Below, in pieces: positions 1-64,000 of a stretch of DNA of 64,000 nucleotides. A model generated the notes under the pieces. It saw only the letters and a list, made by a program, of their open reading frames with translations, ran no database searches and had not been told where the DNA came from. Source of the stretch: Streptomyces sp. NBC_00539 (GTDB taxonomy: Bacteria; Actinomycetota; Actinomycetes; Streptomycetales; Streptomycetaceae). A program made the translations under genes and the position numbers. The stretch's first letter is position 1, and each line of letters begins with the position of its first letter. The DNA lies in NCBI RefSeq assembly GCF_036346105.1, contig NZ_CP107811.1, positions 3,106,501-3,170,500 of the forward strand, written 5' to 3'.

Positions 1-1
1 C

Positions 2-1744
2 CGCGACGCGGCCCAGGTGCGCCCGCTGCTGCCGGGCACCGCGGGCTGCGCCGCCCTCGTCACCAGCCGGGTCCGCATGTCGGGCCTCGCCGGAGCCCAC
101 CTCGTCGACCTGGACGTGATGAGCCCCGACGAGGCCCTGCAGCTGTTCACCCGCATCGTGGGGGCCGAGCGCGTCGGAGCCGAGCGCCAGGCCGCCCTCG
201 ACGTCGTCGGCGCCTGCGGGTTCCTGCCGCTCGCCATCCGCATCGCCGCCTCCCGGCTCGCCGCCCGCCGCACCTGGACCGTGTCCGTCCTCGCCGCGAA
301 GCTCGCCGACGAACGCCGCCGCCTGGACGAGCTCCAGGCGGGCGACCTGGCCGTCAAAGCCACCTTCGAGCTGGGCTACGGGCAGCTGGAGCCCGCCCAG
401 CAGCGCGCGTTCCGCCTCCTCGGGCTCGCCGACGGCCCCGACGTCTCCCTGCCCGCGGCCGCGGCCGTACTGGACCTGCCCGAGCACGACACCGAGGACC
501 TCCTCGAAGCCCTGGTCGACTGCTCCCTGCTCGAATCCGCCGCGCCCGGCCGCTACCGCTTCCACGACCTCGTACGCCTCTACGCGCGCGCCTGCGCCGA
601 ACGCGACGAGCAGCCGCCGGACGAGCGCACGGCCGCCCTCGACCGGCTCCTCGACTTCTACCTGGCGACCGCCGCCGGGGTGTACGCGCTGGAGCGCCCC
701 GGCGACCGGCTGCCCGCGCACATGTCCGCGACCCGCCACCCGGGCCTCGCCTTCACCGAGGCCCGCCCCGCGCTGGACTGGCTGTTCGCCGAGGCGGACC
801 CGCTGCTGGCGTGCGTGCGGCAGTCCTCCGTACGCGGCGCCGAGCGGCCCGACGTGCTGCGCCGGGCGGTGGACCTGCTGTGGGCGGCGAAGGACCTCAC
901 CGAGTCCGGGGCCAACTCCAAGCAGTACGAGTCCGCCGCCCGCGCCGTGTGCGAGACGGCGCGCGCCGTGAAGGACCCCTACGCCGAGGGCCGGGCCCGC
1001 ACCACGCTGACGATGGTCCACCTGGTGGCGGGCCGCTTCGCGGAGGCCGACGACGAGGCCCGCCGGGCGATGGCCCTGGCGCGGGAGGCCGACGACCCGC
1101 TGCCCAGCTGCTGGGCGCCCAACGACCGCGGGATCATCGCCCTCTACCAGGGCCGGCACGCCGACGGCGAGCGGTTCCTGCTGGAGGCGATCGCGAACTT
1201 CCGGGCCGACGCCAACTTCGTCGGCGAGGCCAGCGCCCTGTGCAACCTCTCCCGGATCCACGTCGAACTCGGCCGCCTCTCCAGCGCCATAGACCTCGCG
1301 CAGCAGGGCATCGCGATCTACGACCGGATGGGCCTGACGCTGCGCCTGGCCAACGGCCGCTACGCGCTGGGCATCGCGCTGACCCAGGCGGGCCGGCTCG
1401 GGGAGGCGCTGGAGCAGCTGGGCGAGGCGCTGTCGCTGTTCCACGAGAACCGGCAGCCGCTGTGGGAGGGCGTGACGCACTTCCGGCTCGCGGAGGCCCA
1501 TCTGGCGGCCGGGCGCCCGACGCTGGCCGCCTCGCACGCCGAGCAGGCCATCGCGCTGCGCGGGATCGGCGGCGAGTGGCGGCGGGCGACGGTGCTGACG
1601 GTGCTGGGGAAGGCCCTGGTGCGGCTGGGGCAGCGGGACCGGGCGCGGGTGTGCTGGCGGGACGCGGAGAGCGTGTTCGCGCAACTTGGTTCCGCGGAGC
1701 TGGCCGAAGTCCGTACCTTGCTGGCTTCGCAGTTGGCCGCCTGA
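2..1744 (+). CDS. afsR: AfsR-type regulator, C-terminal part (NB-ARC and TPR)
   Basis: The reading frame is open from the first bases of the window, so only the last ~580 residues are present. Residues near the start match the end of an NB-ARC/AAA-type NTPase core (LVTSR, followed by a winged-helix segment). The C-terminal half is a run of Ala/Leu-rich helical repeats typical of TPRs. In AfsR these parts follow an N-terminal SARP (OmpR-like) DNA-binding domain, which would lie outside the window. AfsR is phosphorylated by AfsK and activates afsS. The assignment rests on the adjacent afsS-like gene 177 bases downstream and on afsK about 9.5 kb away. The DNA-binding domain cannot be checked here, so a paralogous SARP/NB-ARC regulator is possible. 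Confidence 0.8.
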   Translation, partial: RDAAQVRPLLPGTAGCAALVTSRVRMSGLAGAHLVDLDVMSPDEALQLFTRIVGAERVGAERQAALDVVGACGFLPLAIRIAASRLAARRTWTVSVLAAKLADERRRLDELQAGDLAVKATFELGYGQLEPAQQRAFRLLGLADGPDVSLPAAAAVLDLPEHDTEDLLEALVDCSLLESAAPGRYRFHDLVRLYARACAERDEQPPDERTAALDRLLDFYLATAAGVYALERPGDRLPAHMSATRHPGLAFTEARPALDWLFAEADPLLACVRQSSVRGAERPDVLRRAVDLLWAAKDLTESGANSKQYESAARAVCETARAVKDPYAEGRARTTLTMVHLVAGRFAEADDEARRAMALAREADDPLPSCWAPNDRGIIALYQGRHADGERFLLEAIANFRADANFVGEASALCNLSRIHVELGRLSSAIDLAQQGIAIYDRMGLTLRLANGRYALGIALTQAGRLGEALEQLGEALSLFHENRQPLWEGVTHFRLAEAHLAAGRPTLAASHAEQAIALRGIGGEWRRATVLTVLGKALVRLGQRDRARVCWRDAESVFAQLGSAELAEVRTLLASQLAA

Positions 1745-1759
1745 CCTGCGCGGCAGCGT

Positions 1760-1808
1760 GATGAACGGGCCGTTCATCGTTCGTTTATCGCCGCCCGACA
1801 TGATGAAT
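1760..1808 (+). promoter_or_regulatory. afsS promoter: 19-bp palindrome, 11-nt direct repeats and -10
   Basis: A perfect inverted repeat, GATGAACGGGCCGTTCATC, lies at 1760-1778. Overlapping its right arm are two 11-nt direct repeats, GTTCATCGTTC (1772-1782) and GTTTATCGCCG (1783-1793). A -10-like CATGAT/GATGAA follows at 1799-1807. Direct 11-nt GTTCATC-type repeats about 8 nt upstream of the -10 are the arrangement used by AfsR and PhoP at the S. coelicolor afsS promoter. Binding by either protein here is inferred. The palindrome could also fold in the afsR transcript. Confidence 0.6.
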
Positions 1809-1921
1809 GCATCGGCTCGGCGCGTCGGGGGGGGCTCGCGGGTCGACTGGAGGACTACCCGTTCGGCGGTCCACGGGGGAATCGCCGAACGGGCCCGACT
1901 CATCCATCAGGAGATCCGACG

Positions 1922-2143
1922 ATGACGACGAACGAGAACACCCTGCCGAACAACACCGCTTCGAACACCGCTCCGCCGAACGAAGGCGACATCAAGCCGC
2001 TCGACAACCACGCGTCGGGCATCGAGATCAAGCCGCTCGACAACCATGCCTCGGGCGGTACGCCGCTGCCCGGGCAGGAAGACAAGGTTCTGGACGCAGA
2101 CATCGTGACGCTGGACAACCACGCGTCCGTTCCGCGCCCGTAG
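1922..2143 (+). CDS. afsS: AfsS-like small regulatory protein with three LDNHAS repeats
   Basis: This is a 73-residue acidic, low-complexity protein. The motif LDNHAS occurs three times (residues 27-32, 39-44 and 64-69), and the first two copies share a longer IKPLDNHASG unit. AfsS (AfsR2, 'sigma-like protein') is a small Streptomyces protein with repeated T/P-LDxHA-type motifs that globally stimulates antibiotic production. Its gene is the direct target of AfsR. The ATG is preceded by AGGAG at good spacing. Position just downstream of an AfsR-type gene, with a matching promoter, supports the call. There are no transmembrane or signal segments. How the repeats act is not known to me. Confidence 0.8.
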   Translation: MTTNENTLPNNTASNTAPPNEGDIKPLDNHASGIEIKPLDNHASGGTPLPGQEDKVLDADIVTLDNHASVPRP

Positions 2144-2160
2144 CCGAGGCGAGCACAGCA

Positions 2161-2294
2161 CGTACGGGGGAAACGTACGGGGGTACGTGCCGGCGCACAG
2201 CACGGGGGACGTACGGGGGAAACGTACGGGGGAAGCCCACAGGGATGCGTACGGGGGGATACGTACGGGGGAGACCTGAGGGCTCGTACGGGGG
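2161..2294 (+). repeat. Seven copies of CGTACGGGGG in the afsS 3' region
   Basis: The 10-mer CGTACGGGGG occurs at 2161, 2174, 2210, 2223, 2248, 2262 and 2285. Several copies are followed by GAAA or GGAA, and close pairs are spaced 13-14 nt. The run sits between the afsS stop codon and a strong terminator hairpin, so it would be transcribed as the afsS 3' UTR. Each copy contains palindromic CGTACG, so copies could pair with one another. No open reading frame of convincing quality covers it. Confidence 0.8.
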
Positions 2295-2296
2295 AA

Positions 2297-2336
2297 CGGC
2301 GGCCGCGGTGGCCCGGGGGGACCACCGCGGCCGCCG
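2297..2336 (+). terminator. Perfect 15-bp GC hairpin downstream of afsS
   Basis: The arms at 2297-2311 and 2322-2336 are perfectly complementary over 15 bp, with a 10-nt loop. There is no T-run, as is common for Streptomyces terminators. It would end the afsS transcript before the lipoprotein gene at 2417. Confidence 0.75.
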
Positions 2337-2416
2337 CACGTCGTTGTGACGGCCCTGTGACCGCAGGCGTGGCCTCCGTCACAGCCACGGGCATCCGCTC
2401 CTGATCTCCTGGGGCG

Positions 2417-3325
2417 ATGCGCCCCGCCCCCGCCGCCACCCTGCTCCCCGCCGCCACCCTGCTCCCCGCCGCCACCGTGGTCCTCGCCGCCACCGTGGTC
2501 CTCGCCGGATGCGGGACGCGAACCGCCGCCTCCGGCACGACCGGCGGCTCCGCTGCACCGAGCTGCGCCCCCACCACCGCGGGGCGGGCCTCCGAGCACG
2601 ACGGGGTGAGCCTCATCAGCCGGGAGTGCGCTCCCTCCCCCGCCTCGGGCGCCGCCTTCCGGGTCACCAACACCGCCGCGGAAGCCCTCACCTACACCGT
2701 CACCTTCAGCCTTCTGGACGACTCCGGTCGGGCCATGGACAGCGTCCGGCAGACCGTCTCGTCGGTGGGCCCGGGTCAGAGCGTGACGCGCACCGTCGAG
2801 AGGTCGGACACGGCGTCCGGGACCGGGTCGCGGGTGCGGATCTCCAAGGTGCGGGCCGTACCCGCCGCCGAGGCGCCCGACCCCGCCGGCGCCTGCCCGC
2901 CCTCCGGGATCCGGGTCACGGCCGACGACGGGGACGCCGCCATGGGCTTGCGCGTCGTGGGGATCCGGCTGACCTACTGCGGCACCGGCCGCTACGAGCT
3001 CGACGGCTACCCCGGCCTCCAGCTGCTCGACGAAAGCCGCGAGCCGGTGACCGGCGTCGAGATCCTCCGGGGCACCGCCGGCATCTCCACGGGCCTCGGA
3101 GGGGACGGGCCGCCCGCGCCGTTGACGCTGGGCCCGGGCGAATCGGCGAGCACCACCCTGGCGTGGCGCAACACCACCGGCTCCGGCGACGCCGTGAACG
3201 CGCCGTACGCCAGGGTGACGGCGAAGCCCGGGGCCGCGGCCGTGACCGTGGTACCGGAACTCGACCTCGGGACCACGGGCCGGCTCGGCGTCGGCGCCTG
3301 GCGGAAGGACCGGGCGCCCCGGTGA
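2417..3325 (+). CDS. DUF4232-like secreted lipoprotein
   Basis: The 302-residue product starts with a hydrophobic segment ending in a lipobox (VVLAGC, Cys near residue 32), so it should be a lipid-anchored extracytoplasmic protein. Two beta-rich modules follow. The first (about residues 50-150) contains FRVTNTAAEALTYTV and the second (about 165-295) has the features of DUF4232 domains found in many Streptomyces lipoproteins. No catalytic motif is visible and the function is unknown. The signal peptide is built from duplicated blocks (ATLLPA twice, then ATVVLA twice) that are also repeated in the DNA. It lies downstream of the afsS terminator and is probably an independent gene. Confidence 0.75.
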   Translation: MRPAPAATLLPAATLLPAATVVLAATVVLAGCGTRTAASGTTGGSAAPSCAPTTAGRASEHDGVSLISRECAPSPASGAAFRVTNTAAEALTYTVTFSLLDDSGRAMDSVRQTVSSVGPGQSVTRTVERSDTASGTGSRVRISKVRAVPAAEAPDPAGACPPSGIRVTADDGDAAMGLRVVGIRLTYCGTGRYELDGYPGLQLLDESREPVTGVEILRGTAGISTGLGGDGPPAPLTLGPGESASTTLAWRNTTGSGDAVNAPYARVTAKPGAAAVTVVPELDLGTTGRLGVGAWRKDRAPR

Positions 3326-3360
3326 CCGCCGGCGCACCGGCCGCACGGCGGGAACGCGTC

Positions 3361-3375
3361 TAGGCTGGAGGGGTG
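3361..3375 (+). promoter_or_regulatory. Leaderless promoter TAGGCT-6 nt-GTG
   Basis: TAGGCT (3361-3366) lies exactly 6 nt before the GTG start codon of the methyltransferase gene, so transcription should begin at or next to the start codon. The same TAnnnT-N6-start layout recurs at 8981-8995 (TAGCGT) and 9536-9550 (TAGGCT) in this window. Confidence 0.65.
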
Positions 3376-4125
3376 TTCACCTCCCAGGGGCCGACCCTCC
3401 GCGAACTGGCCGTGCAGGCGCTGACCTCCCTCGAGCGCGGCTACGACCTGCTCGCGCCGAAGTTCGACGAGACGCCGTTCCGCACCCCGGTCCGGATGCT
3501 CGACGCGGTCGAGGAGGCCCTGGCCGCACACGAGGGGTCCTTCGGCTCGGGGCTCGACCTGTGCTGCGGCACCGGCGCGGCCCTGCCCCTGCTGCGGCGG
3601 CTGTGCCGGGAGCGGGTCACCGGGGTGGACCTCAGCGCCGGCATGCTGCGGCGGGCCGCGCTGGACCTCCCCGACGGGGCCGACCTCGTACGGGCCGACG
3701 CGCTGGCGCTGCCCGAGGCGCTCACCGCTTCCTACGACCTGGCCGTGAGCTTCGGTGCGTTCGGCCACTTCCTCCCGGCGCAGCGGCCGGCCCTGTTCTC
3801 GGGCGTGCACCGGACGCTGCGCCCCGGCGGTGTCTTCGCGTTCCCGATCGGGGCGCCGATTCCGCCGACGTCCCCGCTGTGGTGGGCGGTGGCCGGCTTC
3901 GACGCGGCGATGCGCGTCCGCAACGCGGTGTGGCGGCCGCCGTTCGTCATGTACTACCGCACCTTCCCCTGGGGGCCGGTCCGGGCGGACCTGCTCGCGG
4001 CGGGTTTCACGGTGGACACGGTCCCGCTGGAGCACTTCGGCCGCCGGCCCGACGGGACCCCGCGCTGGCGTCTGGTGCTGGCCCGCAAGCCGGACCGGGC
4101 GGTCCCTTCGACACCCCGGGCCTGA
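3373..4125 (+). CDS. Class I SAM-dependent methyltransferase
   Basis: A 250-residue cytosolic protein with a SAM-binding motif I near residue 60 (LDLCCGTGAALP), the acidic post-I residue in GVDLSAGML, and motif III-like LRPGGVFAF. This is the Methyltransf_11/25 fold. The substrate cannot be predicted. Translation from the GTG appears leaderless because a TAGGCT -10 box lies 6 nt upstream. It is convergent with the acyl-CoA ligase gene, with a terminator hairpin in between, so it is probably not part of the catabolic gene set. Confidence 0.85.
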   Translation: MFTSQGPTLRELAVQALTSLERGYDLLAPKFDETPFRTPVRMLDAVEEALAAHEGSFGSGLDLCCGTGAALPLLRRLCRERVTGVDLSAGMLRRAALDLPDGADLVRADALALPEALTASYDLAVSFGAFGHFLPAQRPALFSGVHRTLRPGGVFAFPIGAPIPPTSPLWWAVAGFDAAMRVRNAVWRPPFVMYYRTFPWGPVRADLLAAGFTVDTVPLEHFGRRPDGTPRWRLVLARKPDRAVPSTPRA

Positions 4126-4195
4126 ACCCCGGGCCTGAACCCCCGGCCGGGTCCCTCGCGGGCAAGGCCTGACGGCAGCGGACTCCTTCCGCGGT

Positions 4196-4223
4196 GCCGC
4201 TCCTGCCCCCGGGCGGGAGCGGC
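4196..4223. terminator. Bidirectional terminator hairpin
   Basis: GCCGCTCC (4196-4203) pairs with GGAGCGGC (4216-4223), and an inner GCCC/GGGC extends the stem. It lies between the convergent methyltransferase and acyl-CoA ligase genes. Confidence 0.65.
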
Positions 4224-4254
4224 GCCACCGGGGCCCGACGGGCGGACACCCGCC

Positions 4255-5925
4255 TCAGGTCCGGGTGCGCAGCTCCCGCTTGAGGACCTTGCCGCTCGCG
4301 TTGCGCGGCAGTTCGGTGACGAACTCCACCGCGCGCGGCACCTTGTAGTTGGCCATCTCCCGCCGGGACCAGGCGATCAGGTCGTCCGCGGTGAGGGTGG
4401 CACCGGGGCGCCGGACCGCGTACGCCTTGCCGACCTCGCCGAGGCGCGGGTCGGGGACGCCGACGACCGCGACGTCCGCGATGTCCGGGTGCAGGCCGAG
4501 GAGCTGCTCGATCTCGGCGGGGTAGGCGTTGAACCCGCCGACGATGAACATGTCCTTGATCCGGTCGGTGATGCGCAGGTTCCCGGCGGTGTCGAGGACG
4601 CCGACGTCGCCGGTGCGCAGCCAGCCGTCGGGGGTGATGGCGCGCCGCGTCTCGTCCGGGTCCTCGAAGTAGCCCCGCATGACGTGGTGCCCGCGCACCC
4701 AGACCTCGCCGGGGGTGCCGGCCGGTGCCGGGTCGCCGCTTTCGCCGGCTATCCGTATCTCGGTGCCGGGGATGGCGCGTCCGGAGGTGGCGGCGATGAC
4801 CTCGGGCGGGTCGCCCCGGCGGCACATGGTGACGATGCCGCCGGCCTCGGAGAGCCCGTAGGCGGTCAGGACGGTGGCGATGTGCAGTTCGCCGCGCAGC
4901 CGCTCGACGAGCCGGAGCGGGACGACGGCCGCGCCGGTGACGACCAGGCGCAGGGCGGACAGGTCGTGGTGGTCGCGCTGGGGGTGGTCGAGGAGCGACT
5001 GGTGGAGGGTGGGCGGCCCGGGCAGGACGGAGATCCGTTCGGCGGCGACGTTGGCGAGGACGGTGTCGACGTTGAAGACGGGCTGGGGGACCATCGTCGC
5101 CCCGCGCATCAGGCAGGCGATGATCCCCGCCTTGTAGCCGAAGGTGTGGAAGAAGGGGTTCACGATCAGGTAGCGGTCGCCCTCGCGCAGTCCGGCGAGC
5201 TCGCTCCACACGTCGTAGCAGCGCAGGGTCTGGGCGTGGGTGATGACCGCGCCCTTGGGGCTGCCGGTGGTGCCGGAGGTGAAGATGATGTCGCAGGGCG
5301 CCTCGGAGCGGAGCGAGTCGGCGCGCTCGCGGACGGCCGCGGCCGGTACGGCGTCGCCGCCTGCCAGGAAGTCCTTCCAGGTGTGGAAGGCCTCGGGCGC
5401 GTCTCCCGCGAGGACGACGACCTGTTCGAGGTGGGGAAGGCCGGGCAGGGGGCCGGCGCCGCGGCCCTCGGCTGCGGCGCGGCGCAGGGAGGCGACGTAG
5501 GAGGTGCCGAGGAAGGTGCCGGTGACGAAGAGGAGACGGGCCCGGCTGCGCCGGAGTACGTACGCGGCCTCGGTTCCTTTGAAACGGGTGTTGAGGGGGA
5601 CGAGTACGGCGCCCGCGGTGACGGCGCCGAGGGCGGAGACGATCCAGTCGAGGGTGTTGGGCGCCCATACGGCGACCCGGTCGCCGGGTTCGATCCCGGC
5701 GGCGAGGCAGGCGGCCGCGGCGCGTTCGACGCGTTCGCCGAGCTGGGCGTAGCTGACGCGGACGCGGCCGTCGGCGACGGCCTCGCGGTCGCGGTAGCGG
5801 GCGGCGGCGTCGCGCACGAGGCCTCCGATGGTGCCCCAGTGCAGGTCGCCGCGGGGGTCGGTGGGGTCGTCGGCCGGCCGGACGGTGCCTTGTCGGTGCG
5901 TCCCGTGCTGCTCCTCGTCGCCCAT
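4255..5925 (-). CDS. FadD3-like acyl-CoA ligase
   Basis: A 556-residue ATP-dependent (AMP-forming) acyl-CoA synthetase. Motifs seen are the P-loop-like FTSGTTGSPKGA (about residue 215), LTAYGLSEAGG, GWLRTGDVG and the C-terminal NASGKVLKRELR with the catalytic Lys. Passages such as NPFFHTFGYKAGI, VLPGPPTLHQSLLDHP and ITDRIKDMFIVGGFNAYPAE closely resemble mycobacterial FadD3, the ligase for the steroid C/D-ring propionate intermediate (HIP). I therefore read it as activating a polycyclic or alicyclic carboxylate. It is divergent from the Ltp-thiolase operon, with a CTGAC-type palindrome between them. Substrate specificity is an inference from sequence resemblance. Confidence 0.85.
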   Translation of the reverse strand: MGDEEQHGTHRQGTVRPADDPTDPRGDLHWGTIGGLVRDAAARYRDREAVADGRVRVSYAQLGERVERAAAACLAAGIEPGDRVAVWAPNTLDWIVSALGAVTAGAVLVPLNTRFKGTEAAYVLRRSRARLLFVTGTFLGTSYVASLRRAAAEGRGAGPLPGLPHLEQVVVLAGDAPEAFHTWKDFLAGGDAVPAAAVRERADSLRSEAPCDIIFTSGTTGSPKGAVITHAQTLRCYDVWSELAGLREGDRYLIVNPFFHTFGYKAGIIACLMRGATMVPQPVFNVDTVLANVAAERISVLPGPPTLHQSLLDHPQRDHHDLSALRLVVTGAAVVPLRLVERLRGELHIATVLTAYGLSEAGGIVTMCRRGDPPEVIAATSGRAIPGTEIRIAGESGDPAPAGTPGEVWVRGHHVMRGYFEDPDETRRAITPDGWLRTGDVGVLDTAGNLRITDRIKDMFIVGGFNAYPAEIEQLLGLHPDIADVAVVGVPDPRLGEVGKAYAVRRPGATLTADDLIAWSRREMANYKVPRAVEFVTELPRNASGKVLKRELRTRT

Positions 5926-5953
5926 CGTGCGTCACCCTCCCCGGTGCCAGTAG

Positions 5954-5968
5954 CTGACTATCCGTCAG
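5954..5968. promoter_or_regulatory. CTGACG-N3-CGTCAG operator (ligase/Ltp operon)
   Basis: CTGACTATCCGTCAG matches the palindrome CTGACG-N3-CGTCAG except at one base of the left arm. It sits in the shared divergent promoter, 29 bp upstream of the ligase ATG (5925, minus strand) and 53 bp upstream of the thiolase ATG (6021). Confidence 0.75.
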
Positions 5969-6020
5969 ATTAGCTGTAGCCTTCGCGGCTGTCAGCACTG
6001 GCGCGCACCCGGAGGTGGCG

Positions 6021-7172
6021 ATGGCGGCAACGCTCAAGGACGCTACGGCAATCGTCGGCATCGGCCAGACCGCCTTTGCCAAACGACTGCCGGGCAGCGA
6101 AAAGGAACTGGCCTGCCGCGCGATCCTCGCGGCGCTCGCCGACGCGGGCATCGCACCGGCCGAGGTGGACGCCTTCGCCTCGTACACGATGGAGGAGACC
6201 GACGAGGTGGAGGTCGCCAAGTCCATCGGCGCCGGCGACGTCACCTTCTTCTCCAAGGTCGGCTACGGCGGCGGCGGTTCCTGCGCCACGGTCGGCCACC
6301 TCGCCGCCGCCCTCGCCACCGGCCAGGCCTCCGTCGGCGTCGCCTGGCGCTCGCGCAAGCGCGGCTCGGGACCGCGCCCCTGGAAGAACACGACCGTGCA
6401 GCTGCCCACCCCCGGCCAGTGGACCCGCCCGTTCGGGCTGCTGCGGCCGGCCGACGAGATAGGCATGCTGGCCCGCCGCTACATGCACGAGTACGGGGCC
6501 ACCCGCGACCACCTCTTCAACGTGGCGATGGCCTGCCGCAACCGGGCCAACGAGAACCCCGCCGCCATGATGTACGAGCGGCCGCTGACCCGCGAGATGT
6601 ACATGACCTCCCGCATGATCAGTGAGCCGCTCTGTCTCTTCGACAACTGCCTGGAGACGGACGGGGCGCTGGCCTGCGTCATCGTGTCCGCCGAGCGGGC
6701 GCGGGACTGCCGTCAGAAGCCGGTCTACGTCCACTCCGTCGCGCAGGGCCTGCCCGCGCAGCACCACGGGATGGTCAACTACTGGAACGACGACCCGCTG
6801 TCCGGCCCGGCGTGGACTGCGGCCCGTCACCTGTGGAAGCAGGCCGACTTCGGGCCCGAGGACGTGGACGTGGCCCAGATCTACGACGCGTTCACCCCGC
6901 TGATCCCGCTGTCCCTGGAGGGCTACGGCTTCTGCGGGCGCGGTGAGGGGGCCGCGTTCACCGAGGGCGGGGCACTGGAGATGGGCGGCAGGCTGCCGAT
7001 CAACACCGGCGGGGGCGGCCTGTCGGAGGCGTACGTCCACGGCTTCAACCTGATCAACGAGGGCGTCAAGCAGTTGCGCGGCACCTCGACCGCGCAGGTG
7101 CCGGACGCCGCGACGTGCCTGGTGACGGCGGGCGAAGGCGTCCCGACGTCCGCGATCTTGCTGAGGAGCTGA
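6021..7172 (+). CDS. Lipid-transfer-type thiolase (SCP-x/Ltp family)
   Basis: A 383-residue thiolase-fold protein of the SCP-x thiolase/Ltp group, with ATAIVGIGQTAF at the N-terminus, IYDAFTPLIPLSLEGYGFC in the C-terminal half and NTGGGGLSEAYVHG near the end. The classic thiolase nucleophile motif is not evident around the expected GGGGSC. That fits the Ltp subgroup, whose steroid-catabolic members (Ltp2 with ChsH2) cleave beta-hydroxy acyl-CoA side chains by retro-aldol chemistry together with a DUF35 partner, and such a protein is encoded next. The ATG at 6021 is preferred over the GTG at 6015 because GGAGG (6011-6015) would overlap the latter. Confidence 0.8.
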   Translation: MAATLKDATAIVGIGQTAFAKRLPGSEKELACRAILAALADAGIAPAEVDAFASYTMEETDEVEVAKSIGAGDVTFFSKVGYGGGGSCATVGHLAAALATGQASVGVAWRSRKRGSGPRPWKNTTVQLPTPGQWTRPFGLLRPADEIGMLARRYMHEYGATRDHLFNVAMACRNRANENPAAMMYERPLTREMYMTSRMISEPLCLFDNCLETDGALACVIVSAERARDCRQKPVYVHSVAQGLPAQHHGMVNYWNDDPLSGPAWTAARHLWKQADFGPEDVDVAQIYDAFTPLIPLSLEGYGFCGRGEGAAFTEGGALEMGGRLPINTGGGGLSEAYVHGFNLINEGVKQLRGTSTAQVPDAATCLVTAGEGVPTSAILLRS

Positions 7173-7180
7173 CACCGACC

Positions 7181-7627
7181 ATGACCGCGCCCGCCGAAAA
7201 CCTCCTCCTCCCGGTCCCGGACGAGGACGGGGCCCCGTTCTGGGAGTACGCCGCCCGGGGTGAGCTCCGTATCCAGGCCTGCGCCGACTGCGGCAGGCTC
7301 CGCTTCCCGCCCCGGCCCTGCTGCCCGCACTGCGGGTCGTTCGGCTCCGAGTGGCGGCTGATGAGCGGCCGGGGCCGGATCTGGTCGTTCGTACGGCCGC
7401 ACCCGCCGCTGCTGCCCGCCTACGCGGCGCAGGCCCCGTACAACGTCATCCTCGTGGAGCTGGCGGAGGCGCCGCTGATCCGGCTGGCGGGGAACCTCGT
7501 CACCTCGGCCGACGCCCCGCTGGACTCGGTGGATCCGGCCCGGCTGCGGATCGGGGCGCGGGTACAGGTGGTGTTCACCGATACGGGCGGCACGAGCGTG
7601 CCGCGCTGGGTCCTGGAGCGGCCGTGA
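7181..7627 (+). CDS. DUF35 OB-fold/zinc-ribbon protein
   Basis: A 148-residue protein with an N-terminal rubredoxin-like zinc ribbon (CADC about residues 34-37, CPHC about 48-51) and a C-terminal OB-fold, the standard DUF35 architecture. DUF35 proteins are obligate partners of thiolase-like enzymes, providing acyl-CoA binding and stabilising the active site, as in Ltp2-ChsH2. It starts 8 nt after the thiolase gene and its stop overlaps the next start (GTGA), so the three genes form one operon. Confidence 0.85.
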   Translation: MTAPAENLLLPVPDEDGAPFWEYAARGELRIQACADCGRLRFPPRPCCPHCGSFGSEWRLMSGRGRIWSFVRPHPPLLPAYAAQAPYNVILVELAEAPLIRLAGNLVTSADAPLDSVDPARLRIGARVQVVFTDTGGTSVPRWVLERP

Positions 7628-8400
7628 CGGTACGGGTGGAGCGGGACGGGGCGAGCGGGGTCGCGGTCGTCACCCTGGACCGGGAGCACCGGCACAACGC
7701 GATCGATCTCGCGACGGCCGCCGAACTCGCCGTGGTCTGGCGGGAGTTCCGCTACGACGAGGGTGTACGGGCGGTGGTGCTGACGGGGGCGGGGACGGCC
7801 GCGTTCTGTACGGGCATCGACCGGGGCGTGCAGGTGCCGCAGCCCGCGTCCCCGTACTCGGTGGACGACCCGCTCCTGGCCGTCGGGCCGAAGGCCAACG
7901 ACCTGTGGAAACCGGTGGTCGCGGCCGTCAACGGCATGGCGTGCGGCGGCGCGTTCTACCTGCTGGGCGAGTCGGAGTTCATCGTCGCGTCGTCGTCCGC
8001 GACGTTCTTCGACCCGCACACGACGTACGGGATGGTCAGCGCCTACGAGGCGGTGTACATGGCGCAGCGGATGCCGTTCGGGGAGGTGGCCCGGATGTCC
8101 CTGATGGGCACGGCGGAACGGCTCTCCGCGCGGCGGGCGTACGAGACCGGCCTGGTGTCCGAGCTGGCCGGACCCGGGGAACTCCTGGAGGCGGCCCTGC
8201 GGTCGGCGCGGACCCTGGCCGGTTTTCCGACGGGGGCCGTGCAGGGCACGGTGCGGGCCCTGTGGTCGGCCAAGCAGGCGGCGCTCCGGCAGGCCCTCGA
8301 CCAGGCGCCGGCCCTGATCGCCCTGGGCAACCTGCCGGCGGCCGGGCAGGCCGCCCTCTTCGCCGGCCGCCGGACCTCGCCGGAGTCCCGGATCCGGTAG
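7624..8400 (+). CDS. Enoyl-CoA hydratase/isomerase (crotonase) family protein
   Basis: A 258-residue crotonase-fold protein that starts at a GTG overlapping the DUF35 stop codon by 4 bp. Typical segments are GVAVVTLDREHRHNAID, VVLTGAGTAAFCTGID (oxyanion-hole region) and VAAVNGMACGGAFYLLGESEFIVAS (second oxyanion element). The usual catalytic Glu pair of true hydratases is not obvious: the position after the GGAFYLLG segment reads ATFFDPHTTYGMVS. It may therefore act as an isomerase, hydrolase or C-C hydrolase. It is the third gene of the Ltp operon and part of the proposed regulon. Confidence 0.8.
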   Translation: MTVRVERDGASGVAVVTLDREHRHNAIDLATAAELAVVWREFRYDEGVRAVVLTGAGTAAFCTGIDRGVQVPQPASPYSVDDPLLAVGPKANDLWKPVVAAVNGMACGGAFYLLGESEFIVASSSATFFDPHTTYGMVSAYEAVYMAQRMPFGEVARMSLMGTAERLSARRAYETGLVSELAGPGELLEAALRSARTLAGFPTGAVQGTVRALWSAKQAALRQALDQAPALIALGNLPAAGQAALFAGRRTSPESRIR

Positions 8401-8401
8401 C

Positions 8402-8893
8402 TCAGGCGGCGGTGACGGACCCGATCCGGCAGCTCGTGACGTCGGCGGCCCGGTCGGGGTCGCGCAGCTTGACCTCGACCGTGCGGGTCTCGCCCTTCTT
8501 GAGGGTGACGCTGGTGGTGGCGCTCTCGACGGTCCCGGCCGCGCCCTCGAAGCCGAGCCGGATCCGGACCGTGCGCTCCACGGCCGCGAGGGAGGTGACC
8601 TTGACGGTGGCCATCGGTGAGCCCGGGCCGGCGCAGCTGACGACCTCGGCGCGGGCGGGCGCGCCGGTGGGGCTGGCGGTGGGACTGGCGGTGGGGCTGG
8701 CCGTCGACCGGCTGCCGCTGTTGCGGTTGCTGCTGTGGTAGCTGCTGTTGCTGTCGTAGCTGCTGCGCTTGCTGCTCTTGGAACTGGAGCAGCCTCCGTG
8801 GCCGCTGCTCTTGTGGCCGGACGAGAACCCCGTGAGCGCCAACACCACCGTCACGAGCACCGCGCCGAACCTGATGCGACCTCCAGCCGTCAT
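8402..8893 (-). CDS. Secreted Ser-rich small protein
   Basis: A 163-residue protein with an N-terminal hydrophobic signal segment (about residues 7-24, FGAVLVTVVLALTGFSSG). A Ser/Asn/Lys-rich low-complexity stretch with repeated TASPTASPT follows, then a beta-type C-terminal domain (about 85-163) with two Cys that could form a disulfide. There is no lipobox. The start is supported by GGGGAGGAG upstream of the ATG. Function unknown. It converges with the crotonase gene (2-bp gap). Confidence 0.75.
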   Translation of the reverse strand: MTAGGRIRFGAVLVTVVLALTGFSSGHKSSGHGGCSSSKSSKRSSYDSNSSYHSSNRNSGSRSTASPTASPTASPTGAPARAEVVSCAGPGSPMATVKVTSLAAVERTVRIRLGFEGAAGTVESATTSVTLKKGETRTVEVKLRDPDRAADVTSCRIGSVTAA

Positions 8894-8992
8894 GGCCGAC
8901 TCCTCCCCCTGGGCAACGGCGCGCCACGCTACCAGGCCCCCGGACGCCCCACCCGGGGTGCGGGTGCCCGGGGCCGCACATAGCGTCGGGGC

Positions 8993-9538
8993 ATGATCCG
9001 GAACCTGCTCGGCTCGCTCCTCGGTCTGATCGGAGCCGCAGCCGCCGTCTGGAGTCCCTTCCGCGCCTGGTACGGCGGCCGGCACGGGCGCGACTACCGG
9101 CTCGCGGACCTCTTCTCCACGGGCGGGATCACCGACGCCAAAGCCGCGCTGTTCGCCTCGCTGCTGCTGCCGTTCTGCTTCGCGGCGCTCCTGGCCCTCG
9201 TCGCGATCGTGCGGTGCTCGCGCGCCCTCATGGCGCTCGCCGGGGTCGTGGTCCTCGGCATCGCCGTGCTGTGGATGGTCCGTCAGGGCCAGGCCGTGGA
9301 CGGCATCGCGGTGGGGACCGACGGCAAGGGCATCGGCGAGGGCGTGGCCAGCGCGTTCGGTGCCGGCGCGCTGCTCATCCTGGCGGGGGCCGTCATGCGC
9401 GGCCGCTCCCGCCGCCGCGTCCGCGACCGCGACCTGCCGCCCACTTTCCCGGCCTCTTCCCCCCACCCCGCCGAACCCTGGCCCCCGCCCCCCGCCCCGA
9501 CGAACCCCGGTTTCCACCCCCCTGCCGAGCGCCCCTAG
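8993..9538 (+). CDS. Small integral membrane protein
   Basis: A 181-residue protein with hydrophobic segments at about residues 4-20, 55-75, 80-97 and 120-137, followed by an Arg-rich stretch (RGRSRRRVRDRD) and a Pro-rich cytosolic tail. No family is recognised. A TAGCGT -10 box 6 nt before the ATG points to leaderless translation. Confidence 0.7.
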   Translation: MIRNLLGSLLGLIGAAAAVWSPFRAWYGGRHGRDYRLADLFSTGGITDAKAALFASLLLPFCFAALLALVAIVRCSRALMALAGVVVLGIAVLWMVRQGQAVDGIAVGTDGKGIGEGVASAFGAGALLILAGAVMRGRSRRRVRDRDLPPTFPASSPHPAEPWPPPPAPTNPGFHPPAERP

Positions 9539-9547
9539 GCTTCCCCC

Positions 9548-10081
9548 GTGGACAACGGCACGCACGGCATACGGATGGCCATCCGGCCGGGCACCCCGGC
9601 CGACGCCCCGGCGATCCTGGGCATGCTCGACTCCGCGGTGGCCTGGATGAACGCGCGCGGCAACACCGAGCAGTGGGGCACGGCGCCGTATTCGCAGCGT
9701 CCCGGGGGGCCGGAGCGGGTCGAGCGCTACACGACCGAGAACCTCCCGTTCGTCGCGGAGTGGGACGGAGCCCCCGCCGGGGCGCTGGTACTGGACTCCG
9801 GGCCCAGCCCGCAGCTGCCGGTCGCGGCGGCGGGGGAACCCGAGCGGTACGTCCGGCTGCTGGTCTGCGACCGCCGCTACGCCGGCCTCGGCATCGGGGC
9901 GGCCCTGCTGGCCCGCGCCGTCGAGGAGACCCGGCGGGCGGGCGCCCGGCTGCTGCGGGTCGACTGCTGGGCGGGCGGCGGGGGCGAACTGGTCGCGTAC
10001 TACGAGCGCAACGGCTTCACCCCCACCGACCGCTTCCGCTCCGGCACCTGGCCGGGCCGGGTCCTGGCGCGCCGGGTCTAG
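9548..10081 (+). CDS. GNAT family N-acetyltransferase
   Basis: A 177-residue GNAT-fold protein. The N-terminal IRPGTPADAPAILGML and the acetyl-CoA-binding motif A (RRYAGLGIGAALLARAVEE, about residues 113-131) are clear, followed by AYYERNGFTPTDRF typical of motif B. The substrate is unknown. A TAGGCT -10 box lies 6 nt before the GTG start, so it is probably leaderless. Confidence 0.85.
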   Translation: MDNGTHGIRMAIRPGTPADAPAILGMLDSAVAWMNARGNTEQWGTAPYSQRPGGPERVERYTTENLPFVAEWDGAPAGALVLDSGPSPQLPVAAAGEPERYVRLLVCDRRYAGLGIGAALLARAVEETRRAGARLLRVDCWAGGGGELVAYYERNGFTPTDRFRSGTWPGRVLARRV

Positions 10082-10137
10082 ACGCGCCGGACCCAGGCGC
10101 GCCGGGCCCAGGTTCCCGGGGCCTGTCACGCGCACGG

Positions 10138-10452
10138 TCAGTCGAGGGGCAGTGCCTGGTGTGCGGCCACGATCGCGTCGATGCGGCGGGCCAGGTCGAA
10201 GTCGGCCGCGGTCAGCCGGTTGCCGACGTCGTGAGTGGTGATCGACGCGCGCAGGTGGTCGGCGCGCAGGTCGAGATCGGCGTGGTGGCGCACGCGCCGC
10301 GCCCGGTCGGCGATCGTCACGATCGCCGCCACCGCCGCGTGGTAGGAGATCGCGTAGGTCCGGGTGATCACGTCACCGTCCTGCTCCCACCCGGGCAGCT
10401 CCGCCAGGTTCTCGGCCATCTCCTCGTGCGTCAGCGGCTTCGGTACGCCCAT
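10138..10452 (-). CDS. phhB: Pterin-4a-carbinolamine dehydratase
   Basis: A 104-residue protein matching the PCD/DCoH family. The active-site His pair (RHHADLDLR, about residues 56-58) and the conserved THDVGNRLTAADFDLARRID segment are present. PCD dehydrates 4a-hydroxytetrahydropterin, or modifies pterins more generally. No aromatic amino acid hydroxylase is nearby, so its role here may lie in other pterin metabolism. Single gene on the minus strand. Confidence 0.85.
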   Translation of the reverse strand: MGVPKPLTHEEMAENLAELPGWEQDGDVITRTYAISYHAAVAAIVTIADRARRVRHHADLDLRADHLRASITTHDVGNRLTAADFDLARRIDAIVAAHQALPLD

Positions 10453-10657
10453 GTCGGCTCCCCTCGGTCACGAACGCCGGGCCCCCGGCGGGCTCCCGGC
10501 CTACCGCAGCATCGTGCCACGACCGCAACCCCCGCCGCAGGGCTCCCGGTTCGCGCGCCGCACGAGGCTCGGCCGGGGGTCACGCAGGCCGGGGCGGGCC
10601 CGGCATGGCGGCGGCCCCGGCCCCCCGAGGGGGCGGGGCCGGCCGGCCGGGAAGGGG

Positions 10658-11155
10658 TCAGGCGGCGTCGACGACGCCCGAGGCCGAGATCTCGATCTTC
10701 GCGGAGGTGCGGCCGGACTGGGAGCCCAGGGACTCGATCTTCTTGACCAGGTCCGAGCCCTCGACGACCTCGCCGAAGACGACGTGCTTGCCGTCGAGCC
10801 ACGGGGTGGGGATCGTCGTGATGAAGAACTGCGAGCCGTTGGTGTTGCGGCCGGCGTTCGCCATCGACAGCAGGAACGGCCGGTCGTGCTTCAGGTCGAA
10901 GTTCTCGTCGGCGAACTTCTCGCCGTAGATGCTCTTGCCGCCCGTGCCGTTCTGGTTGGTGAAGTCACCGCCCTGGAGCATGAACTGGGGGATGACGCGG
11001 TGGAAGGGCGAACCGGCGTAGCCGAAGCCGTGCTCGCCGGTGGCCAGCTCGCGGAAGTTCTTCGTGGTCTTGGGGACGACCTTGTCGAAGAGGTTGAAGA
11101 CGATGCGGCCCGCGGGCTTGCCGTCGATGTCGATGTCGAAGTAGACGTTGCTCAT
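10658..11155 (-). CDS. Cyclophilin-type peptidyl-prolyl isomerase
   Basis: A 165-residue cytosolic cyclophilin with the conserved core [23 protein letters not shown] (catalytic Arg and Phe/Gln residues), [20 protein letters not shown] and [15 protein letters not shown]. It catalyses cis-trans isomerisation of Xaa-Pro bonds. A second ATG three codons upstream (11164) is possible. The one chosen gives the usual family length. The afsK gene lies upstream on the same strand. Confidence 0.95.
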
Positions 11156-11233
11156 GGGGTCCATCCTGTCACTCCCGGTGCCGTGCGCGACCCGGCGGGG
11201 CCGGGACCGGACCCGGGGACGGGCCGGACCGGC

Positions 11234-13648
11234 TCAGCCGCCGGTCCGGGTGCCCGTCCCCTTCGCCGCGTCCAGCGCGTACACGCAGCGGTCCTTGCTG
11301 CACGCGTACACCACGCCCGAATCGGCCACCGGGGCGCCGGTGATCTCCCCGCCCGTGGCCAGCTTCCAGCGCAGCTGCCCGCCCGCCGCGTCCAGGGTGT
11401 ACAGGCAGTGGTCCGCCGAGCCGAAGTGCACGCGGCCGTCGGCGACCGCCGGGGAGCCGGTGATCTCCCCGCCCGCCGCGAACCGCCACTTCGGGGTGCC
11501 GGTGACCGCGTCGAGCGTGTACAGGGCGCTGCCCGCGCCCAGGTGGACGTTGCCGGCGGCCACCAGGACCGGGTCGGGCGAAGGCCGCGACTCCGTCGCG
11601 ATGCGCCAGCGGTCCTTGCCGGTGACCGCGTCCAGGGCGTACACGGTGCCGAGGTAGTCGACGAGGTACACGCCGCCGCCCGTCACCGCCGCGCCCGGCG
11701 CGAAGGCCGGGGGCGCCAGGAAGACCGCCGGGGCCTCGAAGTGCCAGCGCACCCGCCCCGAGGCCCGGTCGACGGACAGGACGCGGGTGCCGGCGGCGAC
11801 GTAGACGTTGCCGTCCGGCGCCGGGGTGACCCGCACCGGGACGTTCCCGCAGGACGCCGCGTCACCGACCGGGTACGACCAGGCCTCCAGACCGGAGCGG
11901 GCGTCCAGGGCGCGCAGCCGGGCGTCCTGCCACACGTAGACGGTGCCCTCGTGCAGGACGGGCGCCGCCTCCGGGGTCTCGAAGTCGCTCTGCGCGCCGC
12001 TGAGCTCCCACAGCTTCTGGCCGCTGGAGGCCTCCCAGCCCTGTACGCCGCCGCCGCGCGTCGCGGTGACGACGGTGCCCCGCTCGGCGCGCAGCGCGTA
12101 CACCCACGCCTCGGTGGCCAGCCGCCAGCGCTCGGAGCCGTCGGAGGCGTCGAGCGCGTACAGGGAGGGGCCGTCGGAGGCGTGGATGCGGCCGTCGGCG
12201 ACTGCCATGGACCAGGCGACGTCGCGCGTCTTGAACTGGCGCCGGCCGCTGCCGACGTCCAGCGCGTGCACCTCGAAGGAGGTGACGTACAGCAGGTCGC
12301 CGGCGACGGTCGGGGTGCCCCAGACCTCGTTCGACATGCGGAAGCGCCAGGGGCGCCAGCGGCCGCTCTCGGGCGAGGGACCGGAGGGGGCCGCCGCGGA
12401 CGCCGCCGACGACGACGCCTGGTGCGGCACCGCCCCGACGGCCTCGGCGGCGGACGCGCCGCCCGGCGGGCGGACCCAGCCCGTCGCGACGTCGGCCCCG
12501 GCCCCGGCGGGCGCGGCGGCCGTCGCGCGCGGCCCGGGCCCGATCGGCACCGGCGAGGCGCCGAGCCGGACCGGCTCGCCCGAGGACACCGGCGAGCCCG
12601 GCGGGTGCGGCGGAAGCGGGGGTGCGGCCTGCCCGGTGCGCGGGTCCACCCACGACTCGGCGGCGTCACGCCGCGGCCGGTGCGTGGCGGGGCCCGACAG
12701 CGGCCCCTCGGCGCCGCGCGGCTTGCGGGCGGGGGCGGGGACCACCGCCGTGCGCAGCCCCGCGCGGCGGGCTTCGATCATGGCGACGGCGGTACCGGGC
12801 AGCCAGGCCGAGGCGGTGCCGCTGTCGTCGCCGCCGTCGAAGAGGTGCGGGGCCAGCTGCGCCTGGAGGTCGGCCGGGGTCGGGCGGCGGGTGGCGTCCA
12901 TCTGCATGCAGGAGTCGATCAGGGGCCGCAGCTCGTCCGGGAGCCCCTCCAGGTTCGGGCCCTCGCGCAGCAGCATGAACACCGTCTCGACCGGGTTGGC
13001 CCCGTGGTAGGGCGGGTGTCCGGTGGCGGCGAAGACGAGCGTCGAGCCGAGCGAGAAGACGTCGCTGGCGCCCTTGACGCTGCGCGAGTCCTTCGCCTGC
13101 TCGGGCGACATGTAGGCGGGGGTGCCGACGGCGACGTTCGTCATGGTCAGGCGGGTGTTGGAGACCCCGCTCGCGATACCGAAGTCGATGACGCGCGGGC
13201 CGTCCTCGACGACGAGCACGTTGGACGGTTTCAGGTCGCGGTGCACGAGGCCGGCCCCGTGGATGGACTGGAGGGCTTCGGCGATGCCGGCCGCGAGCCA
13301 CCGTACGGCCTGCACGGGCATGGGCCCGCACTCGTTGACGATCTCCTCCAGGGAGGGGGCCGGCACGTACGCGGTCGCCAGCCACGGCACGGCGGCGCGC
13401 GGGTCGGCGTCGACCACGGCCGCGGTGTAGAAGCCGGAGACGGCGCGCGCCGCCTCCACCTCCCGGGTGAAACGCACGCGGAACAGCTGGTCCTCGGCGA
13501 GCTCGGTGCGCACCGTCTTGATCGCGACGCGCCGTCCGGACGCCGACCGCGCGAGGTAGACCAGCCCCATGCCGCCGGCGCCGAGCCGTCCCAGCACCTC
13601 GAAGGGGCCGATCCGTCTCGGGTCGTGCTGCGTCAGCTGCTCCACCAC
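11234..13648 (-). CDS. afsK: AfsK Ser/Thr protein kinase with C-terminal PQQ repeats
   Basis: 804 residues. The kinase domain spans about 14-275: glycine loop GRLGAGGMG (20-28), ATP Lys44, catalytic HRD at 136-138, DFG at 155-157 and [11 protein letters not shown]. Thr168 in the activation loop falls at the position I recall as the AfsK autophosphorylation site, which supports choosing the GTG at 13648. A Pro/Ala-rich linker (about 290-395) leads to a PQQ-type beta-propeller (about 400-804) with recurring ALDAxTGxxRW units. AfsK phosphorylates AfsR and also localises to hyphal tips. It is transcribed toward afsS but lies about 9 kb away, with unrelated genes between. Confidence 0.93.
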
Positions 13649-13764
13649 TGGCCTCCACACCTCCCCGTACGGGCCTCCCGGGCCCACGCCGGGCCCGCCC
13701 GCAGCGCGCGTCCACCGGCGCGCACGCCCGATTCTGTCAGGCCCGCGCCTGGTCCGGCCCCGGG

Positions 13765-14577
13765 TCAGGGCCGGGTTTCGCCTCCGGCTTTGGTCCGCGG
13801 CTCCGAGAGCAGCCCGAAGACCGCCCCCTGATTGTCGGCGACGACCGCGATGCGCCCGTACGGGGTGTCCACGGGATCGGCGGTGACCCGGCCACCGAGG
13901 CGCTGCGCGGTGGCCACGCTCTGGTCGCAGTCGGGGACGGCGAAGTAGGCCAGGAAGTGCGCCGGCATGATCTCCGGGAAGGCGTCGGTGATGAGGCTTC
14001 GGCCCAGGACGGCGGTCGCGGAGCCGGGGGCGCTGCCGGGCGGGGACCAGACGCGGTACTCGATGCCGGAGTCGGGGTCGTCCTGGTCCTCGGGGACGTA
14101 GCCGAAGACCTTGGCGTAGAACACGTCCACGGCGTCGCGCGCCCGGGTGTAGACCTCCGACCAGCGGTAGGTGTACGGCTCGCCCTGGGCTTCGAACCCG
14201 TGGTGGGTGCCGGGCTGCCACAGGCCGAAGACGGCCCCGCCGGGGTCGGCGGCCATCGCGGCGGTGCCGTACGGGCCCACGGGCTGCGGGTCCATCACCA
14301 TCTGGCCGCCCGCCGCGCGGATGCGGGCGGCGCACGCGTAGGCGTCGACGGTGTAGAGGTAGATCCCCCAGACGGTGGGCATGCGGCCGTCGGGTTTGGG
14401 GGCGAGGGCGGCGACGTTGCGGCCGCGGCTGTAGGCCTGCGTGTAGTGCCCGTACTCGGCGCCCGCGCTGTCCCCGAAGGTCCACCCGAAGAGCTCACCG
14501 TAGAAGCGCTTTCCCGCCTCGACGTCCGGGAGCGAGGCGTCGACCCAGCAGGGGGAGCCCTCCGCGAATGCCGTCAT
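13765..14577 (-). CDS. VOC/glyoxalase-fold protein, two domains
   Basis: A 270-residue protein with two tandem VOC modules (about 5-120 and 135-260). The first is marked by [24 protein letters not shown] and [13 protein letters not shown], the second by [10 protein letters not shown] and AVFGLLSEP. This two-domain form is common in Streptomyces (bleomycin-resistance or 27-kDa antigen type). The enzymatic role is unknown. The ATG at 14577 is chosen because the first domain begins directly after it. A paralogous two-domain VOC protein is at 27231-28022. Confidence 0.85.
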
Positions 14578-14885
14578 CGCCCGGTTCCTTCCGTCGTCCA
14601 CCCCGTGTCCGCCCCGCTCGTACCGGCCATGATGGGTCCGTGAAGGGGTCCGGGGCCTGTTGACGAGACTATTCGGGGGATTACGCCACGATACGGGTGG
14701 GCCAGGGACGGGCCGCGACCGGTATCGGCAGGACAGGGCGGCCCGGGACGGAATCCGGCCCGGAAAGCGGCCGAAAAGCATCGGCGGCGGGGTGCGCGGG
14801 CGCCGATGGCCCAGGTCCGGGGCCGGGTAACCCCATTTGCAGGCGGCCGAATAGCGCGCCCATCACCCCTCGGTAAGCTGACGGC
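14578..14885. other. Divergent intergenic region, VOC gene and TetR gene
   Basis: About 310 bp with no supported gene. TTGACG (14660-14665) followed by TACGCC about 16 nt later is a possible promoter. CTGACGGCATGACAG (14878-14892) overlaps the TetR start codon and keeps the left arm and 4 of 6 bases of the right arm of the CTGACG-N3-CGTCAG operator, so it may be a weak autoregulatory site. Confidence 0.4.
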
Positions 14886-15533
14886 ATGACAGGACAAGTA
14901 CGCACCGTCGACGGGCGTGTCGCCGGCCGGCGCGGCCAGGCGACGCGGCAGAAGCTGCTCGACTGCCTCGGCGAGATGCTCAGCTCCTCGCCGTACCGCG
15001 ACGTCAAGGTGATCGACGTCGCGCGCAAGGCCGGTACCTCCCCCGCGACCTTCTACCAGTACTTCCCGGACGTCGAAGGTGCCGTCCTGGAGATCGCCGA
15101 GGAAATGGCCACGGAGGGCGCGCAGTTGACGGCGCTCGTCGAGGGCCGCAACTGGGTGGGCAAGGCCGGCTGGGCCGCGGCCGAAGAACTGGTCGAGGGC
15201 TTCCTGGACTTCTGGCGCCGCAACGACGCGATCCTGCGGGTCGTCGACCTCGGCGCGGCGGAGGGCGACAAGCGGTTCTACAAGATCCGCATGAAGATCC
15301 TGAACTCCGTCACCAACTCCCTCACGGAGTCGATGAAGGAACTCCAGGCCAAGGGCAGGGTCGACAAGGACCTCAGCCCGGCCGCGATGGCCGGTTCGCT
15401 GGTCGCGATGCTGGCCGCGGTCGCCTCGCACCAGAAGGGGTTCCAGACCTGGGGTGTGAAGCAGGCCGAACTCAAGCCGAACCTCGCGCTCCTCGTGCAC
15501 CTGGGCATCACCGGCAAGAAGCCGACCAAGTAA
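14886..15533 (+). CDS. TetR-family transcriptional regulator
   Basis: A 215-residue protein with an N-terminal TetR helix-turn-helix (residues about 14-62; VIDVARKAGTSPATFYQYFPD contains the recognition helix) and a mostly alpha-helical ligand domain containing RVVDLGAAEGDKRFYKIRMKI. It opens the long catabolic stretch and is the only TetR-type regulator in the window, so it is my candidate for the protein binding the CTGACG-N3-CGTCAG sites. TetR regulators of acyl-CoA pathways usually respond to an acyl-CoA intermediate. Direct binding is not shown by the sequence, and its own promoter carries only a degenerate site. Confidence 0.9.
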   Translation: MTGQVRTVDGRVAGRRGQATRQKLLDCLGEMLSSSPYRDVKVIDVARKAGTSPATFYQYFPDVEGAVLEIAEEMATEGAQLTALVEGRNWVGKAGWAAAEELVEGFLDFWRRNDAILRVVDLGAAEGDKRFYKIRMKILNSVTNSLTESMKELQAKGRVDKDLSPAAMAGSLVAMLAAVASHQKGFQTWGVKQAELKPNLALLVHLGITGKKPTK

Positions 15534-15608
15534 CGGCGGCCCCGGACCCCGGCCAGGGGTCCAGGTCCGCCGGCGCCCACCGCGGCCGCCGCGTACGGGT
15601 TGCCGCGC

Positions 15609-16085
15609 TCAGCGGCGGTCCAGGCGGAACAGCCGGATCTCGCGCTCGATCCGCGCCTGGTACGTCGCGTACGGCGGCCAGAACGCCAGGGCCTCCCGCC
15701 AGGCCGCCGCACGCTCCTCGCCGTGGAGCAGGCGGGCCCGTACGGCGATGTCCCGGCCGTGCCAACTCACCTGCGCGTCGGGGTGCCTGAGCAGGTTCGC
15801 GGTCCAGGCCGGGTGGCCGGGGCGGCCGAAGTTGGAGCCGATCAGCAGCCAGCTCGCGCCGTCGTCCAGCGGCATGCAGGCGAGTGGTGTGGTGCGCGGC
15901 TCGCCCGTCTTGGCCCCCTTGGCGGTGAGGATCACGCCGGGGAGCATCTGCGCGCTGAGGATGACCTTGCCCCGGGTGAGCCGGTGCACCGCCTTGTCCA
16001 TGGCGGGGATGACGTGCGGTGCGATCCTGGCGAACAGCAGGGTCGAGGAGACCTTCTGCATCAGGCGGACTCCGACGGCGGCCAT
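15609..16085 (-). CDS. Ddn-like F420-dependent nitroreductase-family protein
   Basis: A 158-residue split beta-barrel protein of the deazaflavin-dependent (DUF385/Ddn) family, recognised from VILTAKGAKTGEPRTTPLACMPLDDGASWLLIGSNFGRPGHPAWTANLLRHPDAQV. Such proteins use F420H2 to reduce unsaturated substrates or quinones. Its ATG overlaps the stop codon of the upstream acyl-CoA dehydrogenase gene by one base (TGATG), so the two are co-transcribed and it probably supplies a reductive step in the same pathway. The substrate is unknown. Confidence 0.85.
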   Translation of the reverse strand: MAAVGVRLMQKVSSTLLFARIAPHVIPAMDKAVHRLTRGKVILSAQMLPGVILTAKGAKTGEPRTTPLACMPLDDGASWLLIGSNFGRPGHPAWTANLLRHPDAQVSWHGRDIAVRARLLHGEERAAAWREALAFWPPYATYQARIEREIRLFRLDRR

Positions 16086-17317
16086 CAGACGGCCATCCTC
16101 TCCGAGGTCGTGTCCCGGGCCGCCTCCCGGGCCGCCGGGAAGAGGCCGGCGCGCTGCGCGGCGTGCCCCCGGAGCCGGTGGGCCGGCCCGAAGAGCAGTT
16201 CGTCGGCCGCCGCGCGCTTGAAGTAGAGGTGCGCGTCGTGCTCCCAGGTGAAGCCGATGCCGCCGTGCAGCTGGATGGCCTCGCCCGAGGTCAGCCGCAG
16301 CGCCTCCAGCGCCTGGGCGAGGGCGAGTCCGCCCTGGTCCGGGTCCCAGGCCGCGTAGTACGCGGCGGAGCGGGCCGCCTGGACCTGTACGTAGAGGTCC
16401 GCGAGCCGGTGCTTGACGGCCTGGAAGGAGCCGACCGCACGGCCGAACTGCTCGCGCTCGCGTACGTACTCCACCGTGCGGGCCAGCGCTCGGCCCGCCG
16501 CGCCGACCGCCTCGGTGGCGAGCAGGGTGGCGGCGCTCCGGCCGGTCGCGGCGAGCGCCCCGGACACCCCGCCGCCACCGTCACCGCCGTCACCGCCGCC
16601 GTCACCGCCCAGCAGCTCGGCTGCCACGTCCCGCAGCTGGACCCGGCCCTGGGGACGGGTCTCGTCGAGCGTGGCCTGCCGGGTGCGTACGAGGCCGGGC
16701 GCGTCGTCGCGCACCAGGAAGAGCAGGGTGCGGCTGCGGGCGAAGCCGCCGGTGTGCGCGGCGACCAGCAGCAGGCCGGCGCTGTGCCCGTCCAGCACCT
16801 GCGCGGCCTCCCCGTACAGCCGCCAGCCGCCGTCCTCGCCGGCCCGGGCCTGCACCCCGCCGGCGCGGCCGCCCCCGGACCACTCGCCGGGGGTGTTGTC
16901 GCCGGTCAGCGCGAGGGCGGTGGCCAGGGCCGTACCGGGTACGGCGAGCGCGGCGGTCAGGGTTCCGGCGGCGAGCGGGGGCAGCAGCGCCGCGCGCTGG
17001 GCGGGCGTCCCGAGGGCGCCGATCAGCGGCGCGACGAGCCCGGCGGTGGCGAGCAGCGGGGAGGGCAGCAGCACGCGTCCGGTCTCCTCGCAGGCCAGCG
17101 CCAGGTCGGCGGGCGTGCAGCCGACTCCCCCGTACTCCTCGGCGATGGCGGTACCCGGCAGCCCCAGCTGTCGCGAGAGCTGCTGCCACAGCTCACGGTC
17201 GTATCCGGCGGAGGTGCGGACGGCGGCCTTGACCTCGTCCGGACCGCAGCGTTTGCCCAGGATCTCGCGCAGGGTGCGGCGCATCTCGTCCTGCTCCGCG
17301 GTGAAGGCGGCATCCAT
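16085..17317 (-). CDS. Acyl-CoA dehydrogenase family protein
   Basis: 410 residues. N-terminal helical domain, then a beta domain interrupted by a Gly/Asp-rich insert (GGDGGGDGGDGGGG, about residues 237-250), then the C-terminal FAD-binding helical domain with REREQFGRAVGSFQAVKHRLAD and QLHGGIGFTWEHDAHLYFKRA. It lacks the YEGTxxIQR active-site Glu motif of classical FadE enzymes. It resembles one subunit type of the mycobacterial heteromeric steroid-side-chain dehydrogenases. The ATG at 17317 is chosen for the AGGAGG 9 nt upstream. It leads an operon with the Ddn-like gene and has an operator 53-67 bp upstream. Confidence 0.88.
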   Translation of the reverse strand: MDAAFTAEQDEMRRTLREILGKRCGPDEVKAAVRTSAGYDRELWQQLSRQLGLPGTAIAEEYGGVGCTPADLALACEETGRVLLPSPLLATAGLVAPLIGALGTPAQRAALLPPLAAGTLTAALAVPGTALATALALTGDNTPGEWSGGGRAGGVQARAGEDGGWRLYGEAAQVLDGHSAGLLLVAAHTGGFARSRTLLFLVRDDAPGLVRTRQATLDETRPQGRVQLRDVAAELLGGDGGGDGGDGGGGVSGALAATGRSAATLLATEAVGAAGRALARTVEYVREREQFGRAVGSFQAVKHRLADLYVQVQAARSAAYYAAWDPDQGGLALAQALEALRLTSGEAIQLHGGIGFTWEHDAHLYFKRAAADELLFGPAHRLRGHAAQRAGLFPAAREAARDTTSERMAV

Positions 17318-17369
17318 CGTCTGGCTCCTCCTGGGGGCGGGCACCTCCCAGCGGTGGCCGGGGGGATAT

Positions 17370-17384
17370 CTGACGGGCCGTCAT
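17370..17384. promoter_or_regulatory. CTGACG-N3-CGTCAG operator (acyl-CoA dehydrogenase side)
   Basis: CTGACGGGCCGTCAT has a perfect left arm and one mismatch in the last base of the right arm. It lies 53 bp upstream of the minus-strand dehydrogenase start at 17317. Confidence 0.75.
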
Positions 17385-17498
17385 GTTAGGGCGGCGGGCC
17401 GCGGATGCCCAGGGGCTGTCACCGCCGAAGTCGCGCCGGGCGCCACGACGTGCACCACCCCGGTTCCGGCGGCACTACGGCCGGACGGGGCCTAGCGC

Positions 17499-17513
17499 CT
17501 GACGGTACGTCAG
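17499..17513. promoter_or_regulatory. CTGACG-N3-CGTCAG operator (Ltp thiolase side)
   Basis: CTGACGGTACGTCAG is a perfect match. It ends 15 bp before the ATG at 17529. A TACGGT -10 box (17517-17522) exactly 6 nt before that ATG suggests a leaderless promoter, so the operator would cover the spacer between -35 and -10. Confidence 0.85.
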
Positions 17514-17528
17514 ATATACGGTCGCCCC

Positions 17529-18719
17529 ATGCCTGGACCCCTCTCCGCCGCCTCCGCACCCCGCCGCAGGGTCGCGGTCGTCGGCGTCGCGCTCTCGGAC
17601 TGCGGCCGGGTCGACGGCCCCACCCCCTACGCCCTGCACGCCCAGGCCGCCCGCCGGGCGCTCGCCGACTCGGGCCTGGACCGCTCCCTCATCGACGGCC
17701 TTGCCTCGGCGGGCCTCGGCACCCTCGCCCCCGTCGAGGTGGCCGAGTACCTCGGGCTGCGCCCCACCTGGGTCGACTCCACCTCCGTCGGCGGCTCCAC
17801 CTGGGAAGTCATGGCGGCCCACGCCGCCGACGCCATCGCCGCGGGCCACGCCAACGCAGTCCTGCTGGTCTACGGCTCCACCGCCCGCGCCGACGTCAAG
17901 GCCCGCCGGCGCACCTCGAACCTCTCCTTCGGGGCCCGGGGCCCGCTCCAGTTCGAGGTCCCGTACGGCCACACCCTCGTCGCGAAGTACGCCATGGCCG
18001 CACGCCGCCACATGCACGAGTACGGCACCACGGCGGAGCAGCTCGCCGCCGTGGCCGTCCAGGCGCGGGCGAACGCCGCCACCAACCCCGACGCGATGTA
18101 CCGGGACCCGATCACGGTGGAGGACGTGCTGTCCGCCGAGATGATCGCGGACCCGTTCACGAAGCTGCACTGCTGCATCCGCTCCGACGGCGGCTGCGCG
18201 GTGCTGCTCGCGGCGGAGGACTACGTACCGGACACCGCGAAGGCGCCCGTCTGGATCCTGGGTTCGGGCACCTCCGTCTCCCACACCACCATGTCGGAGT
18301 GGGAGGACTTCACCGTCTCCCCGGCGGCGGTCTCGGGCCGCCTGGCCTTCGAACGGGCCGGTCTGGGCCCGGCGGACGTGGATCTGGCGGAGATCTACGA
18401 CGCCTTCACGTACATGACCCTGGTGACCCTGGAGGACCTCGGCTTCTGCGCCAAGGGGGAGGGCGGGGCCTTCGTGGAGAAGGGCCGGCTGCTGCGGGAC
18501 GGCGAACTGCCCGTCAACACCGACGGTGGCGGGCTCTCGGCCTGCCACCCCGGGATGCGGGGCCTGTTCCTGCTGGTGGAGGCGGTCCGCCAGCTCCGCG
18601 GCGAGGCCGGCCCCGACCGCCAGGTCACCAAGCGGAACGGCCGACTGCCCGAGGTGGCCCTGGCCTCGGGCACGGGCGGCTGGTTCTGCTCCTCGGGCAC
18701 CGTCATCCTCGGGCGGTAG
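17529..18719 (+). CDS. Second Ltp/SCP-x-type thiolase
   Basis: A 396-residue paralog of the product at 6021. It shares RRHMHEYGTTAEQLAAVAVQARANA, EIYDAFTYMTLVTLEDLGFC and NTDGGGLSACHPGMRG. As in the first copy, the canonical thiolase Cys is not evident: the expected region reads DSTSVGGSTWEVMAA. A retro-aldolase or acyl-transfer role is therefore more likely than classical thiolysis. There is no DUF35 gene directly next to it; the nearest is at 21204-21638, under its own operator. The operator and leaderless promoter just upstream place it in the proposed regulon. Confidence 0.8.
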   Translation: MPGPLSAASAPRRRVAVVGVALSDCGRVDGPTPYALHAQAARRALADSGLDRSLIDGLASAGLGTLAPVEVAEYLGLRPTWVDSTSVGGSTWEVMAAHAADAIAAGHANAVLLVYGSTARADVKARRRTSNLSFGARGPLQFEVPYGHTLVAKYAMAARRHMHEYGTTAEQLAAVAVQARANAATNPDAMYRDPITVEDVLSAEMIADPFTKLHCCIRSDGGCAVLLAAEDYVPDTAKAPVWILGSGTSVSHTTMSEWEDFTVSPAAVSGRLAFERAGLGPADVDLAEIYDAFTYMTLVTLEDLGFCAKGEGGAFVEKGRLLRDGELPVNTDGGGLSACHPGMRGLFLLVEAVRQLRGEAGPDRQVTKRNGRLPEVALASGTGGWFCSSGTVILGR

Positions 18720-18845
18720 GCCCCGCGGCGGGCCGGCATCACCGGCGACCCCCGGGGCCGCTCAAGGGCCCCGGGGGGCCGGCGGCCCGGCGGGGCGAGG
18801 CTCCGGCGGGCGGGGCGGCTCCGGCGGCCCGCCGACTGCGGCCGC

Positions 18846-19400
18846 TCAGTAGTTCCAGCGCGCCCGGCTGCCCTCCGAGCGGCAGTGGATGATGCGGCCG
18901 TTCGCGGCGTGCGTCTCGCGGCCGACGTCCGCCTTGCGGCAGAACTGGCCCGCCTTGTAGCAGTTCCCGGAGTCGGAGACGATCTCGCAGGCGGCTTCCT
19001 CCGCCTGCGTCGGCTCCTGCGCCGGCTCTGCGGTCGCGGCCCGCGTCGGCGCCTGCGTCGTCGGGGCCGGAGCCTTTACCGTCGGTTCGGCCGAGGGCGT
19101 CCGCACAGCGGCGGGCGCCGGCGCCGAGGGGCCGGGCAGCGGGGAGGACGAGACGGAGGGCGAGGGCGAGGCAGAGGGCGTGGGCGGGGGCGGGGCCGAG
19201 GATTCCGCCGACACGAGCGCCGACGGTGCGACCGGCGCCAAGGAGGCGGCCGCACCGCTCCCCGTGCCGGGCCCGCACGCGACGGCCGCCCCCGCCAGCA
19301 GCAGCGCCGCCAGCGTCCGCCGGAGAACCGTCCCCGTACGCCCCGTGCGCCCCGTGCGCCCCACGCGTCTGCCGTCCGAGCCGTCCACCGGTATGCCCAT
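18846..19400 (-). CDS. Small Cys-rich lipoprotein
   Basis: About 184 residues. A short N-terminus leads to a hydrophobic segment with a lipobox (LLLAGAAVAC), a long Pro/Ser/Thr/Ala-rich linker (about 40-135) and a compact C-terminal domain of about 45 residues with four Cys (ACEIVSDSGNCYKAGQFCRKAD ... IIHCRSEG). It is probably surface-exposed with two disulfides. The start is uncertain: another ATG lies at 19412. The N-terminal coding DNA contains short repeats encoding GRTGRTGRTG. No homologous function is recognised. Confidence 0.65.
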   Translation of the reverse strand: MGIPVDGSDGRRVGRTGRTGRTGTVLRRTLAALLLAGAAVACGPGTGSGAAASLAPVAPSALVSAESSAPPPPTPSASPSPSVSSSPLPGPSAPAPAAVRTPSAEPTVKAPAPTTQAPTRAATAEPAQEPTQAEEAACEIVSDSGNCYKAGQFCRKADVGRETHAANGRIIHCRSEGSRARWNY

Positions 19401-19531
19401 CGGTACCCCCACCCCTCAGCAGTTTGATGAGGGCACATCATATGGACGCGGGGGGCGTGCCGGAGGCACTTTCCACCGGTTCGCGGGGCCCGCCCCGGCC
19501 ACCGCACCGCGCCCGCCCCGGATGGTGTTCG

Positions 19532-20215
19532 ATGGCCCGTATGACCAGCGAGACGAGCGGCGACGACTTCCGGGACACCCTGCACTCCCTGCGCGTCTGG
19601 GACACCCCGCTGCCCTCCTTCGACCCCGGGGCCGCGCCGGCCGAGCCGCTGCCCCTGTTCCGCGAGTGGTTCGTCCACGCCGCCCGCGCCGGGCAGCCCG
19701 AGCCGCACACGATGAGCCTGGCGACGGTCGACCCCGAGGGGCGGCCCGACGTGCGCACCCTGATGCTGCACGACGCCGACGCGCGGGGCTGGCACTTCGC
19801 CTCGCACGCCACCAGCGCGAAGGGGCGCCAGCTGGCCGGGCGGCCCCAGGCGGCGCTCGGTTTCTACTGGCCCGCAGTGGGACGGCAGATCCGGATCCGG
19901 GGACGGGTCACGGCGTGCGGGGCGCGGGAGAGCCGCGAGGACCTGGCGGTGCGCTCGCGCGGGGCGCTGGCCGCGGCCCTGACCGGCCGCCAGAGCGAGG
20001 TGCTGGGCTCCCTGACGGACCTCGCCGAGGCCTCGGCGGCGGCATGGGCCCGTGCCGGGGCCGACCCGCAGGCGCCGGCACCGACGTGGACGCGCTACGT
20101 GCTGGACCCGGCCGAGGTCGAGTTCTTCCAGGGCGACCCCGCCCGCCGCCACACCCGCCTCCTCTACCGGCGGGACCCCGACGGCGGCTGGTCGCGCATC
20201 CTGCTGTGGCCGTGA
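19532..20215 (+). CDS. Pyridoxamine 5'-phosphate oxidase-family flavoprotein
   Basis: A 227-residue split-barrel FMN-binding protein of the PNPOx group, with PHTMSLATVDPEGRPDVRTLMLHD, FASHATSAKGRQLAGRP and the C-terminal VEFFQGDPARRHTRLLYRR, similar to the PdxH C-terminal signature. A more typical PdxH is encoded at 62183, so this copy may oxidise other substrates or act as an FMN-dependent reductase. A second ATG at 19541 is possible. Confidence 0.8.
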   Translation: MARMTSETSGDDFRDTLHSLRVWDTPLPSFDPGAAPAEPLPLFREWFVHAARAGQPEPHTMSLATVDPEGRPDVRTLMLHDADARGWHFASHATSAKGRQLAGRPQAALGFYWPAVGRQIRIRGRVTACGARESREDLAVRSRGALAAALTGRQSEVLGSLTDLAEASAAAWARAGADPQAPAPTWTRYVLDPAEVEFFQGDPARRHTRLLYRRDPDGGWSRILLWP

Positions 20216-20251
20216 GGCGGCCGGCCCCCGGGGACGGGCGCCCCCGGGGCC

Positions 20252-21175
20252 TCAGCTGCGGGAATACGAACCGAGGCCGATCAGGCAGTACACGTACTCG
20301 TTGATCGGAGCCCCGTTGAGGGTGTAGCGGTACGAGAACGCGTACTCCGTGCGCGGGGTGTCGTCGCAGCGGTGCAGGTCCGAGGTGAACCCGAAGCGCT
20401 GGATCACCTTGTAGTGCGCGTCCGACGCCGAGCAGGAGACCTCTTCCACGTCGTCGACGCGCTGCGCGGTCGTCGAGTCCGGCAGCTGCCCGTTGAGGCA
20501 GGTCCCCTTGTCGAACGGGCTCGGGTCCGCCGTGGTGGGGGCCGAGGTGGGGTACGGGTACGCGGGGACGGAGCTGCTGCTGTCCGCGCCGGACGTGTAC
20601 GAGGTGCGGGTCGGCAACGGCTCGGGCGAAAAGGAGCTGTACGTCGGGTCGGGCGTCGGGCTGTACGTCGAGCTGGGCGACGAGGACGCGGTGTGCTTGT
20701 CGTCGTCATCGCCACCGCTGTTCGCCACGACCGCCACGATGATCACGGCCACGACGACGCCGACCACCGCGAGCCAGCCGCCGGCACCGGACGACGACCT
20801 GGCCGGCTGACCGGGTACGGCGGCGCTCGCGACGGTCGGCGGCCCCTGTGCAGCCGCCGAACCGGCCCCCGCACCGCCCGCGACCCGTATCCGCAGCAGA
20901 ACCTCGGTCCCGCCCGCGCGGGCCCGTACGAGTTCGCCGTCCCGGACCCCGGCGGGGATCCGCAGGCGCACGTCCCCGCCGGGCAGTGACACCGGAAGGA
21001 TCACGCCGTAGGCCGCCTGCTGGGGGGTGATCGTGAGGGGGATCTCCTGCGAGGACGAGGACACCGGCTGCTCCGAGGGGTGAGGTGGTCCGGACCTTTC
21101 TGGTGCCGTTCCAGGATCGCCGGGTCCGGGCCGGGGAAGCAGCCGTTCCGCCGGACCGGTGCGGGGCTGTGACAT
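20252..21175 (-). CDS. Membrane-anchored protein with DnaJ-C-like and LppU-like parts
   Basis: About 307 residues. An N-terminal cytosolic module (about 40-95) reads LTITPQQAAYGVILPVSLPGG, reminiscent of the DnaJ C-terminal peptide-binding fold. One transmembrane helix (about 130-152, WLAVVGVVVAVIIVAVVA) follows, then a Ser/Thr/Pro/Tyr-rich linker and a C-terminal extracytoplasmic domain (about 220-307) with four Cys, resembling the LppU/SCO3897 group. Function unknown. The start is uncertain (ATG 21184 or 21175). It does not look related to the catabolic genes on either side. Confidence 0.65.
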   Translation of the reverse strand: MSQPRTGPAERLLPRPGPGDPGTAPERSGPPHPSEQPVSSSSQEIPLTITPQQAAYGVILPVSLPGGDVRLRIPAGVRDGELVRARAGGTEVLLRIRVAGGAGAGSAAAQGPPTVASAAVPGQPARSSSGAGGWLAVVGVVVAVIIVAVVANSGGDDDDKHTASSSPSSTYSPTPDPTYSSFSPEPLPTRTSYTSGADSSSSVPAYPYPTSAPTTADPSPFDKGTCLNGQLPDSTTAQRVDDVEEVSCSASDAHYKVIQRFGFTSDLHRCDDTPRTEYAFSYRYTLNGAPINEYVYCLIGLGSYSRS

Positions 21176-21203
21176 TCCGCGCACGCAGTGGTGCGTACGG
21201 CGA

Positions 21204-21638
21204 CTACCGCGCCGTGTCGCCCGGCCGGGCGGCCGGGCGGAAGACCGGGACGACCGGGCCCGGGCCGCCCGTGCGGAACGCGACCCGCAACGGCGTCCCG
21301 ACGCCCAGGTCCGCCGGCCCGCAGCCCACGAGTTCCGTCATCATCCGCGGCCCCTCCGCCAGGTCGACCACCGCCGCGACGTACGGGACCCGCTCCCCGA
21401 AGGGGGGCAGGTCGTTGCGGTGGACGACCGACCAGGTGTATAGGACGGCCGACCCCTCGGCCTCCTCCCACCGCACCCGGTCCTCGCCCGCCCAGCAGAA
21501 CGGGCAGAACTCCCGGGGGTAGTGGTGCGCCCGGCCGCAGTCCGCGCAGCGGCGCAGCAGGAGCCGCCCCTCGGCGGCCGCGTCCCAGTAGGGGCGGGTG
21601 AAGTCGTCCGCCTCGGGCACGTCGTGGCGCGTGGTCAC
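21204..21638 (-). CDS. Second DUF35 OB-fold/zinc-ribbon protein
   Basis: A 144-residue DUF35 protein with CADC and CPFC zinc-ribbon pairs (about residues 31-34 and 46-49) and a C-terminal OB-fold (TWSVVHRNDLPPFGERVPYVAAVVDL). It starts at a GTG overlapping the DoxX-like stop codon by 4 bp (GTGA), so the two genes are translationally coupled. DUF35 proteins pair with thiolase-like enzymes. The likely partner is the Ltp thiolase at 17529, controlled by the same operator type. Confidence 0.85.
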   Translation of the reverse strand: MTTRHDVPEADDFTRPYWDAAAEGRLLLRRCADCGRAHHYPREFCPFCWAGEDRVRWEEAEGSAVLYTWSVVHRNDLPPFGERVPYVAAVVDLAEGPRMMTELVGCGPADLGVGTPLRVAFRTGGPGPVVPVFRPAARPGDTAR

Positions 21639-22087
21639 AGGAAGAGTCCCATCGCCGCGTCGAGGGACCAGACCTGCCAGCCCATGGCGAAGAGCGCGAC
21701 CAGGGAGATGAGCGCCATCATGGCGTTCTGCCCCTGCTCGGCCCAGTCGTGGATCATCAGCACCAGGTACAGCAGGTTGAGCAGCAGCCCCCCGACCAGC
21801 GCGATGGGGGTCAGCAGCCTGAGGACCAGGCCGAGACCGAGCGCCAGTTCCGCGTACACCACCACGTACGCCATGAGCCTGGGGCGCGGCCGGACGACCC
21901 GGTCGAAGCCGCTTTTCACGAACGTCCAGCGGTGTTTGCCCGCCACATCGGCGGCCCACGCGATGCCGGTGCCGCGCTCGAACCAGCCCTTCTTGTCCTT
22001 GTGCCGCCAGCTCTCCAGCCACCACAGGCCGAGGCCCGTTCGGAGCACGGCCATCCATTCGGCTCCACTGAGCCAGACGGTCTGCAT
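21635..22087 (-). CDS. DoxX-like membrane protein
   Basis: A 150-residue protein with predicted membrane helices at about residues 70-92, 95-112 and 122-142 (LMAYVVVYAELALGLGLVLRLLTPIALVGGLLLNLLYLVLMI) and a soluble Lys/Trp-rich segment before them. This fits the DoxX/DoxD family of small membrane proteins that associate with redox enzymes. It is the first gene after an operator (22110-22124) and is coupled to the DUF35 gene. A role in electron transfer or membrane tethering of the pathway is an inference. Confidence 0.75.
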   Translation of the reverse strand: MQTVWLSGAEWMAVLRTGLGLWWLESWRHKDKKGWFERGTGIAWAADVAGKHRWTFVKSGFDRVVRPRPRLMAYVVVYAELALGLGLVLRLLTPIALVGGLLLNLLYLVLMIHDWAEQGQNAMMALISLVALFAMGWQVWSLDAAMGLFL

Positions 22088-22109
22088 CGACAGCCCCCTC
22101 CTCCATTAT

Positions 22110-22124
22110 CTGACGGAACGTCAG
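22110..22124. promoter_or_regulatory. CTGACG-N3-CGTCAG operator (DoxX-DUF35 / monooxygenase)
   Basis: CTGACGGAACGTCAG is a perfect match. It lies 22 bp upstream of the DoxX-like ATG (22087, minus strand) and 117 bp upstream of the flavin monooxygenase ATG (22242), so it more directly covers the DoxX promoter. Confidence 0.85.
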
Positions 22125-22241
22125 TTGACCCGATCGGGGCGCGTCCCGCAAGGCCCCCGGAGCCGGCCCGTGACCGATCCGCAATCGATTCCCTCCTTGT
22201 CCGAGACCCATCAACTCTCTGTGTCGATACGCTCACACCTC

Positions 22242-23450
22242 ATGCCCGCAGCCCCCACAGCCCCCGACCTGACCACCCAGCCGCGCCCCGTGTACGTGAT
22301 CGGCGCCGGCCCCGGCGGCCTCGCCGTCGCCGCCGCGCTGCGTGCCCGCGGGATCCGCGCCGTGGTGGTCGAGAAGTCCGACGCGGTCGGCACCTCGTGG
22401 CGCTCCCACTACGACCGGCTCCACCTGCACACCACCAGGCGCCTCTCCGGCCTGCCGGGCCTCGCCGTGCCGCGCCGCTTCGGACGGTGGGTCGCGCGGG
22501 AGGACGTCGTGCGGTACCTGGAGAAGTACGCCGAGTTCCACGAGCTGGAACTGGTCACCGGCGTGGAGGTGACCCGCATCGAGCCGGCCGCCGACGCGGA
22601 GGGCGGGGCCGGCGGCTGGACCCTGCACGCCAGCGGCGGGCGGGTACTGGCCGCGGGGGCCGTCGTCGTGGCCACCGGGTTCAACCACACCCCGGCGCTG
22701 CCCGACTGGCCCGGCCGGGAGGGCTTCGAAGGGCGGCTGCTGCACGCCGCCGAGTACCGCAACCCCGCCCCGTACGCCGGCCGGGACGTGCTCGTCGTCG
22801 GCGTCGGCAACACCGGCGCGGAGATCGCCGCAGACCTGGCAGAGGGCGGGGCCGCGCGGGTGCGGCTCGCCGTCCGCACCGCCCCGCACATCGTGCGCCG
22901 CTCCACCGCCGGCTGGCCGGCGCAGCGCACCGGGATCCTGGTCCGCAGGCTGCCCGTCCGGCTGGTGGACCGGCTCGGCGCGCTCGTCGCCAAGGCGTCC
23001 GTGCCGGACCTGACGGCGTACGGTCTCCCGCGCCCCGCCACCGGGCTGTACAGCAGGGTCAAGGAGGGCGCCATCCCGGTCCAGGACGTCGGGCTGATCG
23101 ACGCGGTCCGCCGCGGGGCGGTCGAGCCGGTCGCGGCCGTGACCTCCTTCGACGGGGACGCGGTGGTGCTGGCGGACGGCAGCCGGATCACCCCCGAGGT
23201 GGTGATCGCCGCGACCGGCTACCGGCGGGCACTGGAAGGCCTGGTCGGCCACCTCGGCGTGCTCGACGAGCGCGGCCGCCCCCTCGCGCACGGCGCCCGC
23301 ACCCTCGCGCAGGCCCCGGGTCTCCACTTCACCGGCTTCACCAACCCCATCAGCGGAATGCTGCGGGAACTGGCCCTGGACGCGGAGAGGATCGCCAAGG
23401 CCCTGGCCCGTCGCGGCGGGGCTACCCGCGGCCGTCGCAGGGTCGGCTGA
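22242..23450 (+). CDS. Flavin-containing monooxygenase
   Basis: 402 residues. The FAD-binding GAGPGGLAVAAAL motif is at about residue 21, an NADPH-binding GVGNTGAEIAADLAEGG at about 190, and an ATGFNHTPALPDWPG segment typical of FMO/YUCCA-type enzymes. Such enzymes carry out N- or S-oxidation or Baeyer-Villiger chemistry. The FxGxxxHxxxW fingerprint of class B monooxygenases appears only in degenerate form (GFEGRLLHAAEYRNP). It may oxygenate a ketone or alicyclic intermediate of the pathway. It lies divergent to the DoxX operon. Confidence 0.85.
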   Translation: MPAAPTAPDLTTQPRPVYVIGAGPGGLAVAAALRARGIRAVVVEKSDAVGTSWRSHYDRLHLHTTRRLSGLPGLAVPRRFGRWVAREDVVRYLEKYAEFHELELVTGVEVTRIEPAADAEGGAGGWTLHASGGRVLAAGAVVVATGFNHTPALPDWPGREGFEGRLLHAAEYRNPAPYAGRDVLVVGVGNTGAEIAADLAEGGAARVRLAVRTAPHIVRRSTAGWPAQRTGILVRRLPVRLVDRLGALVAKASVPDLTAYGLPRPATGLYSRVKEGAIPVQDVGLIDAVRRGAVEPVAAVTSFDGDAVVLADGSRITPEVVIAATGYRRALEGLVGHLGVLDERGRPLAHGARTLAQAPGLHFTGFTNPISGMLRELALDAERIAKALARRGGATRGRRRVG

Positions 23451-23530
23451 AACCGTCCTGGACCCCCGCCCCGGGGGTCTGGGACCGTTCCACACATCAC
23501 CTCCACCATCTTTCCTGCGCATCCCTGTTC

Positions 23531-23569
23531 CTGACGGCGTGTCAGTTCAGTAATCTGACTATGCGTCAG
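23531..23569. promoter_or_regulatory. Two CTGACG-N3-CGTCAG operators in tandem
   Basis: CTGACGGCGTGTCAG (23531-23545) and CTGACTATGCGTCAG (23555-23569) each deviate by one base from the palindrome. Their centres are 24 bp apart, roughly two helical turns, which would favour cooperative binding. They lie 45-83 bp upstream of the ADP-forming ligase ATG at 23614. Confidence 0.8.
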
Positions 23570-23613
23570 CTAGCGCGACTCATGGAGTCCATCGAGCAGG
23601 AGCGGGCGGAACG

Positions 23614-25848
23614 ATGCTTGGATCTACTCACGGCACCCTCACCACCGACTTCCGCGCACGGGTCGAGGCCTGCGGCGAAACCCCCCGGACGGCCGTCCAC
23701 TCCACGGCGGCACCCACCGCCGAGGGCGCGGCCGCACTGGACGTCAGCGGACGGCCGCTGCGCTGCGACGTGCCCGACCTGGACCGGTTCTTCCGGCCCG
23801 AGGCCGTCGCCGTCATCGGCGCCTCCGACGCCGAGGGCAGAGCGAACACCGGCATCACCCGGCAGCTCATCGCCTGGGCGGAGCGCGTCGGTGCCCGGAT
23901 CCACCCCGTGCACCCGACCCGCTCCACCGTCTTCGGACTGCCCTGCCACGCCTCCGTGGCCGAGCTGCCCGAACAGGTGGACCTCGCGGTGCTGCTGGTG
24001 GCCGACCCGCTCCCGGTGATCGAGGAACTGGCCGAGGCCAAGGTCAGGTTCGCGGTCGCCTTCGCCTCCGGCTTCGCCGAGACCGGTGACGCGGGAGCCG
24101 CTGCCCAGGCCCGGCTCTCCGCCGCCGTCCGCCGCTCCGGATTGCGCCTGCTCGGCCCCAACACCAACCTCAACGCCTTCGAGGCGTTCCGCGACGACCT
24201 GGACGGCCCGGCCATCGCGCTGATCACCCAGTCCGGCCACCAGGGCCGGCCCCTCTACACCCTCCAGGAACTCGGCATCCGGCTCTCCCACTGGGCCCCC
24301 ACGGGCAACGAGGCCGATCTGGAGACCGCCGACTTCATCTCCTACTTCGCCCAGCGGCCCGAGGTCGGCGCCATCGCCTGCTACGTCGAGGGGCTCAAGG
24401 ACGGCCGCGCCTTCCTGCTCGCCGCCGACCGGGCCGCGCGGGCCGGGGTGCCCGTCGTCGCCGTCAAGGTCGGCCGTACCGAGACCGGCGCCCGGATGGC
24501 GGCCTCCCACACGGGGAAGCTGACGGGCGCCGACGCCGTCGTGGACGCGGCCATGCGGCAGTTCGGGGTGATCCGGGTCGACGGCCTGGACGAGCTCCAG
24601 GACACGGCCGCCCTGCTCGCCCGCGCGCGCCCGCCCCGGGCCGAAGGCGTCGTCGTGTACTCCATCTCCGGCGGCACCGGCGCCCACTTCTCCGACCTGG
24701 CGACGGAGGCGGGCCTGACCCTGCCCACGCTCTCCGAGGCCAAGCAGGCCGAACTGCACCAGTGGATACCGCCGTACCTGAACGTCGCGAACCCCGTCGA
24801 CAACGGCGGCCACCCCGTCGGCGACTGGCGCGGCCCCAAGATCATCGATGCCCTCCTGGCGGACCCGTCCGTAGGCGTCCTCATCTGCCCGATCACCGGC
24901 CCGTTCCCGCCCATGAGCGACAAGCTGGCGCAGGACCTGGTGGACGCCGCCGAGCGGACGGACAAGCTGGTCTGCGTGATCTGGGGCTCGCCCGTCGGCA
25001 CCGAGGAGGCCTACCGCACCACGCTGCTCGGCTCCTCCCGCGTCGCCACCTTCCGCACCTTCGGCAACTGCATCACCGCCGTACGGGCCTACCTGGGCCA
25101 CCACCGCTTCACCGCGTCCTACCGCTCGCCCTTCGAGGACGCCCCGCGCACGCCGTCCCCCTCCTACCGCAAGGCACAGGCCCTGATGCGCCCGGGGCAG
25201 CAACTCAGCGAGCACGCGGCGAAGCAGCTGCTGCGGGCGTACGGGATACGGGTCCCGCGCGAGCAGCTGGTCACCAGCGCGGCGGCGGCGGTACGGGCGG
25301 CGGGGCTGGTCGGCTACCCGGTCGTCATGAAGGCCTCGGGGCCGCAGCTGGGGCACAAGACGGAACTGGGCCTGGTCAAGATCGGCCTGACCTCGGCGAG
25401 CCAGATCCGCGACGCGTACCGGGAGCTGACGGACATCGCCCGCTACGAGAACGTCCCGCTGGACGGCATCCTCGTCTGCCAGATGGTCGAGCGGGGCGTG
25501 GAGATGGTCGTCGGCGTCACCCAGGACGACCTCTTCGGCCCGACGGTGACGGTGGGGCTGGGCGGCGTCCTGGTGGAAGTCCTGCGCGACGCGGCGGTAC
25601 GGGTACCGCCGTTCGGGGAGGACCAGGCCCGGGCGATGCTGACGGAACTGCGCGGGCACGCGCTGCTGGAGGGCGTACGGGGCGCCCCTGCGGCGGACGT
25701 GGACGCGCTGGTCGAGGTCGTCCTCCGGGTCCAGCGGATGGCGCTCGAACTGGGCGACACCCTGTCCGAGCTGGACATCAACCCCCTGATGGTCCTCCCC
25801 CGCGGCCAGGGCGCGGTGGCGCTGGACGCCCTGGCCATCTGCCGTTGA
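23614..25848 (+). CDS. ADP-forming acyl-CoA synthetase (NDP-forming family)
   Basis: 744 residues in the fused acetyl-CoA synthetase (ADP-forming)/protein acetyltransferase-like architecture. A CoA-binding domain (about 50-150, VAVIGASDAEGRANTG) comes first, then a succinyl-CoA-ligase-like domain with the phosphohistidine loop SHTGKLTG (about residue 295). A C-terminal ATP-grasp domain follows (about 515-744, VMKASGPQLGHKTELGLVKIGL ... LSELDINPLMV). There is no GNAT domain. The activity would be reversible acyl-CoA plus ADP plus Pi to acid plus CoA plus ATP, or CoA activation of an acid. Twin operators upstream put it in the proposed regulon. Confidence 0.88.
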   Translation: MLGSTHGTLTTDFRARVEACGETPRTAVHSTAAPTAEGAAALDVSGRPLRCDVPDLDRFFRPEAVAVIGASDAEGRANTGITRQLIAWAERVGARIHPVHPTRSTVFGLPCHASVAELPEQVDLAVLLVADPLPVIEELAEAKVRFAVAFASGFAETGDAGAAAQARLSAAVRRSGLRLLGPNTNLNAFEAFRDDLDGPAIALITQSGHQGRPLYTLQELGIRLSHWAPTGNEADLETADFISYFAQRPEVGAIACYVEGLKDGRAFLLAADRAARAGVPVVAVKVGRTETGARMAASHTGKLTGADAVVDAAMRQFGVIRVDGLDELQDTAALLARARPPRAEGVVVYSISGGTGAHFSDLATEAGLTLPTLSEAKQAELHQWIPPYLNVANPVDNGGHPVGDWRGPKIIDALLADPSVGVLICPITGPFPPMSDKLAQDLVDAAERTDKLVCVIWGSPVGTEEAYRTTLLGSSRVATFRTFGNCITAVRAYLGHHRFTASYRSPFEDAPRTPSPSYRKAQALMRPGQQLSEHAAKQLLRAYGIRVPREQLVTSAAAAVRAAGLVGYPVVMKASGPQLGHKTELGLVKIGLTSASQIRDAYRELTDIARYENVPLDGILVCQMVERGVEMVVGVTQDDLFGPTVTVGLGGVLVEVLRDAAVRVPPFGEDQARAMLTELRGHALLEGVRGAPAADVDALVEVVLRVQRMALELGDTLSELDINPLMVLPRGQGAVALDALAICR

Positions 25849-26335
25849 CGCTGCGCCGGCCCGGGCCTCGCGCGGCTCCCCCCGACCCCCGCCCGGGCCG
25901 GCCGGAGCCCCAGCCCCCGGGAACCGGAACCCGGGGCCCCGTACGTGCGCTCAATCGCCGCGCGGGCTGGATTGCCGGCGCCCCGGGGGACTGGACCCGG
26001 GGCTCCGCCCCGGACCCCGTACGTGCGCTCCGCGCCCGTGCGCTCAATCGCCGCGCGGGCTGGATGTGCTCCGCACCTCCCAGCCCTGCGGCGCCGCCGG
26101 CAATTCCAGCCCCGCCGGCGTTTGAGGCGCGGGGTCCGGGGCGGAGCCCCGGGGAACGGGGGAAGGGCGGGGCGGGAGACGGCCCCGCGCAGCGGCCCCC
26201 ACACCCCGCACCCGACCGCCAGGGCCACCGGTACCGGCCCCTGCCCCGCGCCCGGCCGCAGGGCCCCCGGCACCCGCACCCCTGACCCCACACCCGGCAC
26301 CCGGCCACCGGCCACCACCCCGAACGGGAGTTCAC
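25849..26335. repeat. Gene-free 490 bp with Streptomyces-type intergenic inverted repeats
   Basis: No supported gene. A perfect 24-bp inverted repeat has arms at 25996-26019 and 26130-26153 (core GGGGCTCCGCCCCGGACCCC). A direct repeat, TGCGCTCAATCGCCGCGCGG, occurs at about 25946 and 26039, and an inverted relative (CCAGCCCCGCCGGCG) follows at about 26107. CAATCGCCGCGCGGGCTGGA and GTTTGAGGCGCGGGGTCCGG are blocks I recognise as recurrent between Streptomyces genes. The region separates the ADP-forming ligase from the crotonase gene and may act as a terminator or a mobile miniature element. Confidence 0.75.
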
Positions 26336-27160
26336 ATGACCAGCGCAGCCCCCGGTGACGAAGTCCTGCACCGCATCGAGACCGGCGGTGTCTCCTGGAT
26401 CACCCTCAACCGCCCCGCGGCGATGAACGCCCTCACCCGGGACAACCGCGAGCGGGTCATCGCGCTCCTCGCCGACGCCTCCGCCGACCCCCGCATCCGC
26501 GCCGTCGTCCTCACCGCCACCGGCAAGGGCTTCTGCGCCGGCGCCGACCTCCGCACCGGCCCCACCGCCGCCGGTGACCCCGCCCCCGCCGACCGCGTCG
26601 CGGGCGACGTCGCCCGCATGATCCGCCTCGGCGCGCAGCGCCTGATCACCGCGGTCCTCGACTGCGAGAAGCCCGTCATCGCCGCCGTCAACGGCACCGC
26701 CGCCGGCATCGGCTCCCACCTCGCGCTCGCCTGCGACCTCGTCATCGCCGCCGAACCGGCCCGTTTCATCGAGGTGTTCGTCCGCCGCGGCCTCGTCCCC
26801 GACGGCGGCGGCGCGTACCTCCTGCCCCGCCTCCTCGGCCCGCAGAAGGCCAAGGAGCTGATGTTCTTCGGCGACGCCGTCCCCGCCGCCGAGGCCGAAC
26901 GCCTCGGGCTGGTCAACACCGTCGTCCCGGCCGACGCCCTGGAGGCGACCGCCCGCGCCTGGGCGGAGCGCCTGGCCCAGGGCCCGACCCGGGCCCTGGC
27001 CCTGACGAAGCAGTTGGTCAACGCCTCCCTCGACGGGGACCGGGCCGCCGCCCTGGCCGCCGAGGCCACCGCCCAGGAGATCAACATGACCACCGCCGAC
27101 GCCAACGAGGGCGTGGCCGGCTTCGTGGAGCGCCGCACCCCCAAATACCTCGGGCGGTAA
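26336..27160 (+). CDS. Enoyl-CoA hydratase/isomerase
   Basis: A 274-residue crotonase. Motifs include WITLNRPAAMNALT, VVLTATGKGFCAGADL (oxyanion hole) and AVNGTAAGIGSHLALACDLVIAAEPARFIEVFVRRGLVPDGGGAYLLPRLLG. The Glu in FIEVF and the Asp in PDGGG correspond to catalytic acidic positions, so hydratase or isomerase activity is plausible. A good SD precedes the ATG. No operator was found just upstream; it is either read through from the ligase gene or independently expressed. Confidence 0.9.
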   Translation: MTSAAPGDEVLHRIETGGVSWITLNRPAAMNALTRDNRERVIALLADASADPRIRAVVLTATGKGFCAGADLRTGPTAAGDPAPADRVAGDVARMIRLGAQRLITAVLDCEKPVIAAVNGTAAGIGSHLALACDLVIAAEPARFIEVFVRRGLVPDGGGAYLLPRLLGPQKAKELMFFGDAVPAAEAERLGLVNTVVPADALEATARAWAERLAQGPTRALALTKQLVNASLDGDRAAALAAEATAQEINMTTADANEGVAGFVERRTPKYLGR

Positions 27161-27230
27161 CCGGGCGGCCGCCCGGCCCGGCGGCCGCCCGGCCCGGCAG
27201 CCCCGCAACCCAGCGGCCCCGCGGCCCGAC

Positions 27231-28022
27231 CTACATCTGCGGGCTCGGCTTCAGCAGCGCGAACGTCGCCCCGAACGGGTCCGCGACCCACGCGATCCGG
27301 CCGACGTCCGGCACGTCCGCCGCCGGCATCAGCACCGAGCCGCCGTTGCCCTGCACGGCGCTCACCGTGGCGTCCACGTCCGCGACGTGGAAGTACGGCA
27401 CCCAGCTCGGCCCGACACCGCCGCCCCCGGCCCCGTCACCCTGGGGCGCGACCCCGCCGAAGGACGCCTCCCGCTGGTCGCCGTCCTTGGTGCTCAGCAC
27501 CCGGTACGTCATCCCGGGCGCCTGCATCTCCTCGCTGCGCCAGCCGAACACCCCGCTGTAGAAGGAGACGGCCGCGACCGGGTCCGGTGCGTGCAGCTCC
27601 ACCCAGACCAGCGAGTTCTCCTCCGAGGCCACCCCCAGGCCGCTGGTCTTGCCCGGCTGCCACGAGGCGAACTGGGCGCCCTGCGGGTCGGTGAACTGCC
27701 CGAGCCACCCCTCGCCCATCACGTCCATCGGCTCCATCCGGACGGTGCCGCCGCCGTCCCTGACGGCCGAGGCGGTGGCTTGGATGTCCGGGGTCATGAA
27801 GTGCACCATCCAGGCGGACTTCGCACCCTGCTCGGTGAGCGGCCCGATCGCGGCGACGGTCTTGCCGCCCTGCTGGAAGAAGCCGTACCCGCCGGTCTCG
27901 GGGCCGGCGGAGACGAAGTTCCATCCGAAGACGCCGCTGTAGAAGGCGGTGGCGGCGTCCACGTCGGGGCTGCCGAGGTCGAGCCAGTTGGGCGAGCCGG
28001 TACGGAAGTCGGTGCCGAGCAT
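27231..28022 (-). CDS. VOC/glyoxalase-fold protein, two domains
   Basis: 263 residues with two VOC modules (about 8-120 and 135-258). The first has PNWLDLGSPDVDAATAFYSGVFGWNF and the second LVWVELHAPDPVAAVSFYSGVFGWRS. It is a paralog of the protein at 13765. The ATG at 28022 is favoured by a GGGAG SD and by domain position. It is divergent from the flavin reductase gene, with an operator in between, so it may belong to the regulon. The biochemical role is unknown. Confidence 0.82.
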   Translation of the reverse strand: MLGTDFRTGSPNWLDLGSPDVDAATAFYSGVFGWNFVSAGPETGGYGFFQQGGKTVAAIGPLTEQGAKSAWMVHFMTPDIQATASAVRDGGGTVRMEPMDVMGEGWLGQFTDPQGAQFASWQPGKTSGLGVASEENSLVWVELHAPDPVAAVSFYSGVFGWRSEEMQAPGMTYRVLSTKDGDQREASFGGVAPQGDGAGGGGVGPSWVPYFHVADVDATVSAVQGNGGSVLMPAADVPDVGRIAWVADPFGATFALLKPSPQM

Positions 28023-28201
28023 GGGTTCTCTCCCGGGTGTCTGCGGTCGTTCGGCGCACGGCGGCACGCCGGTCCCCGCCACCATGCCGAGCCCGCGCGG
28101 GGCCGTCCGGCGTACGGGCACGGCGGGCCGGAGGTTTCACCCGTACGGGGGAACGCCCGGGCCCCCGATCCCGTGGCCGCGCCGGTCCGACCCCTTCCAA
28201 T

Positions 28202-28216
28202 CTGACGCACCGTCAG
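28202..28216. promoter_or_regulatory. CTGACG-N3-CGTCAG operator (flavin reductase / VOC)
   Basis: CTGACGCACCGTCAG is a perfect match. It lies 17 bp upstream of the flavin reductase ATG at 28234 and about 180 bp upstream of the VOC start, so it most directly controls the reductase. Confidence 0.85.
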
Positions 28217-28233
28217 CTTCAATCAACGGTGTG

Positions 28234-28866
28234 ATGGGACACGCAGGGATGGCGGCCACCGTCGTCCGATACCTCAGGTCAGTCGGCTCCCCCACCTCCG
28301 CCGCGCCGGAGCCGGATCCGCTGTTCGACGCCGCCCTGCCGCGTCCCGACCTGCGGGCCGTCCGGGAGGACGAGCGGGCGCCGGTCGCCCCCGCCGAGTT
28401 CCGGGCCGTCCTCGGGAACTTCGCCAGCGGGGTCACCGTCATCACCGCCCCGGCCGTCGAGGGCGCGGACGGGCCGGCCGGCTTCGCGTGCCAGTCCTTC
28501 GCCTCGCTGTCCCTGGACCCGCCGCTGGTCACCTTCATGGTGGCCCGTACGTCGACCACCTGGCCCCGGATCGCCCGCGCGGGGGTGTTCTGCGTCAACA
28601 TCCTGGGCGCCGAACAGGGGTCGCTGTGCCGGTCGTTCGCTGTCAGCGGCGCGGACAAGTTCGCCGGCGTCGTCCACCGCCCGTCCCCCGCGACGGGGTC
28701 GCCGCAGCTGGACGCCGTGCCCGCCTGGATCGACTGCCGGATCCACGCCGTCCACACGGGCGGGGACCACCTCATCGTGGTCGGCCGCGTCGAGGCCCTG
28801 GGCGCGGCCGGCGAAGGCGACCCGCTCCTCTTCCACCAGGGCAGGTTCGGCCGCTTCACACCGTGA
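28234..28866 (+). CDS. HsaB-like flavin reductase
   Basis: About 210 residues. After a variable N-terminal extension of roughly 55 residues comes a flavin reductase domain: FRAVLGNFASGVTVITAP, GFACQSFASLSLDPPLVTFMV, FCVNILGAEQG, DKFAGVVHRPSPATGSPQL and HTGGDHLIVVGRVEAL. This pattern closely resembles HsaB, which supplies reduced FMN to the 3-HSA hydroxylase HsaA in steroid catabolism. No HsaA-type hydroxylase is in the window, so the oxygenase partner is unknown. The exact start is uncertain (ATG 28234 or 28249). Confidence 0.82.
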   Translation: MGHAGMAATVVRYLRSVGSPTSAAPEPDPLFDAALPRPDLRAVREDERAPVAPAEFRAVLGNFASGVTVITAPAVEGADGPAGFACQSFASLSLDPPLVTFMVARTSTTWPRIARAGVFCVNILGAEQGSLCRSFAVSGADKFAGVVHRPSPATGSPQLDAVPAWIDCRIHAVHTGGDHLIVVGRVEALGAAGEGDPLLFHQGRFGRFTP

Positions 28867-28872
28867 GCCCGA

Positions 28873-28904
28873 AAGCCCGGAAGCCCGGAAGCCCGGAAGC
28901 CCGC
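28873..28904 (+). repeat. Short tandem repeat AAGCCCGG x4
   Basis: Three exact copies and one near copy of the 8-mer AAGCCCGG follow the flavin reductase stop codon. Further GCCCGTAGCCCG-type copies continue to about 28940. It is a simple repeat between convergent genes with no clear function. Confidence 0.8.
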
Positions 28905-28987
28905 AGACCGTCGGCCCATAGCCCGTAGCCCGCGAAGCCCCCCGCCCCCGTGCCGGGACCCCGCGCAGGGGCCCGGCACCGGCGCGT

Positions 28988-30055
28988 TCAAAAGGTCAGC
29001 ACCCCGCGCGCCACGCGCCCGTGCCGCGCGTCGTCCACCGCCTTCGCGAAGTCCTCCACCGGGTAGACCTCCGTCACCAGCTCGTCCAGCAGCAGCTTCC
29101 CCTGCCGGTACAGCTCGGCGTACAGGGCCGTGTCGCGCTGCGGCCGGGAGGACCCGTACCGGCACCCCATGATCGTCTTGTCCAGGTACAGGGACGACAC
29201 CTGGAAGGAGGCCTCCTCCTTGGAGCCCGGCACGCCCAGCAGGACCGCCTGCCCGTGCCGGTCGAGGAGGTCGATCGCCTGCCGGATCAGCCGTACGTGA
29301 CCCACGCACTCGAAGGCGTGGTCGGCGCCGGTCGGCAGGATCTCGCGGATCGCCGCCGAGGTGTCCGCGGCGGCGGAGGCGTCGATGAAGTGGGTGGCCC
29401 CGAACTGCCGGGCCACCGCCTCCTTCGCCGGGTTGGCGTCCACCGCGACGATGGTGGCGGCCCCCGCGATCCGGGCGCCCTGGAGCACGTTCAGCCCGAT
29501 GCCGCCGGCGCCGATCACGACCACCGACTCGCCGTGGTCCACCCGCGCCCGGTTCAGTACCGCCCCCACCCCGGTCAGGACCCCGCACCCGATCAGCGCG
29601 GCCGAGGTGGCCGGGATGTCCTTCGGGATCTTCACGGCCTGCACGGCCTTGACGATCGTCCGCTCCGCGAACGCCGAGTTGGAGGCGAACTGGAACAGGG
29701 GCGTCCCGCCGCGCGAGAAGGGCTGTCCCGGCATTCCGATGGCCTTGCGGCACATGGTGGGCCGGCCCCGGTCGCAGTCCGCGCACGCCCCGCAGTTGGC
29801 GAGGGTGGACAGCGAGACGTGGTCCCCGGCCTCCACGTGGGTGACCCCGGCGCCCACGGCCTCGACCACCCCCGCCCCCTCGTGCCCCAGCACCACCGGC
29901 GCCGGGAAGGGGATGGTCCCGTCGATCACCGAGAGGTCGCTGTGGCACAGCCCGGCCGCCGATACCGCGACCAGCACCTCCCCCGGCCCCGGGCCGCGGA
30001 TCTCCAGATCGTCGACCACCTGGGCCTGCTTGCCGTCGAACACGACGCCTCGCAT
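28988..30055 (-). CDS. Zinc-dependent alcohol dehydrogenase (MDR)
   Basis: 355 residues of the class III-like medium-chain dehydrogenase group. Catalytic-zinc ligands are Cys37 (AAGLCHSD) and His58 (GHEGAGVVEAVG). The structural-zinc Cys quartet is in NCGACADCDRGRPTMC, and the NAD-binding motif in VVIGAGGIGLNVLQ. It would oxidise a primary or secondary alcohol intermediate to an aldehyde or ketone. It is the last gene of an SDR - acyl-CoA dehydrogenase - MDR operon, starting 4 nt after the dehydrogenase stop codon. Confidence 0.9.
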   Translation of the reverse strand: MRGVVFDGKQAQVVDDLEIRGPGPGEVLVAVSAAGLCHSDLSVIDGTIPFPAPVVLGHEGAGVVEAVGAGVTHVEAGDHVSLSTLANCGACADCDRGRPTMCRKAIGMPGQPFSRGGTPLFQFASNSAFAERTIVKAVQAVKIPKDIPATSAALIGCGVLTGVGAVLNRARVDHGESVVVIGAGGIGLNVLQGARIAGAATIVAVDANPAKEAVARQFGATHFIDASAAADTSAAIREILPTGADHAFECVGHVRLIRQAIDLLDRHGQAVLLGVPGSKEEASFQVSSLYLDKTIMGCRYGSSRPQRDTALYAELYRQGKLLLDELVTEVYPVEDFAKAVDDARHGRVARGVLTF

Positions 30056-30059
30056 GTCG

Positions 30060-31259
30060 TCACCGCGTCTCTCTGGGCAGGCCGAGCACGCGCTCGGCGA
30101 TGATGTTCCGCTGGATCTCGTCCGAACCGCCGTAGATGGTGTCGGCCCGGCTGAACAGGAACAGGCGCTGCTCCTCGTCGAGCCCGTTCTCGTACGGGCT
30201 CTCCCCGCCCCAGTCCGCCGGTCCGACGGTGGCCGCCGCGCCCCGCACCGCCACCGCCAGCTCGCCGAGCCGCCGGTGCCAGCCGCCCCACAGCAGCTTC
30301 GCGACGCTCGGCGCGCCCTGGTCGCCGCTGCCGCCCAGGGTGCGCAGGGCGTTCCAGCGCATGGTGCGCAGCTCGGCCCACTGCCGTACCAGCCGCTCGT
30401 GCAGTACGGGGTCGGCTGCTCCGGAGGCGGCGTGGGCGGCCAGGACCCGTTCCAGTTCGGCGGCGAAGCCGATCTGCTGGACGAGGGTGGAGACGCCGCG
30501 TTCCAGGGCGAGCAGGCCCATGGCCACGGTCCAGCCGTCGCCCTCGGCGCCGACGGTCTCGGCGGCCACCGCCCCGTCGAAGAACACCTCGTTGAACTCG
30601 CTGGTGCCGGTGAGCTGGCGGATGGGCCGGACCTCGATGCGGCCGGGCTGGTCCATCGGCACCAGCAGGAAGGTCAGCCCCCGGTGGCGGCGGGAGCCGG
30701 GTTCGGTGCGGGCCAGGACGAAGCACCAGTCGGCGTCCCGGGCGAGGGAGGTCCAGATCTTCTGCCCGGTGATGCGGTGGCGCCCGTCGGCCGGGTCGCG
30801 GACGGCCGCCGTACGGATCCCGGCGAGGTCGGATCCGGCGCCCGGCTCGCTGTACCCCTGGCACCACAGTTCCTCGCCGCGGGCGATGCCCGGCAGGTAG
30901 CGGTCCTGCTGCCGCCGGGACCCGTGGGCGATCAGGGTGGGCGCGAGGAGGTTCTCGCCGATGTGGCCGACCCGCCCGGGGGCGCGCAGCGCGGCGTACT
31001 CCTCCGCCCACACCACCTGCCCGGTCAGGGAGAGCCGGCGCTGCCCGTAGGCACCGTCGGGGACCTCCCAGCCCTGGCCGATCCAGCCGCCGCGGCCCAG
31101 CTCCCGCTCCCAGGCGCGGCGGGCCCCGACCTCCTCGTGTTCGCTGCCGGGGCCGCCGAGCCCGCGGGCGTGCGCGTACGGGCCCACGAGGTGCTCCCGC
31201 AGCCACGACCGGGCGCGGCCGCGCAGTTCCTCGTCCTCGGGCCCGAAGCCGAAGTCCAT
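30060..31259 (-). CDS. Acyl-CoA dehydrogenase (FadE family)
   Basis: 399 residues with the full FadE fold: LWCQGYSEPGAGSDLAGIRTAAV (FAD/substrate site), ITGQKIWTSLARDADWCFVLART and the C-terminal TIYGGSDEIQRNIIAERVLGLP. The Glu of the classical YEG motif is replaced by Gly (IYGGS), so the catalytic base must lie elsewhere or be in a partner subunit. The sequence resembles the large subunits of mycobacterial heteromeric steroid dehydrogenases. Second gene of the SDR operon, with a 10-bp gap after the SDR gene. Confidence 0.9.
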   Translation of the reverse strand: MDFGFGPEDEELRGRARSWLREHLVGPYAHARGLGGPGSEHEEVGARRAWERELGRGGWIGQGWEVPDGAYGQRRLSLTGQVVWAEEYAALRAPGRVGHIGENLLAPTLIAHGSRRQQDRYLPGIARGEELWCQGYSEPGAGSDLAGIRTAAVRDPADGRHRITGQKIWTSLARDADWCFVLARTEPGSRRHRGLTFLLVPMDQPGRIEVRPIRQLTGTSEFNEVFFDGAVAAETVGAEGDGWTVAMGLLALERGVSTLVQQIGFAAELERVLAAHAASGAADPVLHERLVRQWAELRTMRWNALRTLGGSGDQGAPSVAKLLWGGWHRRLGELAVAVRGAAATVGPADWGGESPYENGLDEEQRLFLFSRADTIYGGSDEIQRNIIAERVLGLPRETR

Positions 31260-31269
31260 GGGCTCCCCC

Positions 31270-32181
31270 TCACGCGTTGGGGCGGTCCTTGGCGGCCGCC
31301 GCCTTGGCCATGGCCTCCAGCTGCGCGAGCATCGGCATCGGGTCGGTGCCCACCGTCCCGGGCAGGAAGTCGGCGATCTTCTCGGGCGTCCAGGAGCCTT
31401 CGGCGTACGCGGCGCGCAGTTCGCGCGGCTGCGCCCACACGGCGATCTTCGGTCCGGCGATGGTGTACACCTGCCCGGTGATCCCCTCGGTCTTCGCCCG
31501 GTCGCTGAGCAGGTAGGTGACGAGCGCCGCGACGTCCTCGGGCTCGCCGATCTCCTTGAGCTCCATGGGTACGCCCGCGGACATCCGGGTCCGGGCCACA
31601 GGTGCGACGGCGTTGGCGGTGACCCCGTACTTGGCCAGGCCCAGGGCCGCCGAGCGGACGAGGGAGATGATCCCGCCCTTGGCCGCGCTGTAGTTGGCCT
31701 GGGCGACCGAGCCCTGGTGGTTGCCGCTGGTGAAGCCTATGAGCGTGCCGGATCCCTGCTTGCGCATGACGGCGGAGGCGGCCCGGAAGACGGTGAAGGT
31801 TCCTTTGAGGTGGGTGGCGACCACGGGGTCCCACTCCTGCTCGGACATGTTGAACAGCATCCGCTCGCGCAGGATGCCGGCGACGCAGACGACTCCGTCG
31901 ACGCGCCCGTAGCGGGCGAGGGCGGTGTCGACGATGCGCTGTCCGCCCTCCATGGTGGAGATGTCGTCGGCGACGGCGACGGCCTCGCCGCCCGCGGTGA
32001 GGATCTCCTTGACCACGGATTCGGCGATCTCGCTGGTGGGCTCGCCGCCCTCGATGCCCACGCCGTAGTCGTTGACGACGACCTTGGCCCCTTCGGCGGC
32101 CGCGGCGAGTGCCACGGCCCGCCCGATGCCCCGGCCCGCCCCGGTGACGGCGATGACCTTGCCTGCCAGGAAGTTCCCCAC
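31270..32181 (-). CDS. Short-chain dehydrogenase/reductase
   Basis: 303 residues. The N-terminal TGAGRGIGR cofactor motif, the NDYG segment and the catalytic Ser/YxxxK (SGNHQGSVAQANYSAAKGG) are present, with a C-terminal extension of about 60 residues beyond the usual 250-aa SDR length. Members with such a tail act as hydroxyacyl-CoA dehydrogenases in steroid and fatty acid breakdown. GTG start with an AAAGGGG SD. First gene of a three-gene operon, 22 bp downstream of an operator. Confidence 0.9.
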   Translation of the reverse strand: MGNFLAGKVIAVTGAGRGIGRAVALAAAAEGAKVVVNDYGVGIEGGEPTSEIAESVVKEILTAGGEAVAVADDISTMEGGQRIVDTALARYGRVDGVVCVAGILRERMLFNMSEQEWDPVVATHLKGTFTVFRAASAVMRKQGSGTLIGFTSGNHQGSVAQANYSAAKGGIISLVRSAALGLAKYGVTANAVAPVARTRMSAGVPMELKEIGEPEDVAALVTYLLSDRAKTEGITGQVYTIAGPKIAVWAQPRELRAAYAEGSWTPEKIADFLPGTVGTDPMPMLAQLEAMAKAAAAKDRPNA

Positions 32182-32203
32182 GCCCGACCCCTTTCCGCAG
32201 TTT

Positions 32204-32218
32204 CTGACGGACCGTTAG
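32204..32218. promoter_or_regulatory. CTGACG-N3-CGTCAG operator (SDR operon / cyclase)
   Basis: CTGACGGACCGTTAG differs at one base of the right arm. It lies between the divergent SDR operon (start 32181) and the cyclase gene (start 32271). It overlaps a possible cyclase -10 box, TTAGAT/TAGATT (32215-32221). Confidence 0.75.
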
Positions 32219-32270
32219 ATTCTATGGGCAGCCGGACGCCACAGCACAAGCCCCGGGAGTTGATGAGGCC

Positions 32271-33197
32271 ATGACCTTGCCGGCCGAGTTCCACGACATC
32301 GCCAGGCGCGTCAACAACTGGGGCCGGTGGGGCGCCGAGGACGAGAGGGGCACCTTGAACCTGGTCACCGACGCGGTGGTGCGCGCCGCGGCCGCCGAGG
32401 TCCGCACGGGCCGGCGGATCCCGCTGGCCCTGCCCCTCAAGGAGGACGGGGTGCAGGCCGGCCTGATCCCCGGCCGGATCAACCCCCTGCACACCATGGT
32501 GCAGATCAACCAGGAGCTCTTCGGCCCCGGCACGGTGGCCTGCAACGACGACGCCGTGACGATGGGGCTCCAGGCCGGCACGCACTGGGACGCCCTCACC
32601 CACGTCTCGCACTCGGGACGGATCTACAACGGCCGTCCGGCCTCCACGGTCACCGCCCACTCCCGCGCCGAGTTCGGCGGCATCGACAAGGCCGGTCCCG
32701 TCGTCTCCCGGGGCGTCCTGCTCGACGTGGCCCGCGCCAAGGGCCTGGACCGGCTGCCGGGCGGCCACGCGGTGACCCCCGAGGACCTCGCGCAGGCGGA
32801 GGAGTTCGGCCGGGTCACGGTCCGGGCCGGTGACGTCGTCCTGGTCCGGACGGGCCAGATCCAGGTGTACCTCGCGGGCGACAAGCACGGCTACGGGTTC
32901 CCCTCGCCGGGCCTGTCGGTCCGCACCCCCGAGTGGTTCCACGCACGGGACGTGGCGGCGGTCGCCAACGACACCCTGACCTTCGAGATCTTCCCGCCGG
33001 AGATCGAGAACCTGTGGCTGCCGGTGCACGCGCTCGACCTGGTCGAGATGGGCATGCTCCAGGGCCAGAACTGGAATCTCGAAAAGTTGTCCACAGCCTG
33101 TGCAGAAGAGGGCCGCTACGCGTTCTGGCTCTCCGCGATGCCCGAACCGTTCGTCGGCGGCACCGGCACCCCGGTGGCACCGGTCGCCGTCCTGTGA
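32271..33197 (+). CDS. Cyclase/KynB-family metal-dependent hydrolase
   Basis: 308 residues of the putative cyclase (PF04199) family. The metal-binding QAGTHWDALTHVSHSGRIYNG segment (about residues 101-120) contains the GTHxD motif. Family members include kynurenine formamidase and lactone or amide hydrolases. The substrate in this cluster is unknown; ring opening or hydrolysis of a lactone is a reasonable guess. It is divergent from the SDR operon with a shared operator. Confidence 0.85.
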   Translation: MTLPAEFHDIARRVNNWGRWGAEDERGTLNLVTDAVVRAAAAEVRTGRRIPLALPLKEDGVQAGLIPGRINPLHTMVQINQELFGPGTVACNDDAVTMGLQAGTHWDALTHVSHSGRIYNGRPASTVTAHSRAEFGGIDKAGPVVSRGVLLDVARAKGLDRLPGGHAVTPEDLAQAEEFGRVTVRAGDVVLVRTGQIQVYLAGDKHGYGFPSPGLSVRTPEWFHARDVAAVANDTLTFEIFPPEIENLWLPVHALDLVEMGMLQGQNWNLEKLSTACAEEGRYAFWLSAMPEPFVGGTGTPVAPVAVL

Positions 33198-33382
33198 CCG
33201 GAGGCCGGATGCCGGAAGGAGCGACCTACTGGGTGGCGGCGTACGCGCATGCACGCCCCGAGCGCGGCACGGCAGCCGCCACCCCACGACCCGCACTCGT
33301 CAAGGCAGGACCCTTGGCGTCCCCTCGCGACGAATCGCTCCCCACCAGAGTGATCAACACGTGACGAACCGTCAACACCTCG

Positions 33383-33856
33383 TTAGAGGTACACGCGGGG
33401 TTCCCGGATCGGGGCAAAGAATTCGGCAGACCTTTCCGGGGCGCCCTCGGCGCACTCGGCGCCCGCCTTCCGCGCCCGGTCGACCTCGCACCAGATCCGC
33501 TTCCCGGCGCCCTCGGGCTGCCAGCCCCAGCGGTCCGCGAGCCCGTCCACCAGCTCGAGGCCGCGCCCGCCCGTGTCGGTCCCGGCGGCCTGCCTCCGGG
33601 CGGGCGCCCGGTCGCTGGCGTCCGCGACCTCGACCCGCACCCCGGGCCCCCCGAACAGCATCCGCAGCACGGCGGGACAGCCGGTGTGCACGACCGCGTT
33701 GGTGACCAGCTCCGAGATCAGCAGAATCAGCGTCTCGGCGAGCGGCTCGTCTTCCCCTATGCCGGAACCCGCCAGACGGGACCGCGCCCACCGGCGCGCC
33801 CGGCCGACCTCGGCGGGGTCCGCTCCTACCTCAAGCTGAACCTGAAGCACCTGCAC
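33383..33856 (-). CDS. RsbW/SpoIIAB-like ATP-binding protein
   Basis: 157 residues with a GHKL (HATPase_c_2) fold. The N-box LISELVTNAVVHTG, the G1 motif VADASD and the G2-like GRGLELVDGLADRWGW are visible. Such small stand-alone ATPases are abundant in Streptomyces and act as anti-sigma factors or partners of anti-anti-sigma proteins. No sigma or STAS gene is adjacent. GTG start. It is not obviously part of the catabolic set although embedded in it. Confidence 0.85.
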   Translation of the reverse strand: MQVLQVQLEVGADPAEVGRARRWARSRLAGSGIGEDEPLAETLILLISELVTNAVVHTGCPAVLRMLFGGPGVRVEVADASDRAPARRQAAGTDTGGRGLELVDGLADRWGWQPEGAGKRIWCEVDRARKAGAECAEGAPERSAEFFAPIREPRVYL

Positions 33857-34172
33857 CGCTCACACCATCCGAACCGGCGGACACTTCGCCTCACGACGGA
33901 ACGGGGTCACGGCCAGTGACCCCCTTGTGGAGCAGCATGGTTGACATACAGTCACCACAACAAGCGCTTCGGGCATATTCCAGCGCGAAGGAGTAGGCCT
34001 GGTGCATACTGTGCGACGCTCACGCCGCGGGGCCGCTCGCATTCGTGGGAGCGTACCGGAGCGCACCCCCGACTCCGGTCCGTAAGGGGGCGCCCCCAGG
34101 ACACAAACCGATATCAACTCTCTGTAATCGGACATGAGTCCCGCCTCGTTCCTCCCGTTGCCGAACCCGGCC
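33857..34172. other. Intergenic region upstream of the ATP-binding protein gene
   Basis: About 316 bp, with AT-richer patches around 33930-33990 and 34110-34130. TTGACATACAG near 33950 could form part of a promoter. No credible gene was seen; a 91-residue open frame on the minus strand lacks an SD or any recognisable feature. Confidence 0.4.
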
Positions 34173-35093
34173 TCAGCCGACGGCGCCCAGCAGGTCCGCC
34201 GCCAGCACCTCCTCCGCCTGCGCAGCCGTGCGCCACTGCTCCGCGCGGACCCAGGCCCGCTTGAGGTGCAGGTGCACGTCCGCCTCCCAGGTGAAGCCCA
34301 TCCCGCCGTACACCTGGAGGCAGTCGCGGGCCCCCCGCACGGCCGCCTCGTCGGCCAGCAGCTTCGCCGCCGCGATCTCGGCGACGTCGCCCGTCACGGC
34401 CGCCGCGTACACCGCGGTACGGGCCACCTCCGCCCGCACCAGCATGCCCGCGCACAGGTGTTTGACCGCCTGGAACGCCCCGATCGGCTGCCCGAACTGC
34501 TCACGCCGGCGCGCGTGGTCCACCGCCAGCTCCACGGTCCGCAGGGCGCTGCCGACCTGGAGCGCGGCCGTCAGCAGCGCACCCTCGTCGCGGTAGGGAG
34601 CCGGGTCGGGGCCCGGATCCGGGTGGCGGCCCGCCACCCGGTGCAGCGGTGTCAGCGGGTCCACCGAGCGCACCGGCTCGCCTTCGGGCGGCGCGGACGC
34701 CCCGAGGACCGCGTCCGCCTCCCCCAGGTGGGCCACCAGCGGCCCGCCCAGGTCGAACGCCGTCACCACCGTCGTCCCGGACGCGGCGCCCGGGACCACC
34801 CCGGCCGCCAGGTGCGTGGCCACCAGCGGCCCCGGCAGCAGGGCCCGCCCCGCCTCCTCGAAGACCAGGGCGGCCTCCGGGAGCCCGAGCCCGACCCCGC
34901 CGTCGGACTCCGGCAGGCGCAGCGCGAAGAACCCGGCCTCGCCGAGCTCCCGCCACAGCCGCCGGTCCACCGCGACGCCCGCCTCCACCGACGCCCGCAG
35001 CGCCTCGCGCCCGTACCGGCCCGCCAGCAGGTCCCGCACGCCCGCCCGCAGGGCGCGCTGTTCCCCGGTCGGCTGGAAGTCCACCGCGCTCAC
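34173..35093 (-). CDS. Acyl-CoA dehydrogenase, short subunit
   Basis: A 306-residue acyl-CoA dehydrogenase-like protein, clearly shorter than the usual 380-400 because the middle beta domain is reduced. The C-terminal domain is intact: HARRREQFGQPIGAFQAVKHLCAGM and QVYGGMGFTWEADVHLHLKRAW. It starts at a GTG overlapping the stop of the 384-residue dehydrogenase gene by 4 bp (GTGA). Adjacent, coupled, unequal dehydrogenase subunits are the hallmark of the alpha2beta2 enzymes (ChsE1-ChsE2 type) acting on steroid side chains or rings. Confidence 0.88.
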   Translation of the reverse strand: MSAVDFQPTGEQRALRAGVRDLLAGRYGREALRASVEAGVAVDRRLWRELGEAGFFALRLPESDGGVGLGLPEAALVFEEAGRALLPGPLVATHLAAGVVPGAASGTTVVTAFDLGGPLVAHLGEADAVLGASAPPEGEPVRSVDPLTPLHRVAGRHPDPGPDPAPYRDEGALLTAALQVGSALRTVELAVDHARRREQFGQPIGAFQAVKHLCAGMLVRAEVARTAVYAAAVTGDVAEIAAAKLLADEAAVRGARDCLQVYGGMGFTWEADVHLHLKRAWVRAEQWRTAAQAEEVLAADLLGAVG

Positions 35094-36244
35094 CGCCCCT
35101 TCGGCAGGCCGAGGACGCGCTCGGCGACGATGTTCCGCTGGATCTGGGAGGTGCCCGCGGCGATGGTGTACGACAGGGACGAGAGCCGGTCCAGGACCCA
35201 CTCCTCGTCCAGCGCGAGCGAGCCGGCGCCGAGCACCTGGGCCGCGGCGTCGTACAGCTCCTGCCGCGCGTGGGAGTACGCCAGCTTGAAGACGCTGCCA
35301 CCTGTGCCGGGGACGCCGCCCGAGCGCTCCGATTCGCTGACGTTCCACTGCGTCAGCCTCCAGAGGGCGCCGAGTTCCCCGTGGAGCCGTCCGAGGGTGC
35401 GGCGTAGGACGGGATCGTCCCAGCGCCCGTTTTCCTTCGCGGTCCGGGCCAGCAGGGCGAGCGTACGGCGGCAGGCCACCACCTCCCCCACGAAGGCGGT
35501 GCCCCGCTCGAAGGACAGCGTCACCATCGTGACCCGCCAGCCGTCGTTCTCCGCCCCCACCCGGTTCGCCGCCGGCACCCGCACCTCGTCCAGGAACACC
35601 TCCGCGAACTCGGCCGACCCGGCGAGCGTGCGCAGCGGCCGTACGGTGATCCCGGGAGCGTCCATCGGCATGGCCAGCCAGGTGATCCCACGGTGCTTCG
35701 GCGCGCCGGGGTCGGTCCGCACCAGCAGCTCGCACCAGTCGGCGACCTCCGCGTGGGAGGTCCAGATCTTCGCGCCCGTGACCACGTAGTCGTCGCCGTC
35801 GCGGACCGCGCGGGTCCGCAGCGACGCCAGGTCGGAGCCGGCGTCCGGCTCGCTGAACCCCTGGCACCACATCTCGTCACCGCGCAGCACCGGCGGCAGC
35901 CAGCGCGCCCGCTGCGCGGCGGTGCCCTCGGCGGCGATGGTGGGCCCGGCGTGCAGGAGCCCGACGAAGTTCGCGCCGACGTACGGGGCCCCCGCCCGCT
36001 CGGTCTCCTCCAGGAAGATCAGGTGCTGGGTGGGGGTCGCGCCGCGCCCGCCCGCGTCGAGGGGCCAGTGCAGGCCCGCGTACCCGGCTTCGAACAGCCG
36101 GCGCTGCCAGCCGGCGTCGTAGGCGCGGCGGGCCGGCCAGTCGTCGGGGGAGGGCCTCGGGGGCAGTGCGGGCAGCTCCTTGGCGAGCCACTCCCGCAGC
36201 CGGGCGCGGAACTCCTGCTCCTCGTCGGTGTAGGTGAGGTCCAC
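35090..36244 (-). CDS. Acyl-CoA dehydrogenase, long subunit
   Basis: 384 residues with the complete fold: MWCQGFSEPDAGSDLASLRTRAV, VTGAKIWTSHAEVADWCELLVRTD and the C-terminal TIAAGTSQIQRNIVAERVLGLP. The canonical Glu before GTSQIQR is Ala (IAAGTS). It probably pairs with the short subunit encoded next. The GTG start shares its last base with the first base of the amidohydrolase stop codon, so it is the middle gene of an amidohydrolase - long subunit - short subunit operon. Confidence 0.9.
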   Translation of the reverse strand: MDLTYTDEEQEFRARLREWLAKELPALPPRPSPDDWPARRAYDAGWQRRLFEAGYAGLHWPLDAGGRGATPTQHLIFLEETERAGAPYVGANFVGLLHAGPTIAAEGTAAQRARWLPPVLRGDEMWCQGFSEPDAGSDLASLRTRAVRDGDDYVVTGAKIWTSHAEVADWCELLVRTDPGAPKHRGITWLAMPMDAPGITVRPLRTLAGSAEFAEVFLDEVRVPAANRVGAENDGWRVTMVTLSFERGTAFVGEVVACRRTLALLARTAKENGRWDDPVLRRTLGRLHGELGALWRLTQWNVSESERSGGVPGTGGSVFKLAYSHARQELYDAAAQVLGAGSLALDEEWVLDRLSSLSYTIAAGTSQIQRNIVAERVLGLPKGR

Positions 36245-37440
36245 TACCGGTCCAGGTCCAGGCCCAGCATGCGGATGGCGTTGCCGCGCATCAGCTTGTA
36301 GACGGTCTCGTCGTCGAGCCCCTTCACGTGGTCGAGGGCGACGTCCTTGGTGTGCGGGAAGGTCGAGTCCACGTGCGGGTAGTCGGTCTCGAAGGTCGCG
36401 TTGTCGCGTCCGACGACGTCGAGCGAGGCGATGCCGTGCTTGTCGCGGAAGAAGCAGCAGAACATCTGCCGGTAGTAGTACGTGGACGGCGGCTCGGGGA
36501 TCAGGTCGCGGACGCCGCCCCAGGCGCGGTGTTCGCGCCACACGTCGTCGGCGCGTTCCAGGGCGTACGGGATCCAGCCCATCTGGCCTTCGCTGTAGGC
36601 GAGCTTGAGCGCCGGGAACCTCACCAGCACCCCGCTGAACAGGAAGTCCATCATCGAGGCCATCGCGTTGTTGAAGCTGAGGGAGGCCTGGACGGCGGGC
36701 GGTGCGTCGGGGGAGGCGGCGGGCATCTGCGAGGAGGACCCGATGTGCATGTTGACGACGGTGCCGGTGTCCTGGCAGACGGCGAAGAAGGGGTCCCAGT
36801 ACCCGGAGTGGATCGAAGGCAGCCCGAGGTAGGTCGGGATCTCGGAGAAGGTCACGGCGCGCACGCCCCGCGCGGCGTTGCGCCGGACCTCCGCCACCGC
36901 GAGGTCGATGTCCCACAGGGGGATGATGCAGAGCGGGATCAGCCGGCCGCCGCTGTCGCCGCACCACTCCTGCACCATCCAGTCGTTGTAGGCGCGCACG
37001 CAGGCGAGGGCCACCTCCTTGTCGTGCGCCTCGGCGAAGGTCTGGCCGCAGAAGCGGGGGAAGGTGGGGAAGCACAGGGAGGCCTCGACGTGGTTGAGGT
37101 CCATGTCGGCGAGGCGCGCCTTCGGATCCCAGCAACCCGGCCGCATCTCCTCCCTCGTGATCCCCTCCAGGGTCATGTCGTCGCGGTCGAAGCCGACGGC
37201 GGCGATGTTGCGCTTGTACGGGAACTTGAGGTCCTCGTAGATCCACCAGTCGGTCGGGGGTCCGTCGGGGTCCATGGAGATCACGTACTTGCCGCCGGTG
37301 TAGACCAGCTCGCCGATCCCGGCGGTCAGTGCCTTGGGTCCGCGGTCGCGGTATTTGGCCGGCAGCCACACGTCGAAGAGGTGCGCGGGTTCGATCACGT
37401 GGTCGTCGACGCTGATGATCCGAGGCAGTTCCGTGTCCAT
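36244..37440 (-). CDS. Amidohydrolase-family (ACMSD-like) metal hydrolase/decarboxylase
   Basis: 398 residues. ISVDDHVIEPAHLFDVWLP at the N-terminus replaces the usual HxH of the TIM-barrel amidohydrolase_2 family with D-D-H, as in many actinobacterial members. The later ETDYPHVDSTFPHTKD segment contains conserved Asp/His residues, and SGVLVRFPALKLAYSEGQMGWIPYALERAD is typical of the family. Hydrolase, hydratase or decarboxylase chemistry is possible. First gene of the operon with the two dehydrogenase subunits, 26 bp downstream of an operator. Confidence 0.88.
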   Translation of the reverse strand: MDTELPRIISVDDHVIEPAHLFDVWLPAKYRDRGPKALTAGIGELVYTGGKYVISMDPDGPPTDWWIYEDLKFPYKRNIAAVGFDRDDMTLEGITREEMRPGCWDPKARLADMDLNHVEASLCFPTFPRFCGQTFAEAHDKEVALACVRAYNDWMVQEWCGDSGGRLIPLCIIPLWDIDLAVAEVRRNAARGVRAVTFSEIPTYLGLPSIHSGYWDPFFAVCQDTGTVVNMHIGSSSQMPAASPDAPPAVQASLSFNNAMASMMDFLFSGVLVRFPALKLAYSEGQMGWIPYALERADDVWREHRAWGGVRDLIPEPPSTYYYRQMFCCFFRDKHGIASLDVVGRDNATFETDYPHVDSTFPHTKDVALDHVKGLDDETVYKLMRGNAIRMLGLDLDR

Positions 37441-37465
37441 GATGTCCGGTGTCCCCTCGCCCTAT

Positions 37466-37480
37466 CTGATGGACCGTCAG
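37466..37480. promoter_or_regulatory. CTGACG-N3-CGTCAG operator (amidohydrolase operon)
   Basis: CTGATGGACCGTCAG has one mismatch in the left arm. It lies 25 bp upstream of the minus-strand amidohydrolase ATG (37440). Confidence 0.75.
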
Positions 37481-37542
37481 AAACAAGCTAGCCCCGCCAC
37501 CTCTGGACCGGCAAGCGGCGGGGCCCTACGCTCTCGCCAGAT

Positions 37543-37557
37543 CTGACACATCGTCAG
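37543..37557. promoter_or_regulatory. CTGACG-N3-CGTCAG operator (second ligase)
   Basis: CTGACACATCGTCAG has one mismatch (A for G) in the left arm. It lies 19 bp upstream of the acyl-CoA ligase ATG (37577). With the site at 37466 it forms a divergent pair of operators, one per gene. Confidence 0.75.
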
Positions 37558-37576
37558 CCAAGGGGAGGCGGCCGGG

Positions 37577-39226
37577 ATGACGAGGACGGACCACGACGCG
37601 GGGGCGGGAGCAGGAGCGGGGACGGCGGCAGCGGCGGGGACGGCGGCAGCGGCGGGGACGGCGGCAGCGGCGGGGACCGGAGCGGAGACCGCCCGCACCC
37701 TCGCGGACTCCCGCACCCTCTGGGACCTCGTCGCCCGCCGCGCCGCACTCACCCCCGCCGCCACCGCGCTCATCGAGGCCGCCCCGGACCCCGCCGACGA
37801 CCGCACCCTCACGTTCGGCGCGCTCCACGACCGCGCGGAGCGGGTCGCGGCGGGCCTGCACGGCATGGGCGTCGGCCCGGGCACGGTCGTCGCCTGGCAG
37901 CTGCCGACCCGCATCGAGACGGTGCTGCTCTCGCTCGCGCTGGCCCGGCTCGGCGCCGTCCAGTCGCCCGTCATCCCCTTCTACCGCGACCGCGAGGCCG
38001 GCTTCGCGCTGCGCGGGTCGAAGGCGGAGTTCTTCGCCGTCCCCGGGGAGTGGCGCGGCTTCGACCACGCGGCGATGGCCTCCCGGCTCGGGGCGCGGGG
38101 CGTCTTCAAGGCCTACGAGGACCTCCCGGCCGGCGACCCGGCCGGCCTGCCGGCGCCTCCCGCCTCCGGAACGGACGTGCGCTGGATCTACTGGACCTCC
38201 GGCACGACCTCCGACCCCAAGGGCGTGCTGCACACCGACCGGTCCCTGATCGCGGGCGGCTCCTGCCTGGCGCACGCCCTGCGGCCGGGGCCGGGGGACG
38301 TGGGCTCGATCGCCTTCCCGTACGCGCACATAGGCGGCCCCGACTACCTCGTGATGCTGCTGCTGTACGGGTTCCCGGCGGTGCTGTTCGAGAAGTTCGC
38401 GATGCCGGACGCGCTGGACGGGTACCGCCGCCACGGCGTCACCATCGCCGGCGGCTCCACCGCCTTCTACTCGATGTTCCTCACCGAGCAGCGCAAGGAC
38501 CCCGACGGGAAGCTCGTCCCGAGCCTGCGCCTGCTGGCGGGCGGCGGCGCACCGAAGCCGCCGGAGATCTACCACGCGGTGGTCCGCGAACTGGGCTGCC
38601 GGCTCACCCACGGCTACGGCATGACCGAAGTCCCGATGATCACCATGGGGGACCCGGACGACACGGACGAGAACCTCGCGACGACCGAGGGCCGCCCGCC
38701 GCGGGGCATGTCGATACGCATCACGGCCCCGGACGGCACCCCGCTCCCGCCGTCCGCCGACGGAGAGGTCCGCCTGCGGGGCGAGGCGGTCTGCCGGGGC
38801 TACCTGGACCCCGACCTGTCGGCGGAGGCCTTCGACGCCGACGGCTACCTGATCACCGGCGACCTCGGCCACCTCACCCCGGACGGGCACCTGGTCCTCA
38901 CCGGCCGCAGCAAGGACGTCATCATCCGCAAGGGCGAGAACATCTCGGCGAAGGAGATCGAGGACCTCCTCCACCTGCTCCCGGACGTGACCGACGCCGC
39001 CGTCATCGGCCTTCCGGACCCCGAGCGCGGCGAACGCGTCTGCGCGGTGGTCGAGCAACCGCCGTCGGCACCCCCGTTGACGCTGACGGCGGTCACCGCC
39101 CACCTGCGCTCCCAGGGCCTTTCCCCGCACAAGCTCCCGGAACAACTGGAACTGGTCGAGGCGCTGCCCAGAAACGAAGCCCTCCGCAAAGTGCTCAAAT
39201 ACAAACTCCGCGAGCGCTACGCGTGA
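37577..39226 (+). CDS. Acyl-CoA ligase (cyclohexanecarboxylate-CoA ligase-like)
   Basis: 549 residues with IYWTSGTTSDPKGVLHT (about 205), THGYGMTEVPM, GYLITGDLGHL and RSKDVIIRKGENISAKEIED, an AMP-forming ligase. NEALRKVLKYKLRERY at the C-terminus carries the catalytic Lys. It is closest in feel to alicyclic or medium-chain ligases rather than FadD3. The first 35 residues are a low-complexity GTAAAA repeat encoded by three 18-bp direct DNA repeats at about 37619-37675. It is divergent from the amidohydrolase operon, each gene having its own operator. Confidence 0.88.
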   Translation: MTRTDHDAGAGAGAGTAAAAGTAAAAGTAAAAGTGAETARTLADSRTLWDLVARRAALTPAATALIEAAPDPADDRTLTFGALHDRAERVAAGLHGMGVGPGTVVAWQLPTRIETVLLSLALARLGAVQSPVIPFYRDREAGFALRGSKAEFFAVPGEWRGFDHAAMASRLGARGVFKAYEDLPAGDPAGLPAPPASGTDVRWIYWTSGTTSDPKGVLHTDRSLIAGGSCLAHALRPGPGDVGSIAFPYAHIGGPDYLVMLLLYGFPAVLFEKFAMPDALDGYRRHGVTIAGGSTAFYSMFLTEQRKDPDGKLVPSLRLLAGGGAPKPPEIYHAVVRELGCRLTHGYGMTEVPMITMGDPDDTDENLATTEGRPPRGMSIRITAPDGTPLPPSADGEVRLRGEAVCRGYLDPDLSAEAFDADGYLITGDLGHLTPDGHLVLTGRSKDVIIRKGENISAKEIEDLLHLLPDVTDAAVIGLPDPERGERVCAVVEQPPSAPPLTLTAVTAHLRSQGLSPHKLPEQLELVEALPRNEALRKVLKYKLRERYA

Positions 39227-39241
39227 AAGCACGCCGCCGGC

Positions 39242-39268
39242 CTCCGAGACCGACAAGGGATCTCGGAG
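39242..39268. terminator. Hairpin between convergent genes
   Basis: CTCCGAGA (39242-39249) and TCTCGGAG (39261-39268) form a perfect 8-bp stem with an 11-nt loop, just after the acyl-CoA ligase gene and before the end of the convergent secreted-protein gene. Confidence 0.7.
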
Positions 39269-39349
39269 ACCGGCGAAAGCGATTCCCTGGTGGGGGGACG
39301 AATCAGGTAACCGCCGCGCACCGTCTCGATTCGTAGCCGCTCTTTGCCG

Positions 39350-40090
39350 TTAGATGTTCTTGAGGTAGCCGCTCTTGAACCCGTAGGCGTTGGCGACGAC
39401 CTGCTGGCGCTTGTCGATCTCGACGCCGAAGCCCTTGTAGATGATCGAGCCTTCCCAGACGACCTGGCCGATGGCGTTGCCGCTGGCCAGCTGGGCCTTC
39501 GGGACGCCGTGGCCGATGGAGACGGCGCCGTTGAAGTTGCGCTTGCCGCAGTCGGCGTGGTCGACGCGGTCGATCTTGGAGCCGTTGGTGTGGTAGTTCA
39601 CCCACACGCTGAGCTTGGTGATGGTGATGCCGAAGATCTTCTGGCGGACGGTGTAGGTGGTGTCCCACCAGCCGGCGTGCAGCTTGCCCGCGGCCGAGAT
39701 CCCGGAGGCGTCGCCCGCGTCGGGGGTGAAGGTGGCGTCGCTGTCGGCGGCGATCTGCACGTCACCGCCCTTGAGGTTCACGAGCGAGTGCGAGGGCGTG
39801 CCGTCCGTGGGGACGTCGGCGACCTCTTCCAGCAGGGCCTTGAGGTTCTCGGGGTCCTCGGCGTAGTTGAGGAACTTGACCTGCTTGTCGTGGGTCAGGG
39901 CGTCGAAGTCGCGCAGCGCGTCGGCGGCGCCTTCCTCGGTGCTGTTCTTGAGGCTGTTCTCGTAGGCGGCGATGCGCATGCCGTCCTGCGAGATGAGAGA
40001 GGCGCTGGCGTTCGCGGTACCCATCAGCGTGGTGGCGGCGACGACGGCGAGAACGGCTGCGGTACGGCGGGGGGTTATGACCTTGGACAT
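39350..40090 (-). CDS. Secreted protein of unknown function
   Basis: 246 residues with a clear Sec signal peptide (residues 1-30, RRTAAVLAVVAATTLMGTANASA). The mature part has an N-terminal helical segment (about 31-110) and a beta-rich C-terminal part with several aromatic and Lys residues (WWDTTYTVRQKIFGITITKLSVWVNYHTNG). Codon use is less extreme in GC than in its neighbours. I do not recognise the family; the C-terminal part could be a surface or toxin-like beta fold. Confidence 0.75.
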   Translation of the reverse strand: MSKVITPRRTAAVLAVVAATTLMGTANASASLISQDGMRIAAYENSLKNSTEEGAADALRDFDALTHDKQVKFLNYAEDPENLKALLEEVADVPTDGTPSHSLVNLKGGDVQIAADSDATFTPDAGDASGISAAGKLHAGWWDTTYTVRQKIFGITITKLSVWVNYHTNGSKIDRVDHADCGKRNFNGAVSIGHGVPKAQLASGNAIGQVVWEGSIIYKGFGVEIDKRQQVVANAYGFKSGYLKNI

Positions 40091-40307
40091 GGCTGAGCGG
40101 AAGCCCTTCACGTTGGGGGGTGGCTTGCGAAACTCAGCTAACCAGCGGAACAAACCGTTCCCGCTCAACGGATCCTCAGATCTTCGATCTTCGTCGCCCC
40201 GGCACGCGAATGCGCCTCAAATGCCGCACTGAGTACGGCAGTTGCTCAAACCGGAGCACTGCCGCCCGGCCCCCCGCGAACGGAGGACGGCCCCCGCACG
40301 GTCATCG

Positions 40308-40339
40308 CCGCGACCCCGCTCCGGGGAGCGGGGTCGCGG
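40308..40339. terminator. Terminator hairpin downstream of the EF-hand gene
   Basis: The 15-nt arms at 40308-40322 and 40325-40339 are fully complementary (CCGCGACCCCGCTCC pairs with its reverse complement), with a minimal loop. It lies 36 bp past the EF-hand stop codon. Confidence 0.75.
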
Positions 40340-40374
40340 CTGATGTTCCTCGTGAAACGACGCCCCGTCCGGGG

Positions 40375-40899
40375 TCAGGCATCCGGGGCGGCGACGCCGC
40401 AGTAGGCGGCGAAGGCCGTGAGGATCTCGTCCTCCGAGATGCGGCCGTCGCCGTCCGCGTCGAGGGCCGTGGCGATCTGGGACGCCGGCTCCGGCGGGGT
40501 GCCGAGGACGCGCAGCACGCGGGCCGCCGCCGCCGGGGTGGCGCCCGGGTCCGCGCCGTCCTCGGACGCCACCGCGATCACCGCGCGCAGGAACGGCCGG
40601 GCGATCTCCGCAAAGCGCTCCGGGTTGTCCCGCAGCCGCTTGACCGCACCCGTCACGAACTCCTCGCGCGACACCCGCTGGTCACCGTCGACGTCGGCGA
40701 TCCCGGCCATGCCCTGCCAGAACGCCTCGGCGCCCGCGAAGACGGCCTGGCCCTTGTCCGACCGGGCGCGGACGCCGAATTCGGCCAGCACGGCCCGCGC
40801 GGCCACGCTGAAATCCTCGCGGTCGATGAATCCGGACCCGTCCTGGTCGAAGGTGGCGAATCGGGAGGCGATCTTGCGCTCGTACTCTGCGCTGTCCAT
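40375..40899 (-). CDS. EF-hand calcium-binding protein
   Basis: A 174-residue cytosolic protein resembling calerythrin-type actinobacterial calmodulin-like proteins. Three canonical 12-residue loops are visible: DQDGSGFIDRED (about residue 18), DVDGDQRVSREE (about 68) and DADGDGRISEDE (about 148). A fourth, degenerate site would lie around residue 110. It probably buffers or senses Ca2+. It is a single gene followed by a strong terminator. Confidence 0.92.
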   Translation of the reverse strand: MDSAEYERKIASRFATFDQDGSGFIDREDFSVAARAVLAEFGVRARSDKGQAVFAGAEAFWQGMAGIADVDGDQRVSREEFVTGAVKRLRDNPERFAEIARPFLRAVIAVASEDGADPGATPAAAARVLRVLGTPPEPASQIATALDADGDGRISEDEILTAFAAYCGVAAPDA

Positions 40900-41217
40900 A
40901 TTCGGCGTTCCGCCTTCACATGTGCGTGTGGGTGCAGTTTGAGGTGCAGTTCAAGACAAGGCAGGAGCGTACGGCCTCGGTGGCCCGCGCGTTAAGCCGA
41001 GCCGTCCGGGAGATGGCCGCATCGAACCCGCGCACGGGAAGCGCGGCAGGGCGCGTACTGATGTGCCTATGCGGGTGTCATGTTCCGGCCCCGGGGCGGG
41101 TAGTGGCCGTACCACGACAGGCACGCTCCGGGGGTGGGCTTTCGGTGAAGACGGGCGCATCCCGCCATGTGCCGACTACATTCGACGGGTCGACACACGG
41201 CCGGGGCTGGGGGCACT
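40900..41217. other. Divergent intergenic region, EF-hand gene and ECF sigma gene
   Basis: About 318 bp with no supported gene, RNA or clear repeat. An ECF-type AAC-N16-CGT promoter was not recognised with confidence. Confidence 0.35.
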
Positions 41218-41796
41218 ATGCCGAAGGACGTACCACCGCGCTGGGACCGCCGCATGCAGCAGCGCCTCGCCCGCGGTGAGGCCGCCGCGCTCGGGGAGCT
41301 GTACGACCGCTTCGCCTCGCTCGTGCACAGCCTCGCGCACCGGGTGCTGGGCGACGAGACGGCCGCGGACCGGATCACCCGCGAGGTGTTCGGGTACATC
41401 TGGGAGAACCCGGACGCCTACGACCCCAAGCAGGGCTCCCTGCGTTCCTGGGTCGCCCGGATCACCCAGGGCCAGGCCGTGGCCCGGCTGCGCCAGGCAG
41501 AACTGGGCCGCGGTTCCCGCGAGGAGCTGGAGCAGAAGGTGCGCAGCGCCAACGCCGCCGCCCGGGCGGACTACATCGTCACCTCCATGCCCGCGCCGCT
41601 GCGCTCCGCGCTGGAACTCGCGTACTTCAAGCGGCGCGACTACCGGCAGGCCGCCGCCGACCTCCACATCAGCGAGGACGAGGCGCGGCGCCGGCTGCGC
41701 CTCGGGCTCCAGCTGCTGTCGACCGCCAACGCCCTCCCGCGGGAGGACACCGCCCCGCCCGGATACGGCCCGCCCGGATATGGAACGCCCCGATGA
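41218..41796 (+). CDS. ECF RNA polymerase sigma factor
   Basis: 192 residues. Region 2 is at about residues 17-85 (ALGELYDRFASLVHSLAHRVLGDETAADRITREVFGYIW) and region 4 at about 115-170 (MPAPLRSALELAYFKRRDYRQAAADLHISEDEARRRLRLGLQLL). The tail carries a repeat (PPGYGPPGYG). Its stop codon overlaps the ATG of the next gene (ATGA), which encodes a zinc-finger anti-sigma factor, so the pair is a classical ECF/anti-sigma module. Regulation by redox or zinc state is likely. Confidence 0.92.
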   Translation: MPKDVPPRWDRRMQQRLARGEAAALGELYDRFASLVHSLAHRVLGDETAADRITREVFGYIWENPDAYDPKQGSLRSWVARITQGQAVARLRQAELGRGSREELEQKVRSANAAARADYIVTSMPAPLRSALELAYFKRRDYRQAAADLHISEDEARRRLRLGLQLLSTANALPREDTAPPGYGPPGYGTPR

Positions 41797-43058
41797 CCGG
41801 CCCCGCCGAAGACGTGCCCGACGACGGTTACGAGCGGCCCGTGGGCGGTGCGGCCCGGATACCGGGCCCGCGCGGGGCCGCCGACGACCTCGACCCGCTG
41901 CCGGACCCCCGGCCCACGCCGCAGCCCGCGCCCGTGCCGCAACACGCCCCCGAGCCGCCGCCCACGCACGCCGTACTGAAATCCCTGCTCGGTGCGTGGG
42001 CGCTGGCCGCCTGCTCCGCCGAGGAGACCCAGGCGGTGGAGGACCACCTCACCGAGTGCGCGCCCTGCGCGGAGGAGGCGCTGCGTCTGCGGGACGCGGT
42101 CGGGCTGCTGCACCCGGAGGAGAGCCTCGACCTCAAACCGCTGCTGCGCTCGCGGGTGCTGGAGGACTGCCTGGGCAAGCGCCCGGCCCGCATCCCCGTC
42201 CCGGCGTGGGCGACCCCGTACGACACGGAGACCGCCCGGCTCGACGCCCTGCTGCGGGACTTCGGGGACGCCGAGTGGCACACGCCCGTACAGCTCAAGT
42301 GGTTCCAGGAGGAGCGGAGCCGGTCGCGGGACACCACCGTGGCCGGCGTCATCGGCCACCTCCTGACGGTGGACGGGCTCGTCGCGACGGCGCTCGGACT
42401 GGACGACCCGCTGGGCGCGCAGGCACCGCCCGGCGGTACGACGCGGCGCACTGAGTTCTTCTGGGACTCGGAGCGGCACCCGGCCACCCGGCAGGTCCGC
42501 GAGCCGTGGCGGGAGCAGGGCCACACCCTGGTCCGGACGGTGTCCTTCGCGGGCCACGGGGTGGCCGAGCTGGCGGTCGACTACGGCGGCTTCGCCCTGC
42601 CGCTGGGCGACGCGTTCCTGGAGCGTGCCTTCGAGTGCTGGGTGCACGCGTGGGACATCGCGGAGGCGGTGGACTACCCGTACGAGCCGCCGTCCGGACC
42701 GCACCTGCACCGCATGATCGACCTGGCGGCGCGCCTGCTGCCGGCGGCGCTGGCCGAACGGCGCCGCGCGGGTCTGGCGGGACCGGCGCGCGGACTGGTC
42801 GCGGCGGGCGCCCCGGGGCGGACCCTGCACCTGGAGATCGAGGGTGCGGGCGGCGGCGGTTGGGACATCGCGCTGGATTCCCCGGCGGCGAAGCCGTCGT
42901 CGGACCACACGGTGGCGGAGATCGCCCTGGACGGCCTGGAATTCTGCCAGCTGGCCGCCGGTCACATCTTCCCGGAGGAAGCGGCGGCGGGCCAGCACGG
43001 CGACCGCGAGGCCATCCGCGACGTCCTCTTCGCGGCGGCCTCCCTCAGCCGGCTGTAG
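41793..43058 (+). CDS. Zinc-finger anti-sigma factor fused to an MDMPI-like domain
   Basis: 421 residues. A Pro-rich N-terminus (1-60) is followed by a ZAS domain (about 62-110) with the HLTECAPC (Hx3Cx2C) signature typical of RsrA-type zinc anti-sigma factors. The large C-terminal part (about 135-421) resembles the mycothiol-dependent maleylpyruvate isomerase/DinB four-helix fold (TVAGVIGHLLTVDGLVATALGL ... CWVHAWDIAEAVDYPYE). There is no transmembrane segment, so it is cytosolic. The fusion suggests that sigma release responds to thiol chemistry or a small ligand. Translation is coupled to the sigma factor gene. Confidence 0.85.
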   Translation: MTGPAEDVPDDGYERPVGGAARIPGPRGAADDLDPLPDPRPTPQPAPVPQHAPEPPPTHAVLKSLLGAWALAACSAEETQAVEDHLTECAPCAEEALRLRDAVGLLHPEESLDLKPLLRSRVLEDCLGKRPARIPVPAWATPYDTETARLDALLRDFGDAEWHTPVQLKWFQEERSRSRDTTVAGVIGHLLTVDGLVATALGLDDPLGAQAPPGGTTRRTEFFWDSERHPATRQVREPWREQGHTLVRTVSFAGHGVAELAVDYGGFALPLGDAFLERAFECWVHAWDIAEAVDYPYEPPSGPHLHRMIDLAARLLPAALAERRRAGLAGPARGLVAAGAPGRTLHLEIEGAGGGGWDIALDSPAAKPSSDHTVAEIALDGLEFCQLAAGHIFPEEAAAGQHGDREAIRDVLFAAASLSRL

Positions 43059-43088
43059 GGGCCCCGCCCCGGCGGGCGGGGGCCCCAC
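43059..43088. terminator. GC-rich hairpin after the anti-sigma gene
   Basis: GGGGCCCCGCCC pairs with GGGCGGGGGCCCC allowing a bulge. Two copies of TGGGGCCCCCGCGG follow at about 43097 and 43114. It separates the anti-sigma gene from the convergent purU gene. Confidence 0.6.
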
Positions 43089-43131
43089 CAGCCGGTGGGG
43101 CCCCCGCGGCCGATGGGGCCCCCGCGGCGGG

Positions 43132-44010
43132 TCAGGCGAAGACGACCGTCCGCGTGCCGTTCAGCAGCACGCGGTGCTCGCTGTGCCACTTCACGGCGCG
43201 GGCCAGGGCCTGGCACTCCACGTCCCGGCCGATCGCCACCAGCTGTTCCGGGGTCACCTCGTGGCCCACCCGCTCGACCTCCTGCTCGATGATCGGCCCC
43301 TCGTCGAGGTCGGCCGTCACGTAGTGCGCGGTCGCGCCGATCAGCTTCACGCCCCGCGCGTGCGCCTGGTGGTACGGCTTCGCGCCCTTGAAGCTCGGCA
43401 GGAAGGAGTGGTGGATGTTGATGATCCGCCCGCTCAGCTCCCTGCACAGGGTGTCCGACAGCACCTGCATGTACCGCGCCAGCACCACCAGCTCGACGTT
43501 CTGCGCCCGCACCAGCTCCAGCAGTTCCGCCTCGGCGTCCGCCTTGGTGTCCTTGGTCACCGGGATGTGCACGAACGGGATGTCGTACGAGCCGACCAGC
43601 TCCGCGAAGTCGGTGTGGTTCGAGACCACCGCCGCGATCTCCACCGGCAGCGCCCCGATCCGCGACCGGAACAGCAGGTCGTTCAAGCAGTGCCCGAACT
43701 TCGACACCATCAGCACGATCCGCATCCGCTCGTCCGAGCGGTGGATCTGCCAGTCCATCTCGAAGGAGTCCCCGATCGCGGCGAAGCTGGCCCGCAGCTT
43801 CTCCACGGTGAGCGGCGCATCCGCCTCGAAGTGCACCCGCATGAAGAACAGGCCCGTGTCGCGGTCGCCGAACTGCCGGCTGTCCTCGATGTTGCATCCG
43901 GTCATGAAGAGGTAGCTGGACACGGCGTGCACAATGCCCTTTTTATCCGGGCAGGAGAGGGTCAGGACGTACTGCTGCGGCTGCGCCTGGCGCTGCGGGT
44001 CATCGTTCAT
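43132..44010 (-). CDS. purU: Formyltetrahydrofolate deformylase
   Basis: 292 residues. An N-terminal ACT regulatory domain (about 10-85, LTLSCPDKKGIVHAVSSYLF) precedes a formyltransferase-fold catalytic domain. Active-site residues are in RIINIHHSFLPSFKGAKPYHQA (Asn/His) and TADLDEGPIIEQEV (Asp). It hydrolyses 10-formyl-THF to formate and THF, balancing the one-carbon pool. The start at 44010 fits the family length. The conserved hypothetical gene at 44025 lies just upstream on the same strand. Confidence 0.95.
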   Translation of the reverse strand: MNDDPQRQAQPQQYVLTLSCPDKKGIVHAVSSYLFMTGCNIEDSRQFGDRDTGLFFMRVHFEADAPLTVEKLRASFAAIGDSFEMDWQIHRSDERMRIVLMVSKFGHCLNDLLFRSRIGALPVEIAAVVSNHTDFAELVGSYDIPFVHIPVTKDTKADAEAELLELVRAQNVELVVLARYMQVLSDTLCRELSGRIINIHHSFLPSFKGAKPYHQAHARGVKLIGATAHYVTADLDEGPIIEQEVERVGHEVTPEQLVAIGRDVECQALARAVKWHSEHRVLLNGTRTVVFA

Positions 44011-44024
44011 GACGGCAAAGCCTT

Positions 44025-44528
44025 TCACACCGCGCGGGTGAGGATCCTCAGCACTTCGATCGAGCTGGGCGCGGCGTCCGGATCTTCCCCGTCCGCCGTC
44101 GCGAGCCGTACGTGCGCCTCGCGCGCTGCGCGCACCGCCTCCGGCCATGCGTGGTGCTCCAGGTACGCGGAGACGGGCGCGTCCGGGCCGACCTGGTGCA
44201 GGATGCGCAGCACGCGCAGGACCGCGAGGTCCACGAGGGCCGCCTCACCGGAGTCGCGGAAGATCGTGCCGACGTACTTCTCCGCCGACCAGCTGTCGAG
44301 CCAGGTGTCCTCGACGAGCCGGTACACGGCGTCGGTGACGTCCCCGTACCCTTCGACGCCGGCCTGCCAGACCTCCTCCTGGAACACCGGGTCGGAGAGC
44401 ATGTGCAGCGCCGAGCGCACGTTGCTGCGCCAGCGCCACCACGGCATGTCGTTGAGGGGCATGCCGCCCATGGTGGAGGAGCGGCCGCCGCGGCGGGAAG
44501 AGTTCTTCGAACCTTGGGCGAATGTCAC
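44025..44528 (-). CDS. Conserved hypothetical protein next to purU
   Basis: About 167 residues. A basic Ser/Arg-rich N-terminus (SKNSSRRGGRSSTMGGMPLND) leads to a helical body with WWRWRSNVRSALHMLSDPVFQEEVW, DTWLDSWSAEKYVGTIFRDSGEAALVDLAVLRVLRILHQVG and YLEHHAWPEAVRAAREAH. I recall this as a conserved Streptomyces protein of unknown function encoded next to purU. There is no signal or membrane segment. The GTG start is a guess; a start further in is possible. Confidence 0.7.
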   Translation of the reverse strand: MTFAQGSKNSSRRGGRSSTMGGMPLNDMPWWRWRSNVRSALHMLSDPVFQEEVWQAGVEGYGDVTDAVYRLVEDTWLDSWSAEKYVGTIFRDSGEAALVDLAVLRVLRILHQVGPDAPVSAYLEHHAWPEAVRAAREAHVRLATADGEDPDAAPSSIEVLRILTRAV

Positions 44529-44661
44529 GCTTTCGATCGTACGTTCCCCCGTGGCGCGATCTTGAAGCACCTGTGCGCGACCCGGCCCCCGCAATTCACC
44601 TCCCCGTCACCGAATGTTGTGTACACCTCATGCTCGCGTTCCCCGGGGGGCGGAATGGTGC

Positions 44662-45948
44662 ATGGACATGACCGACCGGCGACGCACGACCTCCTTCTCC
44701 CGCACCTTCCTGGCCACGGCGATGGGTGCGTGTCTCGTCGCCGGATGCGGGCTGGTCCCCGGGGGCTCGGGGGGCCCCGGGGACACCATCACCGTGATGA
44801 CCTTCGCCCCCATCGGAACGCAGGCGACCAACATGCCCGGCATGCCCGGCATGGCGAAGGCGTACGAACGCTGGGTGAACGCCCGGGGCGGCATCAGGGG
44901 CCACAAGCTGCGCGTCCTGACCTGCAACGAGAAGAACACCCCCACCGGCGCCGCCGACTGCGCGCGCGAGGCGATCGCCCAGAAGGCCGTCGCGGTCGTC
45001 GGCTCGTACAGCCAGCACGGCCGCGCCTTCATGGCGCCCCTGGAGGCCGAGGGCATCCCCTTCATCGGCGGGTACGGGGTCTCCTCCGAGGAGTTCGAGA
45101 GCACCCTCTCCTACCCCGTCAACGGCGGCCAGCCCGTGCTCCTGGCCGGCGCCGGACACCAGCTGGCCAAGACGTGCAGCCAAGTCGCACTGGTCCGGCC
45201 CGACACGCTCGCGGGCGACGCCATGCCCGTACTGCTCAACGCGGGGCTGCGGGCCAACAAGGCGGCGGACGCCGCCGACATACGGGCGGCCGAGGACGGC
45301 GCCGACTACACGCCCGAGGCCCGGGAGGCGCTGACCGACGCCACCGGTCCCGCCGCCAAGGACCGCGGCTGCGTGACGGCGGTGCTCGGCGAGCGCACGG
45401 AGACCTTCCTCGACGCCTTCCGCCGGACCGACGAGAAGCACAAGAAGCCGCAGATCGCCTCCGTCCTCGGCAGCGTCAGCCAGGCGCTGGTCGACCGCAC
45501 CGGCGGCCGGGAGAGCCCCTTCGAGGGCGCGTACCTCACCAGCTGGTACCCGGTGTCGGGCGACCCGCTGTGGGGGCCGATGCGCAAGGTGATCTCCGAA
45601 CAGGCCTTCGGCGACGACACCGTGGACCCCGACGACAGCGGAACGCAGACCACCTGGATCGCGTACACCGTGCTGAGCGAGGTCGTCGGCCGCCTCAAGG
45701 CCGACGAGGACGTGACCGCGCGCAAGATCGCCAAGGCCCTCAATCAGACCGCGGGCGTCCAGACCGGCGGCCTCACCCCCGAACTCAGCTGGCGGGACCA
45801 GGACGTACGGGCCGTCGCCGGTTTCCCGCGCATCTCCAACGGGCGGGTCACGTTCCAGGTCGTCCAGCAGGGACGCCTCGTCGCGCAGCCGGGCGAGGAG
45901 TCCCAGGACATGACGCCGACCCTGGAGGCGGCGCCCCGCGCGGCGTAG
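44662..45948 (+). CDS. Solute-binding lipoprotein of the LivJ type
   Basis: 428 residues. The lipobox LVAGC lies near residue 30, after a short charged N-terminus. The mature part is a periplasmic-binding-protein-like (type I, ligand-binding receptor) fold: ITVMTFAPIGTQATNMPGMPGMAKAYERWVNARGGIRGHKLRVLTC ... AREAIAQKAVAVVGSYSQHG. This group includes branched-chain amino acid and amide receptors. No permease or ATPase genes adjoin it, so it may act as an orphan receptor or use a distant transporter. Confidence 0.85.
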   Translation: MDMTDRRRTTSFSRTFLATAMGACLVAGCGLVPGGSGGPGDTITVMTFAPIGTQATNMPGMPGMAKAYERWVNARGGIRGHKLRVLTCNEKNTPTGAADCAREAIAQKAVAVVGSYSQHGRAFMAPLEAEGIPFIGGYGVSSEEFESTLSYPVNGGQPVLLAGAGHQLAKTCSQVALVRPDTLAGDAMPVLLNAGLRANKAADAADIRAAEDGADYTPEAREALTDATGPAAKDRGCVTAVLGERTETFLDAFRRTDEKHKKPQIASVLGSVSQALVDRTGGRESPFEGAYLTSWYPVSGDPLWGPMRKVISEQAFGDDTVDPDDSGTQTTWIAYTVLSEVVGRLKADEDVTARKIAKALNQTAGVQTGGLTPELSWRDQDVRAVAGFPRISNGRVTFQVVQQGRLVAQPGEESQDMTPTLEAAPRAA

Positions 45949-45966
45949 GGCCCGGGCGCCGGGGGG

Positions 45967-47523
45967 TCACAGCTCGGTCTTGTCCCGGCGGGTGAGGCCG
46001 TACTTGGCCGCGATCGAGTTCCACATCGTCGCGGCGGACTCCTTGGCCCGCGTCGCCTCACCGCTGGACTTGTTGCCGTCGGCCGCGTGGTCGGTGGACT
46101 TGGCCTTGCCGTCCTTGCACCCGCCCTTGTCGTGCGCCACGTCGTCCGCCCAGCTCGCGTAGCCGCGGTCGGCGGCCGCCGAGGACTTCCAGGCCTTGGT
46201 CAGGGCGGCGGACAGCTTCACGTGGTCCGGGAGCTCGTCCATCTTCAATTCCTGGAGCCGGGTGACCAGTTCCTCGCGCTGGCGGGCGGCGTCCCGCAGC
46301 TCCAGGGCCGCCTGGTCGAGGTTGCGGCAGCTCTTGATGTCGTCGACGGCCTTGATCACCGCCGCCCGGCTGCCGTTGCTGTCCGCGAGCACCTTGTCGA
46401 GCTGGACGGCCTGCGGGCGGGCCGGGTCCACCTGGGCGTCGTCGGCCGCGGTCTCGGTGGAGCCGGTCGGGGCGGGGACCGCCGCGCCGGGGTCGCTGTT
46501 GGCGGCCTTGCCGCCGCCGTCGGCGAGCAGCGAGCCGACGCCGAGCCCGGCCACGGCGAGGCCGATGACCGCGGCGGCTATGACCCCGGCCGAGACCTTG
46601 CGCGGTGGCGCGGGAGGCGGCGGGGGCGGCGCGGGTGCGTACTGCTGCCGGGGCGGTACGGGTCCCGCGGGAGGTCCTGCGGGGCCCCGCGGGCGCGGGG
46701 CCCGGCGCAGCACGGGCTCCTGGACCGGCGGGAGCTGCTGGGTGTGGCCGACGGTGTCGTCGCTGCGGAACAGGCCGTCGAAGCCCTGCACGCCGGAGTC
46801 GGAGGGTGCCGCCGGCACCGGCGGGATGTACTGGGTGGCCGCCTCGTGAGGGCCCGGGACCGGCGCGATGTACTGGGTGGCGGCCTCGTGGTGGGCGGGC
46901 CCGTCCACGACCGGCGCGATGTACTGCGTCGCCGCCTCATGAGGGCCCGGCACCGGCGCGATGTACTGCGTCGCCGCCTCATGAGGACCCGGGACCGGCG
47001 CGATGTACTGGGTGGCGGCCTCGTGGTGGGCGGGCCCGTCCACGACCGGCGCGATGTACTGCGTCGCCGCCTCATGAGGACCCGGGACCGGCGCGATGTA
47101 CTGGGTGGCGGCCTCGACCGGGCCCGGTGTGCCCGGTATGGGCGGGATGTACTGGGTCACCGCCTCGGGCAGCGGTGGGTACCCGTAGCCGTGCGGGTCC
47201 CCCGGACCCTCGAACCCCGGGCCGACCACGTGCCCCGCCGGTGGGTACCCGTACCCCGGCTGGGGCGCGTGCCCCGGCGGGGCCTGCGCCGGGTAGCCAT
47301 AGGCCGGGCCGCCCGGCGTGCGGGGCTCCTGCGCCCCGTACCCGCCAGGGTGGTGCTCCGGCTGCTGCGCGCCGTCCCGCTGCGCCCCGTGACCGGGCGC
47401 GGGAGGGCCGTCCGGCTGCGACCGGGACCCGGGTTCCTGCGACCCGTACCCCGGGTCGCGGCCCCACGGCGCACCGGCCTGCGGGGCGGCCCCCTGGCCG
47501 CTCCCCTGTCCGCTCTCCGTCAC
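45967..47523 (-). CDS. Single-pass membrane protein with TQYI repeat region
   Basis: 518 residues. An N-terminal Gly/Pro/Gln/Tyr-rich cytosolic part (1-119) precedes eight copies of EA(A/V)TQYI(A/P)P at residues 120-240. After a Pro-rich stretch comes one transmembrane helix (about 311-333), then an extracytoplasmic helical domain (about 365-518) with three Cys and many Lys. The Thr in each TQYI unit is a plausible phosphorylation site for a Hanks-type kinase, but this is an inference. No enzymatic domain is seen. Confidence 0.75.
   Translation of the reverse strand: MTESGQGSGQGAAPQAGAPWGRDPGYGSQEPGSRSQPDGPPAPGHGAQRDGAQQPEHHPGGYGAQEPRTPGGPAYGYPAQAPPGHAPQPGYGYPPAGHVVGPGFEGPGDPHGYGYPPLPEAVTQYIPPIPGTPGPVEAATQYIAPVPGPHEAATQYIAPVVDGPAHHEAATQYIAPVPGPHEAATQYIAPVPGPHEAATQYIAPVVDGPAHHEAATQYIAPVPGPHEAATQYIPPVPAAPSDSGVQGFDGLFRSDDTVGHTQQLPPVQEPVLRRAPRPRGPAGPPAGPVPPRQQYAPAPPPPPPAPPRKVSAGVIAAAVIGLAVAGLGVGSLLADGGGKAANSDPGAAVPAPTGSTETAADDAQVDPARPQAVQLDKVLADSNGSRAAVIKAVDDIKSCRNLDQAALELRDAARQREELVTRLQELKMDELPDHVKLSAALTKAWKSSAAADRGYASWADDVAHDKGGCKDGKAKSTDHAADGNKSSGEATRAKESAATMWNSIAAKYGLTRRDKTEL
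46804..47166 (-). repeat. In-gene tandem repeat with higher-order pattern
   Basis: Eight near-identical blocks of 42-51 bp encode EAATQYIAPVPGPH or EAATQYIAPVVDGPAHH. The central six are arranged as a 135-bp super-unit (short, long, short) present twice with very few DNA differences, which implies recent duplication or gene conversion. Confidence 0.85.
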
Positions 47524-47629
47524 CCGGGAACTCCTTCACCGACCTGCCCGCAACGTACGGAACCGTCGGCCCACGCTACCCGGTCACCGGCCGCCCCCGT
47601 CAGTCCCGCCCGGAGCTCCGCCCCCCGCC

Positions 47630-49012
47630 TCAGGCCGCCGCCACCTCCAGCCGGGCCACGAACTCCCGCACCGCCGCCTCCTCGCGGTACGGCTCCAGCC
47701 GGGTCCGGAAGTCCTCCAGGTACTCCGCCCCGCGCCGGGTCCGCAGGGAGTCCAGCAGGTCGGCGGCCTTCGACGCCGTCTGGCACGCCTGCTCCACCTC
47801 CCGCTGCTGGACCTGCGCCGCCGCCAGCAGCAGCAGACCGATCGCCCGGCGCCGCGCCTTGGTCCCGGGCAGGCCCCGCAGCGCCTCCTCGGCCCGCCTG
47901 GCCGCCGCGTCGGCCTGGCCGAGGTCCCGGTGGCAGTGGGCCAGTTCGTCCGCGAGGTAGGCCCGGTCGAAGTGGCGGATCCACACCGGGTCGTCGCCCG
48001 CCTCCGGCTCGGCCCGCTCCAGCGCGGTCACCGCCCGCCCCGACAGCACCGCCGTGGCCCGGGCGTCGCCCAGCAGCGCGTGCCCGCGCGCCTCGGCGGC
48101 GTAGAACATGGCCTCCACCCTCGGGGTGACCTGCCCGCGCGTGCCCTCCTGCGCGGCCCGAGCCAGCTGCGCGATCTCCCTGGGGTTGCCGAGTTCGGCG
48201 GCGAGGTGGCTCATGGACGCGGCCAGGACGTAGCCGCCGTACGCGCGGTCACCGGCCGCCTGGGCCAGCCGTAGCGCCTGGATGTAGTAGCGCTGGGCCA
48301 GGCCCGGCTGGCCCGTGTCCACCGCCATGTAGCCCGCCAGTTCCGTCAGCCGGGCCACGGCCGCGAACAGCGCCCGCCCGACCGGCTCCCGGTAGGAGCC
48401 CCCGATCAGCCCCGACACCACGGAGTTGAGGTAGTGCACCACCACCGGGCGCACGTGCCCGCTGCCGAAGCGGTGGTCGAGTTCCTTGAGGGCCTCGGTG
48501 GTGGCCCGTACCGCTTCGACGTCGGGCATCCCGACGCGCGAGCCGCTGTTGCGGGCCACCTGCGGGTCGGCGCCGGTGATCAGCCAGTCACGGCTGGGTT
48601 CGACGAGGGCGGAGGCGGCCACGCTGGAGCCGGAGAGGAAGTCGCGGCGGCCGACGTCGCTCCGCCACAGCTCGCTGACCTGCTCGATGGCGCCGATGAC
48701 GGTCGGGGAGAACTGCAGGCCGACGCCGGAGGCGAGGTTCTTGCCGTTGGCCATGCCGATCTCGTCGATGGTGACGGTCCGGCCGAGTTTGCGGCCGATC
48801 GCCTCGGCGATGATGCCGGGCGCCCGGCCGCGCGGCTGCTGGCCGCGCAGCCAACGGGCCACGGACGTCTTGTCGTAGCGCAGATCGAGGCCGTGCTCGG
48901 CCCCGCACATGTTCACGCGCCGGGCGAGCCCGGCATTGGAGCACCCGGCTTCCTGGATGAGCGCCTGCAGCCGTTCGTTCGGCTGGCGGGCGAGGAGAGG
49001 CCTGGCTGCCAT
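47630..49012 (-). CDS. XRE-type regulator with TPR domain (NsdA-like)
   Basis: 460 residues. An N-terminal helix-turn-helix-like region (about 8-75; QEAGCSNAGLARRVNMCGAEHGLDLRYDKTSVARWLRGQQP) precedes a long helical TPR-like part (about 150-450). This is the layout of Streptomyces regulators such as NsdA, some of which affect sporulation and antibiotic production. The start is supported by AGGGGG upstream. It is divergent from the Prim-Pol-like gene. The target is unknown. Confidence 0.82.
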   Translation of the reverse strand: MAARPLLARQPNERLQALIQEAGCSNAGLARRVNMCGAEHGLDLRYDKTSVARWLRGQQPRGRAPGIIAEAIGRKLGRTVTIDEIGMANGKNLASGVGLQFSPTVIGAIEQVSELWRSDVGRRDFLSGSSVAASALVEPSRDWLITGADPQVARNSGSRVGMPDVEAVRATTEALKELDHRFGSGHVRPVVVHYLNSVVSGLIGGSYREPVGRALFAAVARLTELAGYMAVDTGQPGLAQRYYIQALRLAQAAGDRAYGGYVLAASMSHLAAELGNPREIAQLARAAQEGTRGQVTPRVEAMFYAAEARGHALLGDARATAVLSGRAVTALERAEPEAGDDPVWIRHFDRAYLADELAHCHRDLGQADAAARRAEEALRGLPGTKARRRAIGLLLLAAAQVQQREVEQACQTASKAADLLDSLRTRRGAEYLEDFRTRLEPYREEAAVREFVARLEVAAA

Positions 49013-49226
49013 GAAAACCCCCTGAAGCCGCGGGAGAGCGATGGAATGATCACTTCCCGCCTGATGTGCGGAGAATCTTCGTCTCTGCGTGGTGTCGCTA
49101 CCCACGGACCGCGCTCCGGGCTCCTACGCGCCCCCGCACGTGCTTCCGTGCGCCCCATTTGCAGGATCGATGCTCCGCCCACGGGCCGGTTTACGCCCGT
49201 AACCCCCGGTGGGTGCGGCAGTTGTG

Positions 49227-49913
49227 ATGGGCGTGGAAGAGACCATCGGAGTCACGGAGACCGCAGCCATCCCCAAGCAGCGCGGCGAGCAGCTGCTGGA
49301 CCATGCCGTGCGGTACGCGGAAGAACGGCACTGGGACGTCTTCGCGGGCACCTGGCTGGAGGCCGGCGACGGCCGCGAGGTGTGCTCCTGCGGGGACCTC
49401 GACTGTACGGCGCCCGGCGCGCACCCGGCGGTGGAGGACTGGGCGGCGCTGGCCACCGGCAGCGCGGTGCAGGTGCGCCGGATCTGGGCGAAGCAGCCGC
49501 GCGCCTCCATCCTGCTGCCGACCGGCCGGACCTTCGACGCCATCGACGTGCCGTCGGCCGCCGGGATCCACGCCGTGGCCCGACTGGAGCGGATGCAGCG
49601 CACCCTCGGCCCGGTCACCCTCACCCCGGACCACCGGATGCTGTTCTTCGTCCTGCCCGGAGCCGGGGCGAAGGTGCCGGACCTCGTACGGAAGCTGGGC
49701 TGGTCGGCGCCCGCGATCGACATGATCGCGCGGGGCGAGGGCGAGTACGTCGCCGCGCCGCCCACCCGCCTCGGCGGCCGCGGCCCGGTGCAGTGGGCGC
49801 GCAGGCCCACTCCGGCGAACCGGTGGCTGCCGGACACGGAGGAGCTGATCGACGCGCTCGCCTACACCTGCGGCAGCCAGGCGGCCGCGGCCCGCGCCGG
49901 GCAGAGCGCCTGA
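49227..49913 (+). CDS. Bifunctional primase/polymerase (Prim-Pol)-like protein
   Basis: 228 residues. AVRYAEERHWDVFAGTW, CSCGDLDCTAPGAHPAVEDWAALAT and RIWAKQPRASILLPTGRTFDAIDVPSAAG match the N-terminal Prim-Pol domain found in actinobacterial proteins. The usual catalytic D-x-D/E may be represented by DAIDVP, although the first acidic residue is displaced. There is no helicase domain. It is a chromosomal solitary form common in Streptomyces, and its role is unknown to me. Alternative GTG starts lie at 49209 and 49224. Confidence 0.75.
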   Translation: MGVEETIGVTETAAIPKQRGEQLLDHAVRYAEERHWDVFAGTWLEAGDGREVCSCGDLDCTAPGAHPAVEDWAALATGSAVQVRRIWAKQPRASILLPTGRTFDAIDVPSAAGIHAVARLERMQRTLGPVTLTPDHRMLFFVLPGAGAKVPDLVRKLGWSAPAIDMIARGEGEYVAAPPTRLGGRGPVQWARRPTPANRWLPDTEELIDALAYTCGSQAAAARAGQSA

Positions 49914-50027
49914 GCCCACGACCTCCGGGCCCGCGCCCTGCGAGAACCACGTCCTCCGGGAACCACGCCCTGCGAACTCACGCTGTCTTGAGTTCATGAC
50001 ATAAGTAACTGCTGCCGACTCGTTCCC

Positions 50028-50044
50028 TCCTCATATGGTGAGGA
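50028..50044. promoter_or_regulatory. Inverted repeat upstream of the ABC transporter operon
   Basis: TCCTCATATGGTGAGGA has 6-bp perfect arms around a 5-bp centre, 37 bp upstream of the ATPase gene. It is a candidate operator; a possible promoter (TTGAGT near 49988) lies upstream. Confidence 0.45.
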
Positions 50045-50081
50045 AAGTACGACCACGGGGATCAGAACGAGAGGCAGGCGC

Positions 50082-50915
50082 ATGCCGGACCAGGGTGATG
50101 CGACGACGGGCATGACGGGCGGCTCAGCGGGTGGCGTGCGATCCGCGCCGCCCGCCGCCGTGCGGATAGAGGGGCTGTGGAAGCGGTTCGGCGAGCAAGT
50201 GGCCGTGGCCGGTATCGACCTGGAGATCCCGGCGGGCCGGTTCATCGGGCTCGTCGGACCGAACGGCGCGGGCAAGACGACCACGCTGTCGATGGTGACC
50301 GGACTGCTGCGCCCCGACATGGGACGGGTGTTCGTCGCAGGGCACGACGTCTGGGCCGACCCGGTCGAGGTGAAGTCGCGGATCGGCGTCCTGCCGGAGG
50401 GCCTGCGGCTCTTCGAGCGGCTCTCCGGCCGGGAACTGCTCGGCTACATGGGCCGGCTGCGCGGTCTGCCGGGCGAGGAGACGGACAAGCGGGCGACGCA
50501 GCTGCTGGACGTGCTGGACCTCGCCGGCTCGCAGCACAAGCTGGTCGTGGACTACTCGACCGGCATGCGCAAGAAGATCGGCCTGGCGGCCGCGTTGCTC
50601 CACAACCCGGAAGTCCTTTTCCTGGACGAGCCGTTCGAGGGTGTCGACCCGGTGTCCGCGCAGACGATCCGCGGAGTGCTGGAACGTTACACCGCCTCCG
50701 GTGCCACCGTCGTGTTCTCCTCCCACGTGATGGAGCTCGTCGAGTCGCTGTGCGACTGGGTGGCCGTCATGGCCGGCGGCCACATCCGCGCCGCGGGCCC
50801 GCTGGCGGACGTACGGGGTGACGCGCCCTCCCTCCAGAACGCGTTCCTGGAACTCGTCGGGGCGCAGGACCGCGCCGCGGGCGAGTCCCTGGACTGGCTG
50901 GGCGGCGGCCGATGA
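50082..50915 (+). CDS. ABC transporter ATP-binding protein
   Basis: 277 residues. Walker A GPNGAGKTTT (about residues 59-68), signature YSTGMRKKIGLAAALL (about 161-176), Walker B VLFLDEPFEGVDP and the switch His in VVFSSHVMELVE are all present. It forms an exporter with the permease encoded next, whose ATG overlaps this stop codon (ATGA). The substrate is unknown. Confidence 0.93.
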   Translation: MPDQGDATTGMTGGSAGGVRSAPPAAVRIEGLWKRFGEQVAVAGIDLEIPAGRFIGLVGPNGAGKTTTLSMVTGLLRPDMGRVFVAGHDVWADPVEVKSRIGVLPEGLRLFERLSGRELLGYMGRLRGLPGEETDKRATQLLDVLDLAGSQHKLVVDYSTGMRKKIGLAAALLHNPEVLFLDEPFEGVDPVSAQTIRGVLERYTASGATVVFSSHVMELVESLCDWVAVMAGGHIRAAGPLADVRGDAPSLQNAFLELVGAQDRAAGESLDWLGGGR

Positions 50916-52558
50916 GCGCCCCGGTCACCGCGGCCGCCCCGACGGCACCCGTCACCGCCGCCCCGGCCCCCTCCCTGACGCGGCTCTTCGTCCGTCTCAA
51001 GCTGTCGCTGCTCAAGAACGGGCTGAAGGGCTCCTCGAAGCGCAAGGCGGCCTGGTTCGGCACCCTCGCGCTGGCGTTGGTGGTGGGCTTCTTCGTCACG
51101 CTGGGGCTGGCCCTGCTGCACGGCAACGCGCATGCGGGGACGGTCGTCGTGATCCTCGCGGCGATCCTGGCGCTGACCTGGAGCTTCATGCCGCTGTTCT
51201 TTCCGAGCGGTGACGAGACTCTCGACCCGAGCCGGCTGGTGATGCTGCCGCTGCGCCCGCGTCCGCTCGTCCGGGCCCTGCTGGCGTCCTCGCTGGTCGG
51301 CATCGGGCCCCTGTTCACGCTCTGCCTGGCCGTCGGCTCGGTGGTGGCGGTCGCGCGGGACGCGGCCGGGACGGTGTTCGCCGTCCTCGCCGTTCCGCTG
51401 CTGCTGCTGTTCTACGTGAGCCTGGCGCGGGCCGTGGCCACCGCCAACGTACGGTTGCTGTCCAGCCGCAAGGGCCGTGACCTCGCGCTGCTCAGCGGCC
51501 TGCTGATCGCGATCGGCGCCCAGGTGGCCAACTTCGCCAGTCAGCGCCTGTTCCAGCCGGGCGGACTGGCCCACCTGGAGCCGGCGGAGGCGGTGGTCCG
51601 CTGGCTGCCGCCCGCGACGGCGGTGGGCATGGTGGACTCAGCGAGCAAGGGCGACTACGCGGTCGCCGCTGCCCAGCTGGTGATCACGCTCACCGCCCTG
51701 GCCGGGCTCGTGTGGTTCTGGGAGCGCAGCCTGACCAAGCTGATGGTCACTCCGGACGGTTCGACCCTCGCGGCCGCCGCGCCGCGCAAGGACCGCGAGG
51801 CCGGCACGGGCTTCTGGGCCCTGCTGCCCGGCGGCCGCACGGGCGCCGCGATGCAGCGCACCCTGCGGTACGTGCTGCGCGACCCGAAGACGAAGTCGGC
51901 CTGGGTGACGGCGCTGGCCGTGGGCCTGATCGTGCCGGTGTTCAACGCCCTCCAGGGGACCGGCTCGCTCTACCTCGCCTGTTTCGGCTCGGGCATGCTC
52001 GGCATCCAGATGTACAACCAGTTCGGGCAGGACACCTCCGCGTTCTGGATGGTCGCGCAGACCCTGTCGAGCCCGCGCGACGTCTTCGTGGAGATGCGGG
52101 CCCGCGCCGGGGCGCTGGCCCTGGTCACCGTCCCGTACACGGTCCTGGTCACGGCGGTCACCGCCGGGCTGGTCGGCAACTGGTCCTACTTCCCCGCGGC
52201 CCTGGGCCTGGCGCTGGCCCTGCTGGGCGCGATGCTGTGCACGGGCGCGCTGGCCTCGGTCCGTTTCCCGTACTCGATCCCCACGGACGGCGCGTTCAAG
52301 AACGTGGCGCCGGGCCAGGCCGGGCTCGCCTGGCTGAGCATCTTCGGCGGCATGCTCGCTTCGGCGGTGATCTGCGCCCCGGTGATCACGGTGACGGTCT
52401 ACTTCGCCACCACCCCGGAACAGCAGTCCCTCGCCTGGACGGTCCTGCCGCTGGGCATCGTATGGGCCGCCCTGGCGGCCTGGGCGGGCCTGCGCCTGGC
52501 GGCCCCCCTGGCGGCCCGCCGCATCCCCGAGATCCTGACGGCGGTCAGCAAGGGCTGA
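50912..52558 (+). CDS. ABC transporter permease
   Basis: 548 residues, with a hydrophobic profile of roughly 12 membrane segments. These include LALALVVGFFVTLGLALLHG, VVVILAAILALTWSFMPLFF, GTVFAVLAVPLLLLFYV and AVICAPVITVTVYFATTP. It starts inside the ATPase stop codon, so the two proteins should form an ABC-2-type exporter. There is no substrate clue. Confidence 0.88.
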   Translation: MSAPVTAAAPTAPVTAAPAPSLTRLFVRLKLSLLKNGLKGSSKRKAAWFGTLALALVVGFFVTLGLALLHGNAHAGTVVVILAAILALTWSFMPLFFPSGDETLDPSRLVMLPLRPRPLVRALLASSLVGIGPLFTLCLAVGSVVAVARDAAGTVFAVLAVPLLLLFYVSLARAVATANVRLLSSRKGRDLALLSGLLIAIGAQVANFASQRLFQPGGLAHLEPAEAVVRWLPPATAVGMVDSASKGDYAVAAAQLVITLTALAGLVWFWERSLTKLMVTPDGSTLAAAAPRKDREAGTGFWALLPGGRTGAAMQRTLRYVLRDPKTKSAWVTALAVGLIVPVFNALQGTGSLYLACFGSGMLGIQMYNQFGQDTSAFWMVAQTLSSPRDVFVEMRARAGALALVTVPYTVLVTAVTAGLVGNWSYFPAALGLALALLGAMLCTGALASVRFPYSIPTDGAFKNVAPGQAGLAWLSIFGGMLASAVICAPVITVTVYFATTPEQQSLAWTVLPLGIVWAALAAWAGLRLAAPLAARRIPEILTAVSKG

Positions 52559-52564
52559 CGGCCG

Positions 52565-52604
52565 GAGCCCGGCCCGCGCTCCCGAGGGAGTGCGGGCCGG
52601 GCTC
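52565..52604. terminator. Strong bidirectional terminator
   Basis: 19-nt arms at 52565-52583 and 52586-52604 are complementary apart from one G-T wobble (GAGCCCGGCCCGC pairs with GCGGGCCGGGCTC). It lies between the convergent permease and CHAP-protein genes. Confidence 0.85.
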
Positions 52605-52617
52605 TTGCGTGTCCCGG

Positions 52618-54249
52618 TCAGACCGTGGGGAACTTCGCCGTGAAGGCGCTCGGGACGCTGACCACGTCGTTGAAGCTGAGCTTGCCCTCGCCGAACTGGT
52701 CGGCGGTCATCGCCTTCTTCTTGCCGGCGGTGACCTGCCAGACGGTGTTGCTGTCGGGCGACAGCAGCATCGTGCCGTCGGCCGGGGCGGCCTTCGCGGC
52801 GGCGGACCGCAGCCACTCGCCCGGCGCACCCTCCAGCGGACGCTTGTCGTAGCCGAAGGCCGTGAAGTCCGCATAGGTCAGCGGGACCGCGACCCCGCCC
52901 GCCATCACGTAGACCGTCGAGTCGGCGCCCGAGGCGTCCTTCACGATCGTGCCGTTGGAGACCTGGGTGGCCACCGTCGAGGCCAGCCAGCCGCCGGGGA
53001 CACCCATCAGGGAACGCTTGTCGTATCCGTTGGCGGTCCACTCGGCGGCCGAGATGTGCAGCGCCGCTCCGTTCAGCATCACGTAGCGGGACGGGTCGGT
53101 GCCCGACTGGTCCATCAGGACGGTGCCGGTCGAGGGGACCTTCTTCGCCGCGGCCTTCAGCCACTCGCCCGGAACGCCCATCAGCGTCTGCGTGTTGTAC
53201 TCGTCGGCGGTCCACTCAGTGCCCGAGATGTAAAGGGCCGCGCCGTCGACCATCACGTAACGCTTCGGGTCCTTGCCGGTCTGGTCCATCACCACGATGC
53301 CGGTCGTCAGCTGCCGCTGCGCGGCGTTCTGCAGCCAGGCGGTGGGAACCCCCATGTCGGCACGGGTGTTGTAGCCGGCCGCGGTCCAGTCCTCGGCTCC
53401 GATCAGCAGCGCCGTGCCGTCGATGATCACGTAGCGGTTGGCGCCGCCGGCCAGGTCGTGGACCACGGTGCCGGAGGCGGGGGCGCTCGGCAGGGCCCGG
53501 AAGGCCGTGTCGTCCACCAGCACGATCTTGCTCAGGTCGTACTTGTCCGGGGTGACGTCGGATGCCGCGACCGGGATGCCCGCACCGTTGATGATGACCT
53601 TGACGTCCGGGCCGTTCGGCGACTTCACCAGCGTTCCGGCGGGCAGGGTGGCCGGGTTGGGGAGCGTGGGGGTGTTGCTGCCGGCCGGCGAGACGTAGCC
53701 GCTGATCCGCTGGCCCCAGGGAGCCGAGCCGACGCTGTAGGAGGAGGTGGAGTTGGTGCTGACGTGGCCGGGCCTGCCGCCCTGGTTGCCGCCGGTGATG
53801 GTGACCGAGCCGCCGGAGACCGCGGTGACGAGGGCCACGTGGTCGGCGTAGTCGCTGCCGTTGTAGTTGTAGACGACCGCGTCACCGACGTGCGGCGTGC
53901 TGGAGATCGTCCCGTACTTCTTGCCGTAGTCCATGAAGCTGGCCGCTCTGTCGTCCAGGGTGGACAGACCGGTGACCCCGTTGCGGGCCCAGACCCAGCC
54001 GGCGAAGTCCGCACACCAGGCGTGGGCCGTGGTGGTGCCGCCGTAGCAGCTGCTGGACTGGTTGGGGCCGCCGACGTACCCGCCGTGGGCGCAGGCCCCG
54101 TTGCCGTTCTCGGCGCGGGCCGTGGCCGAGATGCCGTCGGTCAGCGGCGAGGCGCTGGCGGGGGCGGCACCGACCGCGGTGAGCACGGTGACGGCCAGGG
54201 CGGAGGCGGAGGTGAGGCGGATGGCGGTGGCCTTGAGGGCGCGGGACAT
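52618..54249 (-). CDS. Secreted CHAP-domain hydrolase with C-terminal repeats
   Basis: 543 residues. A signal peptide (1-34) is followed by a CHAP amidase/peptidase domain (about 45-190) with catalytic Cys79 (AHAWCADFAGWVW) and His137 (ADHVALV). About five 60-residue repeats (200-543) share GTVVxDxxGxDxxRYVMxxGAALxIS and MGVPGxWLxxA. The N-terminal part should cut peptidoglycan cross-links or stem peptides, and the repeats probably bind the cell wall or a surface polymer. AGGAG is well placed upstream of the ATG. Confidence 0.9.
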   Translation of the reverse strand: MSRALKATAIRLTSASALAVTVLTAVGAAPASASPLTDGISATARAENGNGACAHGGYVGGPNQSSSCYGGTTTAHAWCADFAGWVWARNGVTGLSTLDDRAASFMDYGKKYGTISSTPHVGDAVVYNYNGSDYADHVALVTAVSGGSVTITGGNQGGRPGHVSTNSTSSYSVGSAPWGQRISGYVSPAGSNTPTLPNPATLPAGTLVKSPNGPDVKVIINGAGIPVAASDVTPDKYDLSKIVLVDDTAFRALPSAPASGTVVHDLAGGANRYVIIDGTALLIGAEDWTAAGYNTRADMGVPTAWLQNAAQRQLTTGIVVMDQTGKDPKRYVMVDGAALYISGTEWTADEYNTQTLMGVPGEWLKAAAKKVPSTGTVLMDQSGTDPSRYVMLNGAALHISAAEWTANGYDKRSLMGVPGGWLASTVATQVSNGTIVKDASGADSTVYVMAGGVAVPLTYADFTAFGYDKRPLEGAPGEWLRSAAAKAAPADGTMLLSPDSNTVWQVTAGKKKAMTADQFGEGKLSFNDVVSVPSAFTAKFPTV

Positions 54250-54283
54250 GGCGAAGCTCCTGACGGGGCGGTGAGAGAAGTGT

Positions 54284-54383
54284 GGGGGCGCTGCGGTGGC
54301 CGCAGGCGCGGGCCTGGTGAAGGCCGGAAGTCGGGGGGCGCTGCGGTGACCGCGGGCGGGGGCCTGGCGAAGGCCGGAAGTCG
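54284..54383. repeat. Two tandem copies of a ~50-bp unit upstream of the CHAP gene
   Basis: GGGGCGCTGCGGTG ... GAAGGCCGGAAGTCGGGG occurs twice in tandem (about 54285-54333 and 54334-54385) with few differences, within 140 bp upstream of the CHAP-protein start. It may influence that promoter, or be neutral slippage. Confidence 0.75.
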
Positions 54384-54510
54384 GGGGGGGCGTCGCGCCG
54401 TGATCACGCGGACGGCTGCCCTGCAGGAGCAGCTGTCAGGCGGGTGGCACGGGGCGCCGGGTGGAGCGGTGGGGCAAGCGGTGGCGCAAGCGGTCTGCCC
54501 GGAAGGGGTG

Positions 54511-54678
54511 TTACTCCCAGACGGTGGTGGACTTGCCGGCCGGGGCCGTCTCCCACACGGTGGTGGCGGTGGTGTGGGCGGTGTGGGCGGCGGTCAGCTG
54601 GGAGGCCGCTACCGGGGCGAGGGCGGCGAGGGCGAAGGTGGTGACCGCGGCGGCCTGGGCGAAGCGGGTGCGAAGCAT
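54511..54678 (-). CDS. 55-residue secreted peptide with duplicated TTVWE motif
   Basis: A short gene with a good SD (AAAGGA) before the ATG. Residues 1-26 form a typical signal peptide (MLRTRF, then Ala/Val/Leu-rich, ending PVAAS). The mature part is about 29 residues (QLTAAHTAHTTATTVWETAPAGK, then STTVWE) and carries TTVWE twice, the second copy forming the exact C-terminus. There is no Cys, so no disulfide or lanthionine bridges. It lies near a TrmB/LuxR-type regulator gene and a CHAP hydrolase gene. A signalling or wall-associated role is possible but unproven. Confidence 0.78.
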   Translation of the reverse strand: MLRTRFAQAAAVTTFALAALAPVAASQLTAAHTAHTTATTVWETAPAGKSTTVWE

Positions 54679-54836
54679 GGCAGAGGTCCTTTTGCGAGAG
54701 CTGGGGCGAAGCGGTTTCGGTGTCCGGATTCGCGTCCCGCGGTGACGTCTCTTCCGGTCTCGCCTGCCGGGTCCGTGTGCTGTTCCCTGCTGGCGATCAC
54801 TACTTTCGTCGCAGGTCAGGGGCTATGGAAGGGCTT

Positions 54837-55196
54837 TCAGGTGGACGGAAACGGCCCTGGACCAATCCGGCCAGCAAGGCCGGAAGCGGCCTCCAGGAGC
54901 CGCTCGTAGTACGCCGTCACCAAGGGCGCGCCGACCCGGCCGACCGACCATCCGCTCAGCTCGGGGACCGCCCTCGTCGCACGGCGGCACAGCGCCTCCG
55001 CGCGGTGTTCCGCCTCCTCCAGGCCGTCCGCGAGGAGGTAGACCCCGAGGACGGGGGACGGCTGCGCGTGCGGGTGGGCGGAGACGTGCTCCACCGGGAT
55101 GTGGGCGGGCGCCTGGGCGCGCACGAGATCGGCTGCTTGTGGCGGAAGGGCAGCTTCCGCCGACGGGGCGCGCAGGCCCACGTGGATGAGGTACAT
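54837..55196 (-). CDS. Hypothetical protein, 119 residues
   Basis: An unrecognised small protein (MYLIHVGLRAP ... PHAQPSPVLGVYLLADGLEEAEHRAEALCRRAT) with mixed alpha/beta character and no signal peptide. The SD is weak, but codon-position composition and the evenly mixed sequence look genuine. It ends close to the promoter region of the 55-residue peptide on the same strand and is divergent from the LuxR-type regulator gene. Confidence 0.6.
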   Translation of the reverse strand: MYLIHVGLRAPSAEAALPPQAADLVRAQAPAHIPVEHVSAHPHAQPSPVLGVYLLADGLEEAEHRAEALCRRATRAVPELSGWSVGRVGAPLVTAYYERLLEAASGLAGRIGPGPFPST

Positions 55197-55353
55197 GCGC
55201 GCCACTCTGCCGAACCCCGCGGAGCGGCCACAGGGCTCTGACCTGGACTGTTGGGGCCCTGGCCGGAACCGTCCACGCGCTTTGCCCATCGGTGACGACG
55301 TGCGACGATGCAGTCACCTTGTTCGAAAAAGGGCTCACACGGGGGGAACCGCT

Positions 55354-56355
55354 GTGCTCGCCACTCTCGGCCTCGACGCCACGTCAGAGGCCGTCTACCG
55401 CACCATGCTCGCTCACCCGGCGGAGGGCGTTGCCACCCTCGCCGACCGCCTCGGCGCACCCGAAGGGGACGTCCGGCGCAGCCTGGACCTCCTCAGCGAA
55501 CTGGCGCTGGTCCGTCCGTCCTACGAGCGGCAGGGTCAGCTGCGCGCGGTGTCGCCCGAGGTCGGCATGGAGCTCCTCATGGCGCGCCAGCAGGCGGAAC
55601 TCGCCGCCCAGCAGCTGCGGATCGAGGCCTCACGGGCCGCGGCCACGCAACTCATCGCCGAGTTCGCCGACCTGACGCCGGCCTCGTCCAGCCCGGGTGT
55701 GGAGCAGCTGCTGGGCCTGGACGCCATCCGTGACCGGATCGCGGGCCTGGCGCACGAGGCCCGCACCGACCTGATGACGTTCGCACCGGGCGGCGGGCAC
55801 CGTGCGGAGAGTCTGGAAGCGTCGAAACCCAATGACCAGGCGCTGCTCGGCCGGGGTGTGCGGATGCGCTCGCTCTTCCTCGACAGCGTCCGCAACAGTC
55901 AGACGACGGTGGCCTACGCGACCTGGCTGGGGGAACTCGGCGGCGAGGTGCGGACCGCTCCGGAGCTGCCCACCCGGCTGATGATCTTCGATAAGTCGAC
56001 CGCCGTCATCCCGGTCAGCAGCGAGGACAGCGCGGCGGGCGCGGTGGTGCTGACCGGGGAGGGCACGCTGATGGCGCTCTGCGCGCTCTTCGACAACGTC
56101 TGGGGTGCCGCGCGCCCGCTGGGGACGGCCGGGACGGCCCGTGACGAGGGCGGCCTCAGCCCGCAGGAGACCACCGTCATCCGGCTGCTGGCCCAAGGCC
56201 TGACGGACGAGGCGATCGCCAAGCGGCTGGCGGTCTCCTCGCGCACCGCCCGTCGGCTGGCCACGGACCTGATGGACCGGCTGAACGCCCGCAGCCGCTT
56301 CGAGTTCGGCGTACGGGCGGTCCAGCGCGGCTGGCTGCCCCACATGGCGGACTGA
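55354..56355 (+). CDS. LuxR-type regulator with N-terminal TrmB-like HTH
   Basis: 333 residues. A TrmB/MarR-like winged helix (about 8-60; SEAVYRTMLAHPAEGVATLADRLGAPEGDVRRSLDLLSELALV) precedes a phospholipase-D-like/ligand region (about 110-250) and a C-terminal LuxR HTH (about 268-325; LSPQETTVIRLLAQGLTDEAIAKRLAVSSRTARRLATDLMDRL). Many Streptomyces paralogs have this composition. It has no receiver domain. Position beside the secreted-peptide gene suggests it may regulate that gene. GTG start with GGGGGGAACC upstream. Confidence 0.85.
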   Translation: MLATLGLDATSEAVYRTMLAHPAEGVATLADRLGAPEGDVRRSLDLLSELALVRPSYERQGQLRAVSPEVGMELLMARQQAELAAQQLRIEASRAAATQLIAEFADLTPASSSPGVEQLLGLDAIRDRIAGLAHEARTDLMTFAPGGGHRAESLEASKPNDQALLGRGVRMRSLFLDSVRNSQTTVAYATWLGELGGEVRTAPELPTRLMIFDKSTAVIPVSSEDSAAGAVVLTGEGTLMALCALFDNVWGAARPLGTAGTARDEGGLSPQETTVIRLLAQGLTDEAIAKRLAVSSRTARRLATDLMDRLNARSRFEFGVRAVQRGWLPHMAD

Positions 56356-56375
56356 GCCCCCTGGGGCCTGAGCGC

Positions 56376-57278
56376 CTAGGACTCGGTCTCGATGCCGGCC
56401 AGGTCGAGCGAGGCGAGGCGGTCGGGGTCGCCGAGGGAGTCGATGCTGACGATCAGGCCGTCGGTGACGGTGAAGGCCATGACCGACAGTGGACGCCCGT
56501 TCTCGGAGACGACCACGCCCGCGGCGCCGTTGATCAGCGCCGGGCGGACGAACGGCGACAGGCCGCTGAACAGGAGCGCCTGCCCGGCCACGGTCCGGGC
56601 GCCGTTGACGACGACCATGCGGCCGGGGCGTGCCGCGCCGCCGTCGGAGCGCAGGACGATGTCGGGGTGCAGCACCGCGACGAGCGCCTCGAAGTCGCCT
56701 TCGCGGGCCGCGGCGAAGAACGCGTCGACCACCCGGCGCTGTGCGCCGAGGTCGGGGTCCGGGACGGCGGCCCGGCCCTGCACCCGGCGGCGCGCACGGC
56801 TCGCCAACTGCCGTACGGCCACGGGCGACTTCTCCAGCATCGGGGCGATCTCGTCGAAGGGCACGGCGAACATGTCGTGCAGCACGAACGAGAGCCGCTC
56901 GGCCGGCGAGAGCGACTCCAGCACCACCATCAGCGCCAGCCCCACCGAGTCGGCCAGCATCGCCTGCTGCTCGGGATCGGTCACCGCCTCACGGCTGACG
57001 ACGGGATCCGGCATGAAGCTGCTCTCCAGCGGATCCTCGCGCCGGGCCGCACGTGAGCGCAGGGTGTCCAGGCACAGCCGCGACACCACGGTCGTCAGCC
57101 ACCCGCCGAGGTTCTCCACCGCGCCGACGTCACTGCGGCCGAGCCGCAGCCAGGCCTCCTGCACGGCGTCCTCCGCCTCGCCGAGGGAGCCCAGCATCCG
57201 GTAGGCCACGGCTTTGAGGTGCGCGCGGTGCTCCTCGAACCGGTCGGCCAGCAGTTCATGTTCGTCCACGTCTCGCAT
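56376..57278 (-). CDS. ECF41-type sigma factor with SnoaL-like C-terminal domain
   Basis: 300 residues. Sigma region 2 (about 8-75; HLKAVAYRMLGSLGEAEDAVQEAWLRL) and region 4 (about 125-180; SPAERLSFVLHDMFAVPFDEIAPMLEKSPVAVRQLASRAR) are followed by a SnoaL-like domain (about 195-290). In ECF41 factors this domain binds core polymerase or controls activity through a conserved DGGGK motif; here the corresponding stretch reads SDGGAARPG. No COE (carboxymuconolactone-type) partner gene is adjacent, which is unusual for ECF41. Confidence 0.88.
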   Translation of the reverse strand: MRDVDEHELLADRFEEHRAHLKAVAYRMLGSLGEAEDAVQEAWLRLGRSDVGAVENLGGWLTTVVSRLCLDTLRSRAARREDPLESSFMPDPVVSREAVTDPEQQAMLADSVGLALMVVLESLSPAERLSFVLHDMFAVPFDEIAPMLEKSPVAVRQLASRARRRVQGRAAVPDPDLGAQRRVVDAFFAAAREGDFEALVAVLHPDIVLRSDGGAARPGRMVVVNGARTVAGQALLFSGLSPFVRPALINGAAGVVVSENGRPLSVMAFTVTDGLIVSIDSLGDPDRLASLDLAGIETES

Positions 57279-57367
57279 CCCTCTCCACCACGCCCCGCCC
57301 GCGGGAGCCACCTCCCCGCATCCTCGGTGCCGGCGCGCGCGAACCGCTGGTGGTTTCTGCGAGTTTG

Positions 57368-58267
57368 TCAGGAAGCGGCCCTGACGCCGTCGAGGAAGGG
57401 CTCCAGGACCGCCCGCCAGGCGGCCGGCTGGTCGTAGTGCAGGTAGTGGCCGGCATCGGGGATCTCCGCGTACCGGCCGGCAGGCAGGACGCGGACCATC
57501 TCCTGGGCTTCGGCGCGGCCCAGTTCGCCGTCGAGCCCGCGCACGACCAGCGTGGGGCAGCGGACCTGGGCCAGCTCCTCCCAGTGCGCGTCGTGGACCC
57601 ACGTCTCACGGGCCGTCAGCATCTGGCGGCGGGAGAAGAGGGGGCGCCAGCCGTCCTCGGCCTGGTGCATGACCTCGGCGAAGAACGCGCCGCGGCCGGG
57701 GTCGGGGCGGTCCACCCGGGGGTCGTCCTCGCCGAACCAGCGGCGGGCCGCGTCCTGGGTGGGGAAGGGCAGCGGCCAGCGGTGGAACCAGTCCTCCCAC
57801 TCCCGCTGCGAGGCCTCGCCGAGCGCGGAGGCCCGCATGTCGCAGATGACCAGGGCCTCCACCAGCTCCGGGCGGCGGGCCGCGAGCTGCCAGGCGGTGA
57901 GGGCGCCCATGGAATGGCCGATCAGGGTGACGGGGGCGAGGCCGAGCTGTTCGACGGCGGCCTCGGCATCGGCGACGAAGGCTTCGCGCCCGAATGCGGC
58001 GGGAGACGGGGAGCCGGTCGGCGGACGGCCGCTCTGACCGTGCCCGCGCTGGTCCAGTGCCACGACCCGGCGGTCCTCGGCGAGCCAGCGGGCGGTTCCG
58101 GCCCAGTGCAGGGCGCGGCCCATCAGGCCGTGGAGTAACAGGACCGAGGGCCGCTCGGGTTCCTCGGGCGTACGGGGTTCGCCACGGGTCCCGCGGCCCG
58201 GTGCGAGGAACTCCCAGGCGGCCAGGCGTACGCCGTCGGCCCCTGTGACATCGATGCGCTGTACCAC
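57368..58267 (-). CDS. Alpha/beta hydrolase
   Basis: About 299 residues with the oxyanion HG motif (LLLHGLMGRALHW), the nucleophile elbow GHSMG (Ser), the acid in LVVRGLDGELG and the catalytic His in DAGHYLHYDQP. This is an esterase/lipase-type fold; the substrate is unknown. The GTG start at 58267 gives a normal length, although the frame is open to an ATG at 58366. Confidence 0.82.
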   Translation of the reverse strand: MVQRIDVTGADGVRLAAWEFLAPGRGTRGEPRTPEEPERPSVLLLHGLMGRALHWAGTARWLAEDRRVVALDQRGHGQSGRPPTGSPSPAAFGREAFVADAEAAVEQLGLAPVTLIGHSMGALTAWQLAARRPELVEALVICDMRASALGEASQREWEDWFHRWPLPFPTQDAARRWFGEDDPRVDRPDPGRGAFFAEVMHQAEDGWRPLFSRRQMLTARETWVHDAHWEELAQVRCPTLVVRGLDGELGRAEAQEMVRVLPAGRYAEIPDAGHYLHYDQPAAWRAVLEPFLDGVRAAS

Positions 58268-58534
58268 CGCAGATGCACCCCCTTCGATCCCCGTCAGGGT
58301 ATCGAACCCGTATTCGAAAATGGCGCTCTCGCCGACAACACCGCTCTTTCGAGTGACCTTGCTCAAGGATTGGCCGCCGCTGCCGATGGAGATCCTTTCA
58401 GCAGGGAGGCGGGCCGCTCGGGGAAGACGGTCCGAAGGGGATGACCTTGAGAGCTCGGGGCTCCAGGTCAGTCAGGGGAGGATCGGTCCCGGCGCCGCAA
58501 GGCGCCGGGACCGCTTGCGTCACCCGCCGCGCCG

Positions 58535-59227
58535 TCAGCGCTTCGCGACGAACACGTGCGAGGCGATCTCCGCCCCCAGCTCCGCGGCCTCGCCGCCGCT
58601 GCCGACCAGCACCCCGCCCGGGGACTCCGTCACGCTGACCACCGACCCGGGCTGCACCCCGGCCCGCCGCAGCGTGTACATCAGCTGGGCGTCGGTCTGG
58701 ATCGGCTCGCCGATCCGGCGCACCACCACGGTCTTGCCCTCGGCGCCCGGGTCCAGCTCCGAGAGGCTGACCATGCCGGCCTCCAGGAACGGGTCCGCCT
58801 CGGCCTTCTCGCCCAGCTCCTCCAGCCCCGGGATCGGGTTCCCGTACGGCGACTCCGTCGGGTGGCGCAGCAGCTCCAGCACCCGCCGCTCCACCGCCTC
58901 GCTCATCACGTGCTCCCAGCGGCAGGCCTCGGCGTGCACCTGCTCCCACTCCAGCCCGATGACGTCGACGAGCAGGCACTCGGCCAGCCGGTGCTTGCGC
59001 ATCACGCGCGTCGCCAGCCGCCGCCCCTCCTCCGTCAGCTCCAGGTGCCGGTCGCTGGCGACGGCCACCAGGCCGTCGCGCTCCATCCGGGCGACCGTCT
59101 GGCTCACCGTCGGGCCGCTCTGATCGAGCCGCTCGGCGATCCGGGCTCGCATGGGGACCACGCCTTCCTCTTCCAGTTCGAGGATGGTGCGGAGGTACAT
59201 CTCCGTCGTGTCGATCAGTCCGGACAT
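58535..59227 (-). CDS. dmdR1: DmdR1, DtxR/IdeR-family iron repressor
   Basis: 230 residues. The N-terminal winged HTH (about 1-73), dimerisation domain (about 74-140) and C-terminal SH3-like domain are all present. Both metal sites are intact and at DtxR numbering: Met10, Cys102, Glu105 and His106 (regulatory site), and His79, Glu83 and His98 (ancillary site). With Fe2+ it represses siderophore and iron-uptake genes. It is divergent from the SIS-domain gene, with a DasR-like site in the intergenic region. Confidence 0.93.
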   Translation of the reverse strand: MSGLIDTTEMYLRTILELEEEGVVPMRARIAERLDQSGPTVSQTVARMERDGLVAVASDRHLELTEEGRRLATRVMRKHRLAECLLVDVIGLEWEQVHAEACRWEHVMSEAVERRVLELLRHPTESPYGNPIPGLEELGEKAEADPFLEAGMVSLSELDPGAEGKTVVVRRIGEPIQTDAQLMYTLRRAGVQPGSVVSVTESPGGVLVGSGGEAAELGAEIASHVFVAKR

Positions 59228-59272
59228 TCGTGCCCCTCGGATTGCGTGCGCTGGCCCTGCCCCCAATTCTGA
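58556..59272 (+). other. Antisense open frame opposite dmdR1 (Adm-like)
   Basis: A 238-residue open frame (Leu/His/Arg-rich) runs along almost the whole of dmdR1 on the opposite strand. S. coelicolor has been reported to express an antiparallel gene, adm, in this position. High GC alone often creates long antisense frames, so coding status here is uncertain. Confidence 0.35.
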
Positions 59273-59391
59273 CGCATCGGGCCGACAACCGTCCCGTGCC
59301 GAACGTCAAGGCCGGTACGGGACGTCCGCCCGGGCCCCTCCCACGCCCACGGGCTCCGCGCCCCCCGGATTGACGTTCGTATTGACACGCC

Positions 59392-59407
59392 CTTGGTCCA
59401 GACCGCA
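59392..59407. promoter_or_regulatory. DasR-responsive element (dre)-like site
   Basis: CTTGGTCCAGACCGCA shares the core TGGTCnAGACC with the DasR consensus ACTGGTCTAGACCACT (11 of 16 matches). It lies between dmdR1 and the SIS-domain gene. In S. coelicolor DasR links N-acetylglucosamine to iron control through this intergenic region, as I recall. Confidence 0.65.
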
Positions 59408-59481
59408 CGGTGAGCGGCGGACACCGCGGCGGACACCGGCGCAACCCACCCGCACCCCACCCCTGGAAGGGCCTTCGGCGT

Positions 59482-60237
59482 ATGAGCGAGAGCAAGCTGG
59501 CCGGGCAGTTCTTCGACGCCGCCATCGGCCTGCTGGAGCGGGTGCGGGACGAGGAAGCCGGGCCGATCGGCGCGGCGGGGGCGGCCATCGCCGACGCCGT
59601 CGCCGGCGGCAAGCGGCTCTTCGCCTTCGGCGCCGGGCACTCCTCGCTGCCCGCCCAGGACGTGGTCTACCGGGCCGGCGGGCTGGCCCTGATGAACTTC
59701 CTCGCCGTGCCCGGCACCGCGGGCATCGACGTCATGCCGGCCACCCTCGGAAGCGCCCTGGAGCGCGTCGACGGCCTCGCCGCGGCCGTTCTGGACAGCA
59801 GCCCGGCCGCCGAGGGCGACGTCCTCGTGATCATTTCCCTTTCGGGGCGCAACGCCCTGCCGGTCGAGATGGCCGTGAACGCCCGCGCCATCGGCCTCAC
59901 GGTGATCGGCGTGACCTCCGTGGCGTACGCGACCGGGACCCGGTCGCGGCACGCGTCGGGCACCTTCCTCAAGGACCACTGCGACATCGTCCTCGACAGC
60001 AAGATCGCGGTCGGCGACGCCGAGCTGAGCCTCGACGGCATCGACGCGCCCTTCGCACCCGCCTCCACCGTCGTGACCTGCGCGATCATGCAGGCCGTGA
60101 TGGCGGCGGCGGCCGGCGAACTGGCCACGCGCGGGCTGCAGCCGCCGCTGCTGCGCTCGGGCAACGTCGACGGCGGCCACGAGTGGAACGGCCGCGTCAT
60201 GCAGGAGTACGGCGACCGGATCTTCTTCCGCCACTGA
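59482..60237 (+). CDS. SIS-domain sugar-phosphate protein (NagS-like)
   Basis: 251 residues with one SIS domain (about 35-190). FAFGAGHSSLPAQDVVYRAGGL and VIISLSGRNALPVEMA form the phosphosugar-binding loops. It resembles MurQ- or GmhA-like proteins. The S. coelicolor protein in the same position next to dmdR1 has, to my memory, been described as acting on N-acetylglucosamine 6-phosphate (NagS). The dre-like site upstream fits amino-sugar control. The symbol is withheld because orthology rests on position and recollection. Confidence 0.82.
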   Translation: MSESKLAGQFFDAAIGLLERVRDEEAGPIGAAGAAIADAVAGGKRLFAFGAGHSSLPAQDVVYRAGGLALMNFLAVPGTAGIDVMPATLGSALERVDGLAAAVLDSSPAAEGDVLVIISLSGRNALPVEMAVNARAIGLTVIGVTSVAYATGTRSRHASGTFLKDHCDIVLDSKIAVGDAELSLDGIDAPFAPASTVVTCAIMQAVMAAAAGELATRGLQPPLLRSGNVDGGHEWNGRVMQEYGDRIFFRH

Positions 60238-60324
60238 GGGCTGTCCGTGCGGCGCGGGCCGCCGAGGTCCGCGGGGGACGGCCCGGCCGGACGGGCGAAG
60301 GCCCCGGCCGGCGCCGCCCCCGGC

Positions 60325-61704
60325 TCAGAGGTCCGCCGGGCGGCCCGTCGTGTGGCGGGCCAGGTCCAGGTCCGCCGCGACCCGGGCCGCCACCTCCTCC
60401 GCGTACAGGGCGTCCGCGCGCTCGAACGCCGGGCGCGAGGCGCCCCGCAGGAACGTCAGCGCGCCCAGGGTCCGGCCCCGGCTGCGCAGCACCGTGCACA
60501 GGGCGTGCGCCGCGTCCGGGGGCCAGTGCCGGGCCCGCGCCCACGCCTCGGGCGGCTCCCCCGCCGGGACGCTGGCCCGCACCGGGCCGATCCGGTCCAG
60601 GGCCTGCAAGGCCGGGTGCATGCCCGCGTACCGGACCGGGATCGCGCCCGGCTCCGGCAGCAGCAGGGTCTGCCCCGACGGCGACACCGCCGAGCGGACG
60701 AGCCGTCTGCGGCGTCCGGGCACGGCCGGGTCGGTGCGCGGGTCCGCCGGGCCGTCGAGGACGTCGGGAACGTCCAGGACGTCCACCAGCGCGTGCTCCG
60801 CGAAACCGGCCAGGGCGAAGTCCAGCCGTACGGCGGCTGCCTCCGCCGGGTCCTCGCACTCGGCGGCGGCCCGCCCCGCCCGGTAGAGCTGGTTGGACCG
60901 GAACCGCAGCTGCCCGGTGTCCAGCTCGGCCTGCCTGGCCTCGGTGACGTCCTGGAACAGCCAGCCGACCCCGAGCGGCACCGGCAGCTCCGCCAGCGGC
61001 GAGGCCAGCCGCAGGAACCCCGAGCGCCAGCACCGCCTCCGCACCCCTTCCGGCGTACGGACCGAGACCCACAGCTCCAGCGGCGCGGGCGGGACCCCCT
61101 CCGCCAGCACGTGCTGGAGCGCGCCCTCCAGTTCCTCCACGCCCTGCGCCAGCAGCTCCCCGAGCGGTCGCCCCAGCAGGGCGGTGCGCCCGGACCCGAA
61201 GGCGCGGGCGGCGTGCAGGTTCACCACGGCCGGGCGTAAGTCGACGTCGACCAGGACGACCCCCCAGGAGGCGTCCTCCAGCAGCGCCTCGCTCAGGGCG
61301 ATGGACCGCTCCAGGTCGATCTGCGCGTGCACCTCGCTGAACGCGCAGTAGACGCCGGCGGGCTTGCCGTCCGCGCCAGGCACCCCGGCGGACTGGGTCC
61401 GTACGAGGACCCGGCCGCCGTCCTTGGTCAGCAGCGCGAACTCGTGCACGTGCCGGCCGGGCGAGTCCTGGGCGGACATCAGCCGGTCCTCCACGTCGTG
61501 CGCGTCGGCCGCGCGCACCGCCCAGCCGGCGAACCCGCGCCGGCCGACGGCCTCGGCGGCGGTCCAGCCGAGGATCCGCTCGGCTTCGCGGTTCCAGTGG
61601 GTGATCACGCCGTCGGCGTCGAACGCGCACAGGGCGGCGTCCATCCCGTCCAGCAGCGCTGCGAGCAGATCGTCGGCGGTCTCGTTACGTCCGGAAACAC
61701 TCAC
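60325..61704 (-). CDS. PAS/GAF signalling protein without an output domain
   Basis: 459 residues. PAS 1 is at about 14-125 (ALCAFDADGVITHWNREAERILGWTAAEAVGR), PAS 2 at about 140-260 (GVVLVDVDLRPAVVNLHAARAFG) and a GAF-like region at about 290-450. There is no kinase, PP2C or GGDEF output, so it may act by binding another protein. Streptomyces often fuses such modules to PP2C phosphatases; the output here is missing or encoded elsewhere. A high-GC single gene. Confidence 0.8.
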   Translation of the reverse strand: MSVSGRNETADDLLAALLDGMDAALCAFDADGVITHWNREAERILGWTAAEAVGRRGFAGWAVRAADAHDVEDRLMSAQDSPGRHVHEFALLTKDGGRVLVRTQSAGVPGADGKPAGVYCAFSEVHAQIDLERSIALSEALLEDASWGVVLVDVDLRPAVVNLHAARAFGSGRTALLGRPLGELLAQGVEELEGALQHVLAEGVPPAPLELWVSVRTPEGVRRRCWRSGFLRLASPLAELPVPLGVGWLFQDVTEARQAELDTGQLRFRSNQLYRAGRAAAECEDPAEAAAVRLDFALAGFAEHALVDVLDVPDVLDGPADPRTDPAVPGRRRRLVRSAVSPSGQTLLLPEPGAIPVRYAGMHPALQALDRIGPVRASVPAGEPPEAWARARHWPPDAAHALCTVLRSRGRTLGALTFLRGASRPAFERADALYAEEVAARVAADLDLARHTTGRPADL

Positions 61705-61843
61705 CTGGCACCCCCTGCAGGTGTTCGCGTATGCGGCACGTCAGATCATTGAACTGGAACGTGACGCAGCCCACACCCCCTTCCCCGAATCGTCCCGTTT
61801 TTTCCCCTCCGGCCGCCCGGGCGAAGTCGGGGCCGTAAATGCC

Positions 61844-62087
61844 TTGAGCGACTCGGGACGGGCTCGTAGGCTCTGCCGTACACGAGAAGGGAGGTGGTTC
61901 CCGAAATGTACGGAAACCGGACGCGTGAGGTGGCTGCGGGCTAAAGCGCCCGTCGTCGCACGCACCCAGTGCGGTGCCCGGCGGGAACGCCAGGCGCCAA
62001 TCCCAAGCAGTCACCCGACCCGCGGGCTCGCCGGTACGTCCGGCCGGCTCCTCTCACTGCAGGAGAGGATCCCGAGCCCGCGGGTCG
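61844..62087 (+). ncRNA. Candidate freestanding RNA with promoter, micro-ORF and terminator
   Basis: A near-ideal housekeeping promoter is present: TTGAGC (61844-61849), 17 bp, TAGGCT (61867-61872), predicting a start near 61879. The transcript would include an SD-like GGGAGG and a 12-codon ORF (61906-61944) and end in a long hairpin: 15-nt perfect arms at 62016-62030 and 62073-62087, with a smaller CTCCT/AGGAG stem inside the loop. No gene lies downstream on this strand until 63046, and pdxH converges on it. It could be a small RNA, or a micro-peptide mRNA. Confidence 0.55.
61906..61944 (+). CDS. 12-codon micro-ORF (possible leader peptide)
   Basis: ATG to TAA encodes MYGNRTREVAAG. GGGAGG lies 11 nt upstream, slightly far for an SD. 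It has no amino-acid run typical of attenuator leaders. It may be translated within the RNA candidate described at 61844-62087, or be fortuitous. Confidence 0.3.
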   Translation: MYGNRTREVAAG

Positions 62088-62182
62088 TCTGCATTTCCGG
62101 GGCTCCCCGCGCGCCCTGCGCTCTCCGGGCCTCCCGGACTCCCCGGATGTCCGGCCTCCCGGCCGTCCCTCCTGCGGGACCG

Positions 62183-62845
62183 CTACGGGCAGAGCCGCTC
62201 GACCCGCCACTGCCCGCCCTCGCGGACGTAGCGCAGCCGGTCGTGCAGCCGGTTCTCGTGGCCCTGCCAGAACTCCACCGCCTCGGGCACCACCCGCAGG
62301 CCTCCCCACTCCGGCGGCACCGGCACCTGCTCGCCCTCCGGGTAGCGCTCCGCCAGCTCCGCGTAGCGCCGGTCCAGCTCCGCCCGGGAGCCGATCACCT
62401 GGGACTGCGCACTCGCCCAGGCCCCCAGCTGCGAGCCGTGCGGGCGCGAACGGAAGTACGCGGCGGTCTCGTCGCGGCCGATCCGGGCGGCCGTACCCGT
62501 CACGATGACCTGGCGGGCGATCGGGTGCCAGGGGAACAGCAGCGACACGTACGGGTTCTCGGCGATCTCGACCCCCTTGCGGGAGGCGTAGTTGGTGAAG
62601 AAGACGAAGCCCCGCTCGTCGAACTGCTTGAGCAGCACCGTGCGGGAGCTGGGCCGCCCGTCGGCGGTCGCGGTCGAGACGACCATCGCGTTGGGTTCGA
62701 AGAGGTGCGACGCGGCGGTCTGCCGGAACCACAGCGCGAACTGCTGCATCGGGTCCCCGGCGAGGCTCTCCTCGTCGACGATCTCGGAGCGATAGTGCTT
62801 GCGCATGGTGGCGGGATCAAGGTCCTGGTGGGTCACGCGGGCCAT
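62183..62845 (-). CDS. pdxH: Pyridoxine/pyridoxamine 5'-phosphate oxidase
   Basis: A 220-residue FMN enzyme with the full PdxH layout: [43 protein letters not shown] (FMN/PLP binding), [17 protein letters not shown] and the C-terminal [31 protein letters not shown]. It makes PLP from PNP or PMP. It is divergent from the citrate synthase-like gene. Confidence 0.95.
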
Positions 62846-62887
62846 CCTGCCGCAGTGCGACCGCCAGGGGTGTGCCGTATGTCACGC

Positions 62888-62906
62888 TTCCGCAGGCCAT
62901 GCGGAA
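62888..62906. promoter_or_regulatory. Inverted repeat between pdxH and the citrate synthase-like gene
   Basis: TTCCGCAGGCCATGCGGAA has 7-bp perfect arms around a 5-bp centre. It lies 42 bp upstream of the pdxH start (62845), in the divergent promoter, and is a candidate operator. Confidence 0.5.
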
Positions 62907-63045
62907 CGGACAAAATCTTGGGGCCGGTCCGAGGGTCCCCGCACGGATGACCATCGGCCGTGCCGGGCATCAACGGGGATGACCGCGCCGGACCGCGAAT
63001 CACGCCGGGAGCCGCGCGTGTTCGCACTATCTGAGGAGCCGCCTG

Positions 63046-64000
63046 ATGTCCGACTTCGTACCCGGGCTCGAAGGGGTCGTCGCGTTCGAGACGGAGATCG
63101 CCGAGCCCGACAAGGAGGGCGGGTCCCTCCGCTACCGGGGGGTGGACATCGAAGACCTGGTCGGCCACGTCTCCTTCGGGAACGTGTGGGGCCTGCTGGT
63201 CGACGGTGCCTTCAACCCCGGTCTGCCGGCCGCCGAGCCCTTCCCGATCCCGGTGCACTCCGGTGACATCCGGGTCGACGTGCAGTCCGCGCTGGCGATG
63301 CTGGCCCCCGTGTGGGGTCTGAAACCGCTCCTCGACATCGACGAGCGGACGGCGCGGGACGACCTGGCGCGGGCGGCCGTGATGGCGCTGTCCTACGTCG
63401 CCCAGTCGGCCCGCGGCCAGGGACTGCCGATGGTGCCGCAGAAGGAGATCGACAAGGCCGAGTCCGTCGTCGAGCGGTTCATGATCCGCTGGCGGGGCGA
63501 GCCGGACCCCCGGCACGTCAAGGCCGTCGACGCGTACTGGACCTCCGCCGCCGAGCACGGCATGAACGCCTCCACCTTCACCGCTCGGGTGATCGCCTCC
63601 ACCGGCGCCGACGTGGCGGCGGCGCTCTCGGGCGCCGTCGGGGCGATGTCCGGGCCGCTGCACGGCGGGGCGCCGTCCCGGGTCCTCGGCATGATCGAGG
63701 AGATCGAGCGCACCGGCGACGCCGTGGCCTACGTGAAGAAGGCCCTGGACAAGGGCGAGCGGCTGATGGGCTTCGGACACCGGGTCTACCGGGCCGAGGA
63801 CCCGCGTGCCCGCGTGCTGCGGCGCACCGCCAAGGAGTTGGACGCGCCGCGCTACGAGGTCGCCGCCGCGCTGGAGAAGGCGGCGCTGGAGGAACTGCAC
63901 GCGCGCCGTCCCGACCGGGTGCTCGCGACGAACGTGGAGTTCTGGGCGGCGATCATGCTGGACTTCGCGGAGGTCCCGGCGCACATGTTCACCTCGATGT
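63046..64000 (+). CDS. Citrate synthase-like protein (5' part)
   Basis: The first 318 residues are present; the frame runs off the window end. LHGGAP (about residue 207, catalytic His) and GFGHRVYRAEDPRARVL (second active-site His/Arg region) identify citrate or 2-methylcitrate synthase. The catalytic Asp would lie beyond the window. The length and short N-terminus suit the actinobacterial citrate synthase 2 group. GAGGAG is well placed before the ATG. It condenses an acyl-CoA with oxaloacetate; whether the substrate is acetyl- or propionyl-CoA cannot be decided. Confidence 0.92.
   Translation, partial: MSDFVPGLEGVVAFETEIAEPDKEGGSLRYRGVDIEDLVGHVSFGNVWGLLVDGAFNPGLPAAEPFPIPVHSGDIRVDVQSALAMLAPVWGLKPLLDIDERTARDDLARAAVMALSYVAQSARGQGLPMVPQKEIDKAESVVERFMIRWRGEPDPRHVKAVDAYWTSAAEHGMNASTFTARVIASTGADVAAALSGAVGAMSGPLHGGAPSRVLGMIEEIERTGDAVAYVKKALDKGERLMGFGHRVYRAEDPRARVLRRTAKELDAPRYEVAAALEKAALEELHARRPDRVLATNVEFWAAIMLDFAEVPAHMFTSM

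Follow-up and report, generated by a model that had tools for sequence, protein, structure and literature searches.

The Locus and Its Genes

The 64-kb stretch of the Streptomyces sp. NBC_00539 genome analyzed here (the window) carries a TetR-family regulator gene (14886..15533, plus strand) beside kbpA and afsK. The two neighboring products scored 278.4 bits (cut-off 250) as KbpA and 1496.1 bits (cut-off 1300) as AfsK; AfsR is also encoded at the locus, which encloses both antibiotic regulators, AfsR and AfsK. With AfsR, AfsK and KbpA the window is of Streptomyces type. The TetR protein combines an N-terminal TetR_N helix-turn-helix (PF00440, 26.2 bits, cut-off 24) with a C-terminal PF19352 (TetR_C_38) domain (242.1 bits, above the gathering score of 23.9) in an all-helical TetR fold, and it is the single occurrence of PF19352 in the genome.

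A palindrome, CTGACG-N3-CGTCAG, recurs between the genes of this region. One copy (5954..5968, one mismatch) lies between the gene for a FadD3-family acyl-CoA ligase (4255..5925, minus; 802.5 bits, cut-off 657) and a thiolase operon with a lipid-transfer-type thiolase (6015..7172, plus; best PDB sequence match 6ok1); genes for a ChsH2-like protein and an enoyl-CoA hydratase follow (7181..8400, plus). The copies at 17370..17384 (one mismatch) and 17499..17513 (exact) precede, respectively, an operon for an acyl-CoA dehydrogenase (IpdE2-like, below the cut-off) and an F420H2-dependent quinone reductase-like protein (15609..17317, minus) and, at a distance of 16 bp, a thiolase gene (17529..18719, plus). 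At 22110..22124 an exact copy stands before an operon for a 139-aa protein without a Pfam match and a ChsH2-like protein (21204..22054, minus), and a pair (23531..23545 and 23555..23569, one mismatch each) stands before the gene for an ADP-forming acyl-CoA ligase (23614..25848, plus). The exact copy at 28202..28216 precedes a flavin reductase-like gene (28249..28866, plus); that at 32204..32218 (one mismatch) separates an operon of zinc dehydrogenase, acyl-CoA dehydrogenase and SDR genes (28988..32181, minus) from a putative cyclase gene (32271..33197, plus). The remaining two, each with one mismatch, lie 26 bp before (37466..37480) an amidohydrolase_2 operon that encodes two acyl-CoA dehydrogenases and a DitZ/PtmU3-like amidohydrolase (34173..37440, minus) and 20 bp before (37543..37557) an acyl-CoA ligase gene (37577..39226, plus).

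The adjoining genes thus encode acyl-CoA ligases, thiolases, acyl-CoA dehydrogenases, ChsH2-like proteins, an amidohydrolase, a flavin reductase, an SDR and a cyclase; the first-pass annotation, which had called all of the targets “acyl-CoA-type,” was nearly right, but the term does not literally fit every gene. These targets point to the breakdown, by way of CoA thioesters, of a compound resembling a terpenoid or steroid. Two of the target genes encode putative amidohydrolases of the PtmU3/DitZ type. The one at 36244-37440 matches DitZ (E 2.2e-56) and PtmU3 (1.3e-39), and its putative metal-ligand motifs (D-x-H, HIG, E and DYPH) align by eye with that type. Diiron chemistry is described for PtmU3 and AibH2 in the available part of the source (PMC7782822) and, by analogy, may also be used by the amidohydrolases of this cluster.

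The Palindrome as a Candidate Operator

All ten of the sites described above had been listed in the first-pass annotation and were confirmed at their coordinates, three (17499, 22110 and 28202) as exact copies and seven with one mismatch; an eleventh match, at 57605, lies inside a called gene and had not been listed. Eleven matches with at most one mismatch per 64 kb compare with a mean of 0.53 (largest 3, n = 100) in shuffled sequence and 0.43 (maximum 3, n = 100) in an independent Markov control. When up to three mismatches were allowed, the window showed no enrichment (52 found vs. 69 expected), so that the signal is confined to good matches. The ten listed sites are all intergenic, though intergenic DNA makes up only 14.9% of the window by our crude gene caller, and they lie about 16–68 bp from the nearest start codon; genes were called with a simple script, so that some of these distances may be wrong, and for the pair at 23531 and 23555 the distance was taken to the ATG at 23614.

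The flanks of the palindrome are A/T-rich (0.67 around this genome's 13 exact copies), and the majority consensus with flanks included is TATCTGACG-N3-CGTCAGATA. At orthologous promoters (preselected sites) the arms are conserved at 98% and the spacer at 49%. When a matrix was scanned for, 13 of the 16 sites used to train it came back at E <= 1, and the E-values were weak (best 0.02). The site at 32204 carries a GTTAG deviation that is kept in all five genomes compared; it yields TTAGATT, a sequence that resembles a -10 element and would overlap with the operator. A degenerate copy with two mismatches (14878..14892), missing from the first-pass list, covers the start codon of tetR itself and is conserved in Streptomyces, where the tetR promoter has this two-mismatch site only.

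The regulon had been described as contained in a single window, and this did not hold up: upstream of the window, out of reach of the first-pass annotation, there are five additional sites (C1:3077473, 3095586, 3095647, 3097510 and 3104907), the farthest 29 kb away, and further sites are found elsewhere in the genome. A random spread can nevertheless be set aside, since the whole genome holds 91 sites with at most one mismatch, vs. 21 for the reversed pattern, and 7 of its 13 exact sites fall within 57 kb. Eleven outer sites were found in the genome, and five of the eight examined precede similar enzymes. The upstream site at -1593 (C1:3104907) has an amidohydrolase gene on one side, 22 bp away, and afsR on the other, 174 bp away, an arrangement also present in the four other cluster-bearing Streptomyces that we examined.

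Occurrence in Other Genomes

The operator is found across much of Streptomyces. Within the order, 293 of the 294 genomes sampled have the PF19352 TetR with or without the cluster marker (the cluster-less Streptomyces G072 still has it), and the catabolic locus is present in 189 of the 294 by the amidohydrolase marker. Streptomyces canus (L225) is among those scored as cluster-bearing. The assignment depends on the marker thresholds: L180, L182 and L242, at first scored as cluster-less, do carry cluster genes, the short contigs L227 and L235 hold one, and G169 and G025, with a weak marker match, were counted as lacking the cluster. Across 87 genomes of the genus scored as cluster-negative, the median number of exact sites is still six; in seven genomes with low counts, the exact sites sampled mostly lack A/T flanks (A/T 0.42). 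G040 and G169, two genomes of the order, encode the TetR but lack an exact site.

Outside the order of the window, an A/T-flanked operator occurs in 13 of the 21 genomes with PF19352 (E < 1e-9) vs. only 3 of the 247 without it. The exact operator is absent from G314 and G323 despite PF19352 (the tetR frame of G323 holds a TGA), and six f20 genomes have just 1–9 exact sites. In some loci of the f14, f16 and f20 families, operators lie 23–51 bp before tetR itself, and a search there gave no relative of AfsK or KbpA within the limits set; in Actinomadura and Frankia-type genomes, tetR is adjoined by similar enzymes with operators. A site with at most one mismatch at the tetR start or within 100 bp of it was seen in only 7 of the 19 loci with a called tetR (in L094 the start called for tetR is well upstream of its conserved region).

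The Regulator and Its Proposed Role

The protein that reads the operator is very probably the TetR encoded at 14886, as had been predicted: PF19352 and the operator co-occur class-wide, sites are present at the tetR promoter in some other genomes, and it is the only TetR_N match found among the genes scanned within about 49 kb. Thus the idea of one operator, one TetR and a regulon of its own stands, with A/T-rich flanks now added and without the single-window extent. We put the probability at roughly 85% that the palindrome is the operator of TetR 14886-15533 and that a predicted dimer bound there represses the catabolism of ring-type acids via CoA thioesters. The TetR dimer would sit on CTGACG-N3-CGTCAG at divergent and single promoters and keep some fifteen genes or operons from being transcribed. 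Once these are expressed, CoA ligases would activate a ring-type acid, luciferase-like enzymes, amidohydrolase-fold enzymes and acyl-CoA dehydrogenases would oxidize it, and the thiolase together with the ChsH2-like proteins would carry out cleavage; the repressor would probably be released when a CoA thioester made from the substrate occupies its helical C-terminal domain.

Could an unlinked regulator, of the TetR or another family, read the operator instead, with tetR 14886 merely a neighbor conserved for the sake of AfsK/KbpA or sporulation? The near-universal presence of tetR in the order regardless of the cluster marker would fit this, as would the 93 TetR_N matches in the genome and the upregulation of SCO4421, its presumed S. 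coelicolor counterpart by position, during sporulation (PMC3878966, available part). We consider it unlikely in view of the class-wide co-occurrence, the f14, f16 and f20 loci with operators directly before tetR and no AfsK/KbpA relatives found, and the similar enzymes that adjoin tetR in Actinomadura. That the TetR acts as an activator or dual regulator of the cluster rather than as a classical repressor seems slightly less likely still; some sites are far from one of two divergent starts, and pairs of sites occur at several promoters, but the sites stand where a bound dimer normally blocks polymerase (~16–68 bp before start codons), and the conserved TTAGATT at 32204, if indeed a -10 element, would be overlapped by the operator.

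The palindrome can also occur in another setting. Five f15 genomes have 109–218 exact copies each, many of them away from promoters, which indicates that the bare palindrome can have another role; in a sample of 16 such sites, seven were intergenic, five of those between convergent genes, and A/T content of the flanks was 0.41. A/T-flanked copies numbered 21 in G374, 5 in G344, 2 in G327, 1 in G359 and 0 in G305. With strong A/T flanks missing from the sampled sites and many of these away from promoters, the f15 genomes were not relied on as support for the TetR-operator link, and the co-occurrence figure was worked out both with and without them. A role for the f15 sites as gene-end marks was only half supported: in 12 of the 16, a TGA within the site terminates a long frame on one strand or the other, compared with 31% per strand for control TGAC. 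That the palindromes of our cluster are likewise 3'-end or structural DNA elements is very improbable, even though one of 16 copies sampled in the low-count Streptomyces (L155) also lies between convergent genes, because the cluster sites precede genes, in many cases at divergent promoters, and the flanks of the 13 exact sites in this genome (A/T 0.67) differ from those of the f15 (0.41) and low-count (0.42) copies sampled.

Repression by TetR 14886 therefore remains our preferred reading, and the regulon, which we regard as real, is apparently undescribed in the open-access literature, where searches for the motif in several spellings found no publication of the operator. What emerges is an apparently undescribed operator, with a candidate regulator and a list of targets, for a TetR conserved in nearly all sampled genomes of the order (293/294). 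It also marks a catabolic locus, for the substrate of which a search by promoter reporter is now possible. The operator between the amidohydrolase gene and afsR, together with the location of tetR beside afsK and kbpA, raises the tentative and rather doubtful idea that this TetR could tie the acyl-CoA state of ring degradation to AfsK-AfsR-AfsS antibiotic control in many Streptomyces. S. coelicolor may lack the cluster, as its gene numbering leaves little room for it. If so, SCO4421 would have little to regulate there, and this may explain why its mutant is without a phenotype in the available part of PMC3878966.

Comparison With Known Systems

The regulon had been held to be distinct from those of KstR and KstR2, and indeed neither motif is present at any of the ten sites. 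The KstR2 regulon includes FadD3 and the Ipd genes and has the motif AnCAAGnnCTTGnT; our cluster resembles it in its FadD3-family ligase and IpdE2-like dehydrogenases. This motif has three one-mismatch matches in the window, more than the 0.18 expected; they are at 4547, 53519 and 62816, each within a called gene. EthR of M. tuberculosis, which regulates a neighboring ethA-type monooxygenase, shares the fold of TetR 14886 at low identity, and the acyl-CoA-binding TetR proteins FasR, FadR and DesT are 12–16% identical to it among the matches listed. KstR, the Mycobacterium steroid regulator, is a TetR repressor whose palindrome occurs in its own promoter and in those of many catabolic genes (PMC1995591, available part); the likeness lies in a short palindrome that serves a large lipid-type regulon and in the kind of footprinting by which it was found, but the KstR motif, TnnAACnnGTTnnA, is unlike CTGACG-N3-CGTCAG. 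Five one-mismatch matches to it occur in the window, where 1.99 were expected and 2 of 100 shuffles reach five; none is at the ten sites.

SCO4421 of S. coelicolor is a TetR gene close to afsK, the same neighborhood as that of tetR 14886, and is likened to it by this neighborhood; it differs in that the available part of the source (PMC3878966) gives no targets, operator or mutant phenotype. The Rv0767c-type motif X regulon, in the available part of its description (PMC6593523), has a palindrome near catabolic promoters, a TetR regulator and suggested autoregulation, and thus resembles the present system in description.

Operator sites and their conservation

The ten copies of the CTGACG-N3-CGTCAG palindrome that the first-pass annotation listed between 5954 and 37543 are all present at those coordinates; three are perfect copies and the other seven deviate at one position. 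By our own gene caller, intergenic DNA makes up only 14.9% of the window, and all ten copies fall within it. Matches with at most one mismatch number 11 against 0.53 expected from shuffled sequence (maximum 3 in 100 shuffles), an excess on which a Markov control agrees; at up to three mismatches the palindrome is not enriched in the window. The eleventh one-mismatch match (57605–57619), absent from the earlier list, lies within a called gene and probably arose by chance.

Across the 7.5-Mb source genome (G000), in which the window is C1:3106501–3170500, there are 91 sites with at most one mismatch versus 21 for the reversed pattern, and C1:3077473–3144057 holds 15 sites: the window's ten and five upstream of it. 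A sequence model was trained on these 15 sites, the one at tetR and all reverse strands; at a limit of E ≤ 1 it recovered 13 of the 16 training sites, the E-values being weak, and ten further places as well. Eight outer sites were examined (seven of these places and one exact match from the genome-wide count): five lie 16–51 bp before genes for an AMP-ligase, two luciferase-like enzymes, an acyl-CoA dehydrogenase and a ChsH2-type protein, and three do not fit such targets.

The majority consensus over 32 strands is TATCTGACGGnCCGTCAGATA. Operators are present again at the orthologous promoters of four other cluster-bearing Streptomyces (G001, G104, G052 and G014), where identity to the source genome's sites over nine promoters is 425/432 in the arms (favoured by preselection of sites at ≤1 mismatch), 53/108 in the spacer and 47% in the flanks (ungapped). 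This preselection does not account for the deviations that are kept across relatives: GTTAG at 32204, GACT at 5954 and GTCAT at 17370. The TetR gene also occurs in a fifth genome, G072, which lacks the cluster and has a single, intragenic match in 80 kb.

The proposed regulator and its co-occurrence with the operator

The proposed reader of the operator, a 215-aa protein encoded at 14886..15533 (+) with TetR_N and PF19352 domains, is the only PF19352 protein of its genome, and among 93 TetR_N matches genome-wide no second one lies within the cluster. The locus also encodes AfsR (−1405 to 1744, negative positions being upstream of the window), AfsK (11234–13648) and KbpA (13765–14601), all over their NCBIfam cut-offs. 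Among the region's Pfam-scanned proteins, which cover part of the genes, the other DNA-binding regulators are AfsR and an AraC-type protein at −19043 with matches of only 35–38% in three of five other strains. Streptomyces make up the majority of the 80 named TetR relatives retained. Two contigs of the viral collection IMG/VR (L171, L172) code for a stretch that shares 44% identity with residues 14–86 of the regulator.

At tetR itself, sites with at most one mismatch lie 23–51 bp before the called start in 5 of 19 loci with a called tetR, with one more over the start and one 100 bp off. A two-mismatch site spans the start codon in 30 of 31 Streptomyces loci, and its exact 20-mer occurs in 62 of 72 named loci.

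PF19352 occurs in 293 of 294 genomes of the order and the exact operator in 291; G002, the only one that lacks the TetR, also lacks any site, and two (G040, G169) have the TetR without an exact site. In a class sample of 296 genomes, 268 of them outside the order, 21 of the latter carry PF19352 at E < 1e-9, and an A/T-flanked exact operator is found in 13 of these 21 versus 3 of the 247 others (Fisher 2e-14, the genomes being non-independent), or 9/16 versus 3/247 when family f15 is left out. The three with an operator and no TetR found are G433 (68% complete), G451 and G558; those with PF19352 and no such site are G305, G314, G323, G347, G388, G398, G417 and G515. The G323 locus (L086) has one TGA within the PF19352 gene frame and a one-mismatch site ~29–38 bp before the gene of an amidohydrolase that shares 63% identity with the one at 36244.

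Five f15 genomes (G305, G327, G344, G359 and G374; e.g., loci L139–L154) carry 109–218 exact palindromes per 4.3–5.5 Mb and 0–1 of the reversed pattern; 7 of 16 sampled were intergenic, five of these between convergent genes.

Distribution of the cluster

With an amidohydrolase (L019:7168–8385, E < 1e-150) as marker, the cluster is present in 189 of 294 order genomes, which have a median of 14 exact sites versus 7 in those without it (14, n = 187, versus 6, n = 87, within genus g1). Seven order genomes (G172, G227, G166, G100, G276, G208 and G245) have 30–58, far over the median. Cluster genes adjoin tetR in 55 of 72 named Streptomyces-type loci, all 55 with 1–8 sites; of the 17 initially scored as lacking them, 12 have no sites and five do, and three of those five turned out to have cluster genes. 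In two Actinomadura loci (L179, L186) tetR adjoins an ADP-forming ligase and an amidohydrolase; in L186 one site covers the start called for the ligase and two more precede the amidohydrolase, at 77 and 11 bp, and L179 has only this latter pair.

The interval between afsR, whose product regulates antibiotic production, and the neighbouring amidohydrolase gene also holds an exact operator (L019:8402–8426, window −1593; 174 bp before afsR), and an operator recurs there in four other Streptomyces.

Putative target genes

Sites precede genes for a FadD3-family ligase, lipid-transfer-type and other thiolases with ChsH2-like neighbours, acyl-CoA dehydrogenases, an ADP-forming CoA ligase, SDRs, a cyclase, a flavin reductase, luciferase-like enzymes (one in the F420-dependent TIGR03619 family) and two amidohydrolases. 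Opposite the 28202 operator, 27231–28022 encodes a second KbpA-like glyoxalase-type protein of the cluster, whose score of 132 bits falls short of the 250 required for KbpA. L018:1873–4413 encodes a radical SAM protein that has a CofH/MqnC-type domain and that we take to be FbiC-like; its gene adjoins that of an operator-bearing SDR, and the two are more widely separated in some relatives.

The amidohydrolases match DitZ (E = 2e-56 and 2e-54) and PtmU3 (1e-39 and 2e-34), and their metal-ligand motifs align by eye. PtmU3 is described as a diiron hydroxylase of diterpenoid biosynthesis that accepts CoA-ligated substrates (PMC7782822). These likenesses suggest that the amidohydrolases may beta-hydroxylate a ring-bearing acyl-CoA, which in turn suggests a terpenoid- or steroid-like pathway substrate.

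Comparison with known systems

The earlier view that the operator differs from those of known steroid regulators is supported for KstR and KstR2: neither the KstR motif nor the KstR2 motif occurs in the ten sites, and one-mismatch matches to both elsewhere in the window are somewhat more numerous than in shuffles. We found no published report of the operator in the open-access literature. By neighbourhood, the S. coelicolor counterpart of the TetR is SCO4421, which is reported to be expressed in spores, with a mutant lacking a phenotype (PMC3878966). A parallel is KstR itself, which has the mode of action proposed here and a regulon discovered in the same way (PMC1995591).
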